Positions 1-64,000 of a DNA stretch of 64,000 bases are shown piece after piece; position 1 is the stretch's first letter; the number at the start of each line of letters is the position of its first letter. Source of the DNA: Rhizobiales bacterium SYSU XM002 (GTDB lineage: Bacteria; Pseudomonadota; Alphaproteobacteria; Rhizobiales; Beijerinckiaceae). The notes under the pieces were generated by a model. The model did not search any database. It worked only from the letters and a program-made list of their open reading frames with translations, and was not told the DNA's origin. The stretch is from assembly GCA_009846685.1 (NCBI GenBank), contig VWVY01000005.1, positions 186,001-250,000 on the forward strand, given 5' to 3'. The position numbers and the translations under genes were made by a program.

Positions 1-2
1 CG

Positions 3-953
3 GCAGTCTCGAAGCCGCTCAGCGCCAAATATCCTCTCTGGCTCAACACCGGCCGCATCCGCGACCAGTGGCACACCATGACGCGCACCGCCAAAGCGTC
101 GCGCCTCATGGGCCATTTCGGTGAGCCGTTCTGCGAAATTCATCCGGACGATGCAGCGGAGGTGGGGATCGGCCCCGCGAGCCTTGTCGAGGTCGAGAGC
201 CGCCACGGGGTCATTATCGTCCGCGCGCTTGTCACGGAGCGGCAGCGGCGCGGTTCCGTCTTCGTGCCGATCCACTGGACGGATCAACTCGCGTCGAAAG
301 GCCGGGTCGATGCACTGGTCGACGCGATGACCGATCCGGTTTCCGGGCAACCGGGCTCGAAACGCACGCCGGTTTCGATCAGACCTTTCGTGGCAGGCTG
401 GTACGGTTTCGCGGTCACGGCCGCAAAACCCGATTGCGCTGGCCTTCCCTACTGGGCGCTTTCGATTGCCGAGGGTGGATACCGGCTTGAACTCGCAGGC
501 CAGGAAGCCCCTGCCGACTGGCAGGAGTTTGCGGGGCAGCTCTTCGGCCTGGGCAGCGGCGAGGGCGAATGGATCGCCTATTACGATCGCGAGGCCGGCA
601 TCGCGCGGCTTGCAGCCTTCGTCGGCGACAGGCTTGTTGGATCCCTGTTCACCGCGCCGCAGCCGGTAGCGCTCTCGCGCCGCTTCATCACCGAGGCATT
701 GCCGCAGGGCCATGCCGGTAGCGCGCGTTACCGGCTGCTCGCCGGGCAGGGCGGCGCCGACAGGCCCGATCCTGGCGCGATCCTCTGCGCCTGTTTCCAG
801 GTCGGCGTCAACCAGATCGCGGCGGCGATCCGCGAGGGGCTTGGCGATGTCGAAGCCATCGGCGCGGCATTGAAAGCCGGCACCAATTGCGGCTCCTGCC
901 GCAGCGAAATCCGGAGAATGCTTGATGAAAGTCGTCTCGAGAAAGCCGGCTGA
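3..953 (+). CDS. nasA: Assimilatory nitrate reductase catalytic subunit, C-terminal part (5' end outside window)
   Basis: The reading frame is open from base 3, so the gene starts before the window; 316 residues are visible. The first residues (LNTGRIRDQWHTMTRT) are typical of the molybdopterin-dinucleotide-binding domain of NasA/NapA-type reductases. The last ~57 residues form a BFD-like [2Fe-2S] domain with a C-x-C pair (codons near 786-794) and a C-x2-C pair about 34 residues later. That C-terminal domain is found on NADH- or ferredoxin-linked cytoplasmic assimilatory enzymes rather than on respiratory NarG or NapA. The product would reduce nitrate to nitrite for assimilation. The 3' end overlaps cysG by 29 bases, which fits translational coupling to siroheme supply for nitrite reductase. 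Confidence 0.85.
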   Translation, partial: AVSKPLSAKYPLWLNTGRIRDQWHTMTRTAKASRLMGHFGEPFCEIHPDDAAEVGIGPASLVEVESRHGVIIVRALVTERQRRGSVFVPIHWTDQLASKGRVDALVDAMTDPVSGQPGSKRTPVSIRPFVAGWYGFAVTAAKPDCAGLPYWALSIAEGGYRLELAGQEAPADWQEFAGQLFGLGSGEGEWIAYYDREAGIARLAAFVGDRLVGSLFTAPQPVALSRRFITEALPQGHAGSARYRLLAGQGGADRPDPGAILCACFQVGVNQIAAAIREGLGDVEAIGAALKAGTNCGSCRSEIRRMLDESRLEKAG

Positions 954-2382
954 AGCCGGGGTGACGCGCCTCGGCGCACTCGCCAAGCTGCCGGTGTTCT
1001 TCGATTTGAGGGACAAGCGCGCCATCGTCGCGGGCGGCGGCGCGGGCGCGACATGGAAGGCCGAACTGCTGGCGGCATCCGGTGCCCGTGTTGAAATCTA
1101 TGCGACCGACCCTTGCGAGGAGATGCGCGCGCTCGTGCTGCGCGGTGCGGCGGACGGCGAACTTGTCCTGCACGAGCGCCCTTGGTCGATGGGTGTGTTC
1201 GCCGGCGCAGCTATCGCGGTTGGCGACTTCGAGGACGAAGCCGAGGCAAAGGCGTTCCGTTGTGCGGCCAGGGTCGCGGGCGTGCCGGTCAATACCATCG
1301 ACAAGCCCGCAACCTGTGATTTCCAGTTTGGCTCCATCGTCAACCGTTCGCCGGTCGTGATCGGCATTTCCACCGACGGGGCCGCGCCGATCCTCGGGCA
1401 GGCGATCCGCCGCAAGATCGAGATGCTGCTGCCGGCGTCGCTTTCGGATTGGGCGGGTGCTGCACGGGACATTCGCGGGAAGGTCATGGATACGCTGCGG
1501 CCGGGCGCCCAGCGCCGTCGCTTCTGGGAGGCTTTTTCGGAGCATTCTTTCCGCACCGGAGCCTCCCCTGAAACCGCGATGCTGGAGGCGATGATCGCCG
1601 ACTGTCGCGCCGGGACCGCGACATCGAGCGGCCGCGTGACATTGGTCGGTGCGGGACCGGGCGACGCCGAACTGCTGACGATCCGCGCGGTGCGCGCGCT
1701 TCAGAGCGCGGACGTCATCCTGTTCGACGACCTCGTTTCCGACGATATCCTCGAACTCGCGCGGCGCGAGGCGAAGCGGATGATGGTCGGCAAGCGTGGA
1801 CGTCGCGAGAGCTGCGCGCAGGAGGATATCAACGCGCTGATGCTCACGCTCGCGCGGGCCGGCAAACACGTCGTTCGTCTCAAGGCCGGCGATCCGATGG
1901 TGTTCGGTCGTGCGGGCGAGGAGATATCAGCACTCGAAGCTGCCGGCATTCCGGTCGCTGTCGTGCCGGGCATCACCTCGGCGCAGGCGATGGCGGCCAG
2001 TCTCAACCGTTCGCTCACCCATCGCGATCATGCCCAGAGCCTTACCCTGTTGACCGGGCACTCGCGGAAAGGCGAGCTTCCGGCAACCATCGATTGGTCG
2101 CGCGCCGCCGCGCCGAATGCGACGCTTGTCGTCTACATGGGCGCCAAGCAAGCTGGCGCACTCGTGGAAAAGCTCATTGCAAATGGTCTGGCGGCAACCA
2201 CACCGGCGGTGGCCATCGCTTCGCTGTCGCGGGCAGATGAACAGCGCTGGAGTGGCGAAATGGCAGATCTCGCCGCCGGGATCGGGACGCTGCCAGCCGA
2301 CGCGCCAATCCTGATCGGTATCGGCGGCGTCTTCGCGGCGTTGGAGAAGAAAGCGGAGTTGCCGGACGTTCGCATCGCCTGA
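925..2382 (+). CDS. cysG: Siroheme synthase, fused precorrin-2 dehydrogenase/ferrochelatase and uroporphyrinogen-III methyltransferase
   Basis: This 485-residue protein has the CysG layout. Residues ~15-230 are the NAD-dependent precorrin-2 dehydrogenase/ferrochelatase part, with a glycine-rich nucleotide loop ([15 protein letters not shown]) and an NTIDKP segment aligning with the catalytic-Asp region. From ~238 to the end is a SUMT methyltransferase, with [12 protein letters not shown], the [16 protein letters not shown] motif and the [10 protein letters not shown] segment. It makes siroheme from uroporphyrinogen III for assimilatory nitrite and sulfite reductases. I start at the ATG at 925; the TTG just before it (922) is less likely. 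The 29-base overlap with nasA supports a nitrate-assimilation operon. Confidence 0.92.
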
Positions 2383-2446
2383 ACGATTGCGTCGGCGACA
2401 ATCCCTGTCATGCTGGGCCAATCTCGTTCCCTTGGCAGAGGCTTTC

Positions 2447-3100
2447 ATGCTCACGATCTACGGCGTCTACCGCTCGCGCGCATCGCGCAACATCTGGCTT
2501 GCCAACGAACTCGGCATCCCGTTCCGTCAGGTACCGGTCATCCAGCATTATCGCCTCAAGGGCGAGCTGCCAGCCGGCATGCTCCACACGAAGTCACCGG
2601 AATTCCTGAAGGTCAACCCAAACGGGCATATTCCTTCCATCGAAGATGATGGGCTTGTCCTGCACGAATCGCTGGCAATCAATCTCTATCTCGCACGCAA
2701 ACATGGTGGACCGCTCGCACCGAAGGACGTCCGCGAGGAGGGGCTCGCCGCGATGTGGACGCTATGGGCCGCCACGGAGGTCGAGCCGCATTCCATCCTG
2801 GTGCTCTATCACCTGGCGATGCGCCCCCCGGAGGAGCGCGATCCGGCGATCGCCGCGGCGGCGGTGGAAGCGCTGAAGGCGCCGATGGCCGTGCTCGACA
2901 AGCACCTCGCGGCCGAGAAATTCATGATGGGCGGACGCTTCACCGCCGTCGATGTCAATGTCGCCGAGGTGATGCGCTACTGCCTTCCGGCAAAGGCCCT
3001 GTGGGAAAGCGCGCCGCATGTCAGCACCTGGCTGAAGGCCTGCCACGCACGCCCGGCCTACCAGGCGATGATGGCGGGCCGCAACGCCGAGCCGGAATAG
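2447..3100 (+). CDS. Glutathione S-transferase family protein
   Basis: This 217-residue protein has a thioredoxin-like N-terminal domain opening [17 protein letters not shown]. The Ser/Arg-rich segment occupies the usual glutathione-activating position, and [19 protein letters not shown] is the cis-Pro and glutathione gamma-glutamyl-binding segment (ES motif). The C-terminal half is the helical GST domain. The ATG at 2447 puts the first beta strand at the N-terminus as the family requires; the open frame extends 20 codons further upstream without family-like sequence. It probably conjugates glutathione to an electrophile, but the substrate cannot be inferred. It follows cysG by 64 bases and may be a separate unit. 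Confidence 0.85.
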
Positions 3101-3103
3101 CGC

Positions 3104-4033
3104 CTACAGCACGAGGAACAGCACCGTCGACAGGGTGACGAAGCCGCCGATCATCGTCACGAACAGGGTTGCGGCGCAGAACTCTTCCTCGCCATAGCGG
3201 CCGCCGATGATCGGGTAGACGGCGATCATCGGCGCGCTGGCGAAGATCAGCATCGCTTTGACGAGCGTCGGGTCCGCAGGCGGCCAGAGTGTAAGCGCGC
3301 CGAGCATCCCGAGCGGATGCAGGATCAGCTTACCGAGGGCCACCAGCCCGATGCCCTTCGGCTGCCCGCCGGGCTTCATCCCCGCGAGAATCCCGCCGAT
3401 CGCGAACAGGGCGACGGGAGCGGCCGTGCCGGCGAGCAGGTCGATCGCCTTGAACACCGGTGCGGGGGGCTTGAGGCCGGTTACCGCTATGGTGAAGCCG
3501 GCGAAGATCGCGATGACAAGCGGGTTGCGGATCAGGCGTCCTGCGATCTCGTGCAGGATCTCCGGTGTTGTCCGGCCGCTCGCCCGGCCCTTCTCCGCAA
3601 GCACAAGCGCCGCCGGGAGAATGAGGAAATTCTCGACGAGAAGGCACATTGCGAGCCCTGCGGCAGCCGAACTGCCGAGCGCCATCGTCGCCACGGGAAA
3701 GCCGATGAAGCCGCTGTTGGACATCGACGCACCCATCGCCTGCATGGCCGTTCGGGCGGCGGGCTGGGTATAGAGCCGTCGCGCGGCGAGATAAATAACC
3801 GCGAAAAGCACGAGCGAGACGAGACCGTATCCGACGAGAAATCGCGGATCGATTACCTCACGGATCGGACTCGACGCGAAGGTGCGGACAATGAGCGCCG
3901 GCATCGCGAAGGTGATGGTGAAAGTGCCGAGGATGCGCATGTCCCTGGCTTCGAGAATCCCCTCGCGGACAGCGGCAAACCCCGTGCCGATGAGGAGGAA
4001 AATGGGGAGGACAATCGTCAGGACCTGAAGCAT
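3104..4033 (-). CDS. AEC (auxin efflux carrier) family transporter
   Basis: The 309-residue protein is hydrophobic with about ten predicted membrane spans. It begins MLQVLTIVLPIFLLIGTGFA, the usual first helix of bacterial AEC-family permeases, and has the SNSGFIGFPVATMALG segment of the N-terminal half. Bacterial members carry organic acids such as malate or malonate; the substrate here is unknown. The start at 4033 (CAT at 4031-4033) is 8 bases downstream of the ribokinase-like stop on the same strand, so the two genes are probably co-transcribed. An upstream in-frame ATG would add a polar tail overlapping the kinase and is unlikely. The gene ends 4 bases from the convergent GST gene. Confidence 0.85.
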   Translation of the reverse strand: MLQVLTIVLPIFLLIGTGFAAVREGILEARDMRILGTFTITFAMPALIVRTFASSPIREVIDPRFLVGYGLVSLVLFAVIYLAARRLYTQPAARTAMQAMGASMSNSGFIGFPVATMALGSSAAAGLAMCLLVENFLILPAALVLAEKGRASGRTTPEILHEIAGRLIRNPLVIAIFAGFTIAVTGLKPPAPVFKAIDLLAGTAAPVALFAIGGILAGMKPGGQPKGIGLVALGKLILHPLGMLGALTLWPPADPTLVKAMLIFASAPMIAVYPIIGGRYGEEEFCAATLFVTMIGGFVTLSTVLFLVL

Positions 4034-4040
4034 GGCGCGT

Positions 4041-4934
4041 CTAGCGGAGTTCGCGGGCGTAAGGCATCGAGGTAGCCGCACCGGCTCGCGTGACGCTGAT
4101 TGCCGCCGCCCGGCCGGCTCGGTGCATCGCCTCGGCGAGTGTTAGATCGCGCGCCAGCCCGGCCGCGAGATTGCCGACGAAGCAATCGCCTGCTCCTGTG
4201 GTATCGACGACATCGACCCGCTCGCCGTCGATACGGATGATCCCTTCTGCCGTAACTGCCAGCGCGCCGCGCGGGCCGAGGGTGACGATCACGGCCCGGT
4301 CCGGTCCGGCGAGACATTGCGCCGCAGCGATGATCTCGTTTTCGGTTCGAAGGTCAGTGCGGCCGGATGCGCCTTCAAGCTCGGTCTCGTTGAGAACAAG
4401 GATATCCGTGAGCGCGAGGAGGGAAGGCATGAGCGCTTTCATCGGCGCCGGGTTGAGGATGGTGCGGGCACCTGCCGCGCGGGCCTTCCGGAAACCTGCC
4501 TCGATGAAGGCTTCGGGAACCTCGAACTGGGCGAGAACGCAATCGCTGGGGGTCATCCGGAGCGCTTCGGTGTCGCGCGGTTCGAGAACGGCATTCGCGC
4601 CGGGAACGACGATAATGCTGTTTTCGCCGAGCGCATCGAGCGCGATGAGCGCGATGCCGGTTGGCACGCCCGCCACAAGGCGCAGAGCGGAAAGATCGAG
4701 CGCTTCACCATCGAGGAACGCGCGCATGGCCGCGCCGAAGCTGTCATCGCCGATTGCGCCGACAAGCACCGTCTCGGCGCCGGCACGACGCGCAGCAACC
4801 GCCTGATTGGCGCCCTTGCCACCCGGAAATTCGCGGAGATTTTCCCCGCTAACCGTCTCGCCGGGGCGGGGGTGATTCGCGACGGAAACGACGAGATCGC
4901 GGTTAATCGAGCCGAAAACGACGACCCTGCCCAT
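4041..4934 (-). CDS. rbsK: Ribokinase-like PfkB-family sugar kinase
   Basis: The 297-residue protein starts MGRVVVFGSINRDLVV and carries PfkB signature 1 (REFPGGKGANQAVAARRAG, ~35-53). Near residue 244 is signature 2, DTTGAGDCFVGNLAAG, in which the last Asp of GAGD (~250) is the catalytic base. The sequence is closest to ribokinases, which phosphorylate D-ribose at O5. No ribose ABC transporter is adjacent. The neighbouring AEC carrier is probably co-transcribed, so the substrate could be another pentose or a nucleoside-derived sugar. The gene starts 9 bases downstream of the IF-1-like stop. Confidence 0.8.
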   Translation of the reverse strand: MGRVVVFGSINRDLVVSVANHPRPGETVSGENLREFPGGKGANQAVAARRAGAETVLVGAIGDDSFGAAMRAFLDGEALDLSALRLVAGVPTGIALIALDALGENSIIVVPGANAVLEPRDTEALRMTPSDCVLAQFEVPEAFIEAGFRKARAAGARTILNPAPMKALMPSLLALTDILVLNETELEGASGRTDLRTENEIIAAAQCLAGPDRAVIVTLGPRGALAVTAEGIIRIDGERVDVVDTTGAGDCFVGNLAAGLARDLTLAEAMHRAGRAAAISVTRAGAATSMPYARELR

Positions 4935-4943
4935 CGCGATTGT

Positions 4944-5228
4944 TCAGCGGCGCTTCGGCGGCTGGCCTTTCTGCGGCGGGCGCGCGCCGGGCGTGAAGCC
5001 GGAGCGTTCGTCCTTGTGGCGGAACACCAGCCGGCCCTTTTCCAGATCGTAGGGTGACATTTCCACCGTCACGCGGTCACCCGCAAGAGTCTTGATCCGG
5101 TTCTTCTTCATCTTGCCGGCCGTGTAGGCGATGATCTCGTGTCCGCTGTCGAGCTGAACCCGGAACCGCGCATCGGGCAGCAATTCCAGAACCAGACCTT
5201 CGAACTGGATCACTTCTTCCTTCGCCAT
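4944..5228 (-). CDS. infA: Translation initiation factor IF-1-like protein with C-terminal extension
   Basis: The 94-residue protein is a single S1/OB-fold domain: [20 protein letters not shown], then [40 protein letters not shown] split across the core. This is clearly IF-1, which binds the 30S A site with IF-2 and IF-3. Ordinary IF-1 is ~72 residues. This one adds about 20 residues rich in Pro, Lys, Arg and Gly (ending [11 protein letters not shown]), a tail seen on some alphaproteobacterial IF-1 copies. It lies downstream of cspA on the same strand, so a cold-shock or growth-phase role is possible. Whether it is the only infA cannot be told from this window. Confidence 0.85.
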
Positions 5229-5292
5229 TCGCCGAACTTTCTTTCAAAACGGAGCTTCGGGCTCCAGACAAGGAGATTCTTCAAAGTCAAAT

Positions 5293-5320
5293 AGCCGCTC
5301 CGCGAAACGGAACGGCTTTT
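5293..5320 (-). terminator. Hairpin terminator between cspA and the IF-1-like gene
   Basis: Bases 5293-5302 (AGCCGCTCCG) pair with 5308-5317 (CGGAACGGCT), with one mismatch, around a CGAAA loop. On the plus strand four to five T follow; on the minus strand the stem is followed by the weaker ATTTGACTTT. It lies about 50 bases past the cspA stop and upstream of the IF-1-like start, so it most likely ends or attenuates cspA transcription. Confidence 0.5.
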
Positions 5321-5367
5321 TCGCTGAATTTCGAGCGGTGCGATGGATCGCGCCGCAGCGTTCAGGC

Positions 5368-5577
5368 TCAAACGGCCTGAAGGTTCACAGCGGCCATCTT
5401 GCCGGTGCGACGATCGGCCTGAAGCTCATACGAGACCTTCTGCCCGTCACGCAGGCCCTGCAGACCCGAGCGCTGAACAGCGCTGATATGGACGAAAACG
5501 TCCTTGCCGCCATCATCCGGCTGGATGAAGCCGTAGCCTTTTTGTTCGTTGAACCACTTGACGGTTCCGGTGCTCAT
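5368..5577 (-). CDS. cspA: Cold-shock protein (CspA family, RNA chaperone)
   Basis: The 69-residue protein is one cold-shock domain, [23 protein letters not shown]1 is KGYGFI (~13-18) and RNP2 is DVFVHISAV (~26-34). Members bind single-stranded nucleic acid and melt RNA structure; both RNA-binding motifs are intact. The ATG at 5577 gives the normal family length; the open frame continues upstream through the structured leader, which is not protein-like. The gene sits behind an unusually long apparent 5' leader (about 170 bases if the predicted promoter is right), typical of post-transcriptionally controlled cspA genes. Confidence 0.93.
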
Positions 5578-5612
5578 AGATGTCTTCCTTCGGACTATCA
5601 GGTCTTGGACGT

Positions 5613-5667
5613 GCGGGCCTTGCGGTCCGCATTTTTTACACGTTTTTTGGCCCGGAAAACCCGGGCC
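5613..5667 (-). promoter_or_regulatory. Two hairpins in the cspA 5' leader
   Basis: Two strong inverted repeats lie between the predicted cspA promoter and start codon. The distal one is GGCCCGG (5649-5655) with CCGGGCC (5661-5667). The proximal one is GCGGGCC (5613-5619) with GGTCCGC (5624-5630), including one G-T pair. In the cspA transcript each is followed by an A-rich run, so they are not terminators of cspA. They could form a temperature-sensitive leader as in known cspA mRNAs, but that is inference. Confidence 0.45.
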
Positions 5668-5753
5668 GGTGGCTCGACCTTTGTTGAAGCAGTCAGAACG
5701 TGCGCCCGGTAGTCCCAAAGCGGCCCAGTCGTCCGGCCAAGTCGATGGCGGGA

Positions 5754-5782
5754 GTCATAGCGGCAAATCGCCTCTTTAACAA
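5754..5782 (-). promoter_or_regulatory. Candidate cspA promoter
   Basis: Read on the minus strand, TTGTTA (5777-5782) and TATGAC (5754-5759) are separated by 17 bases, a plausible sigma-70-type pair. A start near 5747 would give a leader of about 170 bases. No other good pair was seen between mgsA and cspA. Confidence 0.35.
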
Positions 5783-5806
5783 GTTCGGTGGCGGGCTCCG
5801 CGAAAA

Positions 5807-6196
5807 TCAGCCGAGAATTCCGGCTGCGACGAAGAGATCTGCCGTCTTCCGGCTGAGCGCGATCGGCACATCGTAGACTACGGCAAGGCGCAGCAACGCC
5901 TTGATATCGACGTCGTGCGGCATCGGCGAGAGTGGATCGATAAAGAAGACGATGGCATCGATCCTCCCTTCGACAATCATCGCGCCGATCTGCTGGTCAC
6001 CCCCGAGCGGGCCGGAAGCGAGCCGGGTGATGTTGAGGGCGGGGCAGCGTTCCTTGAGGACTTGCCCGGTCGTGCCCGTGCAGAAGAAGACATGCGGTCG
6101 AAGGGGGGCTTCGTGTTCGGCGACCCAGTCGGCGAGAGTGGGCTTCATCCGGTCGTGCGCGACGAGGGCGAAGGTGCGGACAGGGTTGCAGGTCAT
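5807..6196 (-). CDS. mgsA: Methylglyoxal synthase
   Basis: The 129-residue protein matches MgsA along its length: LVAHDRMKPTLADWV (phosphate-binding N-terminus), CTGTTGQVLKE, the SGPLGGDQQIGAMI motif containing the catalytic Asp, and FFIDPLSPMPHDVDIKALLR. The enzyme converts dihydroxyacetone phosphate to methylglyoxal and phosphate, a bypass relieving sugar-phosphate stress. The gene directly follows otnC (1-base gap), and otnC yields dihydroxyacetone phosphate, the MgsA substrate. Co-transcription with otnK-otnC therefore makes metabolic sense. Confidence 0.93.
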   Translation of the reverse strand: MTCNPVRTFALVAHDRMKPTLADWVAEHEAPLRPHVFFCTGTTGQVLKERCPALNITRLASGPLGGDQQIGAMIVEGRIDAIVFFIDPLSPMPHDVDIKALLRLAVVYDVPIALSRKTADLFVAAGILG

Positions 6197-6197
6197 G

Positions 6198-6842
6198 TCA
6201 CCAATCCAGCCCGAAAGTGGTCACGAGGTCGGCGATTTCGGCCTCATCGAGGAGGCGCAGGCGCGTTTCACCGATCATCAGGAAGATCCTGGCGGTTTCC
6301 TCCAGCTCTTCCGCCGAGGTCATCGCGTCTTGAAGGCTCACCCCGGCATTGACTGGCCCGTGATTGGCGAGAAGCACCGAGCGATAGCGGCCACCAAGCG
6401 CCCGGATTGCCTCGCCGATCGCATCGGAACCTGGCCGGAAATAGGGGAGCACCGGCAGATGCCCGACCCGCATCACATAATAGGGCGAGAAGACGGGAAT
6501 GGGGTCGAGCGGCGGCAGATCGCTGCAGAAGGACAGCGCGGCGGCATGGGTCGAGTGCAGGTGCACCACGGCTTCGGTGCCGGGGCGCGACTCGTAGAAC
6601 GCCCGGTGCATCGAAACTTCCTTGGTCGGCTTGTCGCCGGAAACCGGACGGAACGAAGCGTCGAGCTTGGCCAGCCTCGCCGGATCGAGCCGGCCGAGAG
6701 AGGCGTTGGTTGGCGTCACGAGGTAGCCATCGTCGAGACGGACGGAGAGATTCCCGGCCGTGCCGATCGCGAGCCCCCGGGCGTGGAAGTGCCGGCCGGC
6801 CTCGACGAGGGCATCGCGCAACCGCGCTTCGTCTCGGCTCAT
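6198..6842 (-). CDS. otnC: Class II aldolase/adducin family, 3-oxo-tetronate 4-phosphate decarboxylase-like
   Basis: The 214-residue protein has the class II aldolase fold. GTAGNLSVRLDDGYLVTPTN is the phosphate-binding region, EAVVHLHSTHAAALSF holds the metal-binding His pair, and LLANHGPV carries a third ligand region. OtnC proteins decarboxylate 3-oxo-tetronate 4-phosphate to dihydroxyacetone phosphate. The assignment rests mainly on the 4-base overlap with the DUF1537 kinase upstream, the usual otnK-otnC pairing; on sequence alone L-fuculose- or ribulose-phosphate aldolase would also fit. The next gene downstream is mgsA. Confidence 0.8.
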   Translation of the reverse strand: MSRDEARLRDALVEAGRHFHARGLAIGTAGNLSVRLDDGYLVTPTNASLGRLDPARLAKLDASFRPVSGDKPTKEVSMHRAFYESRPGTEAVVHLHSTHAAALSFCSDLPPLDPIPVFSPYYVMRVGHLPVLPYFRPGSDAIGEAIRALGGRYRSVLLANHGPVNAGVSLQDAMTSAEELEETARIFLMIGETRLRLLDEAEIADLVTTFGLDW

Positions 6843-8116
6843 GCATCGGCTCCGTCGGCGGGCATGGCGTCGATTGTTGCGAGCGCTTTGGCGAAGAAAT
6901 CCGGAGCGCCGAAATTCCCGCTCTTGAGGGCGAGCGCAAGCCGTGGCGCGCCCTCGCTGACAACGACCGGGACGCCCGGATCGATCTCCGGGCCGATTGC
7001 CATTGCCGTGACCCCGAGACCGGAAACGATGGCCGAAGAGGTTTCGCCGCCGGCGGTGATGATGCGGCGATAGCCCTTCGCAACTGCTTCCCGCGCCAGC
7101 GAAGTGAAGAAATTCTCGATGGCATGGGCTAGCCGCTCGCCGCCATGCCTGGCTTGAAGCTGGCGGACGGCCTCGGCGTCAGCCGTCGAATAGACAAGCG
7201 GGAGCGGGGCCTCTCCGGCGGCGCCCGAAAGCCAGTTCCAGACAAGATCCGTTCCCGCCTTTCCGGCAAGGACTGCCTCAACGTCGAGTCGAAGCGCCGG
7301 TGCGTCCTGCGCATGGCGCGCAACCTGACCTGCCGTCGCAAGCGAGCACGAGCCGGAAAGTGCCAGCGCCGGGCCGCGTGGCGCGGTGACCGGCAAGCTC
7401 GCTTTCCGCCCGGCGATTTCCGCGAAATTGTCGGGCAGGCCGAGTGCGATGCCGGAGCCGCCTGTCACCAGCGCCATCCCCTTTGCCGCGTGGCCGAGCG
7501 TCAGGAGGTCGTCGTCGGTGATTGCGTCGCAGACGACGAGCTTCTCGTTGCGCCTGGCCCCCTCGTCAAGCGCACGGCGGACGGCGTCGACACCCTGCCG
7601 CACGGTATCGAGCGAAATCAGCCCCACACGGTTCCTCGACTGGTAGGAAAGCCATCGGGCCAGGTTGGCATCCGTCATGGGTGTGATCGGATGTTTCTCC
7701 ATGCCGCTCTCGTTCAGCAGCTTTTCGCCGACGAACAGATGGCCGCGATAGATTGTGCGCTTGTTGGTGGGGAAAGCCGGGCAGACGATGGCGGTCGGCG
7801 CATCGAGCGCATCGATCAGCGCATCCGCCACCGGGCCGATATTGCCTTCCCTAGTGGAGTCGAAGGTCGAGCAGTATTTGAAGATCACCTGCCGCACCCC
7901 CGCGCCCTGCAGGGCGGCGAGGCCGGCCAGCGACTGGGCGATAGCCTCCGAAGCCGGATTGGAGCGGCTTTTCAGCGCGATAATACCCGCCTCGCACGGC
8001 AGGAACCCGCTCTCGGGCACACCGACGAACAGCGTTGTCCGCATTCCCTTCTTCGCGAGCGTGTTCGCAAGATCGCTCGCACCGGTGAAATCGTCCGCGA
8101 TGGCGCCGATGAGCAT
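6839..8116 (-). CDS. otnK: 3-oxo-tetronate kinase (DUF1537 / OtnK family)
   Basis: The 425-residue protein has the four-carbon-acid-sugar kinase layout. The N-terminal substrate domain opens MLIGAIADDFTGASDLANTL, with the family DDFTGA motif, and KYCSTFDSTREGNIGPVADA follows. The C-terminal nucleotide-binding domain contains IITAGGETSSAIVSGLG. OtnK phosphorylates 3-oxo-tetronates made from L-threonate or D-erythronate. The overlap with otnC supports this. The usual dehydrogenase (LtnD) and isomerase (OtnI) genes are not in this window, so the route is only partly encoded here. Confidence 0.87.
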   Translation of the reverse strand: MLIGAIADDFTGASDLANTLAKKGMRTTLFVGVPESGFLPCEAGIIALKSRSNPASEAIAQSLAGLAALQGAGVRQVIFKYCSTFDSTREGNIGPVADALIDALDAPTAIVCPAFPTNKRTIYRGHLFVGEKLLNESGMEKHPITPMTDANLARWLSYQSRNRVGLISLDTVRQGVDAVRRALDEGARRNEKLVVCDAITDDDLLTLGHAAKGMALVTGGSGIALGLPDNFAEIAGRKASLPVTAPRGPALALSGSCSLATAGQVARHAQDAPALRLDVEAVLAGKAGTDLVWNWLSGAAGEAPLPLVYSTADAEAVRQLQARHGGERLAHAIENFFTSLAREAVAKGYRRIITAGGETSSAIVSGLGVTAMAIGPEIDPGVPVVVSEGAPRLALALKSGNFGAPDFFAKALATIDAMPADGADA

Positions 8117-8203
8117 GGGGCCTCGATGGTCTGTGTCGCTTCCTCGGACCCTAGATGCACCGTGGATACGGCATACACAAGCGCCGGCGCGCGGGCAGAC
8201 GAC

Positions 8204-9370
8204 CTATTTCTGCGTCGCCGCCTTCGCGACATCGGCCCAATACTGGATGCCGACGGGAAGAACGTCGTCGTTGAAATCGTAGGCCGGATGGTGGAGCCCC
8301 GCCGAATCGCCGTTGCCGATGAAGATGAAGGCGCCGGGCCGGGCTTCGAGCATGTAGGAGAAATCCTCGCCGCCCATTGTCGGCTCGGCGTTGTCGTCAA
8401 CCGCATCCTGCCCGGCGATGGCGCGGGCGATCCCGGTGACGAATCCGGTCTCCTTGGCGTGGTTGACCGTTGCCGGGTAGCCGCGTCGGTAATCGAGGTG
8501 GGCTTCGGCGCCGAACATCTTCGCCGTGCCCTCGACGATCGCGCGGAAGCGGGCCTCCGCGATATCGCGGACGGAGTTGTCGAGCGTGCGCACGGTGCCG
8601 CGAAGCACGGCGCGCTGCGGAATCACGTTCTGCGCGTCACCCGCCTGGAACACGGTGTTCGACACGACGACCGACTTCAGCGGATCGACATTGCGCGAGG
8701 CGATGGATTGCAACGCGGTCACGATATGCGCGCCGATCAGGACTGGATCGATGCCTTCGTGTGGCTTGGCGGCATGGCTGCCGCGCCCCTCAATGGTGAT
8801 GGTGTAATAGGCGGTCGCGGCCATCAGCGGGCCGGCGCGCAGCGAGAAATGACCCGGCGCGAGGCCCGGCATGTTGTGCATCCCGTAGACCTCGGCGATG
8901 TTCCAGCGGTCCATCATCCCGTCGTCGACCATCGCCTTGCCGCCGGCACCGCCCTCTTCAGCAGGTTGGAAGATTACAACAACGGAGCCGTCGAAATCGC
9001 GCGTCTTGGCCAGATGCTTGGCAGCACCGAGCAGCATGGCAGTGTGGCCGTCATGGCCGCAGGCGTGCATCTTGCCCGAGGCTTTCGAACGGTGTGGCAG
9101 GTTGGTCTCCTCGGCGATCGGCAGTGCATCCATATCGGCCCGCAGCCCGACAACCTTGCCACCCGCGCCATGGCGTCCGTGGATCACCCCGACGACACCC
9201 GTGCGGCCGATCCCTTCGACCACCTCGTCGCAACCGAACGCGCGCAGCTTCTCGGCGACGATGCCGGCCGTGCGATAGACGTCGTACAGGAGTTCAGGAT
9301 TCTCGTGGAAATCCCGTCGCCACGTTGTCACTTCACTCTTCAGCGCCAGGATTGCGGGGTCGATCTTCAT
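8204..9370 (-). CDS. M20-family metallo-amidohydrolase (hippurate hydrolase / N-acyl-amino-acid hydrolase type)
   Basis: The 388-residue protein is a cytoplasmic M20D peptidase. KMHACGHDGHTAMLLGAAKHL contains metal ligands, PAEEGGAGGKAMVDDG follows, and TMGGEDFSYMLEARPG near the C-terminus is the last ligand segment. An HAAKPHEGIDPV dimerisation-domain motif lies between. Relatives cleave hippurate, N-acetyl- or indole-conjugated amino acids; the substrate cannot be fixed. It lies 87 bases upstream of otnK on the same strand and could start that unit. No catalytic residue appears to be missing. Confidence 0.85.
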   Translation of the reverse strand: MKIDPAILALKSEVTTWRRDFHENPELLYDVYRTAGIVAEKLRAFGCDEVVEGIGRTGVVGVIHGRHGAGGKVVGLRADMDALPIAEETNLPHRSKASGKMHACGHDGHTAMLLGAAKHLAKTRDFDGSVVVIFQPAEEGGAGGKAMVDDGMMDRWNIAEVYGMHNMPGLAPGHFSLRAGPLMAATAYYTITIEGRGSHAAKPHEGIDPVLIGAHIVTALQSIASRNVDPLKSVVVSNTVFQAGDAQNVIPQRAVLRGTVRTLDNSVRDIAEARFRAIVEGTAKMFGAEAHLDYRRGYPATVNHAKETGFVTGIARAIAGQDAVDDNAEPTMGGEDFSYMLEARPGAFIFIGNGDSAGLHHPAYDFNDDVLPVGIQYWADVAKAATQK

Positions 9371-9495
9371 CGGATGGGCTCTCGGTTTGGCGGTCCCGCC
9401 TGCCGGGCTCCGCTTTCTTGATTGCGCTACCTTAGTTGAACGCGTGGGCGACGCCAGTCATTCCCGACAGAACCGGATAAGCCAGCTGCATGGAG

Positions 9496-10764
9496 CTATG
9501 AGGCTGACGCATGGATTGACGGCGCTTCGGAGCCGCGCCCAGTCGAGACTGAGGCGCGCGGTCGTACGGTCCGGTAGCGCCCGCGATCGACGGAAACGAG
9601 AACAATCGCCAGAACCGCGAGACCGTTCATCCACCAAGTCTGTGTCGCGCCCCGCTCGGTCAGGGTGTAGGTGAAGGCGCTCGCGAGCGCGGCAAGACCG
9701 AGCGGCGCGACCTCCAGTCCAAGCCGCCCCGTGATCCGGAACAGGGAATGGACGAGAAAAGCGCAGGCAAGCGCGCCGAGAAGGCCAAGATCGTACCAGA
9801 TATCCGAAACAAGAGTTGCGTGGATCTGTTGCGGCAGTTTGCCCGTATCGCGACCGGAGACCGCGCTGTCGAACCCGTGACCGGTGAACACCCCAACCGG
9901 GTCGGCACGGATCACGTCCCACCAAAGCGCGACATTGGCGATGGCGGGGCCGGCGATATCGGGTGCGACCTTGTGGATGAGCCCGGCGATCAAGGCGGTC
10001 AGCGGCGCGGCGGCGATCAGGGCGGCGGCGAGCGCTGCGAGAATGTTGCCGGCCCGCTCCGGCATCGCCCAGGCGAGGGCGAAGACAAGGAGGCCGACAC
10101 CCATCGGCAGGATGGCTTCTCCGGTTGGACCGAGAAGGGCGGCAAGAAACACTAGCCCGACGAGCCCGAGCGCGAGCCGGCGCCGGTTCTTGATGAGAAG
10201 CCAGGCGGCGCCAGCCCAGCCGAGGCAGACTAGCAAGACCGCCGAGCGCCCTGGCGTCGCGGCTGGCAGGCGCAACAGCGACGATCCCAGCGCGTCGCCA
10301 GCAAGCGCGATCAGGATCAACAGGGCGCCGAGGGCTACACCGATCGTCACGAGATGCAGGTTCGAGGCGCGCATCTTCTGCGGCAGTGACTTCACCGCGA
10401 GGATGCCGAGAAGGATGACGCCGAGGCTCTTGAAGATCTTCACCGCGCCCGTATCCGGCGCCGGCGCCCACGCGAGGGAGGCAATGGCCCAGATCGCGAG
10501 GAAGGCGGCCGTCAGGCCAGGAAGGGTGGCGAGCGAGTGCCGGAGATCGTCAAGCACGCGGAATGGATTGCCACGCAGCACCGCCGAGAGGACGATCAGC
10601 ACCGCACCAATCGGCACCAGCACCACGATCACCCAGCGTGACATCAGCGTCGCGCTGGGGATCACGATCGCGAAGATTGCAAAGCCAAGCCTGAGCAGCA
10701 TGGCCGCCGCGTCCGCTGCCGGATCGAGCGTGGCTTTCGAGATCGAGTGGTCGCGCGCTTCCAT
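9496..10764 (-). CDS. O-antigen-ligase-like polytopic membrane protein
   Basis: The 422-residue protein has roughly a dozen hydrophobic helices and the large loop of WaaL/Wzy-like proteins (ALWWDVIRADPVGVFTGHGF). The GHGFDSA element resembles the G-x-G-F region of O-antigen ligases. That superfamily transfers or polymerises surface glycans at the periplasmic face. No glycosyltransferase or LPS genes are adjacent, so it stands alone and the function is inferred from topology plus this weak motif. The C-terminal ~30 residues are polar and low in complexity. Confidence 0.6.
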   Translation of the reverse strand: MEARDHSISKATLDPAADAAAMLLRLGFAIFAIVIPSATLMSRWVIVVLVPIGAVLIVLSAVLRGNPFRVLDDLRHSLATLPGLTAAFLAIWAIASLAWAPAPDTGAVKIFKSLGVILLGILAVKSLPQKMRASNLHLVTIGVALGALLILIALAGDALGSSLLRLPAATPGRSAVLLVCLGWAGAAWLLIKNRRRLALGLVGLVFLAALLGPTGEAILPMGVGLLVFALAWAMPERAGNILAALAAALIAAAPLTALIAGLIHKVAPDIAGPAIANVALWWDVIRADPVGVFTGHGFDSAVSGRDTGKLPQQIHATLVSDIWYDLGLLGALACAFLVHSLFRITGRLGLEVAPLGLAALASAFTYTLTERGATQTWWMNGLAVLAIVLVSVDRGRYRTVRPRASVSTGRGSEAPSIHASAS

Positions 10765-10937
10765 GCGGCTTTTCAGTCCTGTGTCCCTTTGGTCTCAGGC
10801 TAACGGCTGGCCAGGTCCGAAGCTGTATGCGGGAAGACACAGTTGTCACTTTTCGGTCACCCCCGTCTCCGTCCTAACCCTTGCCTAGACCCGTTCGGCG
10901 GCCTACCTCATTTGCCAGCATTCTGGAGGAATCATTG

Positions 10938-11522
10938 ATGTCTCACGCTCAAAATCCGGTCATGGAAGCCCTGATCGCGCGGCGTTCGGGCAATGCCCGC
11001 GCACTCGCCGCGCCGGGGCCGGATGCGCGAGCCGTCGAGGCGATCATCTTTGCCGCCTCGCGAGCTCCGGACCACGGTCGGCTCGTACCGTTCCGCTTCC
11101 TTCAGATCGCAGAGGCCGCCCGGCCCCGGCTCGCGGACCTGCTTGAAGCGGCGAGCCTCGAACTCGATCCCGCGTTGCCGCGACCGGAGGTCGAGAGGGC
11201 GCGCGAAAAGGCCGATCAGGGTCCGGTGATCTTTGCGGTCATTGCCCGGATTGAGGCTGATCACCCCAAAATCCCCGCTTCGGATCAGTGGCTTGCGGTT
11301 GGTGCAGCGCTGGAGAACATGCTGCTGGCAATCCAGTCGCTCGGGTTTGCGGCGGCGATCCGGTCCGGAAAATTCCTCGAAACCACGGCGATGCGGGGAG
11401 GTTTTGGCCTTGCCGCCAACGAGCATGTCGTCTCGCTTGTTGCGATCGGCAGCCCCGTCGAATGGCCACCCGAGAAACCGAAACCTGCGCTCGACAGGGT
11501 TTTCGGCGTCTGGAATGGCTGA
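10938..11522 (+). CDS. Nitroreductase family protein (YdjA-like)
   Basis: The 194-residue protein is a short-type FMN nitroreductase: MEALIARRSGNARALAAPGP, then SRAPDHGRLVPFRFLQI near the FMN phosphate site, and WLAVGAALENMLLAIQSLGF in the dimer core. Members reduce nitro groups or quinones with NAD(P)H. The start at 10938 has GGAGGA at 10925-10930, about 8 bases upstream. The longer frame from 10881 lacks a family-like N-terminus. The gene is divergent from the O-antigen-ligase-like gene and followed by the hemN promoter. Confidence 0.85.
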   Translation: MSHAQNPVMEALIARRSGNARALAAPGPDARAVEAIIFAASRAPDHGRLVPFRFLQIAEAARPRLADLLEAASLELDPALPRPEVERAREKADQGPVIFAVIARIEADHPKIPASDQWLAVGAALENMLLAIQSLGFAAAIRSGKFLETTAMRGGFGLAANEHVVSLVAIGSPVEWPPEKPKPALDRVFGVWNG

Positions 11523-11529
11523 TCGCGAA

Positions 11530-11543
11530 TTGATTTTGAACAA
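11530..11543. promoter_or_regulatory. FNR/FixK-type box upstream of hemN
   Basis: TTGAT-TTTG-AACAA matches the FNR/Anr/FixK consensus TTGAT-N4-ATCAA at 9 of 10 positions. The centre is about 85 bases upstream of the hemN ATG, a sensible place for an activator site. Low-oxygen control of oxygen-independent coproporphyrinogen oxidase by FNR-type proteins is well established in proteobacteria. Confidence 0.75.
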
Positions 11544-11621
11544 GGACGCTCGATTCCGGCTCGCTTAGCGTTTTCCCGGTCTAGCCCGCTTCCTGTCGCG
11601 GGCCTGTGATGGGGGTGCGAC

Positions 11622-12983
11622 ATGACGGTCCAGTTCAGCCAGATGGAGATCGCGCGTCTCGCAACGCCGGTGCCGCGATACACGAGCTATCCCACGGCGC
11701 CGCATTTCTCTGCCTCGATCAGCAACCCCACCTACCGCGAATGGCTCCATGCGATGCCGGCGGGGTCACGCCTTTCGCTCTACGTGCACATCCCGTTCTG
11801 CGATACGATGTGCTGGTTCTGCGGCTGCCACACCCGCATGGTCCGTAAGTATGCGCCAGTGCGCACCTATCTCGATTCACTGGCGCGCGAGATTGCAACC
11901 GTGGCGACGCATCTGCCGTCCGACTGTTCCGTGACGCATGTTCATTGGGGCGGCGGTTCGCCGACCATCCTCGAGCCGGAGGATATTGTCCGCCTCAACG
12001 CGGCGATCCATGACGCCTTTCCGCTCGCCCGGACCTGTGATTTCGCGGTCGAAATCGACCCGCGCGGCATGGACGACGCGCGCCTTGATGCGCTCGCCGA
12101 GACCGGGCTGACCCGCGCCAGCATCGGGGTGCAGGATTTCGATCCGGACGTGCAACGCGCGATCAACCGGTTCCAGAGCTTCGAGGAAACGAAGCAGGTG
12201 GTCGAGGGGCTGCGCCAGCGCGGCGTCAATTCCCTCAACGTTGATCTCCTCTACGGGCTACCCCACCAGCACACGCATGCAATGCTGAAATCGCTCGACG
12301 CCGTGCTCAAACTCCGGCCGGATCGTGTCGCCCTTTTCGGTTACGCACATGTGCCGTGGATGAAAAAGCATCAGGAGATGATCCCCACCGAGGCGCTGCC
12401 GGGCATGCCCGAGCGCATCGAGTGCGCCGAAAGGGCGGCGGAGCGGCTCGTGGCCGACGGCTATATCAGGATCGGCCTTGATCATTTCGCGTTGCCGACC
12501 GATTCGCTTGCCGTTTCGTTGGAGAACGGAAAGCTCCGGCGCAATTTTCAGGGCTATACGACCGACGACTCCGATTGCCTGATTGGGCTTGGAGCCTCGG
12601 CCATCGGGCAGTTCCCGCAAGGTTTTGTGCAGAACGAGACCAGCGGTCAGGCTTATGAACGGCGGGTCCGCGAGCACGGGATGGCCGTGACCCGTGGTTT
12701 CGAGACCAGCGCCGAGGACCGGATGCGCGGTGAAGCGATCGAAAGCCTGATGTGCGGCCTCGAGATGGATGTGGCGCGGCTGCGCGAGCGCCACGGCAAG
12801 CTTGCGGACAAGCTGTTGCCGGAAGTCGAGGTGCTGTTCTCTCAGGAAGATCCGGCCTGGCTGCGGCGAACGGAGCGTGGTTTTACTGTCACCGAGGCTG
12901 GTCGACCGTTCCTCCGGCTGGTCGCGGCGCATTTCGATGCCTATCTGCCGAAGGGCATCGCCCGCCATTCCACGGCGATGTAA
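11622..12983 (+). CDS. hemN: Oxygen-independent coproporphyrinogen III dehydrogenase (radical SAM)
   Basis: The 453-residue protein carries the radical-SAM motif C60-x3-C64-x2-C67 within YVHIPFCDTMCWFCGC, aligning with the 4Fe-4S ligands of E. coli HemN. HWGGGSPTIL, IGVQDFDPDVQRAINR and the C-terminal HemN domain (LIGLGASAIGQFPQGFVQNE) follow. It oxidatively decarboxylates coproporphyrinogen III to protoporphyrinogen IX without oxygen, so heme can be made during nitrate respiration. The FNR-type box upstream agrees with that. Length is normal for true HemN rather than HemW. Confidence 0.95.
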   Translation: MTVQFSQMEIARLATPVPRYTSYPTAPHFSASISNPTYREWLHAMPAGSRLSLYVHIPFCDTMCWFCGCHTRMVRKYAPVRTYLDSLAREIATVATHLPSDCSVTHVHWGGGSPTILEPEDIVRLNAAIHDAFPLARTCDFAVEIDPRGMDDARLDALAETGLTRASIGVQDFDPDVQRAINRFQSFEETKQVVEGLRQRGVNSLNVDLLYGLPHQHTHAMLKSLDAVLKLRPDRVALFGYAHVPWMKKHQEMIPTEALPGMPERIECAERAAERLVADGYIRIGLDHFALPTDSLAVSLENGKLRRNFQGYTTDDSDCLIGLGASAIGQFPQGFVQNETSGQAYERRVREHGMAVTRGFETSAEDRMRGEAIESLMCGLEMDVARLRERHGKLADKLLPEVEVLFSQEDPAWLRRTERGFTVTEAGRPFLRLVAAHFDAYLPKGIARHSTAM

Positions 12984-12989
12984 GGTTTT

Positions 12990-13583
12990 TCAGGCCCGAT
13001 CGCTGATCCGCGCGAGCGTGGCCAGTCGGAATTTCGCGGCAAGACCGGCGGGGTCGTCGATCACCGTCAGCCCTTCCGCGAACGCCTCGTCGAGCGCTTC
13101 CGGCAGCTTGGCATCCTGCGATTTGAGGAAATGGAAGTCGATCGGCGGCGCGCCGCGCAGTCTGAATTGCTGCCGGACGATGCCGCCGTCTTCCGCCTCG
13201 TTCCGGGAGTGCACGTCGTGCCCCCGCTTGAGGTAGCTCCAGCGTGTGAGCCAATCCTCGCCACGATAGAGCTGCGGGTCGTCCGCGAGCGCGACCAGCA
13301 CCACCGGCGATGACGGTTCGGCCTCCTTGGCCGCATAGGCGCCGGCAAGCAGAAGCCCGCGGATGCCGGACTCACCGATGGCGAATTGCCGTGTATCCGC
13401 GAGCAGCGACGCGATGGCCTCCCGACCGAGTCCGATCTTCGGCGTGGCGGTTTCGCGACTGAACATGGCCCCGAGACCCGGCGCGCCCCGGCGCGGCGCG
13501 ACCACGAACCGGACCGTGAACCAGAAGCCCGCAACCGCGACGAGGAGAAAGATCGCGTTCTGACCGGAGAGCATTTCGAGCAT
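12990..13583 (-). CDS. Membrane-anchored protein of unknown function with a degenerate nucleotidyltransferase-like segment
   Basis: I do not recognise this 197-residue family. It has one N-terminal membrane helix (LSGQNAIFLLVAVAGFWFTV), then a basic linker and a cytoplasmic domain. One stretch, GIRGLLLAGAYAAKEAEPSS followed by PVVLVALADDP, looks like the start of a minimal nucleotidyltransferase domain (hydrophobic-Gly, then an Asp-rich strand). However, the G-S and D-x-D catalytic residues are not convincing, so any activity is doubtful. The gene is convergent with hemN (6-base gap) and co-directional with the CDF exporter upstream of it (17-base gap), so it may be in that operon. Confidence 0.6.
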   Translation of the reverse strand: MLEMLSGQNAIFLLVAVAGFWFTVRFVVAPRRGAPGLGAMFSRETATPKIGLGREAIASLLADTRQFAIGESGIRGLLLAGAYAAKEAEPSSPVVLVALADDPQLYRGEDWLTRWSYLKRGHDVHSRNEAEDGGIVRQQFRLRGAPPIDFHFLKSQDAKLPEALDEAFAEGLTVIDDPAGLAAKFRLATLARISDRA

Positions 13584-13600
13584 GAGTGTCTCCTGCCGTT

Positions 13601-14494
13601 TCAGAGCACGACGATGCCCTGATGCTTCGCCTTGTTCTCCGGCTCGACGTGAATGGTGATCCGTGCGCCTTCCACCGCAGCGCGGATCGCGCTTTCGATC
13701 CGATCGCAGATGTCATGTGCGGAATCGACCCGCATGTCTGCTGGGACGACGAGATGAAACTCGACGAAGGTCACCGGGCCCGCATGCCGTGTGCGCAGAT
13801 CATGCGCTTCGATGGCGCCCTCGGCATTGGCGGAAATGATAGCGCGGATCTGCTCGACCTCCTCCGGCGCCGCGGCCTCGTCCATCAGACCGGAGAAGGA
13901 CGATTGCATCAGACCCCAGCCGGACCAGAGGATGTTGAGCGCGACGAGGCAGGCCAGCAGCGGGTCGAGCCAGGGCAGGCCCGTCGTCACGACGAGGACG
14001 AGCGCGATGAGAACACCCACCGAGGAGATCACGTCGGTGAGCAGATGCTTGCCGTCGGCGACCAGCGCCGGTGACCTGAGCGCGCGCCCGCGCCGGATCA
14101 GCAGCGCGCACCAGAGCCCGTTGATCACGCTCGCCGCAAAGTTGAGGCCGACGCCGATCGGCTCGAGAACCACAGGCTTTGGCGCGCGATAGGCTTCGTA
14201 GGCCGCATGAAACACCGCGAAGGCGGCGATCAGGATCAACGCTCCTTCCGCAACCGCGGCAATGTACTCGATCTTCTGGTGTCCGTAGGGGTGGTTGGCA
14301 TCGGCCGGCTTCTCGCCGAGCCGGATCGCGCCGAAAGCGAGCAGTGCCGAGAGCACATTGATCGTGCTTTCGAGCGCGTCAGAATAGAGCGCGATCGAGC
14401 CGGTGTAGAGATAGGCGCCGGTCTTGAGGCCGAGCACAACAAGCCCGACGGCTATGGAGCCGAGCGCGATGGAAGTTGCGCGATGGGCAGCCAC
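13601..14494 (-). CDS. Cation diffusion facilitator (CDF) divalent-metal exporter
   Basis: The 297-residue protein begins with the CDF helix GSIALYSDALESTINVLSA (metal-site Asp region in helix 2). HPYGHQKIEYIAAVAEGALI is the family signature, and a second H-x3-D-like pair (LVADGKHLLTDVISSVGV) lies in helix 5. A cytoplasmic C-terminal domain with several His residues (FHLVVPADMRVDSAHDICDR) follows. CDF proteins export Zn, Fe, Mn or Co by proton antiport; the SDALES / DGKHLLTD pair is Zn/Fe/Mn-type but does not settle the ion. It is co-directional with the small membrane-anchored gene downstream. Confidence 0.9.
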   Translation of the reverse strand: MAAHRATSIALGSIAVGLVVLGLKTGAYLYTGSIALYSDALESTINVLSALLAFGAIRLGEKPADANHPYGHQKIEYIAAVAEGALILIAAFAVFHAAYEAYRAPKPVVLEPIGVGLNFAASVINGLWCALLIRRGRALRSPALVADGKHLLTDVISSVGVLIALVLVVTTGLPWLDPLLACLVALNILWSGWGLMQSSFSGLMDEAAAPEEVEQIRAIISANAEGAIEAHDLRTRHAGPVTFVEFHLVVPADMRVDSAHDICDRIESAIRAAVEGARITIHVEPENKAKHQGIVVL

Positions 14495-14566
14495 GTCAAT
14501 TCTCCCGGATCGAGGGCGACGGTTCCCGGCGCGCCTCCGTCTCCCTCGCTCAAGGGGAGGGCAAGG

Positions 14567-14932
14567 TCAAGCGTGACCGTAAGCCACTCGGACCGCACGG
14601 CCGGACAGGCGGCGGGTATTCTGCCGCACCCGGAGGCCGGCTGGTTCATGAAAGGCGGCCACGACCCGCATTGGCGCGCGTGCGAAAGCAAGAGAGAACG
14701 CCTGCGGTTGAGCCTGCCAGGCGAGCTGCACCAGTTGGAAATGCACGCGCACCGTCTCGGCGCCAGCATTCGCCCAGCCTTCGATGCCGGCGGCGAGTTT
14801 TTCCGTCACCATGCGCTCGCTCTCCAGCCGGGAGCCCGACAGCAGATGCCCCAGCGGCGAACGGAACATCTCGTTCAGAACGATTGGCATCCGCATCCAG
14901 ATGACGGCCGGGGCCAGCAGGAAATCGAACAT
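14567..14932 (-). CDS. Small phasin-like or conserved hypothetical protein
   Basis: The frame encodes 121 residues from the ATG at 14932. It opens MFDFLLAPAVIWMRMPIVLN and then has an alpha-helical, Ala/Glu-rich middle (SRLESERMVTEKLAAGIEGW), reminiscent of phasin-like or polyhydroxyalkanoate-associated small proteins. No definite family match can be claimed. The open frame extends upstream to 15067, but that part runs through a perfect terminator hairpin (15032-15055), so the longer start is rejected. No strong ribosome-binding site was seen, so the start is uncertain. Confidence 0.5.
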   Translation of the reverse strand: MFDFLLAPAVIWMRMPIVLNEMFRSPLGHLLSGSRLESERMVTEKLAAGIEGWANAGAETVRVHFQLVQLAWQAQPQAFSLAFARAPMRVVAAFHEPAGLRVRQNTRRLSGRAVRVAYGHA

Positions 14933-15031
14933 CGGCGGAGCCCCATTCTGTGGCAGGAGCTCTAGGCATAGGCCGTCGGGCAATGCCTCGTCAAACGCCG
15001 AGGATACAACGGCTGGTTCCGGCAAAACGAA

Positions 15032-15055
15032 AAACCCGGCGCGGGCGCCGGGTTT
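15032..15055 (-). terminator. Strong Rho-independent terminator of the DUF4170 gene
   Basis: AAACCCGGCGC (15032-15042) and GCGCCGGGTTT (15045-15055) form a perfect 11-base stem. On the minus strand it is followed by TTTTCGTTTTG. It lies about 20 bases downstream of the DUF4170 stop at 15077. Confidence 0.85.
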
Positions 15056-15076
15056 CCTGTCGGTCATGAGGCTGAA

Positions 15077-15292
15077 TCAGGCCAGGTATTGCGTCGTCTG
15101 GCGAACGACATTCGAGACAATCGAATAGCGCGTGGTCGCGGAAGACCGGCTTGCCAGCGACCGCTCGCGCCAGACCTGATTGGCTTCATCGTAGTTCTCG
15201 AACGGCCCGAACACGCGCGCCGTGCCGGGGACGACCTCCTGGAACTCCACGCACTGATATTCGCCGCCAATCACCCAGAATTGCTTCGGCAT
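15077..15292 (-). CDS. DUF4170 domain small protein
   Basis: The 71-residue protein starts MPKQFWVIGGEYQCVEFQEV and continues with GTARVFGPFENYDEANQVWR, the pattern of the alphaproteobacterial DUF4170 family. Its function is unknown; it is soluble, single-domain and aromatic-rich. The start at 15292 is chosen because similarity begins there, and the open frame upstream to 15415 has unrelated composition. It ends at a strong terminator and stands alone between isocitrate lyase and the phasin-like gene. Confidence 0.8.
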   Translation of the reverse strand: MPKQFWVIGGEYQCVEFQEVVPGTARVFGPFENYDEANQVWRERSLASRSSATTRYSIVSNVVRQTTQYLA

Positions 15293-15439
15293 CGCGGTTC
15301 TCCATGGTTGAAGTCGAAATCCGGACGAGAATGAGGGGTTATCCGGGCCGCAGGGGAGGGAAGCGGCCCGGAATGCTGTTTTCCGGGGACATTCGCACGC
15401 GAAACGATGGATCACTTCGCGGGCAAATGCTTCGGCACC

Positions 15440-16717
15440 TTATTCAGCCGCAACGGCCTTCTTGTCGCCGTGGAACTGCTCGGTCTCGGTCGAGCCGGCC
15501 ATTGCGGTCGTCGAGGACTTGCCCTGCGAAATCGCCATGGCGACGGCATCGAAGTAGCCAGTGCCGACTTCGCGCTGGTGCCGGACGGCGGTGAAGCCCT
15601 TGTCCTGCGCGGCGAATTCACGCTGCTGCATCTCGGAGTAGGCGCCCATGCCGCGGGTCGAGTAACCCTTGGCCAGTTCGAACATCGAGAGATTGAGCGA
15701 GTGGAAGCCGGCGAGGGTCACGAACTGGTACTTGTAGCCCAGCGCGCCGATCTCGTCCTGATACTTCGCGGCCTCGGCGTTGCTCATCTTCTTCTCCCAG
15801 TTGAAGGAAGGCGAGCAGTTGTAGGCGAGGAGCTTGTTCGGATACTTCTTCTTGAATTCGGTGGCGAATTCGCGGGCCTCCCCGAGGTCCGGCTCGGAGG
15901 TTTCCCACCACACGAGGTCGGCGTACTCGCCATAGGCGAGACCGCGGGCGATCGCATGCTCGACCGAGTGCTTGTTGCCCTGCTTGAGGCGGAAGAAGCC
16001 TTCCTCGGTGCGCGAGTCGCGGTCGATCCAAGGATGATCGTAGTCATCGACATCCGAAGTGATGAGGTTCGCCGCATGGGCGTCGGTGCGGGCGAGGAGA
16101 ACCGTCGGCACGCCGCACACGTCAGCCGCGAGGCGGGCGGCGTTGAGGGTGCGCACGAAGGTCTTGGTCGGAACGAGAACCTTGCCGCCGAGATGGCCGC
16201 ACTTCTTCTCCGAGGCGAGCTGATCCTCGAAGTGGACGCCGGCGGCGCCTGCCTCGATCATCGCCTTCATGAGTTCGAAGGCGTTGAGAGGGCCACCGAA
16301 GCCGGCTTCCGCGTCGGCGATGATCGGCGCCATGTAATGCGTGGACTTGTCGCCTTCCATATGGGCGATCTGGTCGGCGCGGCGCAGGGTGTTGTTGATG
16401 CGGCGCACCACGTCCGGAACCGACGAGGCCGGATAAAGCGACTGGTCCGGATACATCTGGCCGGCGTTGTTGGCGTCAGCGGCAACCTGCCAGCCCGAGA
16501 GATAGATGGCTTCGAGGCCAGCCTTGACCTGCTGCATGGCTTGGTTGCCGGTCAACGCGCCGAGCGTACGGACGAACGGACGGTTGGCGAGGAGGTGGCG
16601 CAGGCGTTCGGCGCCCATGCGGGCGAGCGTGTATTCCATCTGGAACGAGCCGCGGAGCTTCTCCACATCGGCCGGCGTGAAATCACGCTTGTTTTCCGGG
16701 TTGTAGGCGTTGGCCAT
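15440..16717 (-). CDS. aceA: Isocitrate lyase
   Basis: The 425-residue protein has the catalytic signature [11 protein letters not shown] (Cys173 in this numbering). Also present are [10 protein letters not shown] near the N-terminus, [11 protein letters not shown], and [11 protein letters not shown] near the C-terminus. It splits isocitrate to succinate and glyoxylate, the first step of the glyoxylate shunt, allowing growth on acetate or fatty acids. Length is that of the proteobacterial short form. Malate synthase is not in the window. It is transcribed divergently from the RamB/ScfR-type regulator, its likely controller. Confidence 0.96.
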
Positions 16718-16877
16718 CTCATGTTTCCTTTCAAGGAGTCGGCAAATTCCAAAAGACGTTTCCGGTGGAAGGCTTCCGGCTGAAGCTCTTTACAAGCCTT
16801 CACATGCATTCTCGTTCCCACAAGCCGTTCGCAGTTGCAATAAGCGATTGACTTTTAGCGAGAAACAAGGAAAATGC

Positions 16878-16923
16878 TTGACAGATTTACAAAATCGAAA
16901 ATGTAAAATGTAAAAAAATTTAC
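16878..16923. promoter_or_regulatory. Operator and promoter between aceA and the RamB/ScfR-type regulator
   Basis: An AT-rich block holds alternating half-sites TTTACA (16886-16891), TGTAAA (16902-16907), TGTAAA (16909-16914) and TTTACt (16919-16924). It overlaps a TTGACA box (16878-16883) that would be the regulator's -35, with the -10 near 16902-16909. The block ends right before the regulator's GGAG and GTG start. Autoregulation plus control of aceA is inferred. Confidence 0.6.
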
Positions 16924-16934
16924 TGGAGTTTTCC

Positions 16935-18362
16935 GTGAAATCGCTGCGAATCGGCGGAAAATTGCGGCGCCTCCGGCAGGAGCAACGCCTCAGCCAGGCC
17001 CAGATGGCGGGCGAACTCGGCATTTCACCGAGCTATCTCAATCTGATTGAGAGCAACCAGCGTCCGGTGACGGTGCCGGTGCTGCTCAAGCTTGCGGAAA
17101 AATTCCAGATAGACCTCTCCGCACTGGGGGGCGACACGGACGAACGCCTCCATTCCGACCTGATGGAGGCCTTGTCTGATCCGGTTTTCGAGGCGGCCGA
17201 TGTCAAGGCGAGCGATGTGAAGGAACTCGTCGCACAGCTGCCGGCGGTCGGTCGCGCCTTCGTCGCGCTCTACCAGACCTATCGGCGCGGTGGCGCCGGC
17301 GATGCCGGGCTGGGTGACGATCCGGATGCGGAGGGGCTTTCCTCGGCGCTTCCTTCCGAGGAGGTAACGGACTTCATCCAGCGTCGCCGCAATCATTTCC
17401 CGGAACTTGAGGAAGCGGCAGAGGACCTCTGGCTCGAGAACGGCCTCGCGTTGTTCACGCTCCAGCAGGACCTGGTCAAAGTGCTCAACGCGCGCTTCGC
17501 CGTTGATGTCGAGATCGCACCCGCAGATGTGATGCAGGGCCTCCTCCGGCAGTACAATCCGTTGACGCGCCGGCTTTTGCTCTCGGAATTGCTGCCATTG
17601 TCGAGCCGCACTTTCCAGCTCGCGCATCAGATCGGCTTTCTCGGCTATCGCAAGGAAATCGAACAGGCGGTCTCGGGCGGCAAATCGTCGAGCCCGGAGG
17701 CGGATGCGCTGGCTGCTTCCGCGCTCGCGAACTACTTCGCCGGCGCTGTCATGGCGCCTTACGACCGCTTCCACGAGGCGGCGCGCACGACGCGCTACGA
17801 CCTCGATACGCTTCAGCGCCGGTTTGGCCTGTCGTTCGAGCAGGTCTGCCACCGGTTGACAACGCTTCAGCGGCCGGGGCGAGAGGGTATCCCCTTTCAT
17901 CTGATCCGCGTCGATATCGCCGGCAACATCTCCAAGCGCTTCTCTCTCTCTGGCATCCACATCGCCCGTTTCGGCGCGGCCTGCCCGCGCTGGAACGTCT
18001 ACGACGCCTTCGCGACGCCGGGGATGCTGCGCGTGCAGGTTTCGCGCATGCCGGACGGCGCGGCGTTCTTCTGCGTCGCACGCACAGTCCGGCCCGCAGG
18101 TCGTGCCGTGGTGCGCGGCGGCCTGCCCCAGCGCGCAGGCACGTTAGCGATCGGCCTTGGAACCTCGCTCGCTCATGCCCGCGACATTGTCTACGCCGAC
18201 GGCCTCAATCTCGACGATCCGCAGATCGTCACCCCCATCGGTGTCTCCTGCCGCACCTGCCCGCGCTCTGATTGCTCCGACCGGGCGATGCCGGCGCTGG
18301 CGCAAAAGCTCGTCATCGACGAAAACAAGCGCGGGCTTTCCACCTATTCCGTGACGGGTTAA
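16935..18362 (+). CDS. XRE-family regulator of the RamB/ScfR short-chain-fatty-acid type
   Basis: The 475-residue protein has three parts. Residues ~6-60 are a Cro/CI-type helix-turn-helix (RLRQEQRLSQAQMAGELGIS). The middle region is an IrrE/M78-like domain whose usual HExxH is degenerate (FQLAHQIGFLGYRKE). The C-terminal DUF2083 domain ends with SCRTCPRSDCSDRAMPA, a cysteine motif of this family. Relatives (RamB, ScfR/MccR) control glyoxylate-shunt and acetate or propionate genes, probably by sensing acyl-CoA. Divergence from aceA fits. The start is GTG at 16935, with GGAG 6 bases upstream. Confidence 0.88.
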   Translation: MKSLRIGGKLRRLRQEQRLSQAQMAGELGISPSYLNLIESNQRPVTVPVLLKLAEKFQIDLSALGGDTDERLHSDLMEALSDPVFEAADVKASDVKELVAQLPAVGRAFVALYQTYRRGGAGDAGLGDDPDAEGLSSALPSEEVTDFIQRRRNHFPELEEAAEDLWLENGLALFTLQQDLVKVLNARFAVDVEIAPADVMQGLLRQYNPLTRRLLLSELLPLSSRTFQLAHQIGFLGYRKEIEQAVSGGKSSSPEADALAASALANYFAGAVMAPYDRFHEAARTTRYDLDTLQRRFGLSFEQVCHRLTTLQRPGREGIPFHLIRVDIAGNISKRFSLSGIHIARFGAACPRWNVYDAFATPGMLRVQVSRMPDGAAFFCVARTVRPAGRAVVRGGLPQRAGTLAIGLGTSLAHARDIVYADGLNLDDPQIVTPIGVSCRTCPRSDCSDRAMPALAQKLVIDENKRGLSTYSVTG

Positions 18363-18392
18363 GAGCGGTTAGTCCAACCGCCGAGGTTCCCG

Positions 18393-19361
18393 ATGCTTTC
18401 CAAGCTCGATCAGCTCAAATCCATGACCGTCGTCGTTGCCGATACTGGCGACATGGGCGCGATTGAGGCCTATCAGCCGACGGATTGCACGACCAACCCG
18501 ACGTTGATCCTGAAGGCGGCGGAGATGCCTGCCTATGCCGGCTTCGTCGACGAGGCCGTGAAATGGGCCGCCGGCAAGGGCGGTTCGGCCGAAGCGAAAG
18601 TGGACGCTGCCTGTGACCGCCTTGCCGTGACCTTCGGAGCGGAACTGACCAAGCGCGTGCCGGGCCGGGTTTCAACCGAGGTCGACGCCGATCTCTCCTT
18701 CGACACGGCGAAGTCGGTTGCCAAGGCAGAGGCAATCATCGCCGATTATGCGACGCGCGGCATCGGACGCGAGCGCATCCTCATCAAGATCGCCTCGACC
18801 TGGGAAGGCATACGCGCGGCGGAAATCCTCCAGAAGAAGGGTATCGACTGCAACCTGACGCTCCTCTTCAGCGCGGTGCAGGCAGCGGCGGCGGCCGAAG
18901 CGGGCGCCTTCCTGATCTCGCCCTTCGTGGGCCGTATCCTCGACTGGTACAAGAAATCGACCGGGCAGGACTACACTGCCGAGACCGATCCCGGCGTGCT
19001 CTCGGTGCGGAACATCTTCGGTTACTACAAGGCGCATGGCTACAAGACGATTGTGATGGGCGCCTCCTTCCGCAACACCGGCGAGATCGAGGCGCTGGCG
19101 GGCTGCGACCGACTGACCATCGCCCCCGCGCTGCTCGATCAACTCGCGAAGGACAACGGCCCGCTCGCCCGAGCGCTGGACGCAGCGAAAGCGTCTGCTG
19201 CGCCAAAGCCCCCACGCATCCCGACCGATGAGGCCAGCTTCCGCTGGCTCCTCAACGAGGATGCGATGGCGACCGAGAAACTGAGTGAGGGCATCCGTCT
19301 GTTTGCGGCTGATCTCCGCAAGCTGAAGGCCACGCTCGCAACCCGGATCGAGGCGGCTTGA
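18393..19361 (+). CDS. tal: Transaldolase
   Basis: The 322-residue protein matches classical (TalB-type) transaldolases: [17 protein letters not shown] near the N-terminus, and [12 protein letters not shown] with the Schiff-base Lys at residue 132, the same number as in E. coli Tal[15 protein letters not shown] and [18 protein letters not shown] follow. It transfers a dihydroxyacetone unit between sedoheptulose 7-phosphate and glyceraldehyde 3-phosphate in the pentose phosphate pathway. It lies 30 bases after the RamB/ScfR-type regulator on the same strand and may be co-transcribed with it. Confidence 0.95.
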
Positions 19362-19471
19362 TCTCGCGCAAAATCGTTGCAGGCGGTATTATTAGCATCT
19401 AGTCATATAGGAAAATTTGAATATCATCTGGATCATGCGCCCCCTCGCGGGCACAAGATCCGGAGAGAGAC

Positions 19472-19990
19472 ATGTTTTCACTTACAGCCAGAAGCTGGTC
19501 GCCCTATGCGGCCGGTCTTGTCATCGGGCTCCTGCAGATCCCGGCGTTCTATTTCATCGGCACCGCGCTCGGCACTTCCTCGGCCTATGTGACCATCTCG
19601 TCGAGCCTCGCGCAATTCGTCGATCCCTCGATCGTCAAGATCGACTATGCCGCCAAGCACCTTTCCGGCGCAAAGAACTGGTGGCAGGTCGCGCTGATCG
19701 CCGGCATCGTGCTTGGCGCCTTCATCTCCTCGCGCCTTTCCGGCACCCCGCGCTGGGGTGCCTCGCCATTCTGGGCCAAAGCGATGGGCGCGCATACCCC
19801 GGCCCGCCGTTACATGATGGCGTTCATCGGCGGCTTTATCATGGTGCTCGGCGCGCGTATCGCCGACGGCTGCACTTCGGGTCATGGCGTCTCGGGCATC
19901 GCGCAGCTTGCGATCGGCTCGTTCGTTGCGGTCACCGCGATGTTCGGCGCGGGCATCATTACCGCCAATCTCATCTACAAGCGCGTCTGA
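19472..19990 (+). CDS. YeeE/YedE-family transporter, N-terminal-half partner (split sulfur transporter)
   Basis: The 172-residue membrane protein has about four helices and ends with the ADGCTSGHGVSGIAQLAIGS motif, whose Cys lies in the conserved G-C-x-S-G element. YeeE/YedE (TsuA-type) proteins move thiosulfate or related reduced sulfur through conserved membrane cysteines. Here the transporter is split into two genes; the second starts 10 bases downstream. The start at 19472 has CGGAGAGAGA just upstream; the longer overlapping frame at 19417 is a shadow. Upstream (19362-19471) is AT-rich with a GAATAT element at 19419-19424. Confidence 0.85.
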   Translation: MFSLTARSWSPYAAGLVIGLLQIPAFYFIGTALGTSSAYVTISSSLAQFVDPSIVKIDYAAKHLSGAKNWWQVALIAGIVLGAFISSRLSGTPRWGASPFWAKAMGAHTPARRYMMAFIGGFIMVLGARIADGCTSGHGVSGIAQLAIGSFVAVTAMFGAGIITANLIYKRV

Positions 19991-20000
19991 GGAGGTCATC

Positions 20001-20621
20001 ATGAGCGTATTTGTAGCAATCCTGATCGGTCTCGCCATGGGCGCCATTTTTGGCATGGCGCTGGAGAAGGGCCGCGTGTGCGAGGGCGGCGTCATCGTCT
20101 GCCAGATGCAGATGTCGCGCCACGCGATGTTGAAGATGTTTCTCACCGCGGTCGCGACCGGCTTGGTGGTGCTCTCCGTGATGGTCGGCTTCGGCCTCGC
20201 CAAGCTCTCGCCCAAGGCGACGCTTTTCGCGGCCGACATTGTCGGCGGCGCGATCCTCGGTGTCGGCATTGTCATCGCTGGCGCCTGCCCCGGCACGGTG
20301 CTGGCGCAGATCGGCACCGGCTATAAGGACGCGATCTTCACGTTCATCGGCGGTCTCTTCGGTGCGCTGGCCTTCACCTATATGGAGCCCAACATCCTCA
20401 AGCCGGTGCTGACCGCCGGCTCCTATGGCAAGCTGACCCTCGACAAGCTCATCGGCCTGCCGTTCCCTGCAGTGGCGCTGACCTTTGCCGCGATCATCGT
20501 CGGCTTCCTCGTCTGGCTGGAAAAGGTCTCGCCTTGGGAGAAGGAAATCGGCCCCAATGCCGACGGCCTCCCGGCGGAGAGCGCTGATTCAATGCCGCAG
20601 GGGGCCGCCTCGCGGGCCTGA
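20001..20621 (+). CDS. YeeE/YedE-family transporter, second half of the split pair
   Basis: The 206-residue membrane protein starts MSVFVAILIGLAMGAIFGMA, then KGRVCEGGVIVCQMQMSRHAM and IVIAGACPGTVLAQIGTGY. Conserved cysteines in RVCEGG and GACPGT correspond to the substrate path of YeeE transporters. GGAGG (19991-19995) overlaps the end of the partner gene, so translation is coupled. The C-terminal ~25 residues are a polar tail without known function. A strong terminator follows immediately. Confidence 0.85.
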   Translation: MSVFVAILIGLAMGAIFGMALEKGRVCEGGVIVCQMQMSRHAMLKMFLTAVATGLVVLSVMVGFGLAKLSPKATLFAADIVGGAILGVGIVIAGACPGTVLAQIGTGYKDAIFTFIGGLFGALAFTYMEPNILKPVLTAGSYGKLTLDKLIGLPFPAVALTFAAIIVGFLVWLEKVSPWEKEIGPNADGLPAESADSMPQGAASRA

Positions 20622-20633
20622 ATAATCACAAGA

Positions 20634-20659
20634 GGCGAGGGGCGACCCTCGCCTTTTTT
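20634..20659 (+). terminator. Rho-independent terminator after the split YeeE pair
   Basis: GGCGAGGG (20634-20641), a GCGA tetraloop of GNRA type, and CCCTCGCC (20646-20653) form a perfect 8-base stem followed by TTTTTT. It is 13 bases past the stop codon and ends this transcription unit before lepA. Confidence 0.9.
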
Positions 20660-20714
20660 GTTTTTGCACTTCTTTTTCTTGGACATTTGCGCGCGCTTCG
20701 CTATGCGCTGGCGC

Positions 20715-22520
<1,806 letters not shown>

Positions 22521-22523
22521 GGC

Positions 22524-23654
22524 CTACGCCCGCGCTTTCGAGATCAGCCGCCCCGAGGCAATCGGCACATTGTTGAGCGCGCTCTCGGCCTTGGGCCTGC
22601 GCTTCTCGTCCACCAGCCAATGCGTCGCGCCGGCGCCCAGCCACATGCCGATCAAGGCGAGCCAGGCGGTGAGTGCGAAGATAGCCCCGCCCGAGACGCC
22701 CGCGCCGACCGCGCAGCCACCCGCCGCCATAGCGCCGAATCCCATCAGGAATGCGCCGATCATGTAGCGCAACATGCCGGACTGGGCGTCGAACACCGTC
22801 ATACGCCACTCCCGCGCGAGGATCGCGGCGACGGCGGAGCCGAGGAACACGCCCGGCACCAAGAGCGTGTCGAAGCCGATCGGCTTGTCCGTCTGCTGGA
22901 GGAGGCGCATCAGCACTTCCGCCGAAGGGCCGGAGAAGGTGATGCCCTTGGGATCGCCCGGTTCGATCGCCGCGAGCGCGATCTGGCTCGTAAGGTAGTA
23001 GGCGAGCGTCACCGCAAGACCACAGCCGATCCCGCCGAGCCAGCCCCAGAGCGGAATACGCCCGCGCAACGCGAAAAGAAACGCGATTACGAGCCAGAGC
23101 AGCGCCAGCGGCAGCTTGTCGCCCTCCTGTCCGCCGAGGCGTAGAACGAGATCCCGCGCCGCACCGCCTTCGACCATCCACAGCGACGAGAGCCAGAGCC
23201 GCGCCGGTTCAAGAATGCCGTGATAGGCCGCCTGCGCGACAACGACGAACACGAGGCCCGAGAGCAGCGCCCGCAGGTTGCCGGTGGCGGAGAGCACCAG
23301 CAACCGGCTCGCGCAGCCCCGCGCCAGCACCATGCCGCTGCCGAACATCAACCCGCCGATGATCGCGCCGGACATCGAGCCCGGTGCTGAGATCGCGCGT
23401 GTCGAGGCGATGTCGATCGCCTTCTCGGCGATGAGGAACTGTACGCCGGTGATCGCGACGCCGAAGGTCAGCAGCCAGATCGCCAGCTTTTCGCCGAAAT
23501 GCCCGGTGACGAACTCGACCGTCGCGGCCCGGAGGCAGAACCGGCTCTTCTGTGCCATGAAGCCGAACAAAACGCCGACCCCGAGCCCGGCCAACGCCAT
23601 CGCGCCGGAAAGCCCGAAGCCCTCCACGAGCCGTTCGATCCACTGGACGATCAT
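22524..23654 (-). CDS. YeeE/YedE-family sulfur-compound transporter, full-length single chain
   Basis: The 376-residue polytopic protein contains both YeeE halves in one chain: AQKSRFCLRAATVEFV, then MVLARGCASRLLVLSATGNL, and near the end AAGGCAVGAGVSGGAIFAL. The three cysteine motifs are those of thiosulfate/reduced-sulfur uptake proteins (TsuA, PmpA-like). A split pair from the same family lies 2-3 kb away across lepA. Its promoter carries an FNR-type box and an operator shared with the SqrR/BigR-type repressor locus at 40.4 kb, so low oxygen and persulfide control is likely. Confidence 0.88.
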   Translation of the reverse strand: MIVQWIERLVEGFGLSGAMALAGLGVGVLFGFMAQKSRFCLRAATVEFVTGHFGEKLAIWLLTFGVAITGVQFLIAEKAIDIASTRAISAPGSMSGAIIGGLMFGSGMVLARGCASRLLVLSATGNLRALLSGLVFVVVAQAAYHGILEPARLWLSSLWMVEGGAARDLVLRLGGQEGDKLPLALLWLVIAFLFALRGRIPLWGWLGGIGCGLAVTLAYYLTSQIALAAIEPGDPKGITFSGPSAEVLMRLLQQTDKPIGFDTLLVPGVFLGSAVAAILAREWRMTVFDAQSGMLRYMIGAFLMGFGAMAAGGCAVGAGVSGGAIFALTAWLALIGMWLGAGATHWLVDEKRRPKAESALNNVPIASGRLISKARA

Positions 23655-23687
23655 TCCCGCTCCTGCCCGATCGCGGAAACCCCGCGA

Positions 23688-23712
23688 ACATATTCAGGGT
23701 AAGGAATTTATG
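23688..23712 (-). promoter_or_regulatory. SqrR/BigR-type operator in the YeeE promoter
   Basis: On the minus strand the site reads CATAAATTC-N8-GAATATGT. Its core is ATTC (23692-23695) and GAAT (23704-23707) separated by 8 bases. Outside the spacer it matches the site at 40439-40463 at 16 of 17 positions. The centre is ~45 bases upstream of the YeeE start. If the FNR box at 23724 activates from -41.5, this operator covers about -18 to -3, where repression would be expected. Confidence 0.7.
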
Positions 23713-23723
23713 ATGATCCGCCC

Positions 23724-23737
23724 TTGATGAGCGTCAA
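23724..23737. promoter_or_regulatory. FNR/FixK-type box in the YeeE promoter
   Basis: TTGAT-GAGC-GTCAA matches TTGAT-N4-ATCAA at 9 of 10 positions. It lies just after the stop of the upstream L,D-transpeptidase and ~76 bases upstream of the YeeE start. A -41.5 position predicts transcription starting near 23689. Confidence 0.7.
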
Positions 23738-23743
23738 GTGCGA

Positions 23744-24181
23744 TTACGTGATGACGATCCTCGCCTTGCCGGGTCCGTGGTTCTTCACGAGGTTGTAGAG
23801 CGTGCGCGCGTGGCCCGTGGCGAGGCGGATGCAGCCATGCGAGGCTGGACGCCCGAGCGCCTTGACAGCGGTGGTGCCGTGGACCGCATAGCCGCCCTTG
23901 AAGAAGATCGAATAGGGCATTGGCGAGTTGTAGTATTTCTTCGAGAAATAGGTCTTGTGCATCCGCTTCGGCGCGTAGACCCCGCGCGGTGTCACGAAGC
24001 CCTTGCGCGCCGTGGAGACGCGCCAGACATGCGCGACTTCGCCGTCGACCTTGACGATCATCTGCTGCGCCTTGACGTCGATCCGCGCCTCGACGCGCGC
24101 TTGCGACGGGTTGATCTGGAGAAGCACGCCGAACACGACCATCAGGGCCGGCATCAGGCGACGAAGCAATACGGACATCAT
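23744..24181 (-). CDS. L,D-transpeptidase (YkuD domain), secreted
   Basis: The 145-residue protein begins MMSVLLRRLMPALMVVFGVL, a signal peptide ending at about SQA, and then has a YkuD catalytic domain. HGTTAVKALGRPASHGCIRL carries the catalytic S-H-G-C-I-R motif (nucleophile Cys ~117). Such enzymes make 3-3 crosslinks in peptidoglycan or attach proteins to it. AGGAGG lies ~5 bases before the start at 24181. It is divergent from mepA, another peptidoglycan gene. The open frame upstream of 24181 lacks a signal peptide and is rejected. Confidence 0.92.
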   Translation of the reverse strand: MMSVLLRRLMPALMVVFGVLLQINPSQARVEARIDVKAQQMIVKVDGEVAHVWRVSTARKGFVTPRGVYAPKRMHKTYFSKKYYNSPMPYSIFFKGGYAVHGTTAVKALGRPASHGCIRLATGHARTLYNLVKNHGPGKARIVIT

Positions 24182-24337
24182 GATCACCTCCTGTGGGTTC
24201 TTGTTGCGTCCCTTATGCGGCCGGCGCGCCCAGAAATTCCTGAAAACTTGGGGTGAACGAACCCTTGCCGCTTCTGGCTGGTTAACCTTTGACTGTGAGA
24301 TTACACTCAATTTTCCTGATTCCGAGGGGGAACCTCG

Positions 24338-25300
24338 ATGCCACGTCCGCTTGCCGCTTTTGTCGCGCCGATCGCGCTCGGTCTTGGACTGATCGTTGCG
24401 ACGGCACCGGCCGTCCGCGCCCAGCAGACGCAGAACGAGGAGGCGGAACGCCGCGCCAAGGTGCTCTCGCTCCTGCCCAACAATGCCGCGAAGCGCATCT
24501 TCGGCACGACCTCAGGGCCTGCCCGGATGGAGGCACGCGCCATCGGTTCATACGCGCGCGGATGCCTCGCCGGGGCGACCGCCCTCCCGGTCGATGGCGA
24601 AACCTGGCAGGTGATGCGCCTCTCGCGCAACCGCAATTGGGGTCACCCCGATCTGATCCGCCTCGTGGAGAGCATCGCGAAGCGTGCCCCGAAGGAAGCT
24701 GGCTGGCCCGGTCTTCTGGTCGGCGATATCTCCCAGCCGCGCGGCGGGCCCATGCTGACTGGCCACGCCTCACATCAGGTCGGGCTCGACGCGGACATCT
24801 GGCTGACACCGATGCCGGCGCGGACCTTGAGCCGCGAGGAGCGCGAGAACATGAGCGCGACCAACGTCGCCCGGTCCGACTGGATGGATGTCGATCCCGC
24901 CGTTTACACGAAGAAGCATCTCGCCCTGATTCGCCTTGCCGCACGCGAGAAGGCGGTGACGCGCATCTTCGTCAACCCAGCGATCAAGGTTGCGTTGTGC
25001 CGTGATGCCGGTGCCGACAGGGATTGGCTCTCTAAGGTGCGACCGATGTGGGGACATAACTACCATTTCCACATCCGTGTCGCCTGCCCGGCGGGTGACG
25101 CAACCTGCACCGACCAACCGCTCCCAGCCGATGAGGATGGATGCGGTAGCGAATTGCAGACCTGGCTCAAGAAGCAATACGCAGCGATGCATCGCCCGAA
25201 ACGGCAGGGAACCGGCAAGGGCAAGCCGAAGCCGCCGCCCCGGCCCTGGACGCTTGACGACTTGCCGGACGAATGCCGTTCGGTCGCGGTGGCGCGTTAA
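24338..25300 (+). CDS. mepA: Penicillin-insensitive murein endopeptidase
   Basis: The 320-residue protein has a signal peptide (MPRPLAAFVAPIALGLGLIV, cleaved near VRA). It then shows the MepA (M74) motifs GHASHQVGLDADIWL (Zn His and Asp ligands) and PMWGHNYHFHIRVACP (remaining His ligands). It cleaves D-Ala-meso-DAP crosslinks in the periplasm. GAGGGGG lies upstream of the ATG. Facing the L,D-transpeptidase gene across a 156-base divergent region, it suggests a small wall-remodelling locus. The C-terminal tail (GTGKGKPKPPPRPWTLDDLP) is a Pro/Lys extension. The stop overlaps the convergent aminotransferase stop by 4 bases. Confidence 0.92.
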   Translation: MPRPLAAFVAPIALGLGLIVATAPAVRAQQTQNEEAERRAKVLSLLPNNAAKRIFGTTSGPARMEARAIGSYARGCLAGATALPVDGETWQVMRLSRNRNWGHPDLIRLVESIAKRAPKEAGWPGLLVGDISQPRGGPMLTGHASHQVGLDADIWLTPMPARTLSREERENMSATNVARSDWMDVDPAVYTKKHLALIRLAAREKAVTRIFVNPAIKVALCRDAGADRDWLSKVRPMWGHNYHFHIRVACPAGDATCTDQPLPADEDGCGSELQTWLKKQYAAMHRPKRQGTGKGKPKPPPRPWTLDDLPDECRSVAVAR

Positions 25301-26454
25301 ATTTTCAGTTTGGCGAGGCTCTCAAGGGCGGCATCGAGCGTCGCCCGCTTCTTGGCAAAACACAGTCTGACAATCGTTTTCACCGGGTCAGACGCGTAAA
25401 ACGCGGAAACCGGAATGGCTGCGACACCGTGCTCCGCAACGAGCCGTTGGCAGAAGGCGACGTCGTCCGTCTCCCCAAGCGGTGCGATGTCGATGTTGAG
25501 GAAGTAGGTTCCCCGCGAATTCAGGACCGATAGCCCAAGCGCCGCTAGTCCATCCGCGAGATAGTCGCGCGCGGTCTGAAAATCGACGCGCATCGCGTCG
25601 AAGAACGCATCTTCCTTGCCGAGTCCGTAGGCGACGGCCGCCTGCAGGTTCGGCGGTGTCGTGAAGGTAAGGAACTGGTGCGCCTTGGCGAGAACGCGCA
25701 TCAGGCCAGGCGCCGCCATCACGAAACCGACCTTCCAGCCGGTGAGCGAGAAGATCTTGCCGGCGGAGGAAATCTTCACGGTCCGCTCGCGCATCCCCGG
25801 CAGCGCGATCAGCGGCTGGTGATGCGTTCCATCGAAAACGACATGCTCCCAGACCTCGTCGCACACCGCAATCGCGTCGTTGGCCATGCAGAAATGCGCG
25901 AGCATGGTCAGGTCCTCGACCGGGCACACGGTGCCGGCCGGGTTGAGTGGGTTGTTGAAGAGCACAAGCTTGGTGCGCGGCGAGAACGCTTCCATCAGAT
26001 CTTCGGCAGTGAAGCGCCAGTGCGGCGGCTTCAGCTTGACAAATTTCGGCACGCCGCCCGCGCGCAGAACCAGCGGGAGATAGGCGTCATACATCGGTTC
26101 GAACAAGACGACCTCGTCGCCCGGAACGATCAGCGCGAAGAGCGCACCGGCAATCGCCTCCGTCGCGCCGGAGGTGACCATGATCTCGCTGTCCGGATCG
26201 AGCGCCAGGTTCTGGTGGCGGGCGTAATGCGCGGCCACGGCCGTGCGCAGCTCCGGCAGGCCCATCATCGGCGGATATTGGTTCCAGCCCGTTACGACCG
26301 CCTCTGCCGCCTTCGCACGGATATCCTCTGCGCCGGGATCATCGGGAAAACCCTGTCCCAGATTGACGGCTTGGTGCTCGCGCGCGAGGCGCGACATGGT
26401 TTCGAAGATCGTCGTCGGCAGATTGGCGAAAACCGGATTGAAGGCGGTCGTCAT
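25297..26454 (-). CDS. Class I/II pyridoxal-phosphate aminotransferase
   Basis: The 385-residue protein has the fold-type I aminotransferase layout: VNLGQGFPDDP, GWNQYPPMMGLPELRTAVAA, SGATEAIAGALFALI, NNPLNPAG, then SSAGKIFSLTGWKVGF with the Schiff-base Lys. It resembles YbdL/kynurenine-oxoglutarate-type enzymes that act on methionine or aromatic amino acids; DapC is an alternative. The ATG at 26454 is chosen over a frame extending to 26610 because the latter runs through the divergent TetR promoter. The gene is divergent from the TetR gene. Confidence 0.87.
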   Translation of the reverse strand: MTTAFNPVFANLPTTIFETMSRLAREHQAVNLGQGFPDDPGAEDIRAKAAEAVVTGWNQYPPMMGLPELRTAVAAHYARHQNLALDPDSEIMVTSGATEAIAGALFALIVPGDEVVLFEPMYDAYLPLVLRAGGVPKFVKLKPPHWRFTAEDLMEAFSPRTKLVLFNNPLNPAGTVCPVEDLTMLAHFCMANDAIAVCDEVWEHVVFDGTHHQPLIALPGMRERTVKISSAGKIFSLTGWKVGFVMAAPGLMRVLAKAHQFLTFTTPPNLQAAVAYGLGKEDAFFDAMRVDFQTARDYLADGLAALGLSVLNSRGTYFLNIDIAPLGETDDVAFCQRLVAEHGVAAIPVSAFYASDPVKTIVRLCFAKKRATLDAALESLAKLKI

Positions 26455-26581
26455 CAACGGAGAACTCCAGGCGGAACGGTTGCGGGGGCGCCGCGTTGCG
26501 CCGGACCTTATCTGGTCGCCCGGGCTATTTCCAGCGATGCCAATGCTGACGGAATCTGACAGGGATGTTGACGTAACATAT

Positions 26582-26624
26582 GTGAAGTGATAAAAATCAA
26601 AAATCATCATTTATCAGATTTCAC
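26582..26624. promoter_or_regulatory. Long imperfect inverted repeat upstream of the TetR gene (candidate operator)
   Basis: GTGAA (26582-26586) and TGATAAA (26588-26594) are mirrored by TTTATCA (26610-26616) and TTCAC (26620-26624). This forms a 43-base dyad directly before the TetR start at 26644. TetR proteins usually bind such dyads to repress their own gene and the adjoining pump, so autoregulation is inferred. Confidence 0.55.
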
Positions 26625-26643
26625 GAATGTAGAGACAGGCTCG

Positions 26644-27240
26644 ATGAACGTCCGTCAGCGACTATCGCCCGAGGATATGCGCGACCGTATCGTCGCCGTG
26701 GCCGAGGAACATTTCCGCCGGATCGGGTATGCCAAGACCGCGGTTGCCGATATCGCCGCCGCGATGGGCATGTCCCCGGCAAACGTCTACCGTTTCTTCC
26801 CTTCGAAGAGCGCGATCAATAATGCGATCTGCGCCAAGCTGATGCTCGAGGTCGATCAGCTCATGGAGAGTATCGCCCGCGCTCCCGAGAGCGCAACGGA
26901 TCGGCTGAGAGCCTACTTCCTTGAGCTTCATCGCAACAACAAGGACAAGCTTACCCACGAGCATCGCATTCATGACATGGTCGAGGTGGCGATGGCCGAG
27001 AACTGGCCCGCCATCGAGTGTCATTGCAATTCGATGGTCAGTTTTCTTGCCCGCATCGTTGCTGACGGTGTCAGGACCGGCGAGTTCCGTGCTGTCGATC
27101 CCGAGGCCTTCGCGCAGACCGCGTTCGACGCGGCGGCGAAATTCCTCCATCCCACGCTCATTGCCCACAATGCCGACCGCGACCAGCTCGATCAGGTGAG
27201 CCGGATCACCGACCTGCTGCTCGCCGCGCTCCGGCCCTGA
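26644..27240 (+). CDS. TetR/AcrR-family repressor of the adjoining RND pump
   Basis: The 198-residue protein has an N-terminal TetR helix-turn-helix: RDRIVAVAEEHFRRIGYAKT, then VADIAAAMGMSPANVYRFFP with the F-P-S-K that ends the domain. The C-terminal ligand-binding part is helical and of the AcrR/YcdC type. The ATG at 26644 is chosen because the HTH begins ~10 residues later as usual; the 19 codons upstream overlap the operator dyad. It is followed after 22 bases by adaptor and pump genes on the same strand, which it most likely represses. Confidence 0.9.
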   Translation: MNVRQRLSPEDMRDRIVAVAEEHFRRIGYAKTAVADIAAAMGMSPANVYRFFPSKSAINNAICAKLMLEVDQLMESIARAPESATDRLRAYFLELHRNNKDKLTHEHRIHDMVEVAMAENWPAIECHCNSMVSFLARIVADGVRTGEFRAVDPEAFAQTAFDAAAKFLHPTLIAHNADRDQLDQVSRITDLLLAALRP

Positions 27241-27262
27241 AAATTCTCGCTCCGAGGTCACC

Positions 27263-28411
27263 ATGTCAAATGCCCGTATCGACGGATTTCTCAAAAAAGC
27301 GCGCGGCCGGACCGGCCTGATCGTGCTGGCGGCCACGCTCGGCCTCGCCGGGGCGGGTTGGGCCCTGGCCAGCAAGCCGAAGGAGGAGCCAGGAAAAACG
27401 GCCGCCGCCGATGTGCTCGCACGCCCGGTGCAGGTGGTTGCGGCGAAGTTCGAGCCGGCAAGTCAGCCGCGCGTGCTGGTCGGCACCCTGCGGGCGCGTG
27501 TCGAGAGCGATCGCAGCTTCCGCGTTGCGGGCAAGATCGCCAGCCGCCGCGTCGAGGCCGGCACCCGGGTCAAGGCCGGTGATGTCCTCGCTCGACTCGA
27601 CGAGACCGATCTGCGCCTTTCCCGCGAGGCGGCGGAAGCCGAACTGGCCGCCGCCCGCTCGTCCGAGCGGCAGGCGCGGCTCGACCGCGACCGGATCGGA
27701 GAGTTGCGTGCGAAGGGCTGGTCTACCGAGCAGGCCTTCGACCGGCAGAAGGCGGTTCTCGACGAGGCGACTGGCCGCGTCCAGCGTGCCGAACGGCAGG
27801 TGGAGCTCGCGCAGAATTCGCAGTCCTACACCGAACTCAAGGCCGAGGAAGATGGCACCGTCATCGCCGTGACAGCGGAGGCGGGTCAGGTGGTTGCTGC
27901 CGGGCAGCCGGTATTCCGCATCGCGCAGGACGGGGACCGCGAGGCGCTGGTCGCCATTCCGGAGCAGGACATGGCGCTCGCCCGCGAAGCCGCCGCCAAC
28001 GTGACCCTCTGGTCCGATCCGAGCCGGAGCTACCCGGCGAAATTGCGCGAACTTTCACCGAACGCCGATTCGGCAACGCGGACCTTTCTCGCCCGCTACA
28101 CGATTTCTGGCCTTGCTTCGGATGCCCCGCTCGGCATGACGGCGACGCTCGAACTCGCGCGCCGCGACGTCGCACCGGTGATGCGCCTGCCGCTCTCGGC
28201 CATTCTCAACCAGGGTTCGGGCGACGAGGTTTTCGTTCTCGACAGGGCGAGCGGCACGCTTGTGCGGAAGGCGGTCAAGGTGACCTCGTTCGACGCCGAG
28301 ACCGCTCTGGTCGCCGGCGGCCTCGCCGAAGGCGATCTGGTGGTGACGCTGGGCGTCCATACGCTACGCGAGGGCCTCAAGGCTCGCGCCGTTGCCCAAG
28401 CCAAGTCCTGA
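27263..28411 (+). CDS. RND efflux periplasmic adaptor (membrane fusion protein)
   Basis: The 382-residue protein has one N-terminal membrane anchor (GLIVLAATLGLAGAGWALAS). A barrel/lipoyl half (RSFRVAGKIASRRVEAGTRV), an alpha-helical hairpin (EAELAAARSSERQARLDRDR) and the second lipoyl half follow. The C-terminal beta-barrel contains SATRTFLARYTISG. It links the inner-membrane RND pump to an outer-membrane channel, which is not encoded here. It precedes the pump gene by 31 bases. Confidence 0.92.
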   Translation: MSNARIDGFLKKARGRTGLIVLAATLGLAGAGWALASKPKEEPGKTAAADVLARPVQVVAAKFEPASQPRVLVGTLRARVESDRSFRVAGKIASRRVEAGTRVKAGDVLARLDETDLRLSREAAEAELAAARSSERQARLDRDRIGELRAKGWSTEQAFDRQKAVLDEATGRVQRAERQVELAQNSQSYTELKAEEDGTVIAVTAEAGQVVAAGQPVFRIAQDGDREALVAIPEQDMALAREAAANVTLWSDPSRSYPAKLRELSPNADSATRTFLARYTISGLASDAPLGMTATLELARRDVAPVMRLPLSAILNQGSGDEVFVLDRASGTLVRKAVKVTSFDAETALVAGGLAEGDLVVTLGVHTLREGLKARAVAQAKS

Positions 28412-28442
28412 TCAAGCCAGAACCCGAGCGGGAGACATCGCC

Positions 28443-31400
28443 ATGCGCGGCATCAATCTTTCGGCCTGGGCTGTCCGGCACCAGACGCTCGTTCTGTTCC
28501 TCATTCTGGTGATCGGCGCGGCGGGAACGCTCTCCTACCTGCGGCTGGGCCGCGCGGAGGACCCGTCCTTCACCATCAAGGTCGGAGTCGTGACAGTGAT
28601 CTGGCCCGGCGCGACCGCGCTTGAGATGCAAAGTCAGGTCACGGATCGCATCGAGAAGAAGCTGCAGGAGCTTCCCTATTTCAACAAGGTTGTGACATAC
28701 GCCAAGCCCGGCTTCGCTGCACTGCAGATGGAGTTCAAGGACTATACGCCCGCGAAGCAGGTTCCCGAGCTCTTCTACCAGATGCGCAAGAAGCTTGGTG
28801 ACCTCAAACCCGAGCTTCCTTCCGGTGTCATCGGTCCCAACGTCAACGATGAGTTCGGCGACGTCGATTCGATTCTCACGATGATCACCGGCGATGGCGC
28901 GAGCTACGCCCGCCTCAAGGCCGTGGCGGAAGACCTCAAGCGCGCGATGCTGAAGGTGCCGAACGTCGTCAAGGTGAACATCTACGGCGCGCAGGACGAG
29001 AAAATTTATGTCGAGTTCAGCCACGCCAAGCTCGCAACGCTCGGTGTGTCCGCAAGCGCGATCTTCGACGCGATCGGCCGGCAGAACGCGATGGCGCCAG
29101 CGGGCACCTTCGAGACCAGTGCCCAGCGCATTCCGCTTCGCGTGACCGGCGCGCTGAACGGCGTCGATGCGGTCGCGGCGATCCCGGTCGAGGCGAACGG
29201 TCGCTCGATCCGTCTCGGCGACATTGCCGAGATCTCACACGGTTACGAAGATCCGAGCGATTTTCTTATCCGCCAGAACGGCAAGCCGGCGGTCGGTGTC
29301 GGCGTGGTAATGCAGAAGGGCGCGAATATCCTCACGCTCGGCGAGGATATCGACAAGGCAACCGCCATTTTCGAGGCTGGCCTGCCGCACGGGATCAACC
29401 TCGAACGCATCGCCAACCAGCCCAAGGTTGTCGAAGGGTCGGTCAAGGAGTTCGTGAAGGCCTTCGTCGAGGCGCTCGCCATCGTGCTCGCGGTGTCCTT
29501 CCTTTCGCTCGGCTGGCGTACAGGCATTGTGGTTACGCTCTCGGTGCCGCTAGTGCTGGCGATGGTCTTCACCATCATGGAGATCTGGGGCATCGATCTG
29601 CACCGCATCTCGCTCGGCGCGCTCATCATCGCGCTCGGCCTGCTGGTCGATGACGCGATCATCGCCGTCGAGATGATGATCGTGAAGATGGAGGAGGGAT
29701 GGGACCGGCTCAAAGCAGCCGCCTTTGCCTGGGATTCCACCGCCTTCCCGATGCTGACCGGCACGCTTGTCACCGCCGTCGGGTTCCTGCCGGTTGGTCT
29801 CGCCGCTTCGGGCGTCGGTGAATACACCGGTTCGCTCTTCATCGTCGTCGGGTTGGCGTTGATCGCCTCATGGTTCGTCGCGGTCGTGTTCACGCCCTAC
29901 CTCGGCGTGAAGCTGCTGCCGGCGATCAAGAAGCATGATTCCGCTCCCGGCGCCGAGGCGCAGGGCGGACATGGCCATGCCGACATGTATGACAAGGGCA
30001 TGTATGTCGGCCTGCGCCGCGTCGTCCAATGGTGCGTGCGGCACCGTGTGATCGTCATTCTCGTGACCGTCGGCGTGTTCGCAGCGTCGATCATGGCTTT
30101 CGGCCGCGTCGCGCAGCAGTTCTTCCCGCTGTCCGAACGGCCCGAGTTGTTCCTCGAAATGCGGCTGCCTGAGGGCTCCTCGATCACAGCAACTGACAAG
30201 GTAGCTGCGGAGGCCGAGGCGCTGCTCAAGGGCGACCCCGACGTCATCCACGCGACGAGCTATATCGGCCAGGGTTCGCCCCGTTTCTGGCTCGGCCTCA
30301 ATCAGGTCCTTCCCAACGAGGCCTTCGCGCAGATCGTGATCCTCTCGAAGGATGTCGAGGCGCGCGAGCGGATCAAGAATCGTCTCGAAAAGGCGTTGAA
30401 GGACGGTGCGCTCGCCGCCGCGCGTGTGCGCGTCGATCGCTTCAACTTCGGTCCGCCGGTGGGTTTTCCGGTCCAGTTCCGCGCGGTCGGCGCCGATCCT
30501 GCCGAGGTGCGCAAAATTGCCTATCAGGTGCGCGACGTGATGGAGAAGAACCGCAAGTCGGTCTCGCCCCATCTCGACTGGAACGAGATGATGCCCTCGA
30601 TCAAGCTGATCGTCGATCAGGATCGCGCCCGCGCCTTCGGGCTTGACCCCAGCGCCATCGCGCAGGTGCTTCAGACGCTTGTTTCCGGTGCGCCGGTGAC
30701 GGTGATCCGCGACGGCACCGAGCAGGTGCAGGTGGTGGCGCGTGCGGTGAAATCGGAGCGGCTCGACCCGGCCAAGCTCGCCGATTTCACCCTGACGGCA
30801 CGGAACGGCGTGCCGGTGCCGCTCGGGCAGGTTGCCCGCATCGCCTACGAGCACGAGGAGCCGATTCTCTGGCGCCGCAGCCGCGACATGTCGATCACCA
30901 TCCGCTCGGATATCATCGACGGGGTGCAGGCGCCCGATGTCACCAACGAGATCTGGAAGGCGCTTGCACCGCTGCGCGAGAATCTCCAGCCGGGTTATCG
31001 GCTTGAAATCGGCGGTGCGATCGAGGAATCGGCCAAGGCCAACGAATCGATCTTCAAGCTCTTCCCGTTGATGTTCATCCTGATGCTGACGTTGCTGATG
31101 ATCCAGCTCCAGAGCTTCTCGAAGCTGTTCCTCGTCTTCCTCACCGCGCCGCTCGGCATCATTGGCGCGTCGCTGGCGCTGAACCTTTCGGCGAAGCCAT
31201 TCGGTTTCGTGGCGCTGCTCGGGTTGATCGCACTCGCAGGCATGATCATGCGCAACACCGTCATCCTCGTCGACCAGATCGACCATGATCTCGACGCCGG
31301 CTTGCCGATGGGGGAGGCGATCGTCGAGGCGACGGTGCGCCGTGCGCGGCCGGTGGTGCTGACGGCGGCGGCGGCGATCCTCGCCATGATCCCGCTCTCG

Positions 31401-31631
31401 GGCTCCGCTTTCTGGGGGCCGATGGCCTTCACGATCATGGGCGGTCTCTTCGTCGCGACTTTCCTGACGCTGCTGTTCCTCCCGGCGCTCTATGCCTTCT
31501 GGTTCCGTGGCCGGATGAAGCGTGAGGCACGCGAAGCCGAGGCACAAGCACGGCTTGAAGCAGGCAACAGCAACGAGCCGCAAGGACTGCCTCCGACCCT
31601 GACCCCGGCTCTTCCGCGCGCGGCGGAGTGA
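28443..31631 (+). CDS. RND-family multidrug efflux permease
   Basis: The 1062-residue protein has the RND layout: helix 1 (HQTLVLFLILVIGAAGTLSY), a first porter domain, and the conserved LLVDDAIIAVEMM proton-relay region in helix 4. A second repeat has helices near LMFILMLTLLMIQL and IALAGMIMRNTVILVDQIDH. Length and order are those of AcrB-type (HAE) pumps. The ATG at 28443 follows GGGAGA; the frame from 28392 would overlap the adaptor gene and add a polar tail. Control by the adjacent TetR protein is likely. The substrate is unknown. Confidence 0.92.
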   Translation: MRGINLSAWAVRHQTLVLFLILVIGAAGTLSYLRLGRAEDPSFTIKVGVVTVIWPGATALEMQSQVTDRIEKKLQELPYFNKVVTYAKPGFAALQMEFKDYTPAKQVPELFYQMRKKLGDLKPELPSGVIGPNVNDEFGDVDSILTMITGDGASYARLKAVAEDLKRAMLKVPNVVKVNIYGAQDEKIYVEFSHAKLATLGVSASAIFDAIGRQNAMAPAGTFETSAQRIPLRVTGALNGVDAVAAIPVEANGRSIRLGDIAEISHGYEDPSDFLIRQNGKPAVGVGVVMQKGANILTLGEDIDKATAIFEAGLPHGINLERIANQPKVVEGSVKEFVKAFVEALAIVLAVSFLSLGWRTGIVVTLSVPLVLAMVFTIMEIWGIDLHRISLGALIIALGLLVDDAIIAVEMMIVKMEEGWDRLKAAAFAWDSTAFPMLTGTLVTAVGFLPVGLAASGVGEYTGSLFIVVGLALIASWFVAVVFTPYLGVKLLPAIKKHDSAPGAEAQGGHGHADMYDKGMYVGLRRVVQWCVRHRVIVILVTVGVFAASIMAFGRVAQQFFPLSERPELFLEMRLPEGSSITATDKVAAEAEALLKGDPDVIHATSYIGQGSPRFWLGLNQVLPNEAFAQIVILSKDVEARERIKNRLEKALKDGALAAARVRVDRFNFGPPVGFPVQFRAVGADPAEVRKIAYQVRDVMEKNRKSVSPHLDWNEMMPSIKLIVDQDRARAFGLDPSAIAQVLQTLVSGAPVTVIRDGTEQVQVVARAVKSERLDPAKLADFTLTARNGVPVPLGQVARIAYEHEEPILWRRSRDMSITIRSDIIDGVQAPDVTNEIWKALAPLRENLQPGYRLEIGGAIEESAKANESIFKLFPLMFILMLTLLMIQLQSFSKLFLVFLTAPLGIIGASLALNLSAKPFGFVALLGLIALAGMIMRNTVILVDQIDHDLDAGLPMGEAIVEATVRRARPVVLTAAAAILAMIPLSGSAFWGPMAFTIMGGLFVATFLTLLFLPALYAFWFRGRMKREAREAEAQARLEAGNSNEPQGLPPTLTPALPRAAE

Positions 31632-31657
31632 AAACCGAAGAGTAATAAAAAATGCAG

Positions 31658-31682
31658 GATGAGCCGTGACAGTCGGCTCATC
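31658..31682 (+). terminator. Hairpin after the first RND pump gene
   Basis: GATGAGCCG (31658-31666) and CGGCTCATC (31674-31682) form a perfect 9-base stem with a 7-base loop. It lies 27 bases past the pump stop and is followed by a T/C-rich run rather than a clean T-tract. It is a likely terminator or 3'-end-stabilising hairpin. Confidence 0.55.
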
Positions 31683-31777
31683 TCTGTCGATTTCTGCAAA
31701 ACGGCGCGGCGGAAATTCCGCTTGTTCAGGCCCCGACGATTGGCGATCCTGCACTGAAAGAAAAGGTGGGGAACGTC

Positions 31778-33403
31778 ATGACGAAGGCAGCGCCGGGTCT
31801 CGACCAGGGATTCGATTTCATCGTGGTCGGGGCGGGGACTGCCGGATGCCTGCTCGCGAACCGGCTCAGCGCCAATCCGGCGCACCGCGTTCTCCTGCTC
31901 GAAGCGGGCGGGGATGACCGCTACATCTGGTTTCATATTCCGGTTGGTTACCTGTTCCTGATTGGTAATCCGCGCGCGGACTGGCTGTTCAAGACCGCAC
32001 CGAGCGCTGGGCTCAACAACCGCGAGCTTCTCTATCCGCGCGGCAAGGTGCTGGGTGGCTGCTCGGCAATCAACGGCATGATCTATATGCGTGGGCAGGC
32101 GGCGGATTATGACCGTTGGGCCCAGCTGGGCCTCAAGGGCTGGGGGTGGGATGATGTCCTGCCTTATTTCCTGCGGCACGAGGATCATTTCGGTGGCTCC
32201 GATACGCTCCACCGCGAAGGTGGGGAGTGGCGCGTCGAGAAACTGCGCGTCAGCTGGGATATTCTCGACCGGTTCCGCGACGCGGCCGAGGAAATGGGCA
32301 TCCCTAAGACCCAGGATTTCAATCGCGGTGACAACGAGGGGTCGGCCTATTTCGAGGTCAACCAGAAGCGTGGCCTGCGCTGGAGTGCAGCGCGGGGCTT
32401 CCTCGATCCGGTCAAGCAACGTGCTAATTTGACGATCCTCACCCACGCCGAGGTCGAGAAGTTGGTTTTCGAGGGTAATCGCGTCGCGGGGCTCCGTTTC
32501 CGCAAGGATGGCGCGATCCACGAGGTCAAGGCCCGCAAACGCGTCGTGCTGGCGGCGGGCGCTGTCGCCTCGCCCAAGCTCCTGATGCTGAGCGGCATCG
32601 GTGATGCCGCGAAACTTGCGGGTTTCGGCATTGCTTCGAAGGCGGATCGGCCCGGTGTCGGTGCCAACCTTCAGGACCACCTGCAACTGCGGCCGATCTA
32701 CAAGGTGAAGGGCGTGCGCACGCTCAACATGGATTACGCCAATCTCTTCAAGCGGGCGTGGATGGGAATCGAGTTTGCGCTCCGCCGCACTGGCCCGCTG
32801 ACGATGGCGCCCTCGCAACTCGGGGTGTTCGCCAAGACATCACCCCGATACGAAACCGCAAACGTCGAGTTCCACGTTCAGCCGCTCAGCCTCGACAAGT
32901 TTGGCGAGGGGCTGCACCCGTTCCCCGCCTTCACCGCCTCGGTGTGCAACCTCCGACCGACGAGCCGGGGCGAGATCCGCCTCGCTGGGCCGGACCCGTT
33001 TGCGCCGCCCGTGATCGACCCCAATTACCTGGCGACCGACGAGGACCGCGAGGTCGCTGTGGAATCGATCCGCCTCGCGCGGAAGATCGTCGGTGCGAAA
33101 GCGCTCCAGTCGTTTTCGCCGGAAGAATTCCGTCCCGGCGCGCACTTGACGTCCGACGGCGATCTCGTGAAGGCGGCGGGCGATATCGGCACCACGATCT
33201 TCCACCCCGTCGGCACGGCCCGCATGGGTCGCGCGGATGACCGGCTGGCGGTGGTCGACGAGCGGCTTTCTGTCATCGGCGTCGAGGGCCTAAGCGTCGC
33301 GGATGCCTCGGTGATGCCGCTCATCACCTCCGGCAACACCAATTCTCCCACGCTGATGATCGCCGAGAAGGGCGCGGAAATGATCCTCGCCGATTGCGCC
33401 TGA
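31778..33403 (+). CDS. GMC-family FAD-dependent oxidoreductase (choline/alcohol dehydrogenase type)
   Basis: The 541-residue flavoprotein has the FAD-binding motif VVGAGTAGCLLANRLS and the GMC signatures PRGKVLGGCSAINGMIYMRG and GAVASPKLLMLSGIG. Its C-terminal catalytic region is FHPVGTARMG, with SGNTNSPTLMIAEKGAEMI. It oxidises a primary alcohol or choline-like substrate, passing electrons to the respiratory chain or a quinone; the substrate is not evident. The ATG at 31778 has AGGTGGGG just upstream. Its stop overlaps the mmcB start (TGATG), so the two are translationally coupled although functionally unrelated. Confidence 0.9.
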   Translation: MTKAAPGLDQGFDFIVVGAGTAGCLLANRLSANPAHRVLLLEAGGDDRYIWFHIPVGYLFLIGNPRADWLFKTAPSAGLNNRELLYPRGKVLGGCSAINGMIYMRGQAADYDRWAQLGLKGWGWDDVLPYFLRHEDHFGGSDTLHREGGEWRVEKLRVSWDILDRFRDAAEEMGIPKTQDFNRGDNEGSAYFEVNQKRGLRWSAARGFLDPVKQRANLTILTHAEVEKLVFEGNRVAGLRFRKDGAIHEVKARKRVVLAAGAVASPKLLMLSGIGDAAKLAGFGIASKADRPGVGANLQDHLQLRPIYKVKGVRTLNMDYANLFKRAWMGIEFALRRTGPLTMAPSQLGVFAKTSPRYETANVEFHVQPLSLDKFGEGLHPFPAFTASVCNLRPTSRGEIRLAGPDPFAPPVIDPNYLATDEDREVAVESIRLARKIVGAKALQSFSPEEFRPGAHLTSDGDLVKAAGDIGTTIFHPVGTARMGRADDRLAVVDERLSVIGVEGLSVADASVMPLITSGNTNSPTLMIAEKGAEMILADCA

Positions 33404-33876
33404 TGAGCGAGATCGGACCGCTCGACGGCATTGTCCGGGCCGATGCGGCCCGGTTGCTGGTGCGTGGTCTCATTCGGCACCTCCATCATCTCGATATGAC
33501 GGGTCTGTCGGAATTCATCCTGCCGAACGGACGGCGGGCCGACCTCGTCGCGCTCGGACGCAACGGTGAGATCTGGATCGTTGAAGTGAAATCCTCGATC
33601 GAGGATTTCCGGGCCGACAACAAATGGCAACATTACCGCCCGTTCTGCGATCGCTTCTTCTTTGCAAGCCACGTTGGGGTGCCGGAAGAAATCTTTCCGC
33701 CCGAGGCCGGTTTTATCCTTTGCGATGCCTTCGGTGCCGCGATGATCCGCGATAATGAGAAAATCGCGCTGGCTCCGGCGACCCGCAAGGCGATGATGAT
33801 CGAGATCGCGCGGCTCGCCGCTTTGCGGCTCAATGCACTCGTCAATCCCGAAAGCGGTCGCGGCCCGGAATATTGA
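33403..33876 (+). CDS. mmcB: MmcB-family DNA repair protein
   Basis: The 157-residue protein has the PD-(D/E)xK-like core of MmcB: FILPNGRRADLVALGRNGEI, then IVEVKSSIEDFRADNKWQHY with the E-V-K motif, and FFASHVGVPEEIFPPEAGFI. In Caulobacter the gene is needed for resistance to mitomycin C and belongs to the alphaproteobacterial DNA-damage response. The ATG at 33403 overlaps the GMC oxidoreductase stop; a TTG at 33394 is unlikely. No SOS box was identified with confidence. Confidence 0.88.
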   Translation: MSEIGPLDGIVRADAARLLVRGLIRHLHHLDMTGLSEFILPNGRRADLVALGRNGEIWIVEVKSSIEDFRADNKWQHYRPFCDRFFFASHVGVPEEIFPPEAGFILCDAFGAAMIRDNEKIALAPATRKAMMIEIARLAALRLNALVNPESGRGPEY

Positions 33877-33924
33877 TCGGGACGACCTTAGCCATGCCAC
33901 GGTCATTGTGCGCAAACGCACTTG

Positions 33925-33944
33925 CATCGTCGCGTGCGGCGATG
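33925..33944 (+). terminator. Hairpin after mmcB
   Basis: CATCGTCGC (33925-33933) pairs with GCGGCGATG (33936-33944), with one T-G pair and a 2-base nominal loop. TCTATTTGTGG follows. It lies ~50 bases past the mmcB stop; a weaker GTGCG/CGCAC hairpin (33908-33921) precedes it. The T-run is poor, so this is a tentative terminator. Confidence 0.35.
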
Positions 33945-34027
33945 TCTATTTGTGGCGTTTTTCGGGCTGGTCAGGTTTCACCCTCACGGGAAGGAGAGTA
34001 GCCGACCGCCTTTCAGGGGAGTTGCCT

Positions 34028-34696
34028 ATGTTCATTTCCTTTGGTCGGATCGGGCTGGCCGCGTTTACTGCGGCGGCGGGTATTGCCCTCGGCGCCTCGG
34101 CGGCATCGTCTGCGGAAATCGCCAAGCTGCGCATTGGCAACTGGCAGGGCGGTGCGTTTTCGAACGATCAGAACGGAACCTTCTCGCATTGTGCGGCCAG
34201 CGCCCGTTACAATAGTGGGATCACGCTGGTTTTTTCGATCTCGAGTGATCGCGTCTGGAGTATGGGATTCTCGAGCTCGACCTGGAACCTTAACCGCGGC
34301 TCCAGCTATCCCGTGCGCTATTGGGTCGATGACGGCGAGGTGCTGAACGGTACGGCTCTGGCCAAGACCGACAAGCTGGCACAGGTCTTCCTGCCGGCGA
34401 ATTCATCGCTTTTCGGTGCTTTCCGCTATGGAAAGGTGCTGCGTGTTGCAACCGCAGAGAAGACTCTCGTCTTCCGTCTTACCGATACCTCCGAGCTGCT
34501 CAATGCCCTGCTGCAATGCTCGCGTGACTACGGAAATTATCGCGCAGGAGGTGGCAATCCGTTCGGCAGCGGGAACTCGGGCGGTTCGACGAACCCGTTT
34601 GGGGGCGGTTCGGCGCCTGCCCCGTCCAACCCGTTCGGCGGCGGCAACGCGCCGCGCCCGGCACCGGCCGACAAGAAGTCGGGCGAGACGATCTGA
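34028..34696 (+). CDS. Secreted protein of unknown function with C-terminal NPFG repeats
   Basis: The 222-residue protein has a signal peptide (MFISFGRIGLAAFTAAAGIA, cleaved around ASS-AE). A ~140-residue soluble domain (IGNWQGGAFSNDQNGTFSHC ... FSISSDRVWSMGFSSSTWNL) follows. It has two Cys, one near FSHCAASARY and one in LLQCSRDYGNY, that could pair. The last ~50 residues are a low-complexity Gly/Asn/Pro tail with repeated NPFG (NPFGSGNSGG, NPFGGGSAPA, NPFGGGNAPR). I do not recognise the family. The ATG at 34028 places the signal peptide at the N-terminus. It is monocistronic, with a terminator after it. Confidence 0.75.
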   Translation: MFISFGRIGLAAFTAAAGIALGASAASSAEIAKLRIGNWQGGAFSNDQNGTFSHCAASARYNSGITLVFSISSDRVWSMGFSSSTWNLNRGSSYPVRYWVDDGEVLNGTALAKTDKLAQVFLPANSSLFGAFRYGKVLRVATAEKTLVFRLTDTSELLNALLQCSRDYGNYRAGGGNPFGSGNSGGSTNPFGGGSAPAPSNPFGGGNAPRPAPADKKSGETI

Positions 34697-34718
34697 ACGG
34701 GCCGCATCGCAATCTGGT

Positions 34719-34747
34719 AAACGGCGGGAGAAAATCCTGCCGTTTTT
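34719..34747 (+). terminator. Rho-independent terminator after the NPFG-repeat gene
   Basis: AAACGGCGGGA (34719-34729) pairs with TCCTGCCGTTT (34735-34745), with one G-T pair around a GAAAA loop, then TT. It lies 23 bases past the stop codon. Confidence 0.85.
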
Positions 34748-34915
34748 GCTAGTTTCAGGATAATTTTCTCAAATTGACCGAGTTTCCGGCGGCGAATTTC
34801 TTCTCTGGAGAGTTATGGATGCCGTAGGGCGTTGACAAGCGCCCGAAGTAGCAATCTGATGGCGCAAGAGCGGCCAACAAGGGTCGTTTTCCTCGCGTTT
34901 TGGGAGCGCCAAACC

Positions 34916-36529
34916 ATGTCTCTTACGATCACCAAACGCCGCGCGATGACGCTTGCGGCAGCCATGTTCGCGACTACCTCCTTCGTGGCTCTCATGCCGG
35001 CAAGCGCCGCGACGCCGAAGGATACGGTCGTCATGGCAAAACAGATCGACGACATCATCTCGCTTGATCCGGCCGAGGTGTTCGAGTTCTCGGGTGGTGA
35101 AGCCGTCGGCAATATCTACGACCGCCTTGTTGCTTTCGACCTCAAGGACTCCTCGAAGCTCTACGGCTCGATGGCGTCGGGCTGGACGATCTCGGATGAC
35201 GGCAAGACCTATACCTTCAAACTCAAGCCGGGCCTGAAGTTCCATTCCGGCAACGCGGTCACCGCGGCGGATGTGGTCTATTCGTTCGAGCGCGCCGTCA
35301 AGCTCAACAAGTCTCCAGGGTTCATTCTCACCCAGTTCGGCTTCTCGAAGGATAACGTTCTCGAGAAGGTGAAAGCGGTGGACGACCTCACGGTCACCAT
35401 GACGGTGGACAAGCCCTATGCCCCCTCGTTCTTCCTGAACTGTCTGACGGCGGACGTTGCCTCGGTCGTTGATTCCAAGACCGTGAAGGCAAATGAGAAG
35501 AACGGTGACTTCGGCAACGAGTGGCTCAAGCGTAACTCCGCCGGTTCGGGAGCCTACATCCTGCGCGGCTGGCGCGCGAATGAGCAATATGCTCTCGAAG
35601 CCAATGCAGGCTGGATGAACGGCGCCCCGAAGATGAAGCGCATCATTGTCCGCCACGTTGCCGAGCCGGCTTCCCAGCGTCTGCTGCTCGAGAAGGGTGA
35701 TGTCGACTACGCCCGCAACCTCACCAAGGACCAGCTCGCGGCTGTAGGCAGCATTGCCGACGTCGCGATCCAGAAGGGCAACAAGGGCTATATCCTCTAC
35801 CTCGGTCTCAACACCAAGAATCCCAACTTCGCCAAGCCGGAAGTGCGCGAGGCGATGAAGTGGCTTGTCGACTACGACGCGATCGAGAAGAACATCGTCG
35901 CCGGCACTTACGAGCCACACCAGAGCTTCCTGCCGAAGGGCTTCCTCGGCGCGATCTCGGACAAGCCCTACAAGTATGACGTCGACAAGGCTAAGGCGCT
36001 GCTCGAGAAGGCCGGCCTGAAGGACGGTTTCTCCGTCACGATGGACGTGCGCTCGACCGCGCCGATCACTGACATTGCGCAGGCCATCCAGGCGCAATGG
36101 GGCAAGGCTGGAATCAAGCTTGAACTGATCCCCGGCGACGGCAAGGCGACGCTCACAAAGTATCGTGCACGCCAGCACGATATCTATATCGGCCAGTGGG
36201 GCCCGGACTATCTCGACCCGCACACAAATGCCGAGACCTTCGCCATCAACGAGGATAACAAGGACGACGCGCGCTCCAAGACGCTCGCCTGGCGCAACGC
36301 CTGGGATATTCCGGACATGACCAAGCGTACGCTCGCCAACGTGCTCGAGCGCGACACTGCGAAGCGCCAGAAGGTTTACGAGGACCTGCAGCGCGAGCAC
36401 CAGAAGGATTCGCCCTTCGTCATCATGTTCCAGCAGATCGAGGTTGCCGCACACCGCAAGGACGTCGGGGGCTTCCAGATCGGGCCGGGTTCGTCGACCA
36501 ACCTCTATTACGCCATCGAGAAGAAGTGA
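34916..36529 (+). CDS. Peptide/nickel-type ABC transporter substrate-binding protein (family 5)
   Basis: The 537-residue protein has a signal peptide (ending near PASA-A) and then the SBP_bac_5 fold. MAKQIDDIISLDPAEVFEFS is the N-terminal strand pattern, IYDRLVAFDLKDSSKLYGSM follows, and GLKFHSGNAVTAADVVYSFE is the family signature. It captures di/oligopeptides or similar ligands in the periplasm. The ATG at 34916 puts a KRR-containing signal sequence at the N-terminus. It heads a complete importer operon with two permeases and two ATPases to 40121. A large hairpin separates it from the first permease gene. Confidence 0.9.
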   Translation: MSLTITKRRAMTLAAAMFATTSFVALMPASAATPKDTVVMAKQIDDIISLDPAEVFEFSGGEAVGNIYDRLVAFDLKDSSKLYGSMASGWTISDDGKTYTFKLKPGLKFHSGNAVTAADVVYSFERAVKLNKSPGFILTQFGFSKDNVLEKVKAVDDLTVTMTVDKPYAPSFFLNCLTADVASVVDSKTVKANEKNGDFGNEWLKRNSAGSGAYILRGWRANEQYALEANAGWMNGAPKMKRIIVRHVAEPASQRLLLEKGDVDYARNLTKDQLAAVGSIADVAIQKGNKGYILYLGLNTKNPNFAKPEVREAMKWLVDYDAIEKNIVAGTYEPHQSFLPKGFLGAISDKPYKYDVDKAKALLEKAGLKDGFSVTMDVRSTAPITDIAQAIQAQWGKAGIKLELIPGDGKATLTKYRARQHDIYIGQWGPDYLDPHTNAETFAINEDNKDDARSKTLAWRNAWDIPDMTKRTLANVLERDTAKRQKVYEDLQREHQKDSPFVIMFQQIEVAAHRKDVGGFQIGPGSSTNLYYAIEKK

Positions 36530-36543
36530 TCTTCACGGCCATC

Positions 36544-36579
36544 GACGCCCGGCGCGATCCTTGCATTGCGCCGGGCGTC
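36544..36579 (+). terminator. Intercistronic hairpin between binding-protein and permease genes
   Basis: GACGCCCGGCGC (36544-36555) and GCGCCGGGCGTC (36568-36579) form a perfect 12-base stem with a 12-base loop, followed by CCTTGTTG. There is no clean T-tract, so partial termination or 3'-end protection of the binding-protein mRNA is more likely than full termination. That would give more binding protein than membrane parts. Confidence 0.65.
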
Positions 36580-36604
36580 CCTTGTTGACGGATTGGTTTG
36601 ACGC

Positions 36605-37633
36605 ATGATGGCTTCCAGCTGGGCACGCGCGGCCCGGATGACCTTGCGGGAACTGGTGACGATCTTCGTCACTATTCTCGGCCTGCTCGCTGTGACGTTC
36701 CTGATCGCGCGCGTGATGCCGGTCGATCCTGTGCTCGCCGTGGTGGGAGACAATGCCCGACCGGACGTTTACGAGAAGGCACGGCAGGAACTGGGGCTCG
36801 ACAAGCCCTTGATCGTCCAGTTCTGGATTTATCTGACCAAGGTCGCGCAGGGCGATTTCGGCAAGTCTATCCTGACCTCCAATCCGGTTGTGGCCGACAT
36901 CAAGCGTGTTTTCCCGGCGACACTTGAATTGGCGACGCTCGGTACGCTGATCGGTATTTGCCTCGGTATCCCGCTCGGCGTGCTGGCGGCGACGAAGCAG
37001 GGGCGCTGGCCCGACCAGATCGCCCGGTTTGTCGGCCTCTTTGGCTATTCGATCCCCGTTTTCTGGCTCGGGTTGATGGGACTGCTTCTATTCTACGCCA
37101 AGCTCGGCTGGGTTTCAGGGCCGGGGCGGATCGACGTTTCCTATCAGGATTTCGTCCAACCCATCACCGGCGTCCTGCTGCTCGATTGCGCGTTGCAGGG
37201 GGAGTGGGATGCCTTCCGCAATGCCGTCTCGCATCTCGTGCTGCCTTCCGCGGTTCTCGGCCTGTTCTCGACGGCCTATATCAGCCGGATGACTCGCTCG
37301 TTCATGATCAACGAGCTGCAGCAGCATTATGTCATCACCGCGCGCGTGAAGGGACTTTCCGAAGGCCGCGTCGTCTGGGGCCACGCCCTGCGCAACGCGG
37401 TCGTGCCGCTGCTCACGGTGATCGCACTCTCCTATGCCAACCTGCTCGAAGGCTCGGTACTCACCGAGACGGTATTCGCGTGGCCGGGGCTCGGCCGTTA
37501 CATCACCAATTCGCTGCTCAATGCCGATATGAACGCGGTGCTTGGCGGCACCGTCGTCGTGGGACTCGTTTTCGTGGGCATCAACCTCCTGTCCGACGTC
37601 CTGGCGCGGATTTTCGATCCGAGGGCGAGGTGA
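36605..37633 (+). CDS. Peptide-type ABC transporter permease (DppB-like)
   Basis: The 342-residue membrane protein has about six helices and the BPD_transp_1 EAA-like loop (RVKGLSEGRVVWGHALRNAV). A family-typical C-terminus (VFAWPGLGRYITNSLLNADM) and an N-terminal helix TLRELVTIFVTILGLLAVTF complete the DppB/OppB pattern. It pairs with the next gene to form the pore. It starts 25 bases after the intercistronic hairpin. Confidence 0.9.
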   Translation: MMASSWARAARMTLRELVTIFVTILGLLAVTFLIARVMPVDPVLAVVGDNARPDVYEKARQELGLDKPLIVQFWIYLTKVAQGDFGKSILTSNPVVADIKRVFPATLELATLGTLIGICLGIPLGVLAATKQGRWPDQIARFVGLFGYSIPVFWLGLMGLLLFYAKLGWVSGPGRIDVSYQDFVQPITGVLLLDCALQGEWDAFRNAVSHLVLPSAVLGLFSTAYISRMTRSFMINELQQHYVITARVKGLSEGRVVWGHALRNAVVPLLTVIALSYANLLEGSVLTETVFAWPGLGRYITNSLLNADMNAVLGGTVVVGLVFVGINLLSDVLARIFDPRAR

Positions 37634-37634
37634 G

Positions 37635-38525
37635 ATGAGCACGCTGCGCGAATACCTCACCTCCGAACGCCCCGCCTCGCGCCAGCAGGCGCGCTGGGGA
37701 CAATACTACCGGCAGTGGCGAGCGCTGAAGCAGAACCCGCTGGCACTGCTCGGTCTCGTCATCATCATCGCCTTGCTGATCGTTGCGGCCGTCGCGCCCT
37801 GGATTTCCCCCTATGATCCGATCGCGCAGAACCTTTCCCAACGCCTGCTGCCACCCTCGGCCGCCCACTGGATGGGGACGGACGAGCTTGGCCGCGATAT
37901 CCTTAGTCGAGTCATCTATGGAACCCGGCTCACCTTGGCGGTCGTACTGCTGGTGGTGATCTCGGTCGGCCCGGTCGGGCTGCTGATCGGCACGCTTTCG
38001 GGTTATTTCGGCGGCGTGGTCGATACCGTGCTGATGCGCGTGACCGATATTTTCCTCGCCTTCCCTCGTCTTGTGCTGGCGCTGGCGTTCGTCGCCGCGC
38101 TTGGTCCTGGCATCGAGAACGCCGTGATCGCCATCGCCTGCACCGCCTGGCCGCCCTATGCCCGCGTCGCGCGCGCGGAGACGCTGGTGATCCGCAACGC
38201 CGACTACATCGCCGCCGTGCGGCTTCAGGGGGCTTCTCACCTCAGGATCGTGCTGCGCCACGTCGTGCCGATGTGCCTGCCTTCGGTCATCGTCCGGACG
38301 ACGCTCGACATGGCCGGAATCATCCTGATCGCTGCCGGTCTCGGCTTCCTCGGCCTCGGCGCGCAGCCGCCCTCGCCGGAATGGGGCGCGATGATCGCCA
38401 AGGGTCGCGAGTATATCTTCGATCAATGGTGGGTCGCGGCCTTTCCCGGTCTCGCGATCTGCCTCGTCGCGCTCGGCTTCAACCTGTTCGGTGACGGTCT
38501 GAGGGATGTTCTCGATGCCCGATAA
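37635..38525 (+). CDS. Peptide-type ABC transporter permease (DppC-like)
   Basis: The 296-residue protein has a cytoplasmic N-terminus (RQWRALKQNPLALLGLVIII, the OppC-N helix) and then PISPYDPIAQ-like periplasmic sequence. HWMGTDELGRDILSRVIYGT is a DppC/OppC signature, and the EAA loop VRLQGASHLRIVLRHVVPMC follows. The ATG at 37635 begins 2 bases after the DppB-like stop. The C-terminus overlaps the first ATPase gene by 11 bases. Confidence 0.9.
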   Translation: MSTLREYLTSERPASRQQARWGQYYRQWRALKQNPLALLGLVIIIALLIVAAVAPWISPYDPIAQNLSQRLLPPSAAHWMGTDELGRDILSRVIYGTRLTLAVVLLVVISVGPVGLLIGTLSGYFGGVVDTVLMRVTDIFLAFPRLVLALAFVAALGPGIENAVIAIACTAWPPYARVARAETLVIRNADYIAAVRLQGASHLRIVLRHVVPMCLPSVIVRTTLDMAGIILIAAGLGFLGLGAQPPSPEWGAMIAKGREYIFDQWWVAAFPGLAICLVALGFNLFGDGLRDVLDAR

Positions 38526-39360
38526 CGCGCCGCTGATCGAGGTCGAGAACCTCCGGGTCAACTTTCATACGCCGACGCGCCTTGTGCGCGCCGTGCGCGG
38601 CCTTTCCTTCACGCTCGGCCGGGAGAAGCTGGCGATCGTCGGCGAGTCCGGTTCCGGCAAATCCATGACTGGTCGCGCGATCCTCGATCTCGTGCCCTGG
38701 CCCGGCGAGGTTCTGGCCGATCGGCTGGCCTATCGCGGCAAGGACATGCGCGCGATGAGTTCGTCCGAGCGTCGCGGCCTTCGCGGCAAGCATATCTCGA
38801 TGGTGATGCAGGATCCGAAATATTCGCTCAATCCTGTCATGACGGTCGGCGACCAGATCGCCGAGGCCTATCGCCTTCACAGCAAGGCGAATGCCCGCGA
38901 GGCGCGCGAACGATCGATTGCCATGCTTGAAGCTGTTCAGATCCGCGAGCCCGGTCGCGTCTACGATCTCTACCCGCACGAGGTCTCCGGGGGCATGGGT
39001 CAGCGCGTGATGATCGCGATGATGCTGATCGGCGAGCCGGACGTGCTGATCGCGGACGAGCCCACCTCGGCGCTCGACGTGACGGTGCAGACGCAGATCC
39101 TCGACATTCTCGAGCGCCTTGTTACCGAGCGGGGCATGGGCCTCATTTTCATCAGCCACGATCTGCCGCTGGTCTCGGCTTTCTGCGACCGGGTGATCGT
39201 GATGTATGGCGGCAAGGTGATGGAAACGCTCGACGCGCGCGAATTGCGCCAGGGCAAGCACCCGTACACCCAAGGCCTGCTCGGGTGTCTGCCCGATCTC
39301 GACCACCCCAAGGATCGCCTCGCGACGCTCAACCGCGATCCCGCCTGGATGGGGGATTGA
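38515..39360 (+). CDS. Peptide-type ABC transporter ATPase (DppD-like)
   Basis: The 281-residue protein has Walker A (GESGSGKSMTG, ~38-48), a Q-loop (MVMQDPKYSLNP), the LSGG-type signature in variant form (EVSGGMGQRVMIAMML), Walker B plus catalytic Glu (VLIADEPTSALD) and the switch His (ISHDLPLVSAF). The C-terminal ~40 residues match the oligopeptide-ATPase tail (HPYTQGLLGCLPDL). The ATG at 38515 with GAGGG at 38501-38505 is preferred over the ATG at 38506. It powers import with the partner downstream. Confidence 0.9.
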   Translation: MPDNAPLIEVENLRVNFHTPTRLVRAVRGLSFTLGREKLAIVGESGSGKSMTGRAILDLVPWPGEVLADRLAYRGKDMRAMSSSERRGLRGKHISMVMQDPKYSLNPVMTVGDQIAEAYRLHSKANAREARERSIAMLEAVQIREPGRVYDLYPHEVSGGMGQRVMIAMMLIGEPDVLIADEPTSALDVTVQTQILDILERLVTERGMGLIFISHDLPLVSAFCDRVIVMYGGKVMETLDARELRQGKHPYTQGLLGCLPDLDHPKDRLATLNRDPAWMGD

Positions 39361-39362
39361 TC

Positions 39363-40121
39363 ATGGCCACTCCCGCGATCGAGGTCGAAAACCTCAATGT
39401 CCGCTTCGGCGAGGCGCATGTCCTGAAGGATGTGAGCTTTTCTGTTGCACCCGGCGAAAGCTACGGACTTGTCGGCGAATCCGGTTCCGGCAAATCGACC
39501 GTCCTGCGTGTGCTCTCGGCGCTCAATCCCAACTGGTCCGGGCGGGTTGCCTTCTCCGGCGAAGCGCATCGGGCGCGCCCCGACGAGGCCTTTTTTCGTC
39601 AGGTGCAGATGGTGTTCCAGGATCCGTTCGGGAGCCTCCACCCGCGCATGACCATAGACGCCGCGCTCGCCGAGCCGCTGGCGATCCACGGCCTCGACCG
39701 GCCGGATGAGCGCATCGCCGCCGCGCTCAAGGGCGTCGGCCTCGACGAGGGGTTCCGGTTCCGCTATCCGCACCAACTTTCCGGCGGGCAGCGTCAGCGT
39801 GTCGCCATCGCCCGTGCGCTGATCCTTGAGCCCCGCATCCTGCTTCTCGACGAACCGACTTCGGCACTCGATGTGTCGATTCAGGCCGAGGTGCTGAACC
39901 TTCTGCAGGACATCAAGAAACAACGCGACCTGACGATGGTGCTCGTGAGCCACAACCTTGCGGTGGTCGGCCACATGTGCGCCCGCGTGGCAGTGATGAA
40001 CCGCGGGATTATCGTTGAGGAAGCGAGCATCGACGATCTACGCCGCACCGGCGGGCAAGACCCCTATACGCAGGAGCTTCTGGCCGCCTCACGCCATGTC
40101 GCCATTCCTGGTGCCGCCTAG
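39363..40121 (+). CDS. Peptide-type ABC transporter ATPase (DppF-like)
   Basis: The 252-residue protein has Walker A (GESGSGKSTVLRVLS), MVFQDPFGSLHPR, the signature LSGGQRQRVAIAR, and Walker B with Glu (ILLLDEPTSALD). The His switch is VSHNLAVVGHM, and PYTQELLAASR is the C-terminal oligopeptide-ATPase motif. It starts 2 bases after the DppD-like stop and ends the operon. Its stop overlaps the convergent SqrR/BigR-type gene by 4 bases. Confidence 0.9.
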   Translation: MATPAIEVENLNVRFGEAHVLKDVSFSVAPGESYGLVGESGSGKSTVLRVLSALNPNWSGRVAFSGEAHRARPDEAFFRQVQMVFQDPFGSLHPRMTIDAALAEPLAIHGLDRPDERIAAALKGVGLDEGFRFRYPHQLSGGQRQRVAIARALILEPRILLLDEPTSALDVSIQAEVLNLLQDIKKQRDLTMVLVSHNLAVVGHMCARVAVMNRGIIVEEASIDDLRRTGGQDPYTQELLAASRHVAIPGAA

Positions 40122-40441
40122 GGTGCCGGACAGAAGCTCGCCTGCAGCTCTCTGAGAATGCGCAGGACGATCGGGTTCGCGACCGAATAGAGCACTTTCT
40201 GGCCCTCACGCCGGGTTTCCACGAGCCGTTCGGCCCGGAGGAGCGCGAGTTGCTGGCTTGCCGCAGGCTCGCGGATTCCGACTTGCCGCGCGATCTCGCC
40301 GGACGGCAACTCTCCTTGCACAAGCGCGCAGAGAATCCTCAGGCGCGCGCCATGCCCCATCGCCCGCAGCAGGCGCGCGGCGTCTTCCGAAGCCGAGGCC
40401 AGTGCATCAAGGTGATCGGCGGATGGATTTAATACTTGCAT
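40118..40441 (-). CDS. ArsR-family dithiol persulfide sensor/repressor (SqrR/BigR/YgaV type)
   Basis: The 107-residue protein has the winged-helix ArsR core: RLLRAMGHGARLRILCALVQ, then IREPAASQQLALLRAERLVE as recognition helix and wing. It has exactly two cysteines, Cys38 and Cys104, 66 residues apart. This equals the spacing (from memory) of the sensor cysteines of SqrR (41/107) and BigR (42/108), which form a tetrasulfide bridge on persulfide exposure. Metal-sensing ArsR cysteine clusters are absent. The ATG at 40441 lies inside its own operator, consistent with autorepression. It is divergent from a DUF2892 protein and RND pump. Confidence 0.87.
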   Translation of the reverse strand: MQVLNPSADHLDALASASEDAARLLRAMGHGARLRILCALVQGELPSGEIARQVGIREPAASQQLALLRAERLVETRREGQKVLYSVANPIVLRILRELQASFCPAP

Positions 40442-40464
40442 AAATTCGCAATAACGAATATATC
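40436..40464 (+). promoter_or_regulatory. Candidate promoter of the DUF2892-RND operon
   Basis: TTGCAT (40436-40441) and TATATC (40459-40464) are 17 bases apart. The SqrR/BigR-type operator lies in the spacer and -10, so binding would block RNA polymerase. A start near 40471 gives a leader of ~58 bases. Confidence 0.4.
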
Positions 40465-40468
40465 GAAT
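40439..40468. promoter_or_regulatory. SqrR/BigR-type operator in the divergent regulator/pump promoter
   Basis: CATAAATTC-N8-GAATATAT (40439-40463) has the palindrome ATTCG-CAATAA-CGAAT (40444-40459) at its core. A further CGAAT half-site lies at 40464-40468. ATTC-N8-GAAT is the kind of palindrome I recall for SqrR; that recollection was not checked. The same extended sequence occurs in the YeeE promoter at 23688-23712. Confidence 0.75.
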
Positions 40469-40528
40469 AAAGTCAATCGCACCGTGAGCCACGGAGCGCT
40501 CAACAGGGATTTTTCGAAGGAGTTTCCA

Positions 40529-40732
40529 ATGACGATCGACAAGGCCATGTTCGTGTTCGCGGGGTCCATGATCCTGCTCTCGCTTCTGCTCACCCATTTC
40601 GTCTCGCCCTGGTTCTGGCTTTTCACGGCCTTCATCGGACTCAACATGTTGCAAGCCGGCTTCACCGGGTTTTGCCCGGCAGCGATGATCATGAAGAAGC
40701 TCGGTTTCAAGGCCGGCTGCGCTTTCGAGTGA
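40529..40732 (+). CDS. DUF2892 (YgaP-type) two-helix membrane protein
   Basis: The 67-residue protein has two membrane helices (MFVFAGSMILLSLLLTHFVS and a second around WLFTAFIGLNMLQAGF). The C-terminal motif GFCPAAMIMKKLGF-KAGC carries two Cys. This is the membrane domain found at the C-terminus of the rhodanese YgaP and in small stand-alone proteins near sulfide-responsive ArsR genes. Its biochemical role is unclear. The ATG at 40529 has AAGGAG upstream (40517-40522). It starts the operon repressed by the SqrR/BigR-type protein and precedes an RND adaptor by 10 bases. Confidence 0.87.
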   Translation: MTIDKAMFVFAGSMILLSLLLTHFVSPWFWLFTAFIGLNMLQAGFTGFCPAAMIMKKLGFKAGCAFE

Positions 40733-40742
40733 GGTTTCCGTG

Positions 40743-41708
40743 ATGCGCGCTTCCCTCCCGCTCGCCGCTTTTTTCCTGGCCGCAACGTCGGGCATGGCGG
40801 CGGAAATCGAGATCAAGCCGGTTTCGATCGCCGAGACGAAGGCCGTGTTTGGCCGTGTCGAGACCCGCGATCAGGTTCCTGCCCGGTCGCGCATCGGCGG
40901 CACGGTGACGCGCCTTGATGTGACGGAGGGCAGTGAGGTCAAGGCAGGCGATACCATCGCGCTGATCGTCGATGACAAGCTCGAACCCCAGCTGCGCGCC
41001 GCCGAGGCGCGCATCCGGGCGCTTTCGGCCGAGCGCGCCAATGCGATGACCGAACTTGAACGCGCGCAGGCACTGGTGGCGCGCGGCGCCGGAACCGTTC
41101 AACGCGTCGACCAGCTCCGCACACAAGCAGACGTCCTCCAGAATCAGATTGCGGCAGGAGAAGCCGAGAAGGCCGTGCTCCTTCAGCAGCAGGCGGAAGG
41201 AGCGGTGAAGGCGCCCCTCTCGGGCCGCGTTCTCAAGGTGCCGGTCACCAAGGGCGGTGTCGTGCTGCCCGGTGAGGTGATCGCACAGATCGGCGGCGGC
41301 GGGTTCTTTCTGCGCCTCGCGCTGCCGGAGCGCCACGCGACCGCCCTCAAGGTCGGCGATGCCGTTACGATCGGGGAGGGCCGGCAGAAGATGGGCAAGC
41401 TCGCCAAGGTTTTCCCGCTGATCGAGAACGGTCGCGTCATCGCCGATATCGAAGCGGCAGATGTCGGCAACTACTTTGTCGGTGAGCGTGTCATGGTCGC
41501 GGTGCCGGTCGGCAGGCGCGAGGCGCTTGCGGTTCCGAAAGCTGCGATCACCCGCCGCGCCGGGCTCGATCTTGTCCGCATCCGTGTCGCGGATGGCAAG
41601 GAAGGCGAGGTCGTAGTTGTTCCGGGCGGCGAGATTACCATGCAGGACGGCGCGTACATTGAAGTTCTTTCCGGCCTGCGCGCCGGCGACAAGGTAATCG
41701 TGCCGTGA
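40743..41708 (+). CDS. RND efflux periplasmic adaptor in the SqrR/BigR-type operon
   Basis: The 321-residue protein has a signal peptide (MRASLPLAAFFLAATSGMAA), a first lipoyl half (ARSRIGGTVTRLDVTEGSEV) and a helical hairpin (AEARIRALSAERANAMTELE). The second lipoyl half (KAPLSGRVLKVPVTKGGVVL) and a barrel follow. It belongs to the MFP family coupling RND pumps to the outer membrane. It starts 10 bases after the DUF2892 stop, and its own stop overlaps the pump start by 4 bases. The longer frame beginning GTG at 40740 differs by one codon only. Confidence 0.9.
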   Translation: MRASLPLAAFFLAATSGMAAEIEIKPVSIAETKAVFGRVETRDQVPARSRIGGTVTRLDVTEGSEVKAGDTIALIVDDKLEPQLRAAEARIRALSAERANAMTELERAQALVARGAGTVQRVDQLRTQADVLQNQIAAGEAEKAVLLQQQAEGAVKAPLSGRVLKVPVTKGGVVLPGEVIAQIGGGGFFLRLALPERHATALKVGDAVTIGEGRQKMGKLAKVFPLIENGRVIADIEAADVGNYFVGERVMVAVPVGRREALAVPKAAITRRAGLDLVRIRVADGKEGEVVVVPGGEITMQDGAYIEVLSGLRAGDKVIVP

Positions 41709-44700
41709 AACAGGGTTCACTGGGCATTGCCGGCGCGTTGACCCGCGCCTTCATCCTCTCGCCGCTCACACCACTGTTCCTGGTGGCGGCCTTCGCGCTC
41801 GGTCTCGTGGCGCTCATCGCGCTGCCGCGCGAGGAGGAGCCGCAGATCTCGGTGCCGATGGTGGATATCCACATCCGTGCGGATGGCCTCAGGGCAGAAG
41901 ATGCCGCCAAGCTCGTCACCGAGCCGCTGGAAACGCTGGTCAAATCCATCTCCGGCGTCGAGCATGTCTATTCGCAGACCCGCGATGACCGGGTGATGGT
42001 CACCGCGCGCTTTCTCGTCGGCACCTCCGCCGATGCCGCGATCCTGCGTACGCACGAGAAGATCCGTGCCAATCTCGACCGCATTCCCGCGGGCATCCCC
42101 GAACCACTGATCGTCGGGCGCGGCATCGACGATGTGGCGATCGTCGTGCTGACGCTCACCCCGAAGGCCGATGCCGCGACACGCTACACCGCGAACGATC
42201 TCTCGCGCATCGCTCGCGAAATGCGCGTCGAACTCGCGAAGCGGCAGGATGTGGGTCTTACCTATCTCGTCGGCGAGCAGCCGGAGGAATTTCGCATCAC
42301 ACCCGATCCGCAGCGTCTCGCGCAATTTGGGCTGACGCTCCAGAGCCTCGTTGCCAAGGTCGAGGGCGCCAACCGTGCCTTCCCCGCGGGACTGCTGCGC
42401 GACAAGGGAGAACAGATCGGCGTTGTCGCCGGGCGCACGCTCGCGAGCCTCGACGAGATCGGCAATCTCGTGATGACGACGCGCGACAACCGTCCAGTTT
42501 ACCTGCGTGATGTCGCCAAGGTCGAACTCTCCGCAGACAACGTCGAAGCGCGGGTGCAACACCTCGCGCGCGGCAAGGAAGGCGGCTTCGAAGCGCGCCC
42601 TGCGGTCTCCATTGCGCTGGCCAAGCGAGCGGGTTCGAACGCCGTAACCATTGCCGAGCACATCCTTGCCGATGTCACCCGGATGCAGGGCAACATCATC
42701 CCGACTGATGTCATGGTCGAGGTGACGCGCAACTACGGCGAGACCGCAAACGAGAAGGCCAACGAACTCCTCTTCCATCTCGGCCTCGCGACACTTTCGA
42801 TCGTGGCGCTGGTGTGGCTGGCAATCGGTCGGCGCGAGGCAGTCGTGGTCGCGATCGTTATCCCCGTGACAATCCTGCTGACCCTCTTTGCCGCCAAGGT
42901 GATGGGCTACACGCTCAACCGCGTCTCGCTCTTCGCGCTCATCTTCTCGATTGGCATCCTTGTCGATGACGCCATCGTCGTGATCGAGAACATCGCCCGT
43001 CACTGGGGCATGGGTGACGGGCGCAACCGGGCCGATGCCGCGGTGGATGCCGTCGCCGAGGTCGGCAACCCGACCATCGTCGCCACGCTTACGGTGGTTG
43101 CCGCGCTCCTGCCGATGCTCTTCGTTTCCGGCATGATGGGCCCTTACATGAGCCCGATCCCGGCCAATGCTTCAGCGGCAATGGTATTCTCGTTCTTCGT
43201 CGCGGTGATCGTGACGCCGTGGCTGATGGTGAAACTCGGTGCTTCGCACCACGCTGGCGGCCCCGACCATGCGGACGGCGGCCGGCTTGGGCAATTCTAC
43301 GCGGCGACCGCCCGGCCAATCCTCGCTTCCAAGCGGCGCGCGTGGTGGTTCCTCGGCGGGGTCGGGGTCGCGACCTTCGCTTCGCTGGCGCTGTTCTACA
43401 CCCAGCATGTCACGGTGAAGCTGCTGCCGTTCGATGACAAGCCCGAACTCTCGGTGATGCTCGATCTGCCGCGCGGCGCGTCGGTCGAGGAGACGCACCG
43501 GATGTTGCATCAGATCGCTGAGGTCTTGCGTCCGGTGAAGGAAATCCGCTCGCTGCAACTGCACTCGGGCACCGCGGCACCGTTCAACTTCAACGGTCTC
43601 GTGCGCCACACCTACCTGCGTGCCGAACCGCAAGCAGGCGATATCCAGGTCAACCTCGTCGCCAAGCATGACCGCAGCCGCGCGAGCCACGCCATCGCGC
43701 TCGATCTGCGCGCCCGGATCGGCAAGCTGGACCTGCCCAAGGATGCGCGCGTCAAGGTCGTCGAACCGCCACCCGGCCCGCCAGTGATGGCGACGCTGCT
43801 CGCGGAAATTTACGGCCCGGATGACGACACGCGGCGTGCGGTCGCGGATAAGCTGCGCGGCATCTTCCAGTCCATCCCCTTTATCGTCGATGTCGATGAC
43901 AGCTTCGGCACGCAGCCAGATCGTGTGCGCCTCAGGATCGCCGAGGACGAGCTTGAGTTCTTCAAGGTCGAGCATCGCGATGTTCTCGACACCATCCGCC
44001 TTGTCTATGGCGAGAGCGTCGCCGGCTATTCGCATCGTGGTGGTGTGCAGCCTATCCCGATCAAGGTGGGTCTGGGCAAGGGCGAGCGTGTCCTGGATGA
44101 GAAGGTGCTCTCGATTCCCGTGCCGGCCAACCTGTTGCCGGGCGACCGCTCGACCGTCGAACTGGGCGATGTCGTCAAGGTCGAACGCGAGAAGGCGAGC
44201 TATCCCCTGTTCCGCCGAAACGGACAGAGCGCAGAGATGGTGACGGCGGAGCTGGCCGGTTCATTCGAAGCACCGCTCTACGGCATGATCGCGGTGCAGC
44301 GCGCCATCGACAAGGCCGACTGGGGCACGCTTCCGAAGCCCGTCATCCGCCTTAACGGCCAGCCCGAAGATACCCGCAAGCCGGTTCTGCTGTGGGATGG
44401 CGAGTGGGAAGTGACCTGGGTAACCTTCCGTGACATGGGCGCAGCCTTTGGCGTCGCGCTGCTCGGGATCTACATCCTCGTGGTGGCGCAGTTCGGCTCA
44501 TTCAAGCTGCCGCTCGTAATCCTGACGCCGGTGCCGTTGACCTTCATCGGCATACTCGCAGGTCACTGGATTTTCGGCGCGCCGTTCTCGGCGACCTCCA
44601 TGATCGGCTTCATCGCGCTCGCGGGGATCATCGTGCGCAACTCGATCCTGCTGGTGGACTTCATCCGCCACGCACGGGTGCCGGGGCGCAAGCTGGTCGA

Positions 44701-44935
44701 TGTGCTGATCGAGGCCGGCTCGATCCGCTTCAAGCCGATCCTGCTCACAGCGCTGGCGGCGATGATCGGGGCGGTGACAATCCTGACGGACCCGATCTTT
44801 CAGGGGCTGGCGATTTCGCTTTTGTTCGGTCTCGCCTCTTCGACGGCACTGACTGTGCTCGTGATCCCGGCAATCTACCTTGTGCTGCGTGGCGACCCCG
44901 AACCACCCGCGGAGGAGGTGACCGAAGTGGCGTGA
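41705..44935 (+). CDS. RND-family efflux permease in the SqrR/BigR-type operon
   Basis: The 1076-residue pump has helix 1 (FILSPLTPLFLVAAFALGLV), then PREEEPQISVPMVDI. The helix-4 proton-relay region is IGILVDDAIVVIENIARHWG, and a second repeat holds IALAGIIVRNSILLVDFIRH. Its first porter region is closer to pumps paired with small ArsR operons than to AcrB. The start is GTG at 41705, overlapping the adaptor stop (GTGA). The substrate is unknown; control by the persulfide sensor suggests a sulfur-stress-linked compound. The stop is 4 bases from the convergent DUF296 gene. Confidence 0.9.
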   Translation: MKQGSLGIAGALTRAFILSPLTPLFLVAAFALGLVALIALPREEEPQISVPMVDIHIRADGLRAEDAAKLVTEPLETLVKSISGVEHVYSQTRDDRVMVTARFLVGTSADAAILRTHEKIRANLDRIPAGIPEPLIVGRGIDDVAIVVLTLTPKADAATRYTANDLSRIAREMRVELAKRQDVGLTYLVGEQPEEFRITPDPQRLAQFGLTLQSLVAKVEGANRAFPAGLLRDKGEQIGVVAGRTLASLDEIGNLVMTTRDNRPVYLRDVAKVELSADNVEARVQHLARGKEGGFEARPAVSIALAKRAGSNAVTIAEHILADVTRMQGNIIPTDVMVEVTRNYGETANEKANELLFHLGLATLSIVALVWLAIGRREAVVVAIVIPVTILLTLFAAKVMGYTLNRVSLFALIFSIGILVDDAIVVIENIARHWGMGDGRNRADAAVDAVAEVGNPTIVATLTVVAALLPMLFVSGMMGPYMSPIPANASAAMVFSFFVAVIVTPWLMVKLGASHHAGGPDHADGGRLGQFYAATARPILASKRRAWWFLGGVGVATFASLALFYTQHVTVKLLPFDDKPELSVMLDLPRGASVEETHRMLHQIAEVLRPVKEIRSLQLHSGTAAPFNFNGLVRHTYLRAEPQAGDIQVNLVAKHDRSRASHAIALDLRARIGKLDLPKDARVKVVEPPPGPPVMATLLAEIYGPDDDTRRAVADKLRGIFQSIPFIVDVDDSFGTQPDRVRLRIAEDELEFFKVEHRDVLDTIRLVYGESVAGYSHRGGVQPIPIKVGLGKGERVLDEKVLSIPVPANLLPGDRSTVELGDVVKVEREKASYPLFRRNGQSAEMVTAELAGSFEAPLYGMIAVQRAIDKADWGTLPKPVIRLNGQPEDTRKPVLLWDGEWEVTWVTFRDMGAAFGVALLGIYILVVAQFGSFKLPLVILTPVPLTFIGILAGHWIFGAPFSATSMIGFIALAGIIVRNSILLVDFIRHARVPGRKLVDVLIEAGSIRFKPILLTALAAMIGAVTILTDPIFQGLAISLLFGLASSTALTVLVIPAIYLVLRGDPEPPAEEVTEVA

Positions 44936-44939
44936 GACA

Positions 44940-45812
44940 TCACGCCGCCTCAACCACCTCGATAACAAGCTCGAAGGTCATCAGCACCGGATTATCGCCG
45001 CGGACGAGCCGTCCGCGCGCGATCCGGCCGGTGTAATCGATCAGTCCGATATTGACGGCGGCGGCCAAGTGACCGTCGATATTCGGCTCGATCACGCCGT
45101 TCTCGATAAAGACCTCGGTCGCGAAGTTCTCGAAGACCGTGCCTTCGGTCAGGTGGACGCCGATAATCGAACCGACCCCGCCGTGGAGGCGCGCCCGCCT
45201 GATGCCGCGCGCAAGGCAGAACTGCTCCAGCGCGCCGCAGAAATCCTGATTGGGACGGAGACGGATCACAAAGGCGCGTGCGCCTTCCCGCGTTCCTTCG
45301 AAGCCTGGCGCAGGGTGGAAGATGCGGAAATTCGTTTCCGGATCCGTCATCACCTCGAATTGTGCGCCATCAACTCCGAAAGCTTCAACCTCACTTGCCT
45401 CGGCGACGGTCGCTTCCTCGGGGATGACGTGGCCGCCACAGGCAATCCCGTCCGCATGGTTCCAGAGACCGTGGCAATGGTAGAAGGCACTACCGTCGCG
45501 CGTCCCGAAACTCAGCGCTCCGGTCGGCATCCGCGTGATGCCTTCCGGACGGTAGAACTCGGAATAGAAGGCAGCGTGCGTCGCGTCCTTGGAGAGCGCC
45601 GGCATCACATAGGTGAAGGGGCCAAAGGCAATGTCGCGCAAGCGCACGGTGCCGGAATGGAAGCCGGCTGCGGCAAAGCCGCGCCGCACGGCCTCGACCA
45701 GCAGCAGGTCCGGTTGGAGCGTGAAACGAAACGGCGCTCCGCGCCCTTCCGCTGCAAGAAGACGCGGTTCGGGCGCCGGGCCGGGCTGTTGGATAAACGT
45801 GGGCCGCGTCAT
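44940..45812 (-). CDS. DUF296/PPC-domain protein, apparently two tandem domains
   Basis: The 290-residue protein seems to hold two PPC/DUF296-like units. The first (~25-150) contains GFHSGTVRLRDIAFGPFTYV and HCHGLWNHADGIACGGHVIP with several His. The second (~175-285) opens AFVIRLRPNQDFCGALEQFC and continues RARLHGGVGSIIGVHLTEGT. PPC domains bind nucleic acid or small molecules and often carry a His metal site. No enzyme activity is established for this architecture. It overlaps the acyl-CoA synthetase upstream by 4 bases, so the two are coupled, suggesting a role with an acyl-CoA or CoA-activated aromatic acid. Confidence 0.8.
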   Translation of the reverse strand: MTRPTFIQQPGPAPEPRLLAAEGRGAPFRFTLQPDLLLVEAVRRGFAAAGFHSGTVRLRDIAFGPFTYVMPALSKDATHAAFYSEFYRPEGITRMPTGALSFGTRDGSAFYHCHGLWNHADGIACGGHVIPEEATVAEASEVEAFGVDGAQFEVMTDPETNFRIFHPAPGFEGTREGARAFVIRLRPNQDFCGALEQFCLARGIRRARLHGGVGSIIGVHLTEGTVFENFATEVFIENGVIEPNIDGHLAAAVNIGLIDYTGRIARGRLVRGDNPVLMTFELVIEVVEAA

Positions 45813-47449
45813 GCCTCGGCGATCCCGTCAGGCCCGATGAGGCCGCGTTTCTCAAGCTCATCCTTGATGAGGCGCTTGGGGATCTTGCCGTAGCCGGATT
45901 TCGGCAGCGCCTCCCAGAACAGGAATCGCTTCGGCATCTTGTAACGCGGCACCTTCGCGCCGAGAAATTCCATCAGCTCGGTTTCGCTCGCTGCCGCGCC
46001 ATCGCGAAGGACGGCGACCGCGACTCCGACTTCGCCCCACATCTTGTCCGGCACGCCGAGTACCGCCACCTCGGCGATGGCGGGATGGGTAAGGATCTTT
46101 TCCTCGATCTCGCGCGGATAGATGTTCGAGCCGCCGGAGATATACATATCCGAGGCGCGCCCGGTGATATAGACAAAACCCTGTTCGTCCATGTGCCCGA
46201 GGTCGCCGGTGCGGAACCACCCCGCGCGGAAGGCCTTCTCGTTGGCCTCCGGGTTGTTGTAGTAGCCGGCGAATACCGCCGGGCCGATGACGCAGATCTC
46301 GCCGCTCTCGTGCGGACCGAGTTCCTCGCCCCTGTCGTTCTGGATCGAGACCTGCATCCCCGTGCGCTCGAAACCGCAGGTGCCGAACCGGGTGTTGGCG
46401 TGATCCTCGGGGTCGTGCAGCGCGGCGGGCAGGACAGTGATGTTGCCCGTGACCTCGCCCAATCCGAAATACTGAACGATCACCTTTCCAAGCTTCTTGA
46501 GTGCAAATTTCTGGTCTTCGCGATACATCGGCGCGCCGGCGTAGATGACATGGCGCAGCGAGGAATGATCGAAACGATCAACGGAAGGATGCTCCGCCAG
46601 CATCTTCAGGATTGTCGGCACCGTGAACATGTTGGTGACGCGATGCATCTCGATGAGTCGCCAGGCTTCCTCGACATCGAACTTCTCGCTCGGCATGAGG
46701 ATGGTCGGCGCACCTCGCGCAACGAGGTTGAGCTGATGCACCCCGGCGCCGTGGCTTAGGGGCGCGACGACGAGGCTCGCGTCGGCTTCGGTCGAGCCGG
46801 GGAGCAGATCGCAGAGGTGGTTCACGAGCACGAACCCCATCTGGCCATGCGTGAGCACCGCCGCCTTCGAGCGGCCGGTCGTTCCGGATGTGAAGAAGAA
46901 CCAGCACGGATCGTTGTGCTCGACCGCAACGTCCTCGATCCGCGCGTCACGATGTTCCGCCATCCGCGCGCCGACATCAGCTTCACCGAAGCGGGCCGGT
47001 TTTGCCTGCTCTTCCATCCGCCAGATGAACTCGACGCCCGGCACGTTTTCGGCGACGGCACGGGCATGTTCCGGGAAATCGCCGTGGCAAAGAAAACCCC
47101 TCGCGCCGGAAAAATCGGCGAGATAGATGACTTCTTCCGGCATGAGGCGGAAATTGGTCGGGACCCAGACGACTCCGAGCCGGAACGCCGCGAACATCGA
47201 GAAGAACATCTGTGCGGTATTCTTCGAATGCACGAGCAGCCGGTCGCCCTTGGAGAGCCCCCGCGCGGCAAGGGCAGCGGCAAGGGCCGAAACCTCTTCG
47301 TCGATCTCACGCCACGTCCATCGCCGCGCGCCCCAGATGAGGCCAGCCTTGTCCGGGAAGCGCCGCGCGTTCTGGCGCAGCGGATGAGCAAGGTTCATCA
47401 CCCGGCTGGACATGCGGTTCACGCCGCCCTTCGGATGTGTGGGTGTCAT
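45809..47449 (-). CDS. AMP-forming acyl-CoA synthetase
   Basis: The 546-residue protein has the ANL-superfamily motifs: FFFTSGTTGRSKAAVLTHGQ (AMP-binding P-loop), QYFGLGEVTGNITVL (A5), WFRTGDLGHMDEQGFVYITG (A7/A8 hinge) and the C-terminal Lys region PKSGYGKIPKRLIKDE. It activates a carboxylic acid to its CoA thioester; fatty or aryl acids are possible. The ATG at 47449 with GGAGATAATC upstream is chosen; the frame to 47524 lacks family sequence. It is upstream of and coupled to the DUF296 gene. Confidence 0.9.
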   Translation of the reverse strand: MTPTHPKGGVNRMSSRVMNLAHPLRQNARRFPDKAGLIWGARRWTWREIDEEVSALAAALAARGLSKGDRLLVHSKNTAQMFFSMFAAFRLGVVWVPTNFRLMPEEVIYLADFSGARGFLCHGDFPEHARAVAENVPGVEFIWRMEEQAKPARFGEADVGARMAEHRDARIEDVAVEHNDPCWFFFTSGTTGRSKAAVLTHGQMGFVLVNHLCDLLPGSTEADASLVVAPLSHGAGVHQLNLVARGAPTILMPSEKFDVEEAWRLIEMHRVTNMFTVPTILKMLAEHPSVDRFDHSSLRHVIYAGAPMYREDQKFALKKLGKVIVQYFGLGEVTGNITVLPAALHDPEDHANTRFGTCGFERTGMQVSIQNDRGEELGPHESGEICVIGPAVFAGYYNNPEANEKAFRAGWFRTGDLGHMDEQGFVYITGRASDMYISGGSNIYPREIEEKILTHPAIAEVAVLGVPDKMWGEVGVAVAVLRDGAAASETELMEFLGAKVPRYKMPKRFLFWEALPKSGYGKIPKRLIKDELEKRGLIGPDGIAEA

Positions 47450-47611
47450 GATTATCTCCGGCAGATAGGGAATCCCTGTTCGTCGGTAGCCTAGGACAGC
47501 GTATCGCCGCCCGCCAAGGCCCAATCAACCCTCCGCGCCGCCGGGCATGGCTTGCATGCGACGAATTCGTTGCCATATCAGGAAAAGAAGGTCGCTGGAT
47601 GCGGTACTTCG

Positions 47612-47926
47612 ATGGAGAGAGGTGTGGAATTCCGTTACCGAGCCTACAATCTCGATTGGTCTAGCTTGCCGCTCGGCGCCAAGCTACGCGTTGGCCTGAC
47701 CGCCCTCGGCGGATTCGGCCTGCTCGCGCTGATCCTGTCCGTCTCCGCAGCCCTGTTCCTCATCCTTGCGCCGATCGTGGTCGTGTCCGGCCTGATCGGC
47801 AGTTGGTATTTCTCCCGCAAACTCCGCAAGGCACGGGACGAGGGCGTGATCGACGCGCAATACGTCATCATCGAGCGGGAGTCAGGCAGCAAGGACGACG
47901 ACGCTCCACCCCACCGCCTGTCCTGA
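47612..47926 (+). CDS. Small membrane protein of unknown function
   Basis: The 104-residue protein has a short polar N-terminus (MERGVEFRYRAYNLDWSSLP) and two close hydrophobic helices (LTALGGFGLLALILSVSAAL and FLILAPIVVVSGLIGSWYF). A charged C-terminal tail (RKLRKARDEGVIDAQYVIIE) follows. I do not recognise the family. The ATG at 47612 is the first good start after the divergent promoter region. It is convergent with the Crp/Fnr regulator (12-base gap) and divergent from the acyl-CoA synthetase. Confidence 0.65.
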   Translation: MERGVEFRYRAYNLDWSSLPLGAKLRVGLTALGGFGLLALILSVSAALFLILAPIVVVSGLIGSWYFSRKLRKARDEGVIDAQYVIIERESGSKDDDAPPHRLS

Positions 47927-47938
47927 AAAGGGCAGCGA

Positions 47939-48637
47939 TCAAGCGTGAGGGTCGTCGATCAGGTCGTCGGGCGCCGCAAGTTTGAATAGCGCTGGCGGGT
48001 CGCCGATCACGATGCGGCGACCGTTGACCGCAACGCCGTAAGCCTGCAGTGTCACGAAAGTCCGCGAGAGCACCTCGGGTGCCATGCCGAGCCGGCCAGC
48101 AAGGACCTTCTTGTCGAACGGCAGGGCCACCTCGCCGGGATTGCCGACCTCGGCGTGGTGGCGCACCAGCCAGGCGGCCGTGCGTTCGAGGCTCGACCGC
48201 AGCTTCTGATTCTTCAGTTCCTTCAGCACGCCGCGATAGGCGACGGCAAGTTCGTTGGTCAGCCCTCGCGCGAAATTGGCGTCGATGCCGAAGAGGTTGC
48301 GAACGGCTTCCGACGGAATCATCAGGATGCGCGCGGGCGAGAGCACCCTCGCCGACTTGAGGTAGGGCTTGTCGAGCAAGACAGCCGCGAGAATGAAGCT
48401 GCCGCCCGGTCCCAGCACCGCGACCGTGGTCTCGCGGTCGCGGTAGCGCGAGAACAGCTCGATCTGCCCCTCGACAATGATGTGCAGGAAATCCGGCGGT
48501 TCGCCCTCGCGGACAAGCTCCACATGGACGGGAAAGCGCTGCAGGAAGGCCCCCCGCAGGAGTTCGCCGACATGTTCGGGCGCGGCATTGGCGACGAGTG
48601 GAATCGCCTGGACCAGTTCCAGTTCTTCTGGGCGCAT
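47939..48637 (-). CDS. Crp/Fnr-family regulator of the nar genes (NarR/DNR-like, no cysteines)
   Basis: The 232-residue protein has a cyclic-nucleotide-binding-type beta-roll (~15-110), a dimer helix and a C-terminal winged helix. The recognition helix GRLGMAPEVLSRTFVTL has the E188-x2-S191-R192 pattern that reads TTGAT half-sites in FNR. The protein has no cysteine at all, so it cannot hold the 4Fe-4S cluster of FNR. It therefore groups with NarR/DNR/NnrR-type proteins thought to respond to nitrate/nitrite or NO. It is divergent from narK across three FNR-type boxes, which fits nar activation and self-control. Confidence 0.88.
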   Translation of the reverse strand: MRPEELELVQAIPLVANAAPEHVGELLRGAFLQRFPVHVELVREGEPPDFLHIIVEGQIELFSRYRDRETTVAVLGPGGSFILAAVLLDKPYLKSARVLSPARILMIPSEAVRNLFGIDANFARGLTNELAVAYRGVLKELKNQKLRSSLERTAAWLVRHHAEVGNPGEVALPFDKKVLAGRLGMAPEVLSRTFVTLQAYGVAVNGRRIVIGDPPALFKLAAPDDLIDDPHA

Positions 48638-48685
48638 TTATTGTTCCTCCCGCAACGAGCGCTACCACGAAACGCAATTCGGCAA

Positions 48686-48699
48686 TTGATTTTGGTCAA
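48686..48699. promoter_or_regulatory. FNR-type box 1 between the Crp/Fnr regulator and narK
   Basis: TTGAT-TTTG-GTCAA, 9 of 10 matches to TTGAT-N4-ATCAA. Its centre is 55 bases upstream of the Crp/Fnr regulator start, so it probably controls that gene. Confidence 0.75.
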
Positions 48700-48750
48700 G
48701 TAAGAAATTGCTAATGCTTTCGTTGCGACTTGACGAGTTTGCCGCACAAC

Positions 48751-48764
48751 TTGAATTTGACCAA
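48751..48764. promoter_or_regulatory. FNR-type box 2 between the Crp/Fnr regulator and narK
   Basis: TTGAA-TTTG-ACCAA, 8 of 10 matches to the consensus. It lies between the other two boxes and is the weakest of the three. It could be an upstream activator site for narK. Confidence 0.5.
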
Positions 48765-48799
48765 CAACCCTCTTGAATCGTTCGAGAAATCCAGAAGGG

Positions 48800-48813
48800 T
48801 TGACCCAAATCAA
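48800..48813. promoter_or_regulatory. FNR-type box 3 upstream of narK
   Basis: TTGAC-CCAA-ATCAA, 9 of 10 matches to the consensus. Its centre is ~73 bases upstream of the narK ATG. A -41.5 position predicts a transcript starting near 48848. Confidence 0.72.
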
Positions 48814-48879
48814 GGGGTATTCCCGGTCTTCGGGCACCCTCCGCCTCCGCCAGCAGAACAAACTGCCAAGGGGGCAACC

Positions 48880-51615
48880 ATGGCCACACAAACCTTCGAC
48901 AAGTCGCAGCAGAGCTCGGCTCTCTGGATGTCGACCTTCGCCTTCACCGTCTGTTTCGCCGTCTGGACGATCTTCGCGATCATCGGAGTCCAGATCAAAA
49001 AGGACCTCGGTCTCAGCGAAACCCAGTTCGGCCTGCTGATCGGTACGCCGATCCTGACCGGCTCGCTCGTCCGCCTGATGCTCGGCATCTGGTCCGATCA
49101 GTATGGCGGCCGCATCGTCTATTTCTGGACGATGGTGGCGGCTGCGCTCGCGACCTTCGCGCTCACCTACGCCTACGACTACACGACCTTCCTCATCGCG
49201 GCGCTCGGCGTCGGCATCGCGGGCGGTTCGTTCTCGGTCGGTGTCGCCTACGTCGCGAAGTGGTTCCCGAAGCAGAAGCAGGGCACGGCCCTTGGCATCT
49301 TCGGCGCCGGCAATGTCGGCGCGGCGGTGACGAAGTTCTTTGCACCGATGGTGATGGTCGCTTTCGGCTGGAAGATGGTGGCGATGGCCTGGGGCGCCGC
49401 ACTGCTGGTGACGGCCGTTCTCTTCATGCTCACCACCAAGGATGATCCCGATCTTGCCGCGCGCAAGGCCAAGGGCGTGCAGCCCGAGCCGCTCTCCGCG
49501 ATGCTCGAGCCGCTCAAGAACATCCAGGTCTGGCGTTTTTCGCTCTATTACTTCTTCGTGTTCGGCGGCTTCGTCGCGCTGGCGCTCTGGCTGCCGCGTT
49601 ATCTGATCGGTGTCTACGGGCTCGACATCAAGACCGCTGGCATGATCGGCGCTGTCTACTCGATCCCGGCCTCGATCTTCCGCGCCTATGGCGGTCATCT
49701 CTCCGACAAGTATGGCGCCCGGAAGATCATGTACTGGACCTTCATCGTCGCGGCGCTGACAACCTTCCTGCTCTCCTATCCGCCGACGGACTACGTCGTG
49801 CAAGGTGCGAAGGGTCCGATCACCTTCCGCATCGCCACTGGCGTCGTCGGTTTCATGGTGCTCGCTTTCATCCTCGGCTTCTTCATGAGCCTCGGCAAGG
49901 CGGCGGTCTACAAGCACATCCCGGTTTATTACCCGGATCGCGTCGGCGCGGTTGGTGGTGTGGTCGGTCTCGTCGGTGGTCTCGGCGGCTTCGTCCTGCC
50001 GCTCGCCTTCGGCTGGCTGCTTGACCAGACCGGCATCTGGCAGACCTGCTTCATGCTGCTCTTCGTCATCACCACTACCTCGCTCCTCTGGATGCACCTC
50101 GCCATCCGCCACATGGAGCAGGAAGCGATGGGTCCGGCGCTCAAGAAGCTGCCGGAACTGCCGGAAATGCAGCCGATTCACGAGGAGAAGCACGAGGGCG
50201 CCCTGTCCGGTCACATGATTCAGGACTGGCGGCCCGAGGACAACGCTTTCTGGGAAAAGGAAGGCCGCGCGATTGCTCGCCGCAACCTCTGGCTCTCGAT
50301 CCCCGCCCTGCTCCTTGCCTTTGCGGTGTGGATGGTGTGGTCGGTCGTGGTCGCGAAACTCCCGGCGATCGGCTTCAAGTTCACGACCGGCGAACTGTTC
50401 TGGCTCGCGGCCCTGCCGGGCCTCTCCGGCGCGACGCTCCGGATCTTCTACTCCTTCATGGTCCCGGTCTTCGGCGGCCGTCTCTGGACGACGCTCTCGA
50501 CCTGGTCGCTGATCCTGCCGGCGCTCGGCATCGGCTTCGCCGTGCAGAATCCCTCGACGCCCTACATCGTCTTCGTCGTGCTGGCGCTGCTTTGCGGTTT
50601 CGGTGGCGGCAACTTCGCCTCCTCGATGTCGAACATCTCGTTCTTCTTCCCGAAGAAGGAGAAGGGTAACGCGCTCGCCCTCAACGCGGGCCTGGGTAAC
50701 CTCGGCGTCTCGGTGGTGCAGTTCGTCGTGCCGCTCGTCATCACCGCCGGCGTGTTCGGCGCCATCGGCGGCGAAGGCCAGACCGTGAGTGCCACCCAGA
50801 AGCTCTATATCCAGAACGCCGGTTTCATCTGGGTGCCTTTCATCATTGTCAGTGCCATTGCGGCCTGGTTCGGGATGAACGACCTCGCGACCGCCAAGGC
50901 CTCCTTCGCCGATCAGGCGGTGATCTTCCGCCGTAAGGACAACTGGCTGATGAGCTGGCTCTATGTCGGCACCTTCGGCTCGTTCATCGGCTACTCGGCG
51001 GGATTCCCGCTGCTGGCGAAAACCCAGTTCCCGGCGGTCGAGAGCCTGCATCTTGTCTTCCTCGGCCCGCTGGTGGGCGCGCTCTCTCGCGCGGCGACGG
51101 GCTGGGTTTCGGACAAGTGGGGCGGCGGCCGCGTCACCTTCTGGGTGTTCATCGGCATGATCCTCGCGGTGGGCGGCGTGCTCTACTTCCTCGGCATCAA
51201 AACGCAGCCGGGGGCCTTCTGGGGCTTCTTCGGATGCTTCCTCGCCCTGTTCTTCCTGACGGGCGTGGGCAATGCCTCCACCTTCCAGATGATCCCCGCG
51301 ATCATGCGCAAGCAGATCCCGGTTCTGGAGCCGCAGCTCAATGCCGCGGAAAGCGTGAAGCAGGCCGAGAAGGAAAGCGCCGCGATCATCGGCTTCACCT
51401 CGGCGGTGGCGGCCTACGGCGCCTTCTTCATCCCGAAGAGCTACGGCACCTCGATTGCCATGACCGGGGGCCCGCAGGCGGCGCTCTGGGCCTTCATGGC
51501 CTTCTACGCGAGCTGCGTGGTGCTGACCTGGTTCTACTACACCCGGCGCGGGGCGACGCTCTACGACGTCGAACGCCAGTCCGCCGCGCCGGCCGCTCCC
51601 GCTCCTGCCCGCTGA
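48880..51615 (+). CDS. narK: NarK1-NarK2 fusion nitrate/nitrite transporter
   Basis: The 911-residue protein is two MFS transporters in one chain. The first half starts near SALWMSTFAFTVCFAVWTIF and has GSLVRLMLGIWSDQYGGRIV and GNVGAAVTKFFAPM. The second begins after a hydrophilic linker (~residues 430-460) and has FGGGNFASSMSNISFFFPKK, the Gly-rich NarK2 motif. Such fusions (Paracoccus type) combine a proton-coupled nitrate importer (NarK1) with a nitrate/nitrite antiporter (NarK2). The ATG at 48880 is set by the first helix. It heads the nar operon, 24 bases before narG. Confidence 0.93.
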   Translation: MATQTFDKSQQSSALWMSTFAFTVCFAVWTIFAIIGVQIKKDLGLSETQFGLLIGTPILTGSLVRLMLGIWSDQYGGRIVYFWTMVAAALATFALTYAYDYTTFLIAALGVGIAGGSFSVGVAYVAKWFPKQKQGTALGIFGAGNVGAAVTKFFAPMVMVAFGWKMVAMAWGAALLVTAVLFMLTTKDDPDLAARKAKGVQPEPLSAMLEPLKNIQVWRFSLYYFFVFGGFVALALWLPRYLIGVYGLDIKTAGMIGAVYSIPASIFRAYGGHLSDKYGARKIMYWTFIVAALTTFLLSYPPTDYVVQGAKGPITFRIATGVVGFMVLAFILGFFMSLGKAAVYKHIPVYYPDRVGAVGGVVGLVGGLGGFVLPLAFGWLLDQTGIWQTCFMLLFVITTTSLLWMHLAIRHMEQEAMGPALKKLPELPEMQPIHEEKHEGALSGHMIQDWRPEDNAFWEKEGRAIARRNLWLSIPALLLAFAVWMVWSVVVAKLPAIGFKFTTGELFWLAALPGLSGATLRIFYSFMVPVFGGRLWTTLSTWSLILPALGIGFAVQNPSTPYIVFVVLALLCGFGGGNFASSMSNISFFFPKKEKGNALALNAGLGNLGVSVVQFVVPLVITAGVFGAIGGEGQTVSATQKLYIQNAGFIWVPFIIVSAIAAWFGMNDLATAKASFADQAVIFRRKDNWLMSWLYVGTFGSFIGYSAGFPLLAKTQFPAVESLHLVFLGPLVGALSRAATGWVSDKWGGGRVTFWVFIGMILAVGGVLYFLGIKTQPGAFWGFFGCFLALFFLTGVGNASTFQMIPAIMRKQIPVLEPQLNAAESVKQAEKESAAIIGFTSAVAAYGAFFIPKSYGTSIAMTGGPQAALWAFMAFYASCVVLTWFYYTRRGATLYDVERQSAAPAAPAPAR

Positions 51616-51639
51616 TCCCGTCCAAACGAGGACCGAACT

Positions 51640-54600
51640 ATGAGCAACTTTCTTGATCGACTGACCTTCTTCTCCAAGGTGAGAGAGCCGTTTGCCGACG
51701 GGCACGGCATCACCACCAACGAGGACCGGCGCTGGGAGGACGGCTATCGCAAGCGCTGGCAGCACGACAAGATCGTGCGCTCCACCCACGGCGCGAACTG
51801 CACCGGCTCGTGCTCCTGGAAGATCTATGTCAAGGGCGGCATCGTCACTTGGGAAACCCAGCAGACGGACTATCCCCGCACCCGCCCCGATCTCCCCAAC
51901 CATGAGCCGCGCGGCTGTTCGCGCGGGGCCTCCTACAGCTGGTATCTCTACTCGGGTAACCGCGTGAAATATCCGCTGATCCGCTCGCGCCTCCTGAAGC
52001 TGTGGCGCGAGGCGCGCGCAACGCGCACCCCGGTCGCGGCCTGGGCCTCGATTGTCGAGAACCCGGAGAAGCGTGCCTCCTACATGAAGAAACGCGGCCA
52101 CGGCGGTTTTGTCCGCGCCCGCTGGGAAGAGGTGAACGAGATCATCGCCTCCGCCAATGCCTATACCGCCAAGACCCACGGCCCCGACCGCGTGTTTGGC
52201 TTCTCGCCGATCCCGGCGATGTCGATGGTGAGCTACGCGGCGGGCTCGCGCTATCTCAGCCTGATCGGCGGCGTGTGCATGTCGTTCTACGACTGGTATT
52301 GCGACCTGCCGCCCTCCTCGCCGCAAACCTGGGGCGAGCAGACCGACGTGCCTGAATCGGCCGACTGGTACAACGCCGGCTTCATCATCCTCTGGGGCTC
52401 GAACGTGCCGCAGACCCGCACGCCGGATGCGCATTTCTACACCGAGGCACGCTATCGCGGCACCAAATCGGCGGTGATCTGCCCGGACTATTCGGAAGCC
52501 TCGAAGTTCGGCGACATCTGGCTGTCGGTGAAGCAGGGCACGGACTCGGCGCTCGCGATGGCGATGGGCCACGTGATCCTCAAGGAATATCACGTTGACC
52601 GGCAAGCGAGCTATTTCCGCGACTACGTGCGGCAATACACCGACATGCCGATGCTCGTCCGGCTGGTGAAGCAGGGCGATGCCTACGTGCCGGAGCGCTT
52701 CCTGCGCGCGTCCGACTTCGACAAGTCGCTCGACGAGAAGAACAATCCGGATTGGAAGACGGTTGCCTACGACGAGGCGACCGGCAAGGTCGTCGTGCCC
52801 AAGGGCTCCGTCGGTTTCCGGTGGGGCGAACAGGGCAAGTGGAACCTCGAAGAGCAGGAGAGCGGCGGCAAGGACGTCAAGCTGCGCCTCACGCTCGATG
52901 GCTTCAAGAACGATATCGCCGAGGTGGCCTTCCCCTACTTCGGCAATATCGAGCACGAGCACTTCACCTCGGACGACCACCCGTCCGTTCTGAAGCGCAA
53001 CGTGCCGGTGAAGAAGATCAAGACCACGGAAGGCGAAGTTCTCGTCGCCACCGTCCATGATCTCTTCATTGCCAATTACGGCGTCGATCGCGGCTTCGGC
53101 GGCGGTCATGTCGCCAAATCCTACGACGAGGCGGTGCCCTATACCCCCGCCTGGGCCGAGAAGATCACCGGCGTTTCCCGGGACAAGATCATCCAGGTCG
53201 CGCGCGAATTCGCGACCAACGCCGAGAAGACCAATGGCCGCTCGATGGTCATCATCGGTGCGGCAATGAACCACTGGTATCACGCCGACATGAACTACCG
53301 CGGCGTCATCAACATGCTGGTGATGTGCGGCTGCGTGGGGCAGTCCGGCGGCGGCTGGTCGCATTACGTGGGGCAGGAAAAGCTGCGCCCGCAGGCCGGC
53401 TGGGCACCGCTTGCCTTCGCGCTGGATTGGGGCCGCCCGCCCCGCCAGCAGAACTCGACCTCGTGCTGGTATGCCCATACCGACCAGTGGCGCTACGAGC
53501 ATGTAAACGTCGGCGATATCGTCTCGCCGACGGCGCCCGCAGGGCCTTGGGACGGTGCGATCATCGACTACAACATCCGCGCCGAGCGCATGGGCTGGCT
53601 GCCCTCCGCGCCGCAGCTCCAGACCAATCCGCTTCAGGTGGCGAAGGATGCCGCAGCGGCGGGCATGGAAGCGAAGGATTACGTTGCCAAAGCTCTCAAG
53701 GACGGCACGCTCAAGCTCTCCTGCGAGGACCCCGACAATCCAAAGAACTGGCCGCGCAACCTCTTTGTCTGGCGCTCGAACCTCCTCGGCTCCTCCGGCA
53801 AGGGACATGAGTATTTCCTCAAGCACCTTCTGGGCACCAGCCACGGCGTCCTTGGCAAGGATCTCGGCGCCGAGGGCAAGGCACGGGCGAAGGAGGTCGT
53901 CTGGCACGATGAGGCGCCGGAAGGAAAACTCGACCTGCTCGTCACGCTCGATTTCCGCATGTCGACCACCTGCGTCTACTCGGACATCGTGCTGCCGACG
54001 GCCACCTGGTACGAGAAGAACGATCTCAACACCTCCGACATGCACCCGTTCATCCACCCGCTGACCGGCGCGGTGGACCCCGCGTGGGAAGCGCGGTCGG
54101 ACTGGGAGATCTACAAGGGCATCGCCAAGGCCTTCTCGAAGGTCGCTCCCGAAGTTCTCGGTGTCGAGAAGGACGTCGTGCTCAACCCGATCATGCACGA
54201 CAGTCCGAACGAGATCGCGCAGGCGTTCGAGCCGAAGGACTGGAAGAAGGGCGAGTGCGACCCCATCCCCGGCAAGACCATGCCGACGGTCGCGGTCGTC
54301 GAGCGCGACTACCCCAACATCTACGCCCGCTTCACCTCCCTCGGCCCGCTGATGGAGAAGGTCGGCAACGGCATCAAGGGCATCGCGTGGAACACCGCGC
54401 ATGAGGTCGAGCACCTCAAGGCGCTCAATGGCGTCCATACGGATGGCCCGACCAAGGGCATGGCGAAGATCGTCACTGACGTCGATGCCGCCGAGACCCT
54501 GCTGATGCTGGCGCCGGAAACCAACGGCGAGGTCGCGGTGAAATCGTGGGAAGCGCTGTCCAAGACCACGGGCCGCGAGCACGCCCATCTCGCGCTGCCC

Positions 54601-55398
54601 AAGGAGGACGAGAAGATCCGCTTCCGCGATGTCGTCGCACAGCCGCGCAAGATCATCTCGGCGCCGACCTGGTCGGGGCTCGAGAGCGAGAAGGTCTGCT
54701 ACAACGCCGGCTACACCAACGTCCACGAGTTGATCCCGTGGCGCACGCTGACCGGGCGTCAGCAGCTCTATCAGGATCATCTCTGGATGCGCGCTTTCGG
54801 CGAAGGGTTCTGCGTCTATCGCCCGCCGGTCGATCTTGGCACCATCAAGCCGGTGCAGGGCTCGAAGCCGAACGGCGAGAAGGAGGTTGTGCTCAACTTC
54901 ATCACGCCGCACCAGAAGTGGGGCATCCACTCCACCTACACCGACAATCTGATGATGCTCACGCTTTCGCGCGGCGGGCCGATCGTCTGGCTCTCGGAGA
55001 AGGACGCGGCCAAGGCGGGCATCGTCGATAACGACTGGGTGGAAGCCTACAACACCAACGGCGCGCTCGTGGCCCGTGCGGTTGTCTCCCAGCGCATGAA
55101 GGAGGGCACCCTCTTCATGTACCACGCGCAGGAGAAGATCGTGAATGTGCCCGGCTCGGAAATGACTGGGCAGCGTGGCGGCATCCATAACTCGGTGACG
55201 CGCGCGGTGCTCAAGCCGACCCATATGATCGGCGGCTACGTCCAGTTCGCCTATGGCTTCAACTACTACGGCACCATCGGCACCAACCGCGACGAATTCG
55301 TCGTCATCCGCAAGGTGAAGAACGTCGATTGGCTCGAACGTCCCGCGAAGGACGCCCAGCCCGTCATCGGTTCCGCCGCTGCAACTGCCGCCGAGTAA
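51640..55398 (+). CDS. narG: Respiratory nitrate reductase alpha subunit, Mo-bisMGD catalytic
   Basis: The 1252-residue protein has the FS0 [4Fe-4S] ligands His50, Cys54, Cys58 ([14 protein letters not shown]) and Cys93 ([10 protein letters not shown]), the same numbers as in E. coli NarG. The molybdenum-ligand Asp222 lies in [20 protein letters not shown]. It reduces nitrate to nitrite at the cytoplasmic face of the membrane with electrons from NarH and NarI. There is no Tat signal, as in classical NarG. Codon use lacks TTA, CTA and TCA throughout. Confidence 0.97.
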   Translation: [1252 protein letters not shown]

Positions 55399-55410
55399 GG
55401 AGATACACCC

Positions 55411-56937
55411 ATGAAAATCCGCGCTCAGATTGCGATGGTTCTCAACCTCGACAAGTGCATCGGCTGTCACACCTGCTCGGTCACCTGCAAGAACGTCTGG
55501 ACCAATCGCGAAGGCATGGAATACGCCTGGTTCAACAACGTCGAGACCAAGCCCGGCATCGGCTACCCGAAGGACTGGGAAAACCAGAACCGCTGGAAAG
55601 GCGGCTGGCGGCGCAAGGCCAACGGCCGCATCGAGCCGCGCATCGGCTCCAAATGGCGGGTGCTGGCGAACATCTTCGGCAACCCCGACTTGCCGGAAAT
55701 CGACGATTACTACGAGCCCTTCACCTTCGATTATGAACATCTCCAGAAGGCGCCCGAACTCGAGGCTTTCCCGACAGCCCGCCCCCGTTCGCTGATTTCC
55801 GGCGAACGGATGGAGAAGATCGAATGGGGTCCGAACTGGGAGGAAATCCTCGGCGGCGAATTCGCCAAGCGCTCGAAGGACGTGAACTTCGAGGGCGTAC
55901 AGAAGGAGATGTACGGCCAGTTCGAGAACACCTTCATGATGTATCTCCCGAGGCTGTGTGAGCACTGCCTCAACCCGGCCTGCGTCGCCTCCTGCCCCTC
56001 CGGCGCGATCTACAAGCGCGAGGAGGATGGCATCGTCCTTATCGATCAGGACAAGTGCCGCGGATGGCGCATGTGCGTCTCGGGCTGCCCCTACAAGAAG
56101 ATCTATTACAACTGGTCGTCCGGCAAATCGGAGAAATGCATCCTGTGCTATCCGCGCCTTGAGGTCGGCCAGCCCACGGTGTGCTCGGAAACCTGCGTCG
56201 GCCGTATTCGCTATCTCGGCGTCATGCTCTACGACGCCGATGCGATCGAGGATGCCGCCTCCGCGCCGGATGACAAGCACCTCTATGAAGCCCAGCTCAA
56301 GGTCTTCAAGGACCCGAACGACCCACGCGTGATCGAGCAGGCCCGCAAGGACGGCGTGCCCGAAGCCTGGCTCGAAGCGGCGCGCGTCTCGCCAATCTGG
56401 AAGATGGCGATGGAGTGGAAGGTCGCTTTCCCGCTCCACCCGGAATACCGCACGCTGCCGATGGTCTGGTATGTGCCGCCGCTTTCGCCGATCACCGCCG
56501 CCGCCGAGGCCGGCAAGATGGGCACGGATGGCGGCATGCCCGATGTGAAGAGCCTGCGCATCCCCCTGCGCTATCTCGCCAACCTTCTCACTGCTGGCGA
56601 TGAGAAGCCGGTGGCCATCGGCCTCGAGCGCATGCTCGCGATGCGGGCCTACATGCGGGCGAAAACCGTCGACGGCGTGATCGACGAGGCGGTCGCGAAC
56701 AAGGTTGGTCTCACCGGGCTCCAGATCGAGGAAATGTATAAATACATGGCGATCGCCAACTACGAGGATCGGTTCGTGATCCCGACCACGCATCGCGAGA
56801 CCACGGAGGATGCCTACGACCTGCGCGGGGGCTGCGGCTTCTCGTTCGGCAATGGCTGCTCCTCGGGCGACACCAATCTCTTCGGCGCGAAAACCCTCAC
56901 CGGCAAGCCGGCGAAGAACCCGATGGAGGCGGTGTGA
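55411..56937 (+). CDS. narH: Respiratory nitrate reductase beta subunit, Fe-S
   Basis: The 508-residue protein carries the NarH cluster ligands. The first set is Cys16, 19, 22 and 26 (KCIGCHTCSVTCKN), as in E. coli. CEHCLNPACVASCP is a further set, and CRGWRMCVSGCPYKK follows, in which Trp replaces a Cys, giving the [3Fe-4S] cluster. It carries electrons from NarI hemes to NarG. The start is 12 bases after narG, and the stop overlaps narJ by 4 bases. Confidence 0.97.
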   Translation: MKIRAQIAMVLNLDKCIGCHTCSVTCKNVWTNREGMEYAWFNNVETKPGIGYPKDWENQNRWKGGWRRKANGRIEPRIGSKWRVLANIFGNPDLPEIDDYYEPFTFDYEHLQKAPELEAFPTARPRSLISGERMEKIEWGPNWEEILGGEFAKRSKDVNFEGVQKEMYGQFENTFMMYLPRLCEHCLNPACVASCPSGAIYKREEDGIVLIDQDKCRGWRMCVSGCPYKKIYYNWSSGKSEKCILCYPRLEVGQPTVCSETCVGRIRYLGVMLYDADAIEDAASAPDDKHLYEAQLKVFKDPNDPRVIEQARKDGVPEAWLEAARVSPIWKMAMEWKVAFPLHPEYRTLPMVWYVPPLSPITAAAEAGKMGTDGGMPDVKSLRIPLRYLANLLTAGDEKPVAIGLERMLAMRAYMRAKTVDGVIDEAVANKVGLTGLQIEEMYKYMAIANYEDRFVIPTTHRETTEDAYDLRGGCGFSFGNGCSSGDTNLFGAKTLTGKPAKNPMEAV

Positions 56938-57683
56938 TGCGAATCCTCAAAGCCCTCTCGGCCCTTCTCACTTATCCCTCGGAAGCGCTTCTCGAAGCCC
57001 TTCCCGAGATCGGCGGCCTCGTCGAGCGCGACACGCTTCTCGGCAAGGCCGACCGCGCCGCGCTTCTCGCGCTCGTCGCCCATCTTCAGGGCGGCGACCT
57101 TTTCGACCGGCAGGAGGCCTATGGCCTGCTGTTCGATCGCACCCGCTCGCTCTCGCTCCACCTCTTCGAGCATGTCCACGGCGAGAGCCGGGACCGCGGG
57201 CAGGCGATGGTCGATCTGATCCGCGTCTACGAGGAGGGTGGCTATACGCCCACGACCGAGGAACTGCCGGATTTCCTGCCGCTCTTCCTCGAATACGCCT
57301 CGACGCGCGATCCCAAGGAGGCGCTCGATCTTCTGGGCCAGCCGGCGCATGTCATCACTGCACTGGCCGAGCGTCTTGCGAAGCGCTCGTCGCCCTATGA
57401 GGCGATCTTCCGGGCGCTGCTGAGCCTCGCGAAAGCGAAGCCCGACGCTGCCGCGCTGGCCGCGTTGCGTGCCGAGCCCGACCCCGAGCCCGATGATCTC
57501 GAGGCACTCGACGCTGCGTGGGAGGAGGAGGAAGTCCGCTTCGGCCCCGGCGCGGGCGACGCCTGCGGCAAGGACAGCCTCGGCGCGAAGCTTCGGCAGG
57601 CAAATCGCCCGGCGCCGGGCATGGAACCGGCGGGTCTCGCCGGTCCGCGCACCACCATCCAGCATTCCGGTTCACGGCTCTGA
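56934..57683 (+). CDS. narJ: Nitrate reductase molybdenum-cofactor assembly chaperone
   Basis: The 249-residue protein is NarJ (TorD/NarJ fold): MRILKALSALLTYPSEALLE at the N-terminus, then RQEAYGLLFDRTRSLSLHLF and HVHGESRDRGQAMVDLIRVY, the family signature. It binds apo-NarGH to permit cofactor insertion and membrane attachment to NarI, and is not part of the final enzyme. The C-terminal ~60 residues are a low-conservation acidic tail. ATGA overlap with narH. Confidence 0.93.
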   Translation: MMRILKALSALLTYPSEALLEALPEIGGLVERDTLLGKADRAALLALVAHLQGGDLFDRQEAYGLLFDRTRSLSLHLFEHVHGESRDRGQAMVDLIRVYEEGGYTPTTEELPDFLPLFLEYASTRDPKEALDLLGQPAHVITALAERLAKRSSPYEAIFRALLSLAKAKPDAAALAALRAEPDPEPDDLEALDAAWEEEEVRFGPGAGDACGKDSLGAKLRQANRPAPGMEPAGLAGPRTTIQHSGSRL

Positions 57684-57699
57684 TCCGAGGAGATCTGTC

Positions 57700-58404
57700 A
57701 TGGCCAACTACATCAATCACGCCCTGTTCGGCTGGTATCCCTACCTCGCACTGACGGTCTTCATCCTCGGTTCGATCATCCGCTTCGATCGCGAGCCCTA
57801 CACCTGGAAGGCCGGCTCATCCCAGCTCCTGCGCCAGCGGCAGCTCCGGCTCGGCTCGAACCTGTTCCACGTCGGGATCCTCATCATCTTCTTCGGGCAT
57901 CTTGGCGGCCTTCTCACCCCGATCCAGGTGTTCGATGCGCTGGGGATCGGCCACGGCTTCAAGCAGGGGCTGGCGATCGTCGTCGGCGGGGTCGCGGGGC
58001 TGATGTGCCTTGCCGGAATCGCGATCCTGACCCACCGTCGCCTGTTCGATCCGCGCATCCGCGCGACGTCGAGCTTCTCGGATACCGCGATCCTGCTGAT
58101 CCTCTTCGCGCAGCTCCTGCTGGGGCTCCTGACCATCCCGGTCTCGCTTCAGCACATGGACGGGCATGAGATGGTGAAGTTCATGACCTGGGCGCAGGGT
58201 GTGCTCACCCTTCAGCCGGATGCCTGGATGCAGGTGAAGGACACCAACATCATCTTCAAGCTGCATCTCACGTTGGGGATGACGATCTTCCTGCTGTTCC
58301 CCTTCACCCGGCTTGTCCACATCTGGTCGGCGCCGATCTGGTATCTTGGGCGCCGCGGCTATCAGGTCGTGCGCTCGCGTCGCAACCTCAATCCGGCGGA
58401 GTGA
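57700..58404 (+). CDS. narI: Respiratory nitrate reductase gamma subunit, diheme cytochrome b
   Basis: The 234-residue protein has five membrane helices. The heme ligands are visible as His57 and His67 (NLFHVGILIIFFGHLGG) and His189 and His207 (KLHLTLGM and RLVHIWS), one to two residues from the E. coli numbers. It oxidises quinol at the periplasmic side and passes electrons to NarH. The ATG at 57700 follows GAGGAG. The next gene overlaps or abuts its stop. Confidence 0.95.
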   Translation: MANYINHALFGWYPYLALTVFILGSIIRFDREPYTWKAGSSQLLRQRQLRLGSNLFHVGILIIFFGHLGGLLTPIQVFDALGIGHGFKQGLAIVVGGVAGLMCLAGIAILTHRRLFDPRIRATSSFSDTAILLILFAQLLLGLLTIPVSLQHMDGHEMVKFMTWAQGVLTLQPDAWMQVKDTNIIFKLHLTLGMTIFLLFPFTRLVHIWSAPIWYLGRRGYQVVRSRRNLNPAE

Positions 58405-58409
58405 GGATC

Positions 58410-59243
58410 ATGGAGACTGGCTGCGATCTCAGGTCACCGAAGCTCGACCATCGCCCACGCGCTGTCAGTGTCAATGGCGTTGCCATCCCGCGCGACGAGA
58501 TCGCGCGGGAGACCCAGATGCATGCGGCGCCCACACCCATCGCGGCTTGGAAGGCGGCGGCGCGCGCCCTCGTCATCCGCGAACTGCTCCGGCAGGAAGC
58601 GGCGCGGCGCGGGATCGTCGCGGTTCCGCTCGATGACGGAGAAGGCCGCCGCGAGACCGGGGACGAGGCCGCGATGCGTGCCCTCGTCGAAGCCGATGTC
58701 AGGTTGCCGCAAGCGGATGAGGATACGTGCCGGCGCTACTACGAGCAAAACCGGGCGAAGTTCCGCTCGGCCGCGCTTTATGCGCCGCGCCATATCCTGC
58801 TCGCCGCCGCGCCGGGGGACCGGGCGGCGCGCGAAGTGGTGCGCCAGGAAGCGGAACGCCTCGTGGCGGTGCTCAACGACAAGCCCTCGCTCTTCGAGAC
58901 CATCGCGGCCGAGGCCTCTGCCTGTCCCTCCGCCAAGACCGGCGGCGCGCTCGGCCAGATCGGGCCGGGACAGACGGTGCCGGAATTCGAGAAAGCACTG
59001 GAAACACTCCCCGTTGGCGACGCGGTTGCGCTGGTCGAAACCCGTTACGGGGTCCATCTCGTCCGGCTCGATCACAAGGAGCCGGGCCGCGACCTGCCGT
59101 TCGAGATCGTCCGCAAGCGCATCAAGGCGTACCTTGAGGAGGCCGTCCGCCATCGTGCGATACGTCAATATGTCGAGGAGCTTGCCGCCCGCGCGACGAT
59201 CGTCGGGATCGATCTCGCGGAAAAAATCGATCGTCCGCAATAA
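58410..59243 (+). CDS. Peptidyl-prolyl cis-trans isomerase, parvulin/NifM-like, in the nar operon
   Basis: The 277-residue protein has an N-terminal helical region (LVIRELLRQEAARRGIVAVP) and a parvulin domain: RYYEQNRAKFRSAALYAPRH, then KTGGALGQIGPGQTVPEFEK and ETRYGVHLVRLDHKEP. It lacks a signal peptide and is therefore likely cytoplasmic. A foldase after narI is seen in other nar clusters (NifM-like in Pseudomonas). The start is ATG 58410, or GTG 58401 overlapping the narI stop. Confidence 0.88.
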   Translation: METGCDLRSPKLDHRPRAVSVNGVAIPRDEIARETQMHAAPTPIAAWKAAARALVIRELLRQEAARRGIVAVPLDDGEGRRETGDEAAMRALVEADVRLPQADEDTCRRYYEQNRAKFRSAALYAPRHILLAAAPGDRAAREVVRQEAERLVAVLNDKPSLFETIAAEASACPSAKTGGALGQIGPGQTVPEFEKALETLPVGDAVALVETRYGVHLVRLDHKEPGRDLPFEIVRKRIKAYLEEAVRHRAIRQYVEELAARATIVGIDLAEKIDRPQ

Positions 59244-59265
59244 GGAAGACGAGGGAGGAACGTCC

Positions 59266-59613
59266 ATGCTGCTCGGTTCCCTGCTTTCCGGGCTCCGGAG
59301 CCCGGCCTACGCGGTGACGCTGATTGAGGAGACCGGCGATGTCGTGCTTCTCGCGCGCGTCGAGGCTGCGGGTCGGGCCTTCGAGGAGACGCCGGGTGAT
59401 TATGCCGCTAACGCCGTCGCCCGCTTCAGCAATAGCGCGAGCGACGAGGATTGGCTCGCGCTGATGACGGCGCTTGAAAAATCCGATGCACCGGCCGTGA
59501 CCTGCCTCGGGAACATGGTGCGCTGGGCGCTCGACAAGGACGATGCCGATATCGCCCCGCCCGCGAAATCCTGCTCTTGCGGAGGGCAGGGAGGCTGCCA
59601 TGAACCCGGCTGA
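59266..59613 (+). CDS. Small protein of unknown function with a cysteine-rich tail, in the nar operon
   Basis: I do not recognise this 115-residue protein. Residues 1-92 are a compact alpha/beta-looking domain (LRSPAYAVTLIEETGDVVLL ... SASDEDWLALMTALEKSDAP) with one Cys (80). The tail KSCSCGGQGGCHEPG has Cys103, Cys105, Cys111 and His112, a possible metal or Fe-S site. GGAGGA precedes the ATG at 59266. It starts 22 bases after the isomerase gene and overlaps the hemerythrin-like gene by 14 bases, so it is firmly embedded in the operon. Confidence 0.75.
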   Translation: MLLGSLLSGLRSPAYAVTLIEETGDVVLLARVEAAGRAFEETPGDYAANAVARFSNSASDEDWLALMTALEKSDAPAVTCLGNMVRWALDKDDADIAPPAKSCSCGGQGGCHEPG

Positions 59614-60160
59614 AAGGGACAAGACCGGGCACCTGGCCTTTTCCGTGCCTCCGCTGCCGGCGGAACTTCTCGAGCGGCCGCTCGATTATCTCGCTGCCGA
59701 TCACGAGCGTCATCGCGCCGTCTGCGCTTTCCTGAAGCGCGTGGTGCGCGAGGGCGCCATCCAGGGCACGAGTGCTGGCGCTGTTGCCGGTTTTCTCAAC
59801 ACGGAATTTCCGCTTCATCTCGCTGACGAGCACGATGCGCTCTACCCCGCGCTGGTCAGGCGCTCGCGCGATGATGTGGAATTTGTCGCCGCGCTCCAAC
59901 GCATCGCGGCCGCGCATGATGCGGCGGTGGCCAGCCTGTCGCCGGTCGTCTCTGGCCTCAAGGCGGTAAGCACACTGCCGGCGGCGCGCCTCTCTCCGCA
60001 ACTGGCGCAGGCGCTCGACGACTACGTGCGCGAGGAAGAAAAGCGACTCGCCTTCGAGAACGCGGTGATCCTTCGTATCGCCGATGTCCGGCTGCGCAAG
60101 AGCGACATCGCGGCGATTCGCGGCGATATGAAGGCCCGCCGCGGCGTGGGGGCTGCATGA
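59600..60160 (+). CDS. Hemerythrin-like (HHE) domain protein in the nar operon
   Basis: The 186-residue protein is a four-helix HHE-type bundle. The ligand pattern includes DHERHRAVCAFL (helix 1), FPLHLADEHDALYPALVRRS (helix 2, H-x3-E-H) and a His in IAAAHDAAVAS (helix 3). These bind a di-iron centre in relatives that carry O2 or repair or sense NO damage. Overlaps on both sides (14 bases with the previous gene, 4 with the next) indicate co-translation. A role in protecting nitrate respiration from NO or O2 is plausible but not shown. Confidence 0.85.
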   Translation: MNPAERDKTGHLAFSVPPLPAELLERPLDYLAADHERHRAVCAFLKRVVREGAIQGTSAGAVAGFLNTEFPLHLADEHDALYPALVRRSRDDVEFVAALQRIAAAHDAAVASLSPVVSGLKAVSTLPAARLSPQLAQALDDYVREEEKRLAFENAVILRIADVRLRKSDIAAIRGDMKARRGVGAA

Positions 60161-60933
60161 AATCCGCCCTCGACCATCTCTTCGATCGCAACGTCGGCTG
60201 GGCGCAGGCCAAGACACGCGAAGACCCGGATTATTTTCGCCGCATGGCCGAGCAACAACAGCCCGATTATCTCTGGATCGGCTGCTCTGACAGCCGGGTG
60301 ACGGCCAACGACGTTCTTGGCCTCGCACCCGGCGCGGTCTTCGTCCACCGCAACATCGCCAATGTCGTTCATACCAGCGATATGAACATCCTCTCGGTGC
60401 TGGAATTCGCCATCCATCACCTCAAGATCCAGCATATCATCGTTTGCGGGCATTACGGCTGCGGCGGCATCGAACGGGCCTTGAGCGACGAGAAGTCGGC
60501 GCTTGTGGACCATTGGCTCCAGCCGATCGTGATGCTCTACCGCAAGCACAAGGCCGTCATCGACGCGCTTCCCTATCCCGAGGCGCGCATCAATCGGATG
60601 TGCGAGATCAACATCGAGCTTCAGGTCCGGCGGGTGGCGGCGACACCCATTATCGAGCAGGCTTGGCAGAAGGGATTGCCGCTCGCGATCCACGGCTGGA
60701 TCTATGGCGTGCATGACGGGTTGATCCGCGCGCTCGGTGCTCCCGTGACTTCGATCGAAGAGCGCGATTCGATGGCGACAATCGATGCCCGTGTCGTCGA
60801 TCCGGTTGAGCCGGTGAGCATGGTCAGGCAACATGCGATCGAGGCCTTCGAGGGTCTCCAGGCGCTGGAGCCTTCGGAAGGGCTTGATTGCTGTCCTGAT
60901 CATGGCCTCACCCTTCAGGATGGAACACGATGA
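60157..60933 (+). CDS. can: Beta-class carbonic anhydrase in the nar operon
   Basis: The 258-residue protein has the beta-CA zinc ligands Cys43 (IGCSDSRVTANDVL, with Asp45 and Arg47), His99 and Cys102 (VCGHYGCGGIERAL), matching E. coli Can within one residue. It interconverts CO2 and bicarbonate. Length and motifs are those of the normal cytoplasmic enzyme. Its place between a hemerythrin-like gene and mogA, with 4-base overlaps on both sides, is unusual and ties it to nitrate respiration. Confidence 0.95.
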   Translation: MKSALDHLFDRNVGWAQAKTREDPDYFRRMAEQQQPDYLWIGCSDSRVTANDVLGLAPGAVFVHRNIANVVHTSDMNILSVLEFAIHHLKIQHIIVCGHYGCGGIERALSDEKSALVDHWLQPIVMLYRKHKAVIDALPYPEARINRMCEINIELQVRRVAATPIIEQAWQKGLPLAIHGWIYGVHDGLIRALGAPVTSIEERDSMATIDARVVDPVEPVSMVRQHAIEAFEGLQALEPSEGLDCCPDHGLTLQDGTR

Positions 60934-61475
60934 CCGTTTCGCCCACCTCGCCCGCCCGGATTGGAATCGTCACGATTTCCGATCGCGCTTCCGCCGGTCA
61001 ATATGTGGATGAAAGCGGACCGGCGATCAGAGCCTATCTCGACGAGATTCTGACATCGCGATGGGAGGCGATTGTCCGCGTCATCCCCGATGGTATCGAA
61101 AGCGTATCGGGAACCCTGATCGACCTTGCCGACAGCGAGGATTGCGATCTTGTGCTTACGACCGGCGGCACCGGTCCCGCACCGCGCGATCTCACACCGG
61201 AAGCGGTGCAGGCGGTCATCTCGCGCGAATTGCCGGGGTTCGGCGAACTGATGCGCAAGGTCAGCCTCGAAAGCGTGCCGACCGCCATTCTCTCGCGTCA
61301 GCTCGCCGGCACACGCGGTGCGACGCTCATCATCACCCTGCCTGGAAAACCGGGCTCAATCCGAACCTGCCTCAATGCGGTGTTCCCGGCGGTGCCCTAT
61401 TGTCTCGACCTTATCGGCGCCCGGCGGCTCGAAACCGATCCGGCGCGTTGCCTCGCCTTCAGACCGAAATCCTGA
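60930..61475 (+). CDS. mog: Molybdopterin adenylyltransferase
   Basis: The 181-residue protein has the MogA/MoaB fold: IGIVTISDRASAGQYVDESG, the LTTGGTGPAPRDLTPEA signature and the C-terminal ITLPGKPGSIRTCLNAV. It activates molybdopterin by adenylation before molybdenum insertion, which NarG needs. The length is nearer to MogA than to MoeA. It overlaps carbonic anhydrase by 4 bases and precedes the DUF2478 gene by 16 bases. Confidence 0.92.
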   Translation: MTVSPTSPARIGIVTISDRASAGQYVDESGPAIRAYLDEILTSRWEAIVRVIPDGIESVSGTLIDLADSEDCDLVLTTGGTGPAPRDLTPEAVQAVISRELPGFGELMRKVSLESVPTAILSRQLAGTRGATLIITLPGKPGSIRTCLNAVFPAVPYCLDLIGARRLETDPARCLAFRPKS

Positions 61476-61491
61476 TTTCGAAAGCCATCCG

Positions 61492-62097
61492 ATGACCGAC
61501 AAGCCTGCCGACACATCCGCCGACCTGTCGCCGATCGCCGCGCTTCCCTACGCGGAAGGGGCCTACCCCGACGCGCTTCTCGATCGGCTCGTCCGGGATT
61601 TTCAATCGGCGGGATATCGTGTTGCCGGTGTGCTCCAGCACGATTTCGCCCGGCGCGACCGCACGCGCTGCGACATGAACCTCGAAGACCTCGCCACGGG
61701 AGAACTTGTCGCACTCTCGGAAGATCGCGGCGAAGCGTCGCGCGGGTGCCGGATCGACCAGAACGGGCTCGCGCGCGCGGCGGCGCTGGTCGAGGTCGCG
61801 CTCGAAAAAGAGTCGGTCGACCTTCTCGTCATCAACAAGTTCGGCAAGATCGAGAGCGAGGGCGGTGGTTTGCGCGACGCGATCGCCGAAGCCATCACGC
61901 GCGGCATCCCGGTGATTGTCGGCGTGCCGTTACGCAATCTCGATGCCTGGAACGCTTTTGCCGGCGCTTTCGCGATGTCCTTCCCGTTGACCGGCGCGGG
62001 CTTGGGCGAATGGCTCGGTGCGTATCGCGTCGAGTGGCGGGAGATCGCCGGGCCCGATGGGCAACCCTTTTCGGCCGACATGCCTGACCGGATTTGA
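61492..62097 (+). CDS. DUF2478 domain protein, molybdenum-context
   Basis: The 201-residue protein has the DUF2478 layout: YRVAGVLQHDFARRDRTRCD, then NLEDLATGELVALSEDRGEA, a Cys in SRGCRID, DLLVINKFGKIESEGGGLRD and TRGIPVIVGVPLRNLDAWNA. It looks like a P-loop NTPase relative without a Walker A glycine-lysine motif. Family members occur near molybdate or molybdenum-enzyme genes, and here it follows mog. No activity is known to me. The ATG at 61492 is set by the family start; the open frame upstream overlaps mog. Confidence 0.82.
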   Translation: MTDKPADTSADLSPIAALPYAEGAYPDALLDRLVRDFQSAGYRVAGVLQHDFARRDRTRCDMNLEDLATGELVALSEDRGEASRGCRIDQNGLARAAALVEVALEKESVDLLVINKFGKIESEGGGLRDAIAEAITRGIPVIVGVPLRNLDAWNAFAGAFAMSFPLTGAGLGEWLGAYRVEWREIAGPDGQPFSADMPDRI

Positions 62098-62160
62098 CTT
62101 GGCGTCCGCCTCCCCCTCACAATCCAGTTCGGGAATTGAATCGGGGAGGAAGAATCTGTC

Positions 62161-63183
62161 GTGTCGTTGCCGTCAACGCTGCTTAATCTCCGTCTGCCGG
62201 TTGTCGCCGCGCCTCTCTTCATCATATCGAACCCAGACCTCGTGATCGCGCAATGCAAGGCGGGGATCGTGGGCGCGTTTCCGGCGCTCAATGCGCGCGA
62301 GGCCGAAGGCGAGCCGATCATGCTTGAACGCTGGCTGAAGCGGATCACCGAGGAACTCGACCGTCACAATCAGGCGAACCCGGACAGGCCTGCTGCACCC
62401 TTCGCCGTCAACCAGATTGTCCATCGCTCGAACACACGGCTGGAAAGGGACATCGAGATCTGCGCCCGCTGGAAGGTGCCGATCTGGATCACCTCGCTCG
62501 GCGCACGCGTGGAAGTCAACGAGGCCGCCCATTCCTGCGGCGGCATCACGCTGCACGACGTCATCAATGTCGAATTCGCCCGCAAGGCCATTGAGAAGGG
62601 CGCGGACGGGCTGATCGCCGTCGCGGCCGGTGCGGGCGGACATGCGGGCACCATCTCGCCGCTGGCGCTCATTCAGGAGATCCGGGCGTTCTTTGATGGC
62701 CCGCTTCTTCTATCCGGTGCGATTTCGACCGGCGATTCGATCCTCGCGGCGCAGGCGATGGGAGCGGATCTCGCCTATATCGGGTCGACCTTCATCGCAA
62801 CCGAGGAAGCGAATGCGGTTCAGGCTTACAAGGCCATGATCGTCGAGGGAAACGCTGGTGATATCGTCTATTCCAGCTATTTCACCGGCGTGCATGGCAA
62901 TTATCTCAAGGGATCGGTCCGCGCACAGGGGCTCGACCCCGATCATCTGCCGGAGAGCGACGCCTCTCAGATGAATTTCGGTTCGGGCGGCTCGAAGCCG
63001 AAAAGCTGGAAGGACATCTGGGGTGCCGGGCAGGGCATCGGCGCTGTACGGGAGGTCGTGCCGGCCGCGCGCGTTGTCGATCGGCTGGAGGCGGAATACC
63101 GCGCCGCGCTCCGCCGGTTGGAGACTGCCGCCGCCCCTTATCGTGGCGGTGACAACGGCCTGTCCAAGCTGATAATCTCGTAG
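62161..63183 (+). CDS. Nitronate monooxygenase (2-nitropropane dioxygenase family)
   Basis: The 340-residue FMN protein is a TIM-barrel NMO: RLPVVAAPLFIISNPDLVIA, then GIVGAFPALN, IAVAAGAGGHAGTISPLALI with the catalytic His, and GADLAYIGSTFIATEE near the FMN phosphate. It oxidises propionate-3-nitronate or other alkyl nitronates to aldehyde and nitrite. The start is GTG at 62161 with GGAGGA about 10 bases upstream. It lies 63 bases after the DUF2478 gene, so it may belong to the nar operon or have its own promoter. Either placement fits nitro/nitrite metabolism. Confidence 0.9.
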   Translation: MSLPSTLLNLRLPVVAAPLFIISNPDLVIAQCKAGIVGAFPALNAREAEGEPIMLERWLKRITEELDRHNQANPDRPAAPFAVNQIVHRSNTRLERDIEICARWKVPIWITSLGARVEVNEAAHSCGGITLHDVINVEFARKAIEKGADGLIAVAAGAGGHAGTISPLALIQEIRAFFDGPLLLSGAISTGDSILAAQAMGADLAYIGSTFIATEEANAVQAYKAMIVEGNAGDIVYSSYFTGVHGNYLKGSVRAQGLDPDHLPESDASQMNFGSGGSKPKSWKDIWGAGQGIGAVREVVPAARVVDRLEAEYRAALRRLETAAAPYRGGDNGLSKLIIS

Positions 63184-63187
63184 AACC

Positions 63188-63853
63188 TCAGAGCTTGACG
63201 ATCACCGGCGCGCCGATTGGCACGCGCGAATAGAGATCGATCACATCCTGATTGATCATGCGAATGCAGCCGCTCGAAACCGATTTGCCGATGCTCCACG
63301 GCTCGTTGGTGCCGTGGATGCGATACATCGAATCGCGCCCGTCGCGGTGCAAGTAAAGCGCGCGTGCACCAAGGGGGTTTTCGAGTCCCGGCTCCATGCC
63401 GCCGGCCCAGCGGCCGTTGCGTTCCGGTTCGCGGGCGATCATGTCCTTGGTCGGGGTCCAACGCGGCCACTCGGCCTTGCGGCCAACAGTCGCGCGGCCG
63501 GCCCAGGCCATGCCTTCCTTGCCGACGCCAACGCCGTAGCGCATCGCCCGCCCGCCTTCCATCACGAGGAACAACGCGCGCTCGCGCGTGTCGACCACCA
63601 GCGTACCCGGCATCTCGCCCGATGGGTAGTCCACCACACGCCGCAGAACTTCCGAGTCTACTTCGTCGAAATCGACGGCGGGAATGGGATAGCGTTCCTG
63701 CGGCATCTCGTCATAAAGCGCGGCGAGATGCGGCGGAATGATATGCGTCCGCGCCAGAGTCTCCGGTGGCGGGTCGAGGCGCTGCGTCGCGCAGCCTGCG
63801 AGGGCGAAGGGCGTGGCCGCGAGGAAGGCGCGACGCGAAAAGGTCAAAGGCAC
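63188..63853 (-). CDS. L,D-transpeptidase, predicted lipoprotein or Tat-exported
   Basis: The 221-residue protein has an N-terminal [18 protein letters not shown], both a twin-arginine-like and a lipobox (LAGC) signal. A YkuD domain follows: [40 protein letters not shown], then [11 protein letters not shown], with the catalytic Cys in S-S-G-C-I-R. It makes 3-3 peptidoglycan crosslinks or anchors proteins to the wall. It is convergent with the nitronate monooxygenase gene (4-base gap). The 147 bases upstream to the window end hold its promoter region; no clear site was seen there. Confidence 0.92.
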
Positions 63854-64000
63854 GTTTCTGTCTCCGGTTCTTCTCGGCCCAACGGAACGGTCGATTGGGG
63901 AGTTTGTGAGACAGATAACGCCGAAGAGGTTTATTTCTTCTTTAACCGTGTTTGTTAATTCGCTGCGTTGCAGTGAAACGACACTCAGTGCCGCCCGGCC

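Follow-up and report, generated by a model that had tools for sequence, protein, structure and literature searches.

We identified two copies of an extended palindromic element in the window (the whole 64,000-nucleotide stretch of DNA analysed here), one between an ArsR-family regulator gene and its divergent pump operon and the other before a gene for a YeeE/YedE-family sulfur transporter (YeeE1). Judged by sequence, both are probably operators of a known kind of switch. The YeeE1 promoter also carries a conserved FixK/FNR-type box, and thus YeeE1 is not simply a gene of a sulfur regulon; since this box lies beside the sulfur operator, the promoter is probably a two-input one. The features referred to below are:

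19403-19426, plus strand: degenerate operator-like site (11/16, right half GAATAT retained) before the pmpA-like gene
19472-20621, plus strand: YeeE2 pair of half-size YeeE proteins, pmpA-like (19472-19990) and pmpB-like (20001-20621)
22524-23654, minus strand: YeeE1, 376 aa (PF04143, E 1.3e-52)
23688-23712, minus strand: operator copy 2, CATAAATTCCTTACCCTGAATATGT, pattern CATAAATTC-N8-GAATATGT, 33 nt before the yeeE1 start codon
23724-23737, minus strand: FixK/FNR-type box TTGACGCTCATCAA (TTGA-N6-TCAA), exact in lepA-linked orthologues
40118-40441, minus strand: ArsR-family dithiol regulator of the SqrR/BigR class, 107 aa, with Cys38 and Cys104 (translation, PF01022, alignments)
40439-40463, plus strand: operator copy 1, CATAAATTCGCAATAACGAATATAT, pattern CATAAATTC-N8-GAATATAT (exact genome matches)
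40476-40471 (TTGACT) and 40453-40448 (TATTGC), minus strand: predicted regulator promoter, by eye
40436-40441 (TTGCAT) and 40459-40464 (TATATC), plus strand: predicted pump promoter, by eye
40529-40732, plus strand: YgaP-like transmembrane protein, 67 aa (DUF2892, PF11127)
40743-41708, plus strand: RND periplasmic adaptor (TIGR01730, above cut-off)
41705-44935, plus strand: RND transporter permease (PF00873)
47939-48637: CRP/FNR-family gene

A simple codon-usage script, not an established gene finder, supplied the gene calls beyond the named families, and the labels BLUF, protease, cytochrome c, dxs, pirin and sox-type neighbours were assigned by eye.

The identification of the regulator as SqrR/BigR-type in the initial annotation is supported by its family and by its cysteine pair. 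It scores 41 bits against the ArsR-type winged helix profile PF01022 (cut-off 22), and C38 and C104, which are kept in all eight aligned regulators, align with cysteines at the SqrR/BigR positions of structures 13ct, 6o8k and 3pqj. Structure 3pqj is labelled a biofilm growth-associated repressor and the 6o8 entries are labelled ArsR family; we take the latter to be R. capsulatus SqrR. The narrow BigR equivalog (NCBIfam NF040642) was rejected, and the protein is not filed as a BigR orthologue because its 70.8 bits fall under the cut-off of 155.

Both operator sequences occur at the coordinates and on the strands listed, as first described, with 16 of the 17 non-spacer bases identical and ATTC/GAAT palindromic in each. 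The genome scan proposed with that description, using CATAAATTC-N8-GAATATNT, returned exactly these two places in 3.46 Mb; its reversed control returned none, and the genome holds no third place within two mismatches. Allowing three mismatches gave 11 strand-matches (both operators, the regulator site once more as an overlap with itself, and eight others, all with three mismatches; control 1), a setting at which none of 100 window shuffles reached three matches. Scored on the 17 positions of the regulator site, the YeeE site has 16, and the best of 8000 simulated 150-nt intergenic-like stretches has 14 (once). The bare core ATTC-N8-GAAT, which copy 1 carries at 40444-40459 in the regulator's own promoter, behaves differently: the window holds two (1.05 expected; 25 of 100 shuffles reach two) and the genome 34 places. 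As this is chance level, the core alone was rejected as a definition of the regulon. Of the 32 core places other than the two operators, the 15 inspected score 8-11/16 against the genus consensus. The genes that the two operator copies precede are of the kind expected. Within the window a score of 13 is also reached at 2626, inside a gene, and at 16881, ahead of an unrelated gene; L080 and L082 hold two sites of 12 in coding sequence.

Copy 1 overlaps the regulator ATG (40439-40441) and, as read by eye, both predicted divergent promoters, whose hexamers come from a by-eye reading across the promoters of seven congeners. A sigma-70 consensus scan found no promoter in 40380-40560 and, at yeeE, a single weak candidate (TTGACG-16-CATCAT), and we therefore treat the promoter positions as predictions. 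With the promoters so placed, the mRNA of the regulator would have almost no leader. The CAT of the regulator copy, three of the common bases, doubles as the regulator start codon; the TATNT of the operator may likewise belong to a -10 element.

We compared 17 genomes of the genus, which is placed near Alsobacter (Hyphomicrobiales), the window's genome included. A refined palindrome, ACATATTC-N8-GAATATGT, with up to two mismatches gave 12 sites, 11 at sulfur-type promoters, a result that is partly circular because some of the recovered sites had served to refine the pattern. Free of this circularity is the scan of the other 16 genomes with the window-derived pattern: 14 sites (reversed control 1), seven at sulfur-type promoters (two regulator/pump, one pmpAB-like pair, four CMD/rhodanese) and seven at genes without an obvious connection to sulfur. 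This recurrence at sulfur-type genes supports a role as an operator. The regulator is found in 7/17 genomes. Among the six congeners that have it, the exact core occurs at the regulator promoter only in G006; by eye, none of the six shows the second GAAT half at the corresponding position, and their best sites score 11-13. A related element (12/16) precedes the YeeE gene that G008 has immediately after its pump gene. At E 1e-20 the regulator was not found in G002, G003, G007, G010 (78% complete) and G015; operators are nonetheless present there, before CMD/rhodanese genes in the first four and the pump operon in G015.

On balance we favour a scheme, built on sequence comparison, in which both sites are operators of a SqrR/BigR-class repressor that sulfane sulfur releases, with regulator, pump and transporter rising together. 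In its reduced form the regulator would bind at 40439-40463, over its own start and the pump promoter that diverges from it, and at 23688-23712 before yeeE, over the predicted -10 region of the promoter that the FixK/FNR-type box would drive. Sulfane sulfur would link C38 and C104 and release the repressor, and the pump operon, regulator and transporter would be induced jointly. At yeeE the sulfur signal would be superposed on a conserved input of low-oxygen or nitrogen-oxide type, and a SoxR-like paralogue may also use the site.

That paralogue, which falls in the same score group, is the basis of the strongest alternative: that the yeeE operator is real and is read, wholly or mainly, by the SoxR-like protein rather than by the regulator at 40118-40441. 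The window genome's copy lies on contig C3, is 38% identical to the regulator and adjoins a SoxT-like gene, with sox-type neighbours. The paralogue is present in 17/17 genomes of the genus against 7/17 for the regulator; ACATATTC-N8-CTATAT, which has a half-site in common with the operator, precedes its operon in 8/17 copies, the window genome's included; operators persist in the five genomes that gave no match to the regulator; and the passages available of PMC10451225 have SoxR and sHdrR of Hyphomicrobium denitrificans binding one region. Thus the regulator may not be the operator's only reader. But the yeeE site most resembles the regulator's own (16/17) and has a full GAAT half where the SoxR-like operon site has CTAT, and the genome's one further full copy adjoins the regulator gene. 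We consider exclusive or principal reading by the paralogue unlikely, though well worth weighing. Of the original proposal that the regulator controls YeeE as well as its own operon, the ArsR regulator with its cysteine pair, the SqrR-form operator and the restriction to two copies stand; the reader of the yeeE site may be the regulator, the SoxR-like paralogue or both.

YeeE1 scores 179.8 bits against PF04143 (gathering score 27). It falls below the NCBIfam TsuA cut-offs, with 99.2 against 400 and 86.3 against 645, and no substrate is assigned to it. The FixK/FNR-type box, which the earlier reading overlooked, lies 11 bp upstream of operator copy 2 (centres 31 bp apart). It fits the family consensus TTGA/C-N6-T/GCAA given in the text available of PMC6710368, and TTGA-N6-TCAA is exact in the promoters of 8/8 lepA-linked yeeE orthologues. 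Three exact boxes occur in the window against 0.2 expected, the other two between the CRP/FNR-family gene and a nar-type cluster, which thus has the same kind of box as yeeE1. Among the lepA-linked orthologues the sulfur operator occurs only in the window's genome: no site of at least 12/16 was found in the yeeE1 promoters of the seven other congeners (best 7-9/16), three of which (G005, G011, G016) possess the regulator. Conservation of the yeeE1 operator across the genus was accordingly rejected (0/7), which weakens the original claim of a YeeE operator. These congener scores come from a comparison of 363 distinct promoters, not used as a null because it includes loci fetched by pattern match; the upstream sequence was long enough at 21 of 22 YeeE1-like loci.

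The invariant box and the privacy of the operator would also fit YeeE1 being in practice a target of FixK/FNR-family proteins only, with the sulfur operator bound and hardly affecting expression. We find this very doubtful, as copy 2 appears to be placed so as to cover the core promoter, and pmpAB-like genes carry the operator in 5/8 congeners possessing them. That the yeeE match is no operator and merely reflects chance likeness of AT-rich promoter parts (-10 and spacer) could appeal to the chance-level core, the lack of conservation in orthologous promoters and the overlap with a possible -10 sequence, but is hard to credit: copy 2, at 14/16 against the genus consensus, ranks first of 33 window promoters (50-nt gap), 0 of 20000 simulated 150-nt intergenic-like stretches reached at least 14/16 and 2 reached 13/16, and the 3.46 Mb hold no further close match.

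The YeeE2 pair was overlooked before and bears a sulfur operator in several congeners. Its members cover positions 172-309 (pmpA-like) and 1-154 (pmpB-like) of the PF04143 profile; PmpA/PmpB halves are described in PMC11582611. The degenerate site at 19403-19426 ranks fourth of the 33 window promoters, with a simulated chance of about 0.014 per promoter of reaching at least 11. The pmpAB-like operators in 5/8 congeners indicate that coupling of the YeeE family to the sulfur switch is recurrent. We offer as a tentative extension, to which we give somewhat less than even credence, that YeeE-family import has been wired repeatedly to a sulfane-sulfur switch, not always through the same gene: mostly through the pmpAB-like pair, in G008 through the YeeE gene after the pump, and in the window's lineage through lepA-linked YeeE1, where the operator would have come to lie over a conserved FixK/FNR-type promoter and the pmpAB operator would have decayed to one half-site. 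Such a promoter might require sulfane sulfur in addition to low oxygen (or nitrogen oxides), and BigR-like and SoxR-like repressors might be able to replace each other in reading it.

A set of 80 loci consisted mostly of SoxR-like genes, many beside SoxT, and was of little use for the regulator's operator. A survey of pump-operon promoters across the order gave a match in 140/397 genomes and loci for 30. A site of at least 12 lay within 700 nt upstream at 7/30 of these (the window's own included) against 2/300 simulated stretches, and at 23/30 there was none. Four of the seven, outside the genus, have TGATATTC-N8-GAATATAT in common; the regulator was not found in their fetched flanks.

These observations give the genus a compact sulfane-sulfur regulon with a defined predicted operator, ACATATTC-N8-GAATATGT, and extend it to a transporter unlinked to the regulator gene. 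They suggest that the operator is able to move between YeeE-family genes. If true, joint FixK/FNR-type and sulfur control of YeeE would tie anaerobic or nitrogen-oxide respiration to reactive-sulfur sensing at one promoter. A literature search made no published YeeE gene under a FixK/FNR-type box evident; in the part available of PMC9068703, yeeE occurs only in an expression table.

The published accounts of related systems, cited here from partial texts, offer likenesses and differences. SqrR of Rhodobacter capsulatus and YgaV of E. coli are likewise ArsR-family dithiol repressors; their site, ATTC-N8-GAAT, was deduced for RcSqrR and also occurs in the ygaV promoter (PMC9774250). YgaV targets the ygaVP operon (PMC9774250), and the 67-aa protein in the window is YgaP-like. 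Unlike SqrR and YgaV, the regulator here adjoins a DUF2892-adaptor-RND pump operon, and the extended flanks CATA and ATNT come from the present comparison, not from the SqrR work (PMC9774250). A further likeness is the rhodanese that sulfide controls in R. capsulatus (PMC9995734). No operator passage was found in the portion available of the BigR paper PMC5823870. In Acinetobacter baumannii, BigR likewise regulates YeeE/YedE-type genes (PMC7315123), there in one operon, yeeE-yedE-pdo2, whereas yeeE here lies 17 kb from the regulator and has its own promoter. Elsewhere, too, such regulators have RND-pump and YeeE-type transporter genes beside them (PMC12423496, section 2.1). Hyphomicrobium denitrificans has two related sulfane-sulfur repressors, SoxR and sHdrR, with a common target region and adjoining YeeE-like importers SoxT1A and SoxT1B (PMC10451225, PMC11582611, PMC12423496); both bind in the interval that separates soxT1A from the sHdrR gene (PMC10451225). 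In contrast, the window's regulator accompanies a pump operon rather than sox or shdr genes. Loss of SoxR or sHdrR lowers nitrate-respiration transcripts in H. denitrificans (PMC10451225, PMC11582611, PMC12423496). In the window, the box at yeeE1 and the pair near the nar-type cluster all fit the FixK2/FNR-family consensus (PMC6710368).

Both operator copies proposed in the initial annotation, at 40439-40463 (+) and 23688-23712 (-), are present in the window sequence. A scan of the complete genome sequence (15 contigs, 3,457,224 bases) gave 2 matches to CATAAATTC-N8-GAATATNT and none to the reversed control. With up to 3 mismatches, 11 strand-matches were identified (reversed control, 1). They comprise the two sites themselves, one match in which the palindromic regulator site overlaps itself, and a further eight with 3 mismatches each. 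The core ATTC-N8-GAAT is the deduced RcSqrR site and is reported in the ygaV promoter too (PMC9774250). It occurs 2 times in the window (1.05 expected) and at 34 places genome-wide, and 15 of the 32 further places, when inspected, match the genus consensus at 8-11 of 16 positions. The bare core is thus unremarkable, and the information is carried by the extended form. Simulated intergenic-like stretches of 150 nt reached a score of 13 in 2/20000 cases and 14 in 0/20000; scores of 12-13 were also found without evident meaning, some within genes. An operator-like ACAGATTT-N8-GAAAATGT (window 16881-16904, 13 of 16, without the ATTC/GAAT core) lies upstream of an IrrE/ScfR-type regulator gene.

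The genes concerned are:
40118-40441, minus strand: regulator, ArsR family, 107 aa (translation and profile search)
22524-23654, minus strand: yeeE1, YeeE/YedE-family sulfur transporter
19472-20621, plus strand: pmpAB-like pair, half-size YeeE genes

The only cysteines of the regulator, at positions 38 and 104, each align with a cysteine in relatives of solved structure, among them BigR, the biofilm growth-associated repressor (3pqj), 13ct and 6o8k. We take the last two entries to be R. capsulatus SqrR. Its score of 70.8 is far under the NCBIfam BigR equivalog cut-off (155), and we therefore name it SqrR/BigR-class rather than BigR. A third ArsR paralogue in this genome (contig C8, L082 9122-9457; 36% to the regulator) has, by eye, cysteines at both places. 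Divergent to the regulator are genes for a YgaP-like transmembrane protein and for the adaptor and permease of an RND pump. This arrangement recurs, as far as visible, in all six other congeners having the regulator: it is complete in four (G005, G006, G008, G009); in G011 the small gene was not called, and in G016 a contig end cuts the adaptor. According to PMC12423496, genes for RND pumps and YeeE-type importers can adjoin such regulators. The putative operator here overlaps the regulator start codon and, as we read the sequence, also part of each divergent promoter; a consensus scan gave no support for the promoter hexamers read in this way.

Across 17 genomes of the genus (the window's own included), the window-derived pattern with at most 2 mismatches identified 16 sites (control, 1). 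Seven of the 14 outside the window genome are at sulfur-type promoters; for the remaining seven there is no sulfur link, or none evident.

Sites outside the window genome, window-derived pattern
G006, G008: regulator/pump promoter
G016: pmpAB-like pair
G005, G007, G010, G016: promoter between a CMD-family gene and a divergently oriented rhodanese gene (the G007 rhodanese has a YgaP-like membrane domain)
Remaining seven: a coding site; a site flanked by BLUF-like and protease-like genes; a site at a cytochrome c gene; two G002 sites; a site common to G013 and G015

An operator-like CATACATTC-N8-GAATATGA in G006 (L209 1501-1525) overlaps a small cytochrome c-like gene at its start. The genus sites suggest the palindrome ACATATTC-N8-GAATATGT, which at no more than 2 mismatches is matched 12 times across the 17 genomes (control, 1), 11 of these at sulfur-type promoters: CMD/rhodanese in six genomes, the pmpAB-like pair in three, the window yeeE1 and the G015 pump operon (L267). 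The twelfth is within a response-regulator-like gene of G005. Some of the recovered sites had served to refine the palindrome, so the window-derived scan (7 of 14) is the independent test. At a threshold of 12 of 16, sites are present in 7/8 CMD loci, the eighth (G009) having no rhodanese called next to the CMD gene, and in 5/8 pmpAB-like loci, the other three, including that of the window, scoring 11. In another family of the order, four pump operons (L176, L177, L178, L182) have TGATATTC-N8-GAATATAT upstream; no regulator gene was found in their fetched flanks.

The gene bearing the predicted operator differs between genomes. At yeeE1 the operator is found in the window genome only (14 of 16; seven other orthologous promoters, 7-9), where the pmpAB-like site, at 11, has lost its left half. 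The pmpAB-like pair bears it in G001, G002, G005, G015 and G016 (scores 12-15), and in G008 it precedes a YeeE gene that immediately follows the pump (12). In G011 both yeeE1 and the regulator are present, no pmpA-like gene was found at E 1e-30, and the yeeE1 promoter is without the operator. This variation is the basis for a tentative reading, that the switch may have been rewired among YeeE-family genes; the direction of any such change is our inference.

The yeeE1 neighbourhood, adjoining a lepA-like gene, is conserved in 8/8 genomes. Upstream of yeeE1 is a FixK/FNR-type box, TTGACGCTCATCAA (window 23724-23737), and TTGAY-N4-RTCAA is present in 8/8 orthologous genus promoters, where it begins 79-106 nt upstream of the matched start; TTGA-N6-TCAAGG is invariant in their alignment. 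The box fits the FixK2 consensus, TTGA/C-N6-T/GCAA (PMC6710368). The operator lies 11 bp downstream of it and, judged by this spacing, would fall roughly at the -10 region of a class II activated promoter. Exact boxes number 3 in the window (0.2 expected). The two others (48686-48699 and 48800-48813) share one divergent promoter between a CRP/FNR-family gene (47939-48637, zero cysteines in translation) and a cluster that includes an MFS transporter and a nitrate reductase alpha subunit. Only 7/281 upstream regions from the window and loci L075-L090 have an exact box, five at yeeE1 plus this divergent pair, in a set that includes several loci chosen for their yeeE1. YeeE1-like genes across the order have it exactly in 11/21 cases and with one mismatch in 4 more; outside the genus the counts are 3/12 and 4/12, and for other genes of those loci 2/50 and 4/50.

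The regulator was found in 7/17 genomes (E up to 1e-20), and a SoxR-like paralogue, as one score group with sox context looked at in a few copies only, in 17/17. Among genomes in which the regulator was not found at that E value, the operator is kept at the G015 pump operon, where no regulator gene is called alongside, and at CMD/rhodanese in G002, G003, G007 and G010. The promoter upstream of the SoxR-like gene has ACATATTC-N8-CTATAT in 8/17 copies; the same variant, as TAATATAG-N8-GAATATGT, is in the SoxR-like operon promoter of the window genome (contig C3, L081 10096-10119). It follows that the specificities of repressors of this class probably overlap; such overlap is reported for SoxR and sHdrR (PMC10451225). 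Control of yeeE by the window regulator, as initially proposed, is the likeliest reading, though on sequence it is inseparable from control by the SoxR-like protein or by both.

The operator, the regulator class and the YeeE targets are each of known kind. In an open-access library, screened mostly at the level of listings, we saw no YeeE gene described as controlled by both FixK/FNR and an SqrR-class operator. YeeE-type targets are known in A. baumannii, where BigR controls yeeE-yedE-pdo2 (PMC7315123). Such repressors have also been linked to nitrate respiration already: in H. denitrificans, transcripts for nitrate respiration fall on loss of sHdrR or SoxR (PMC12423496).
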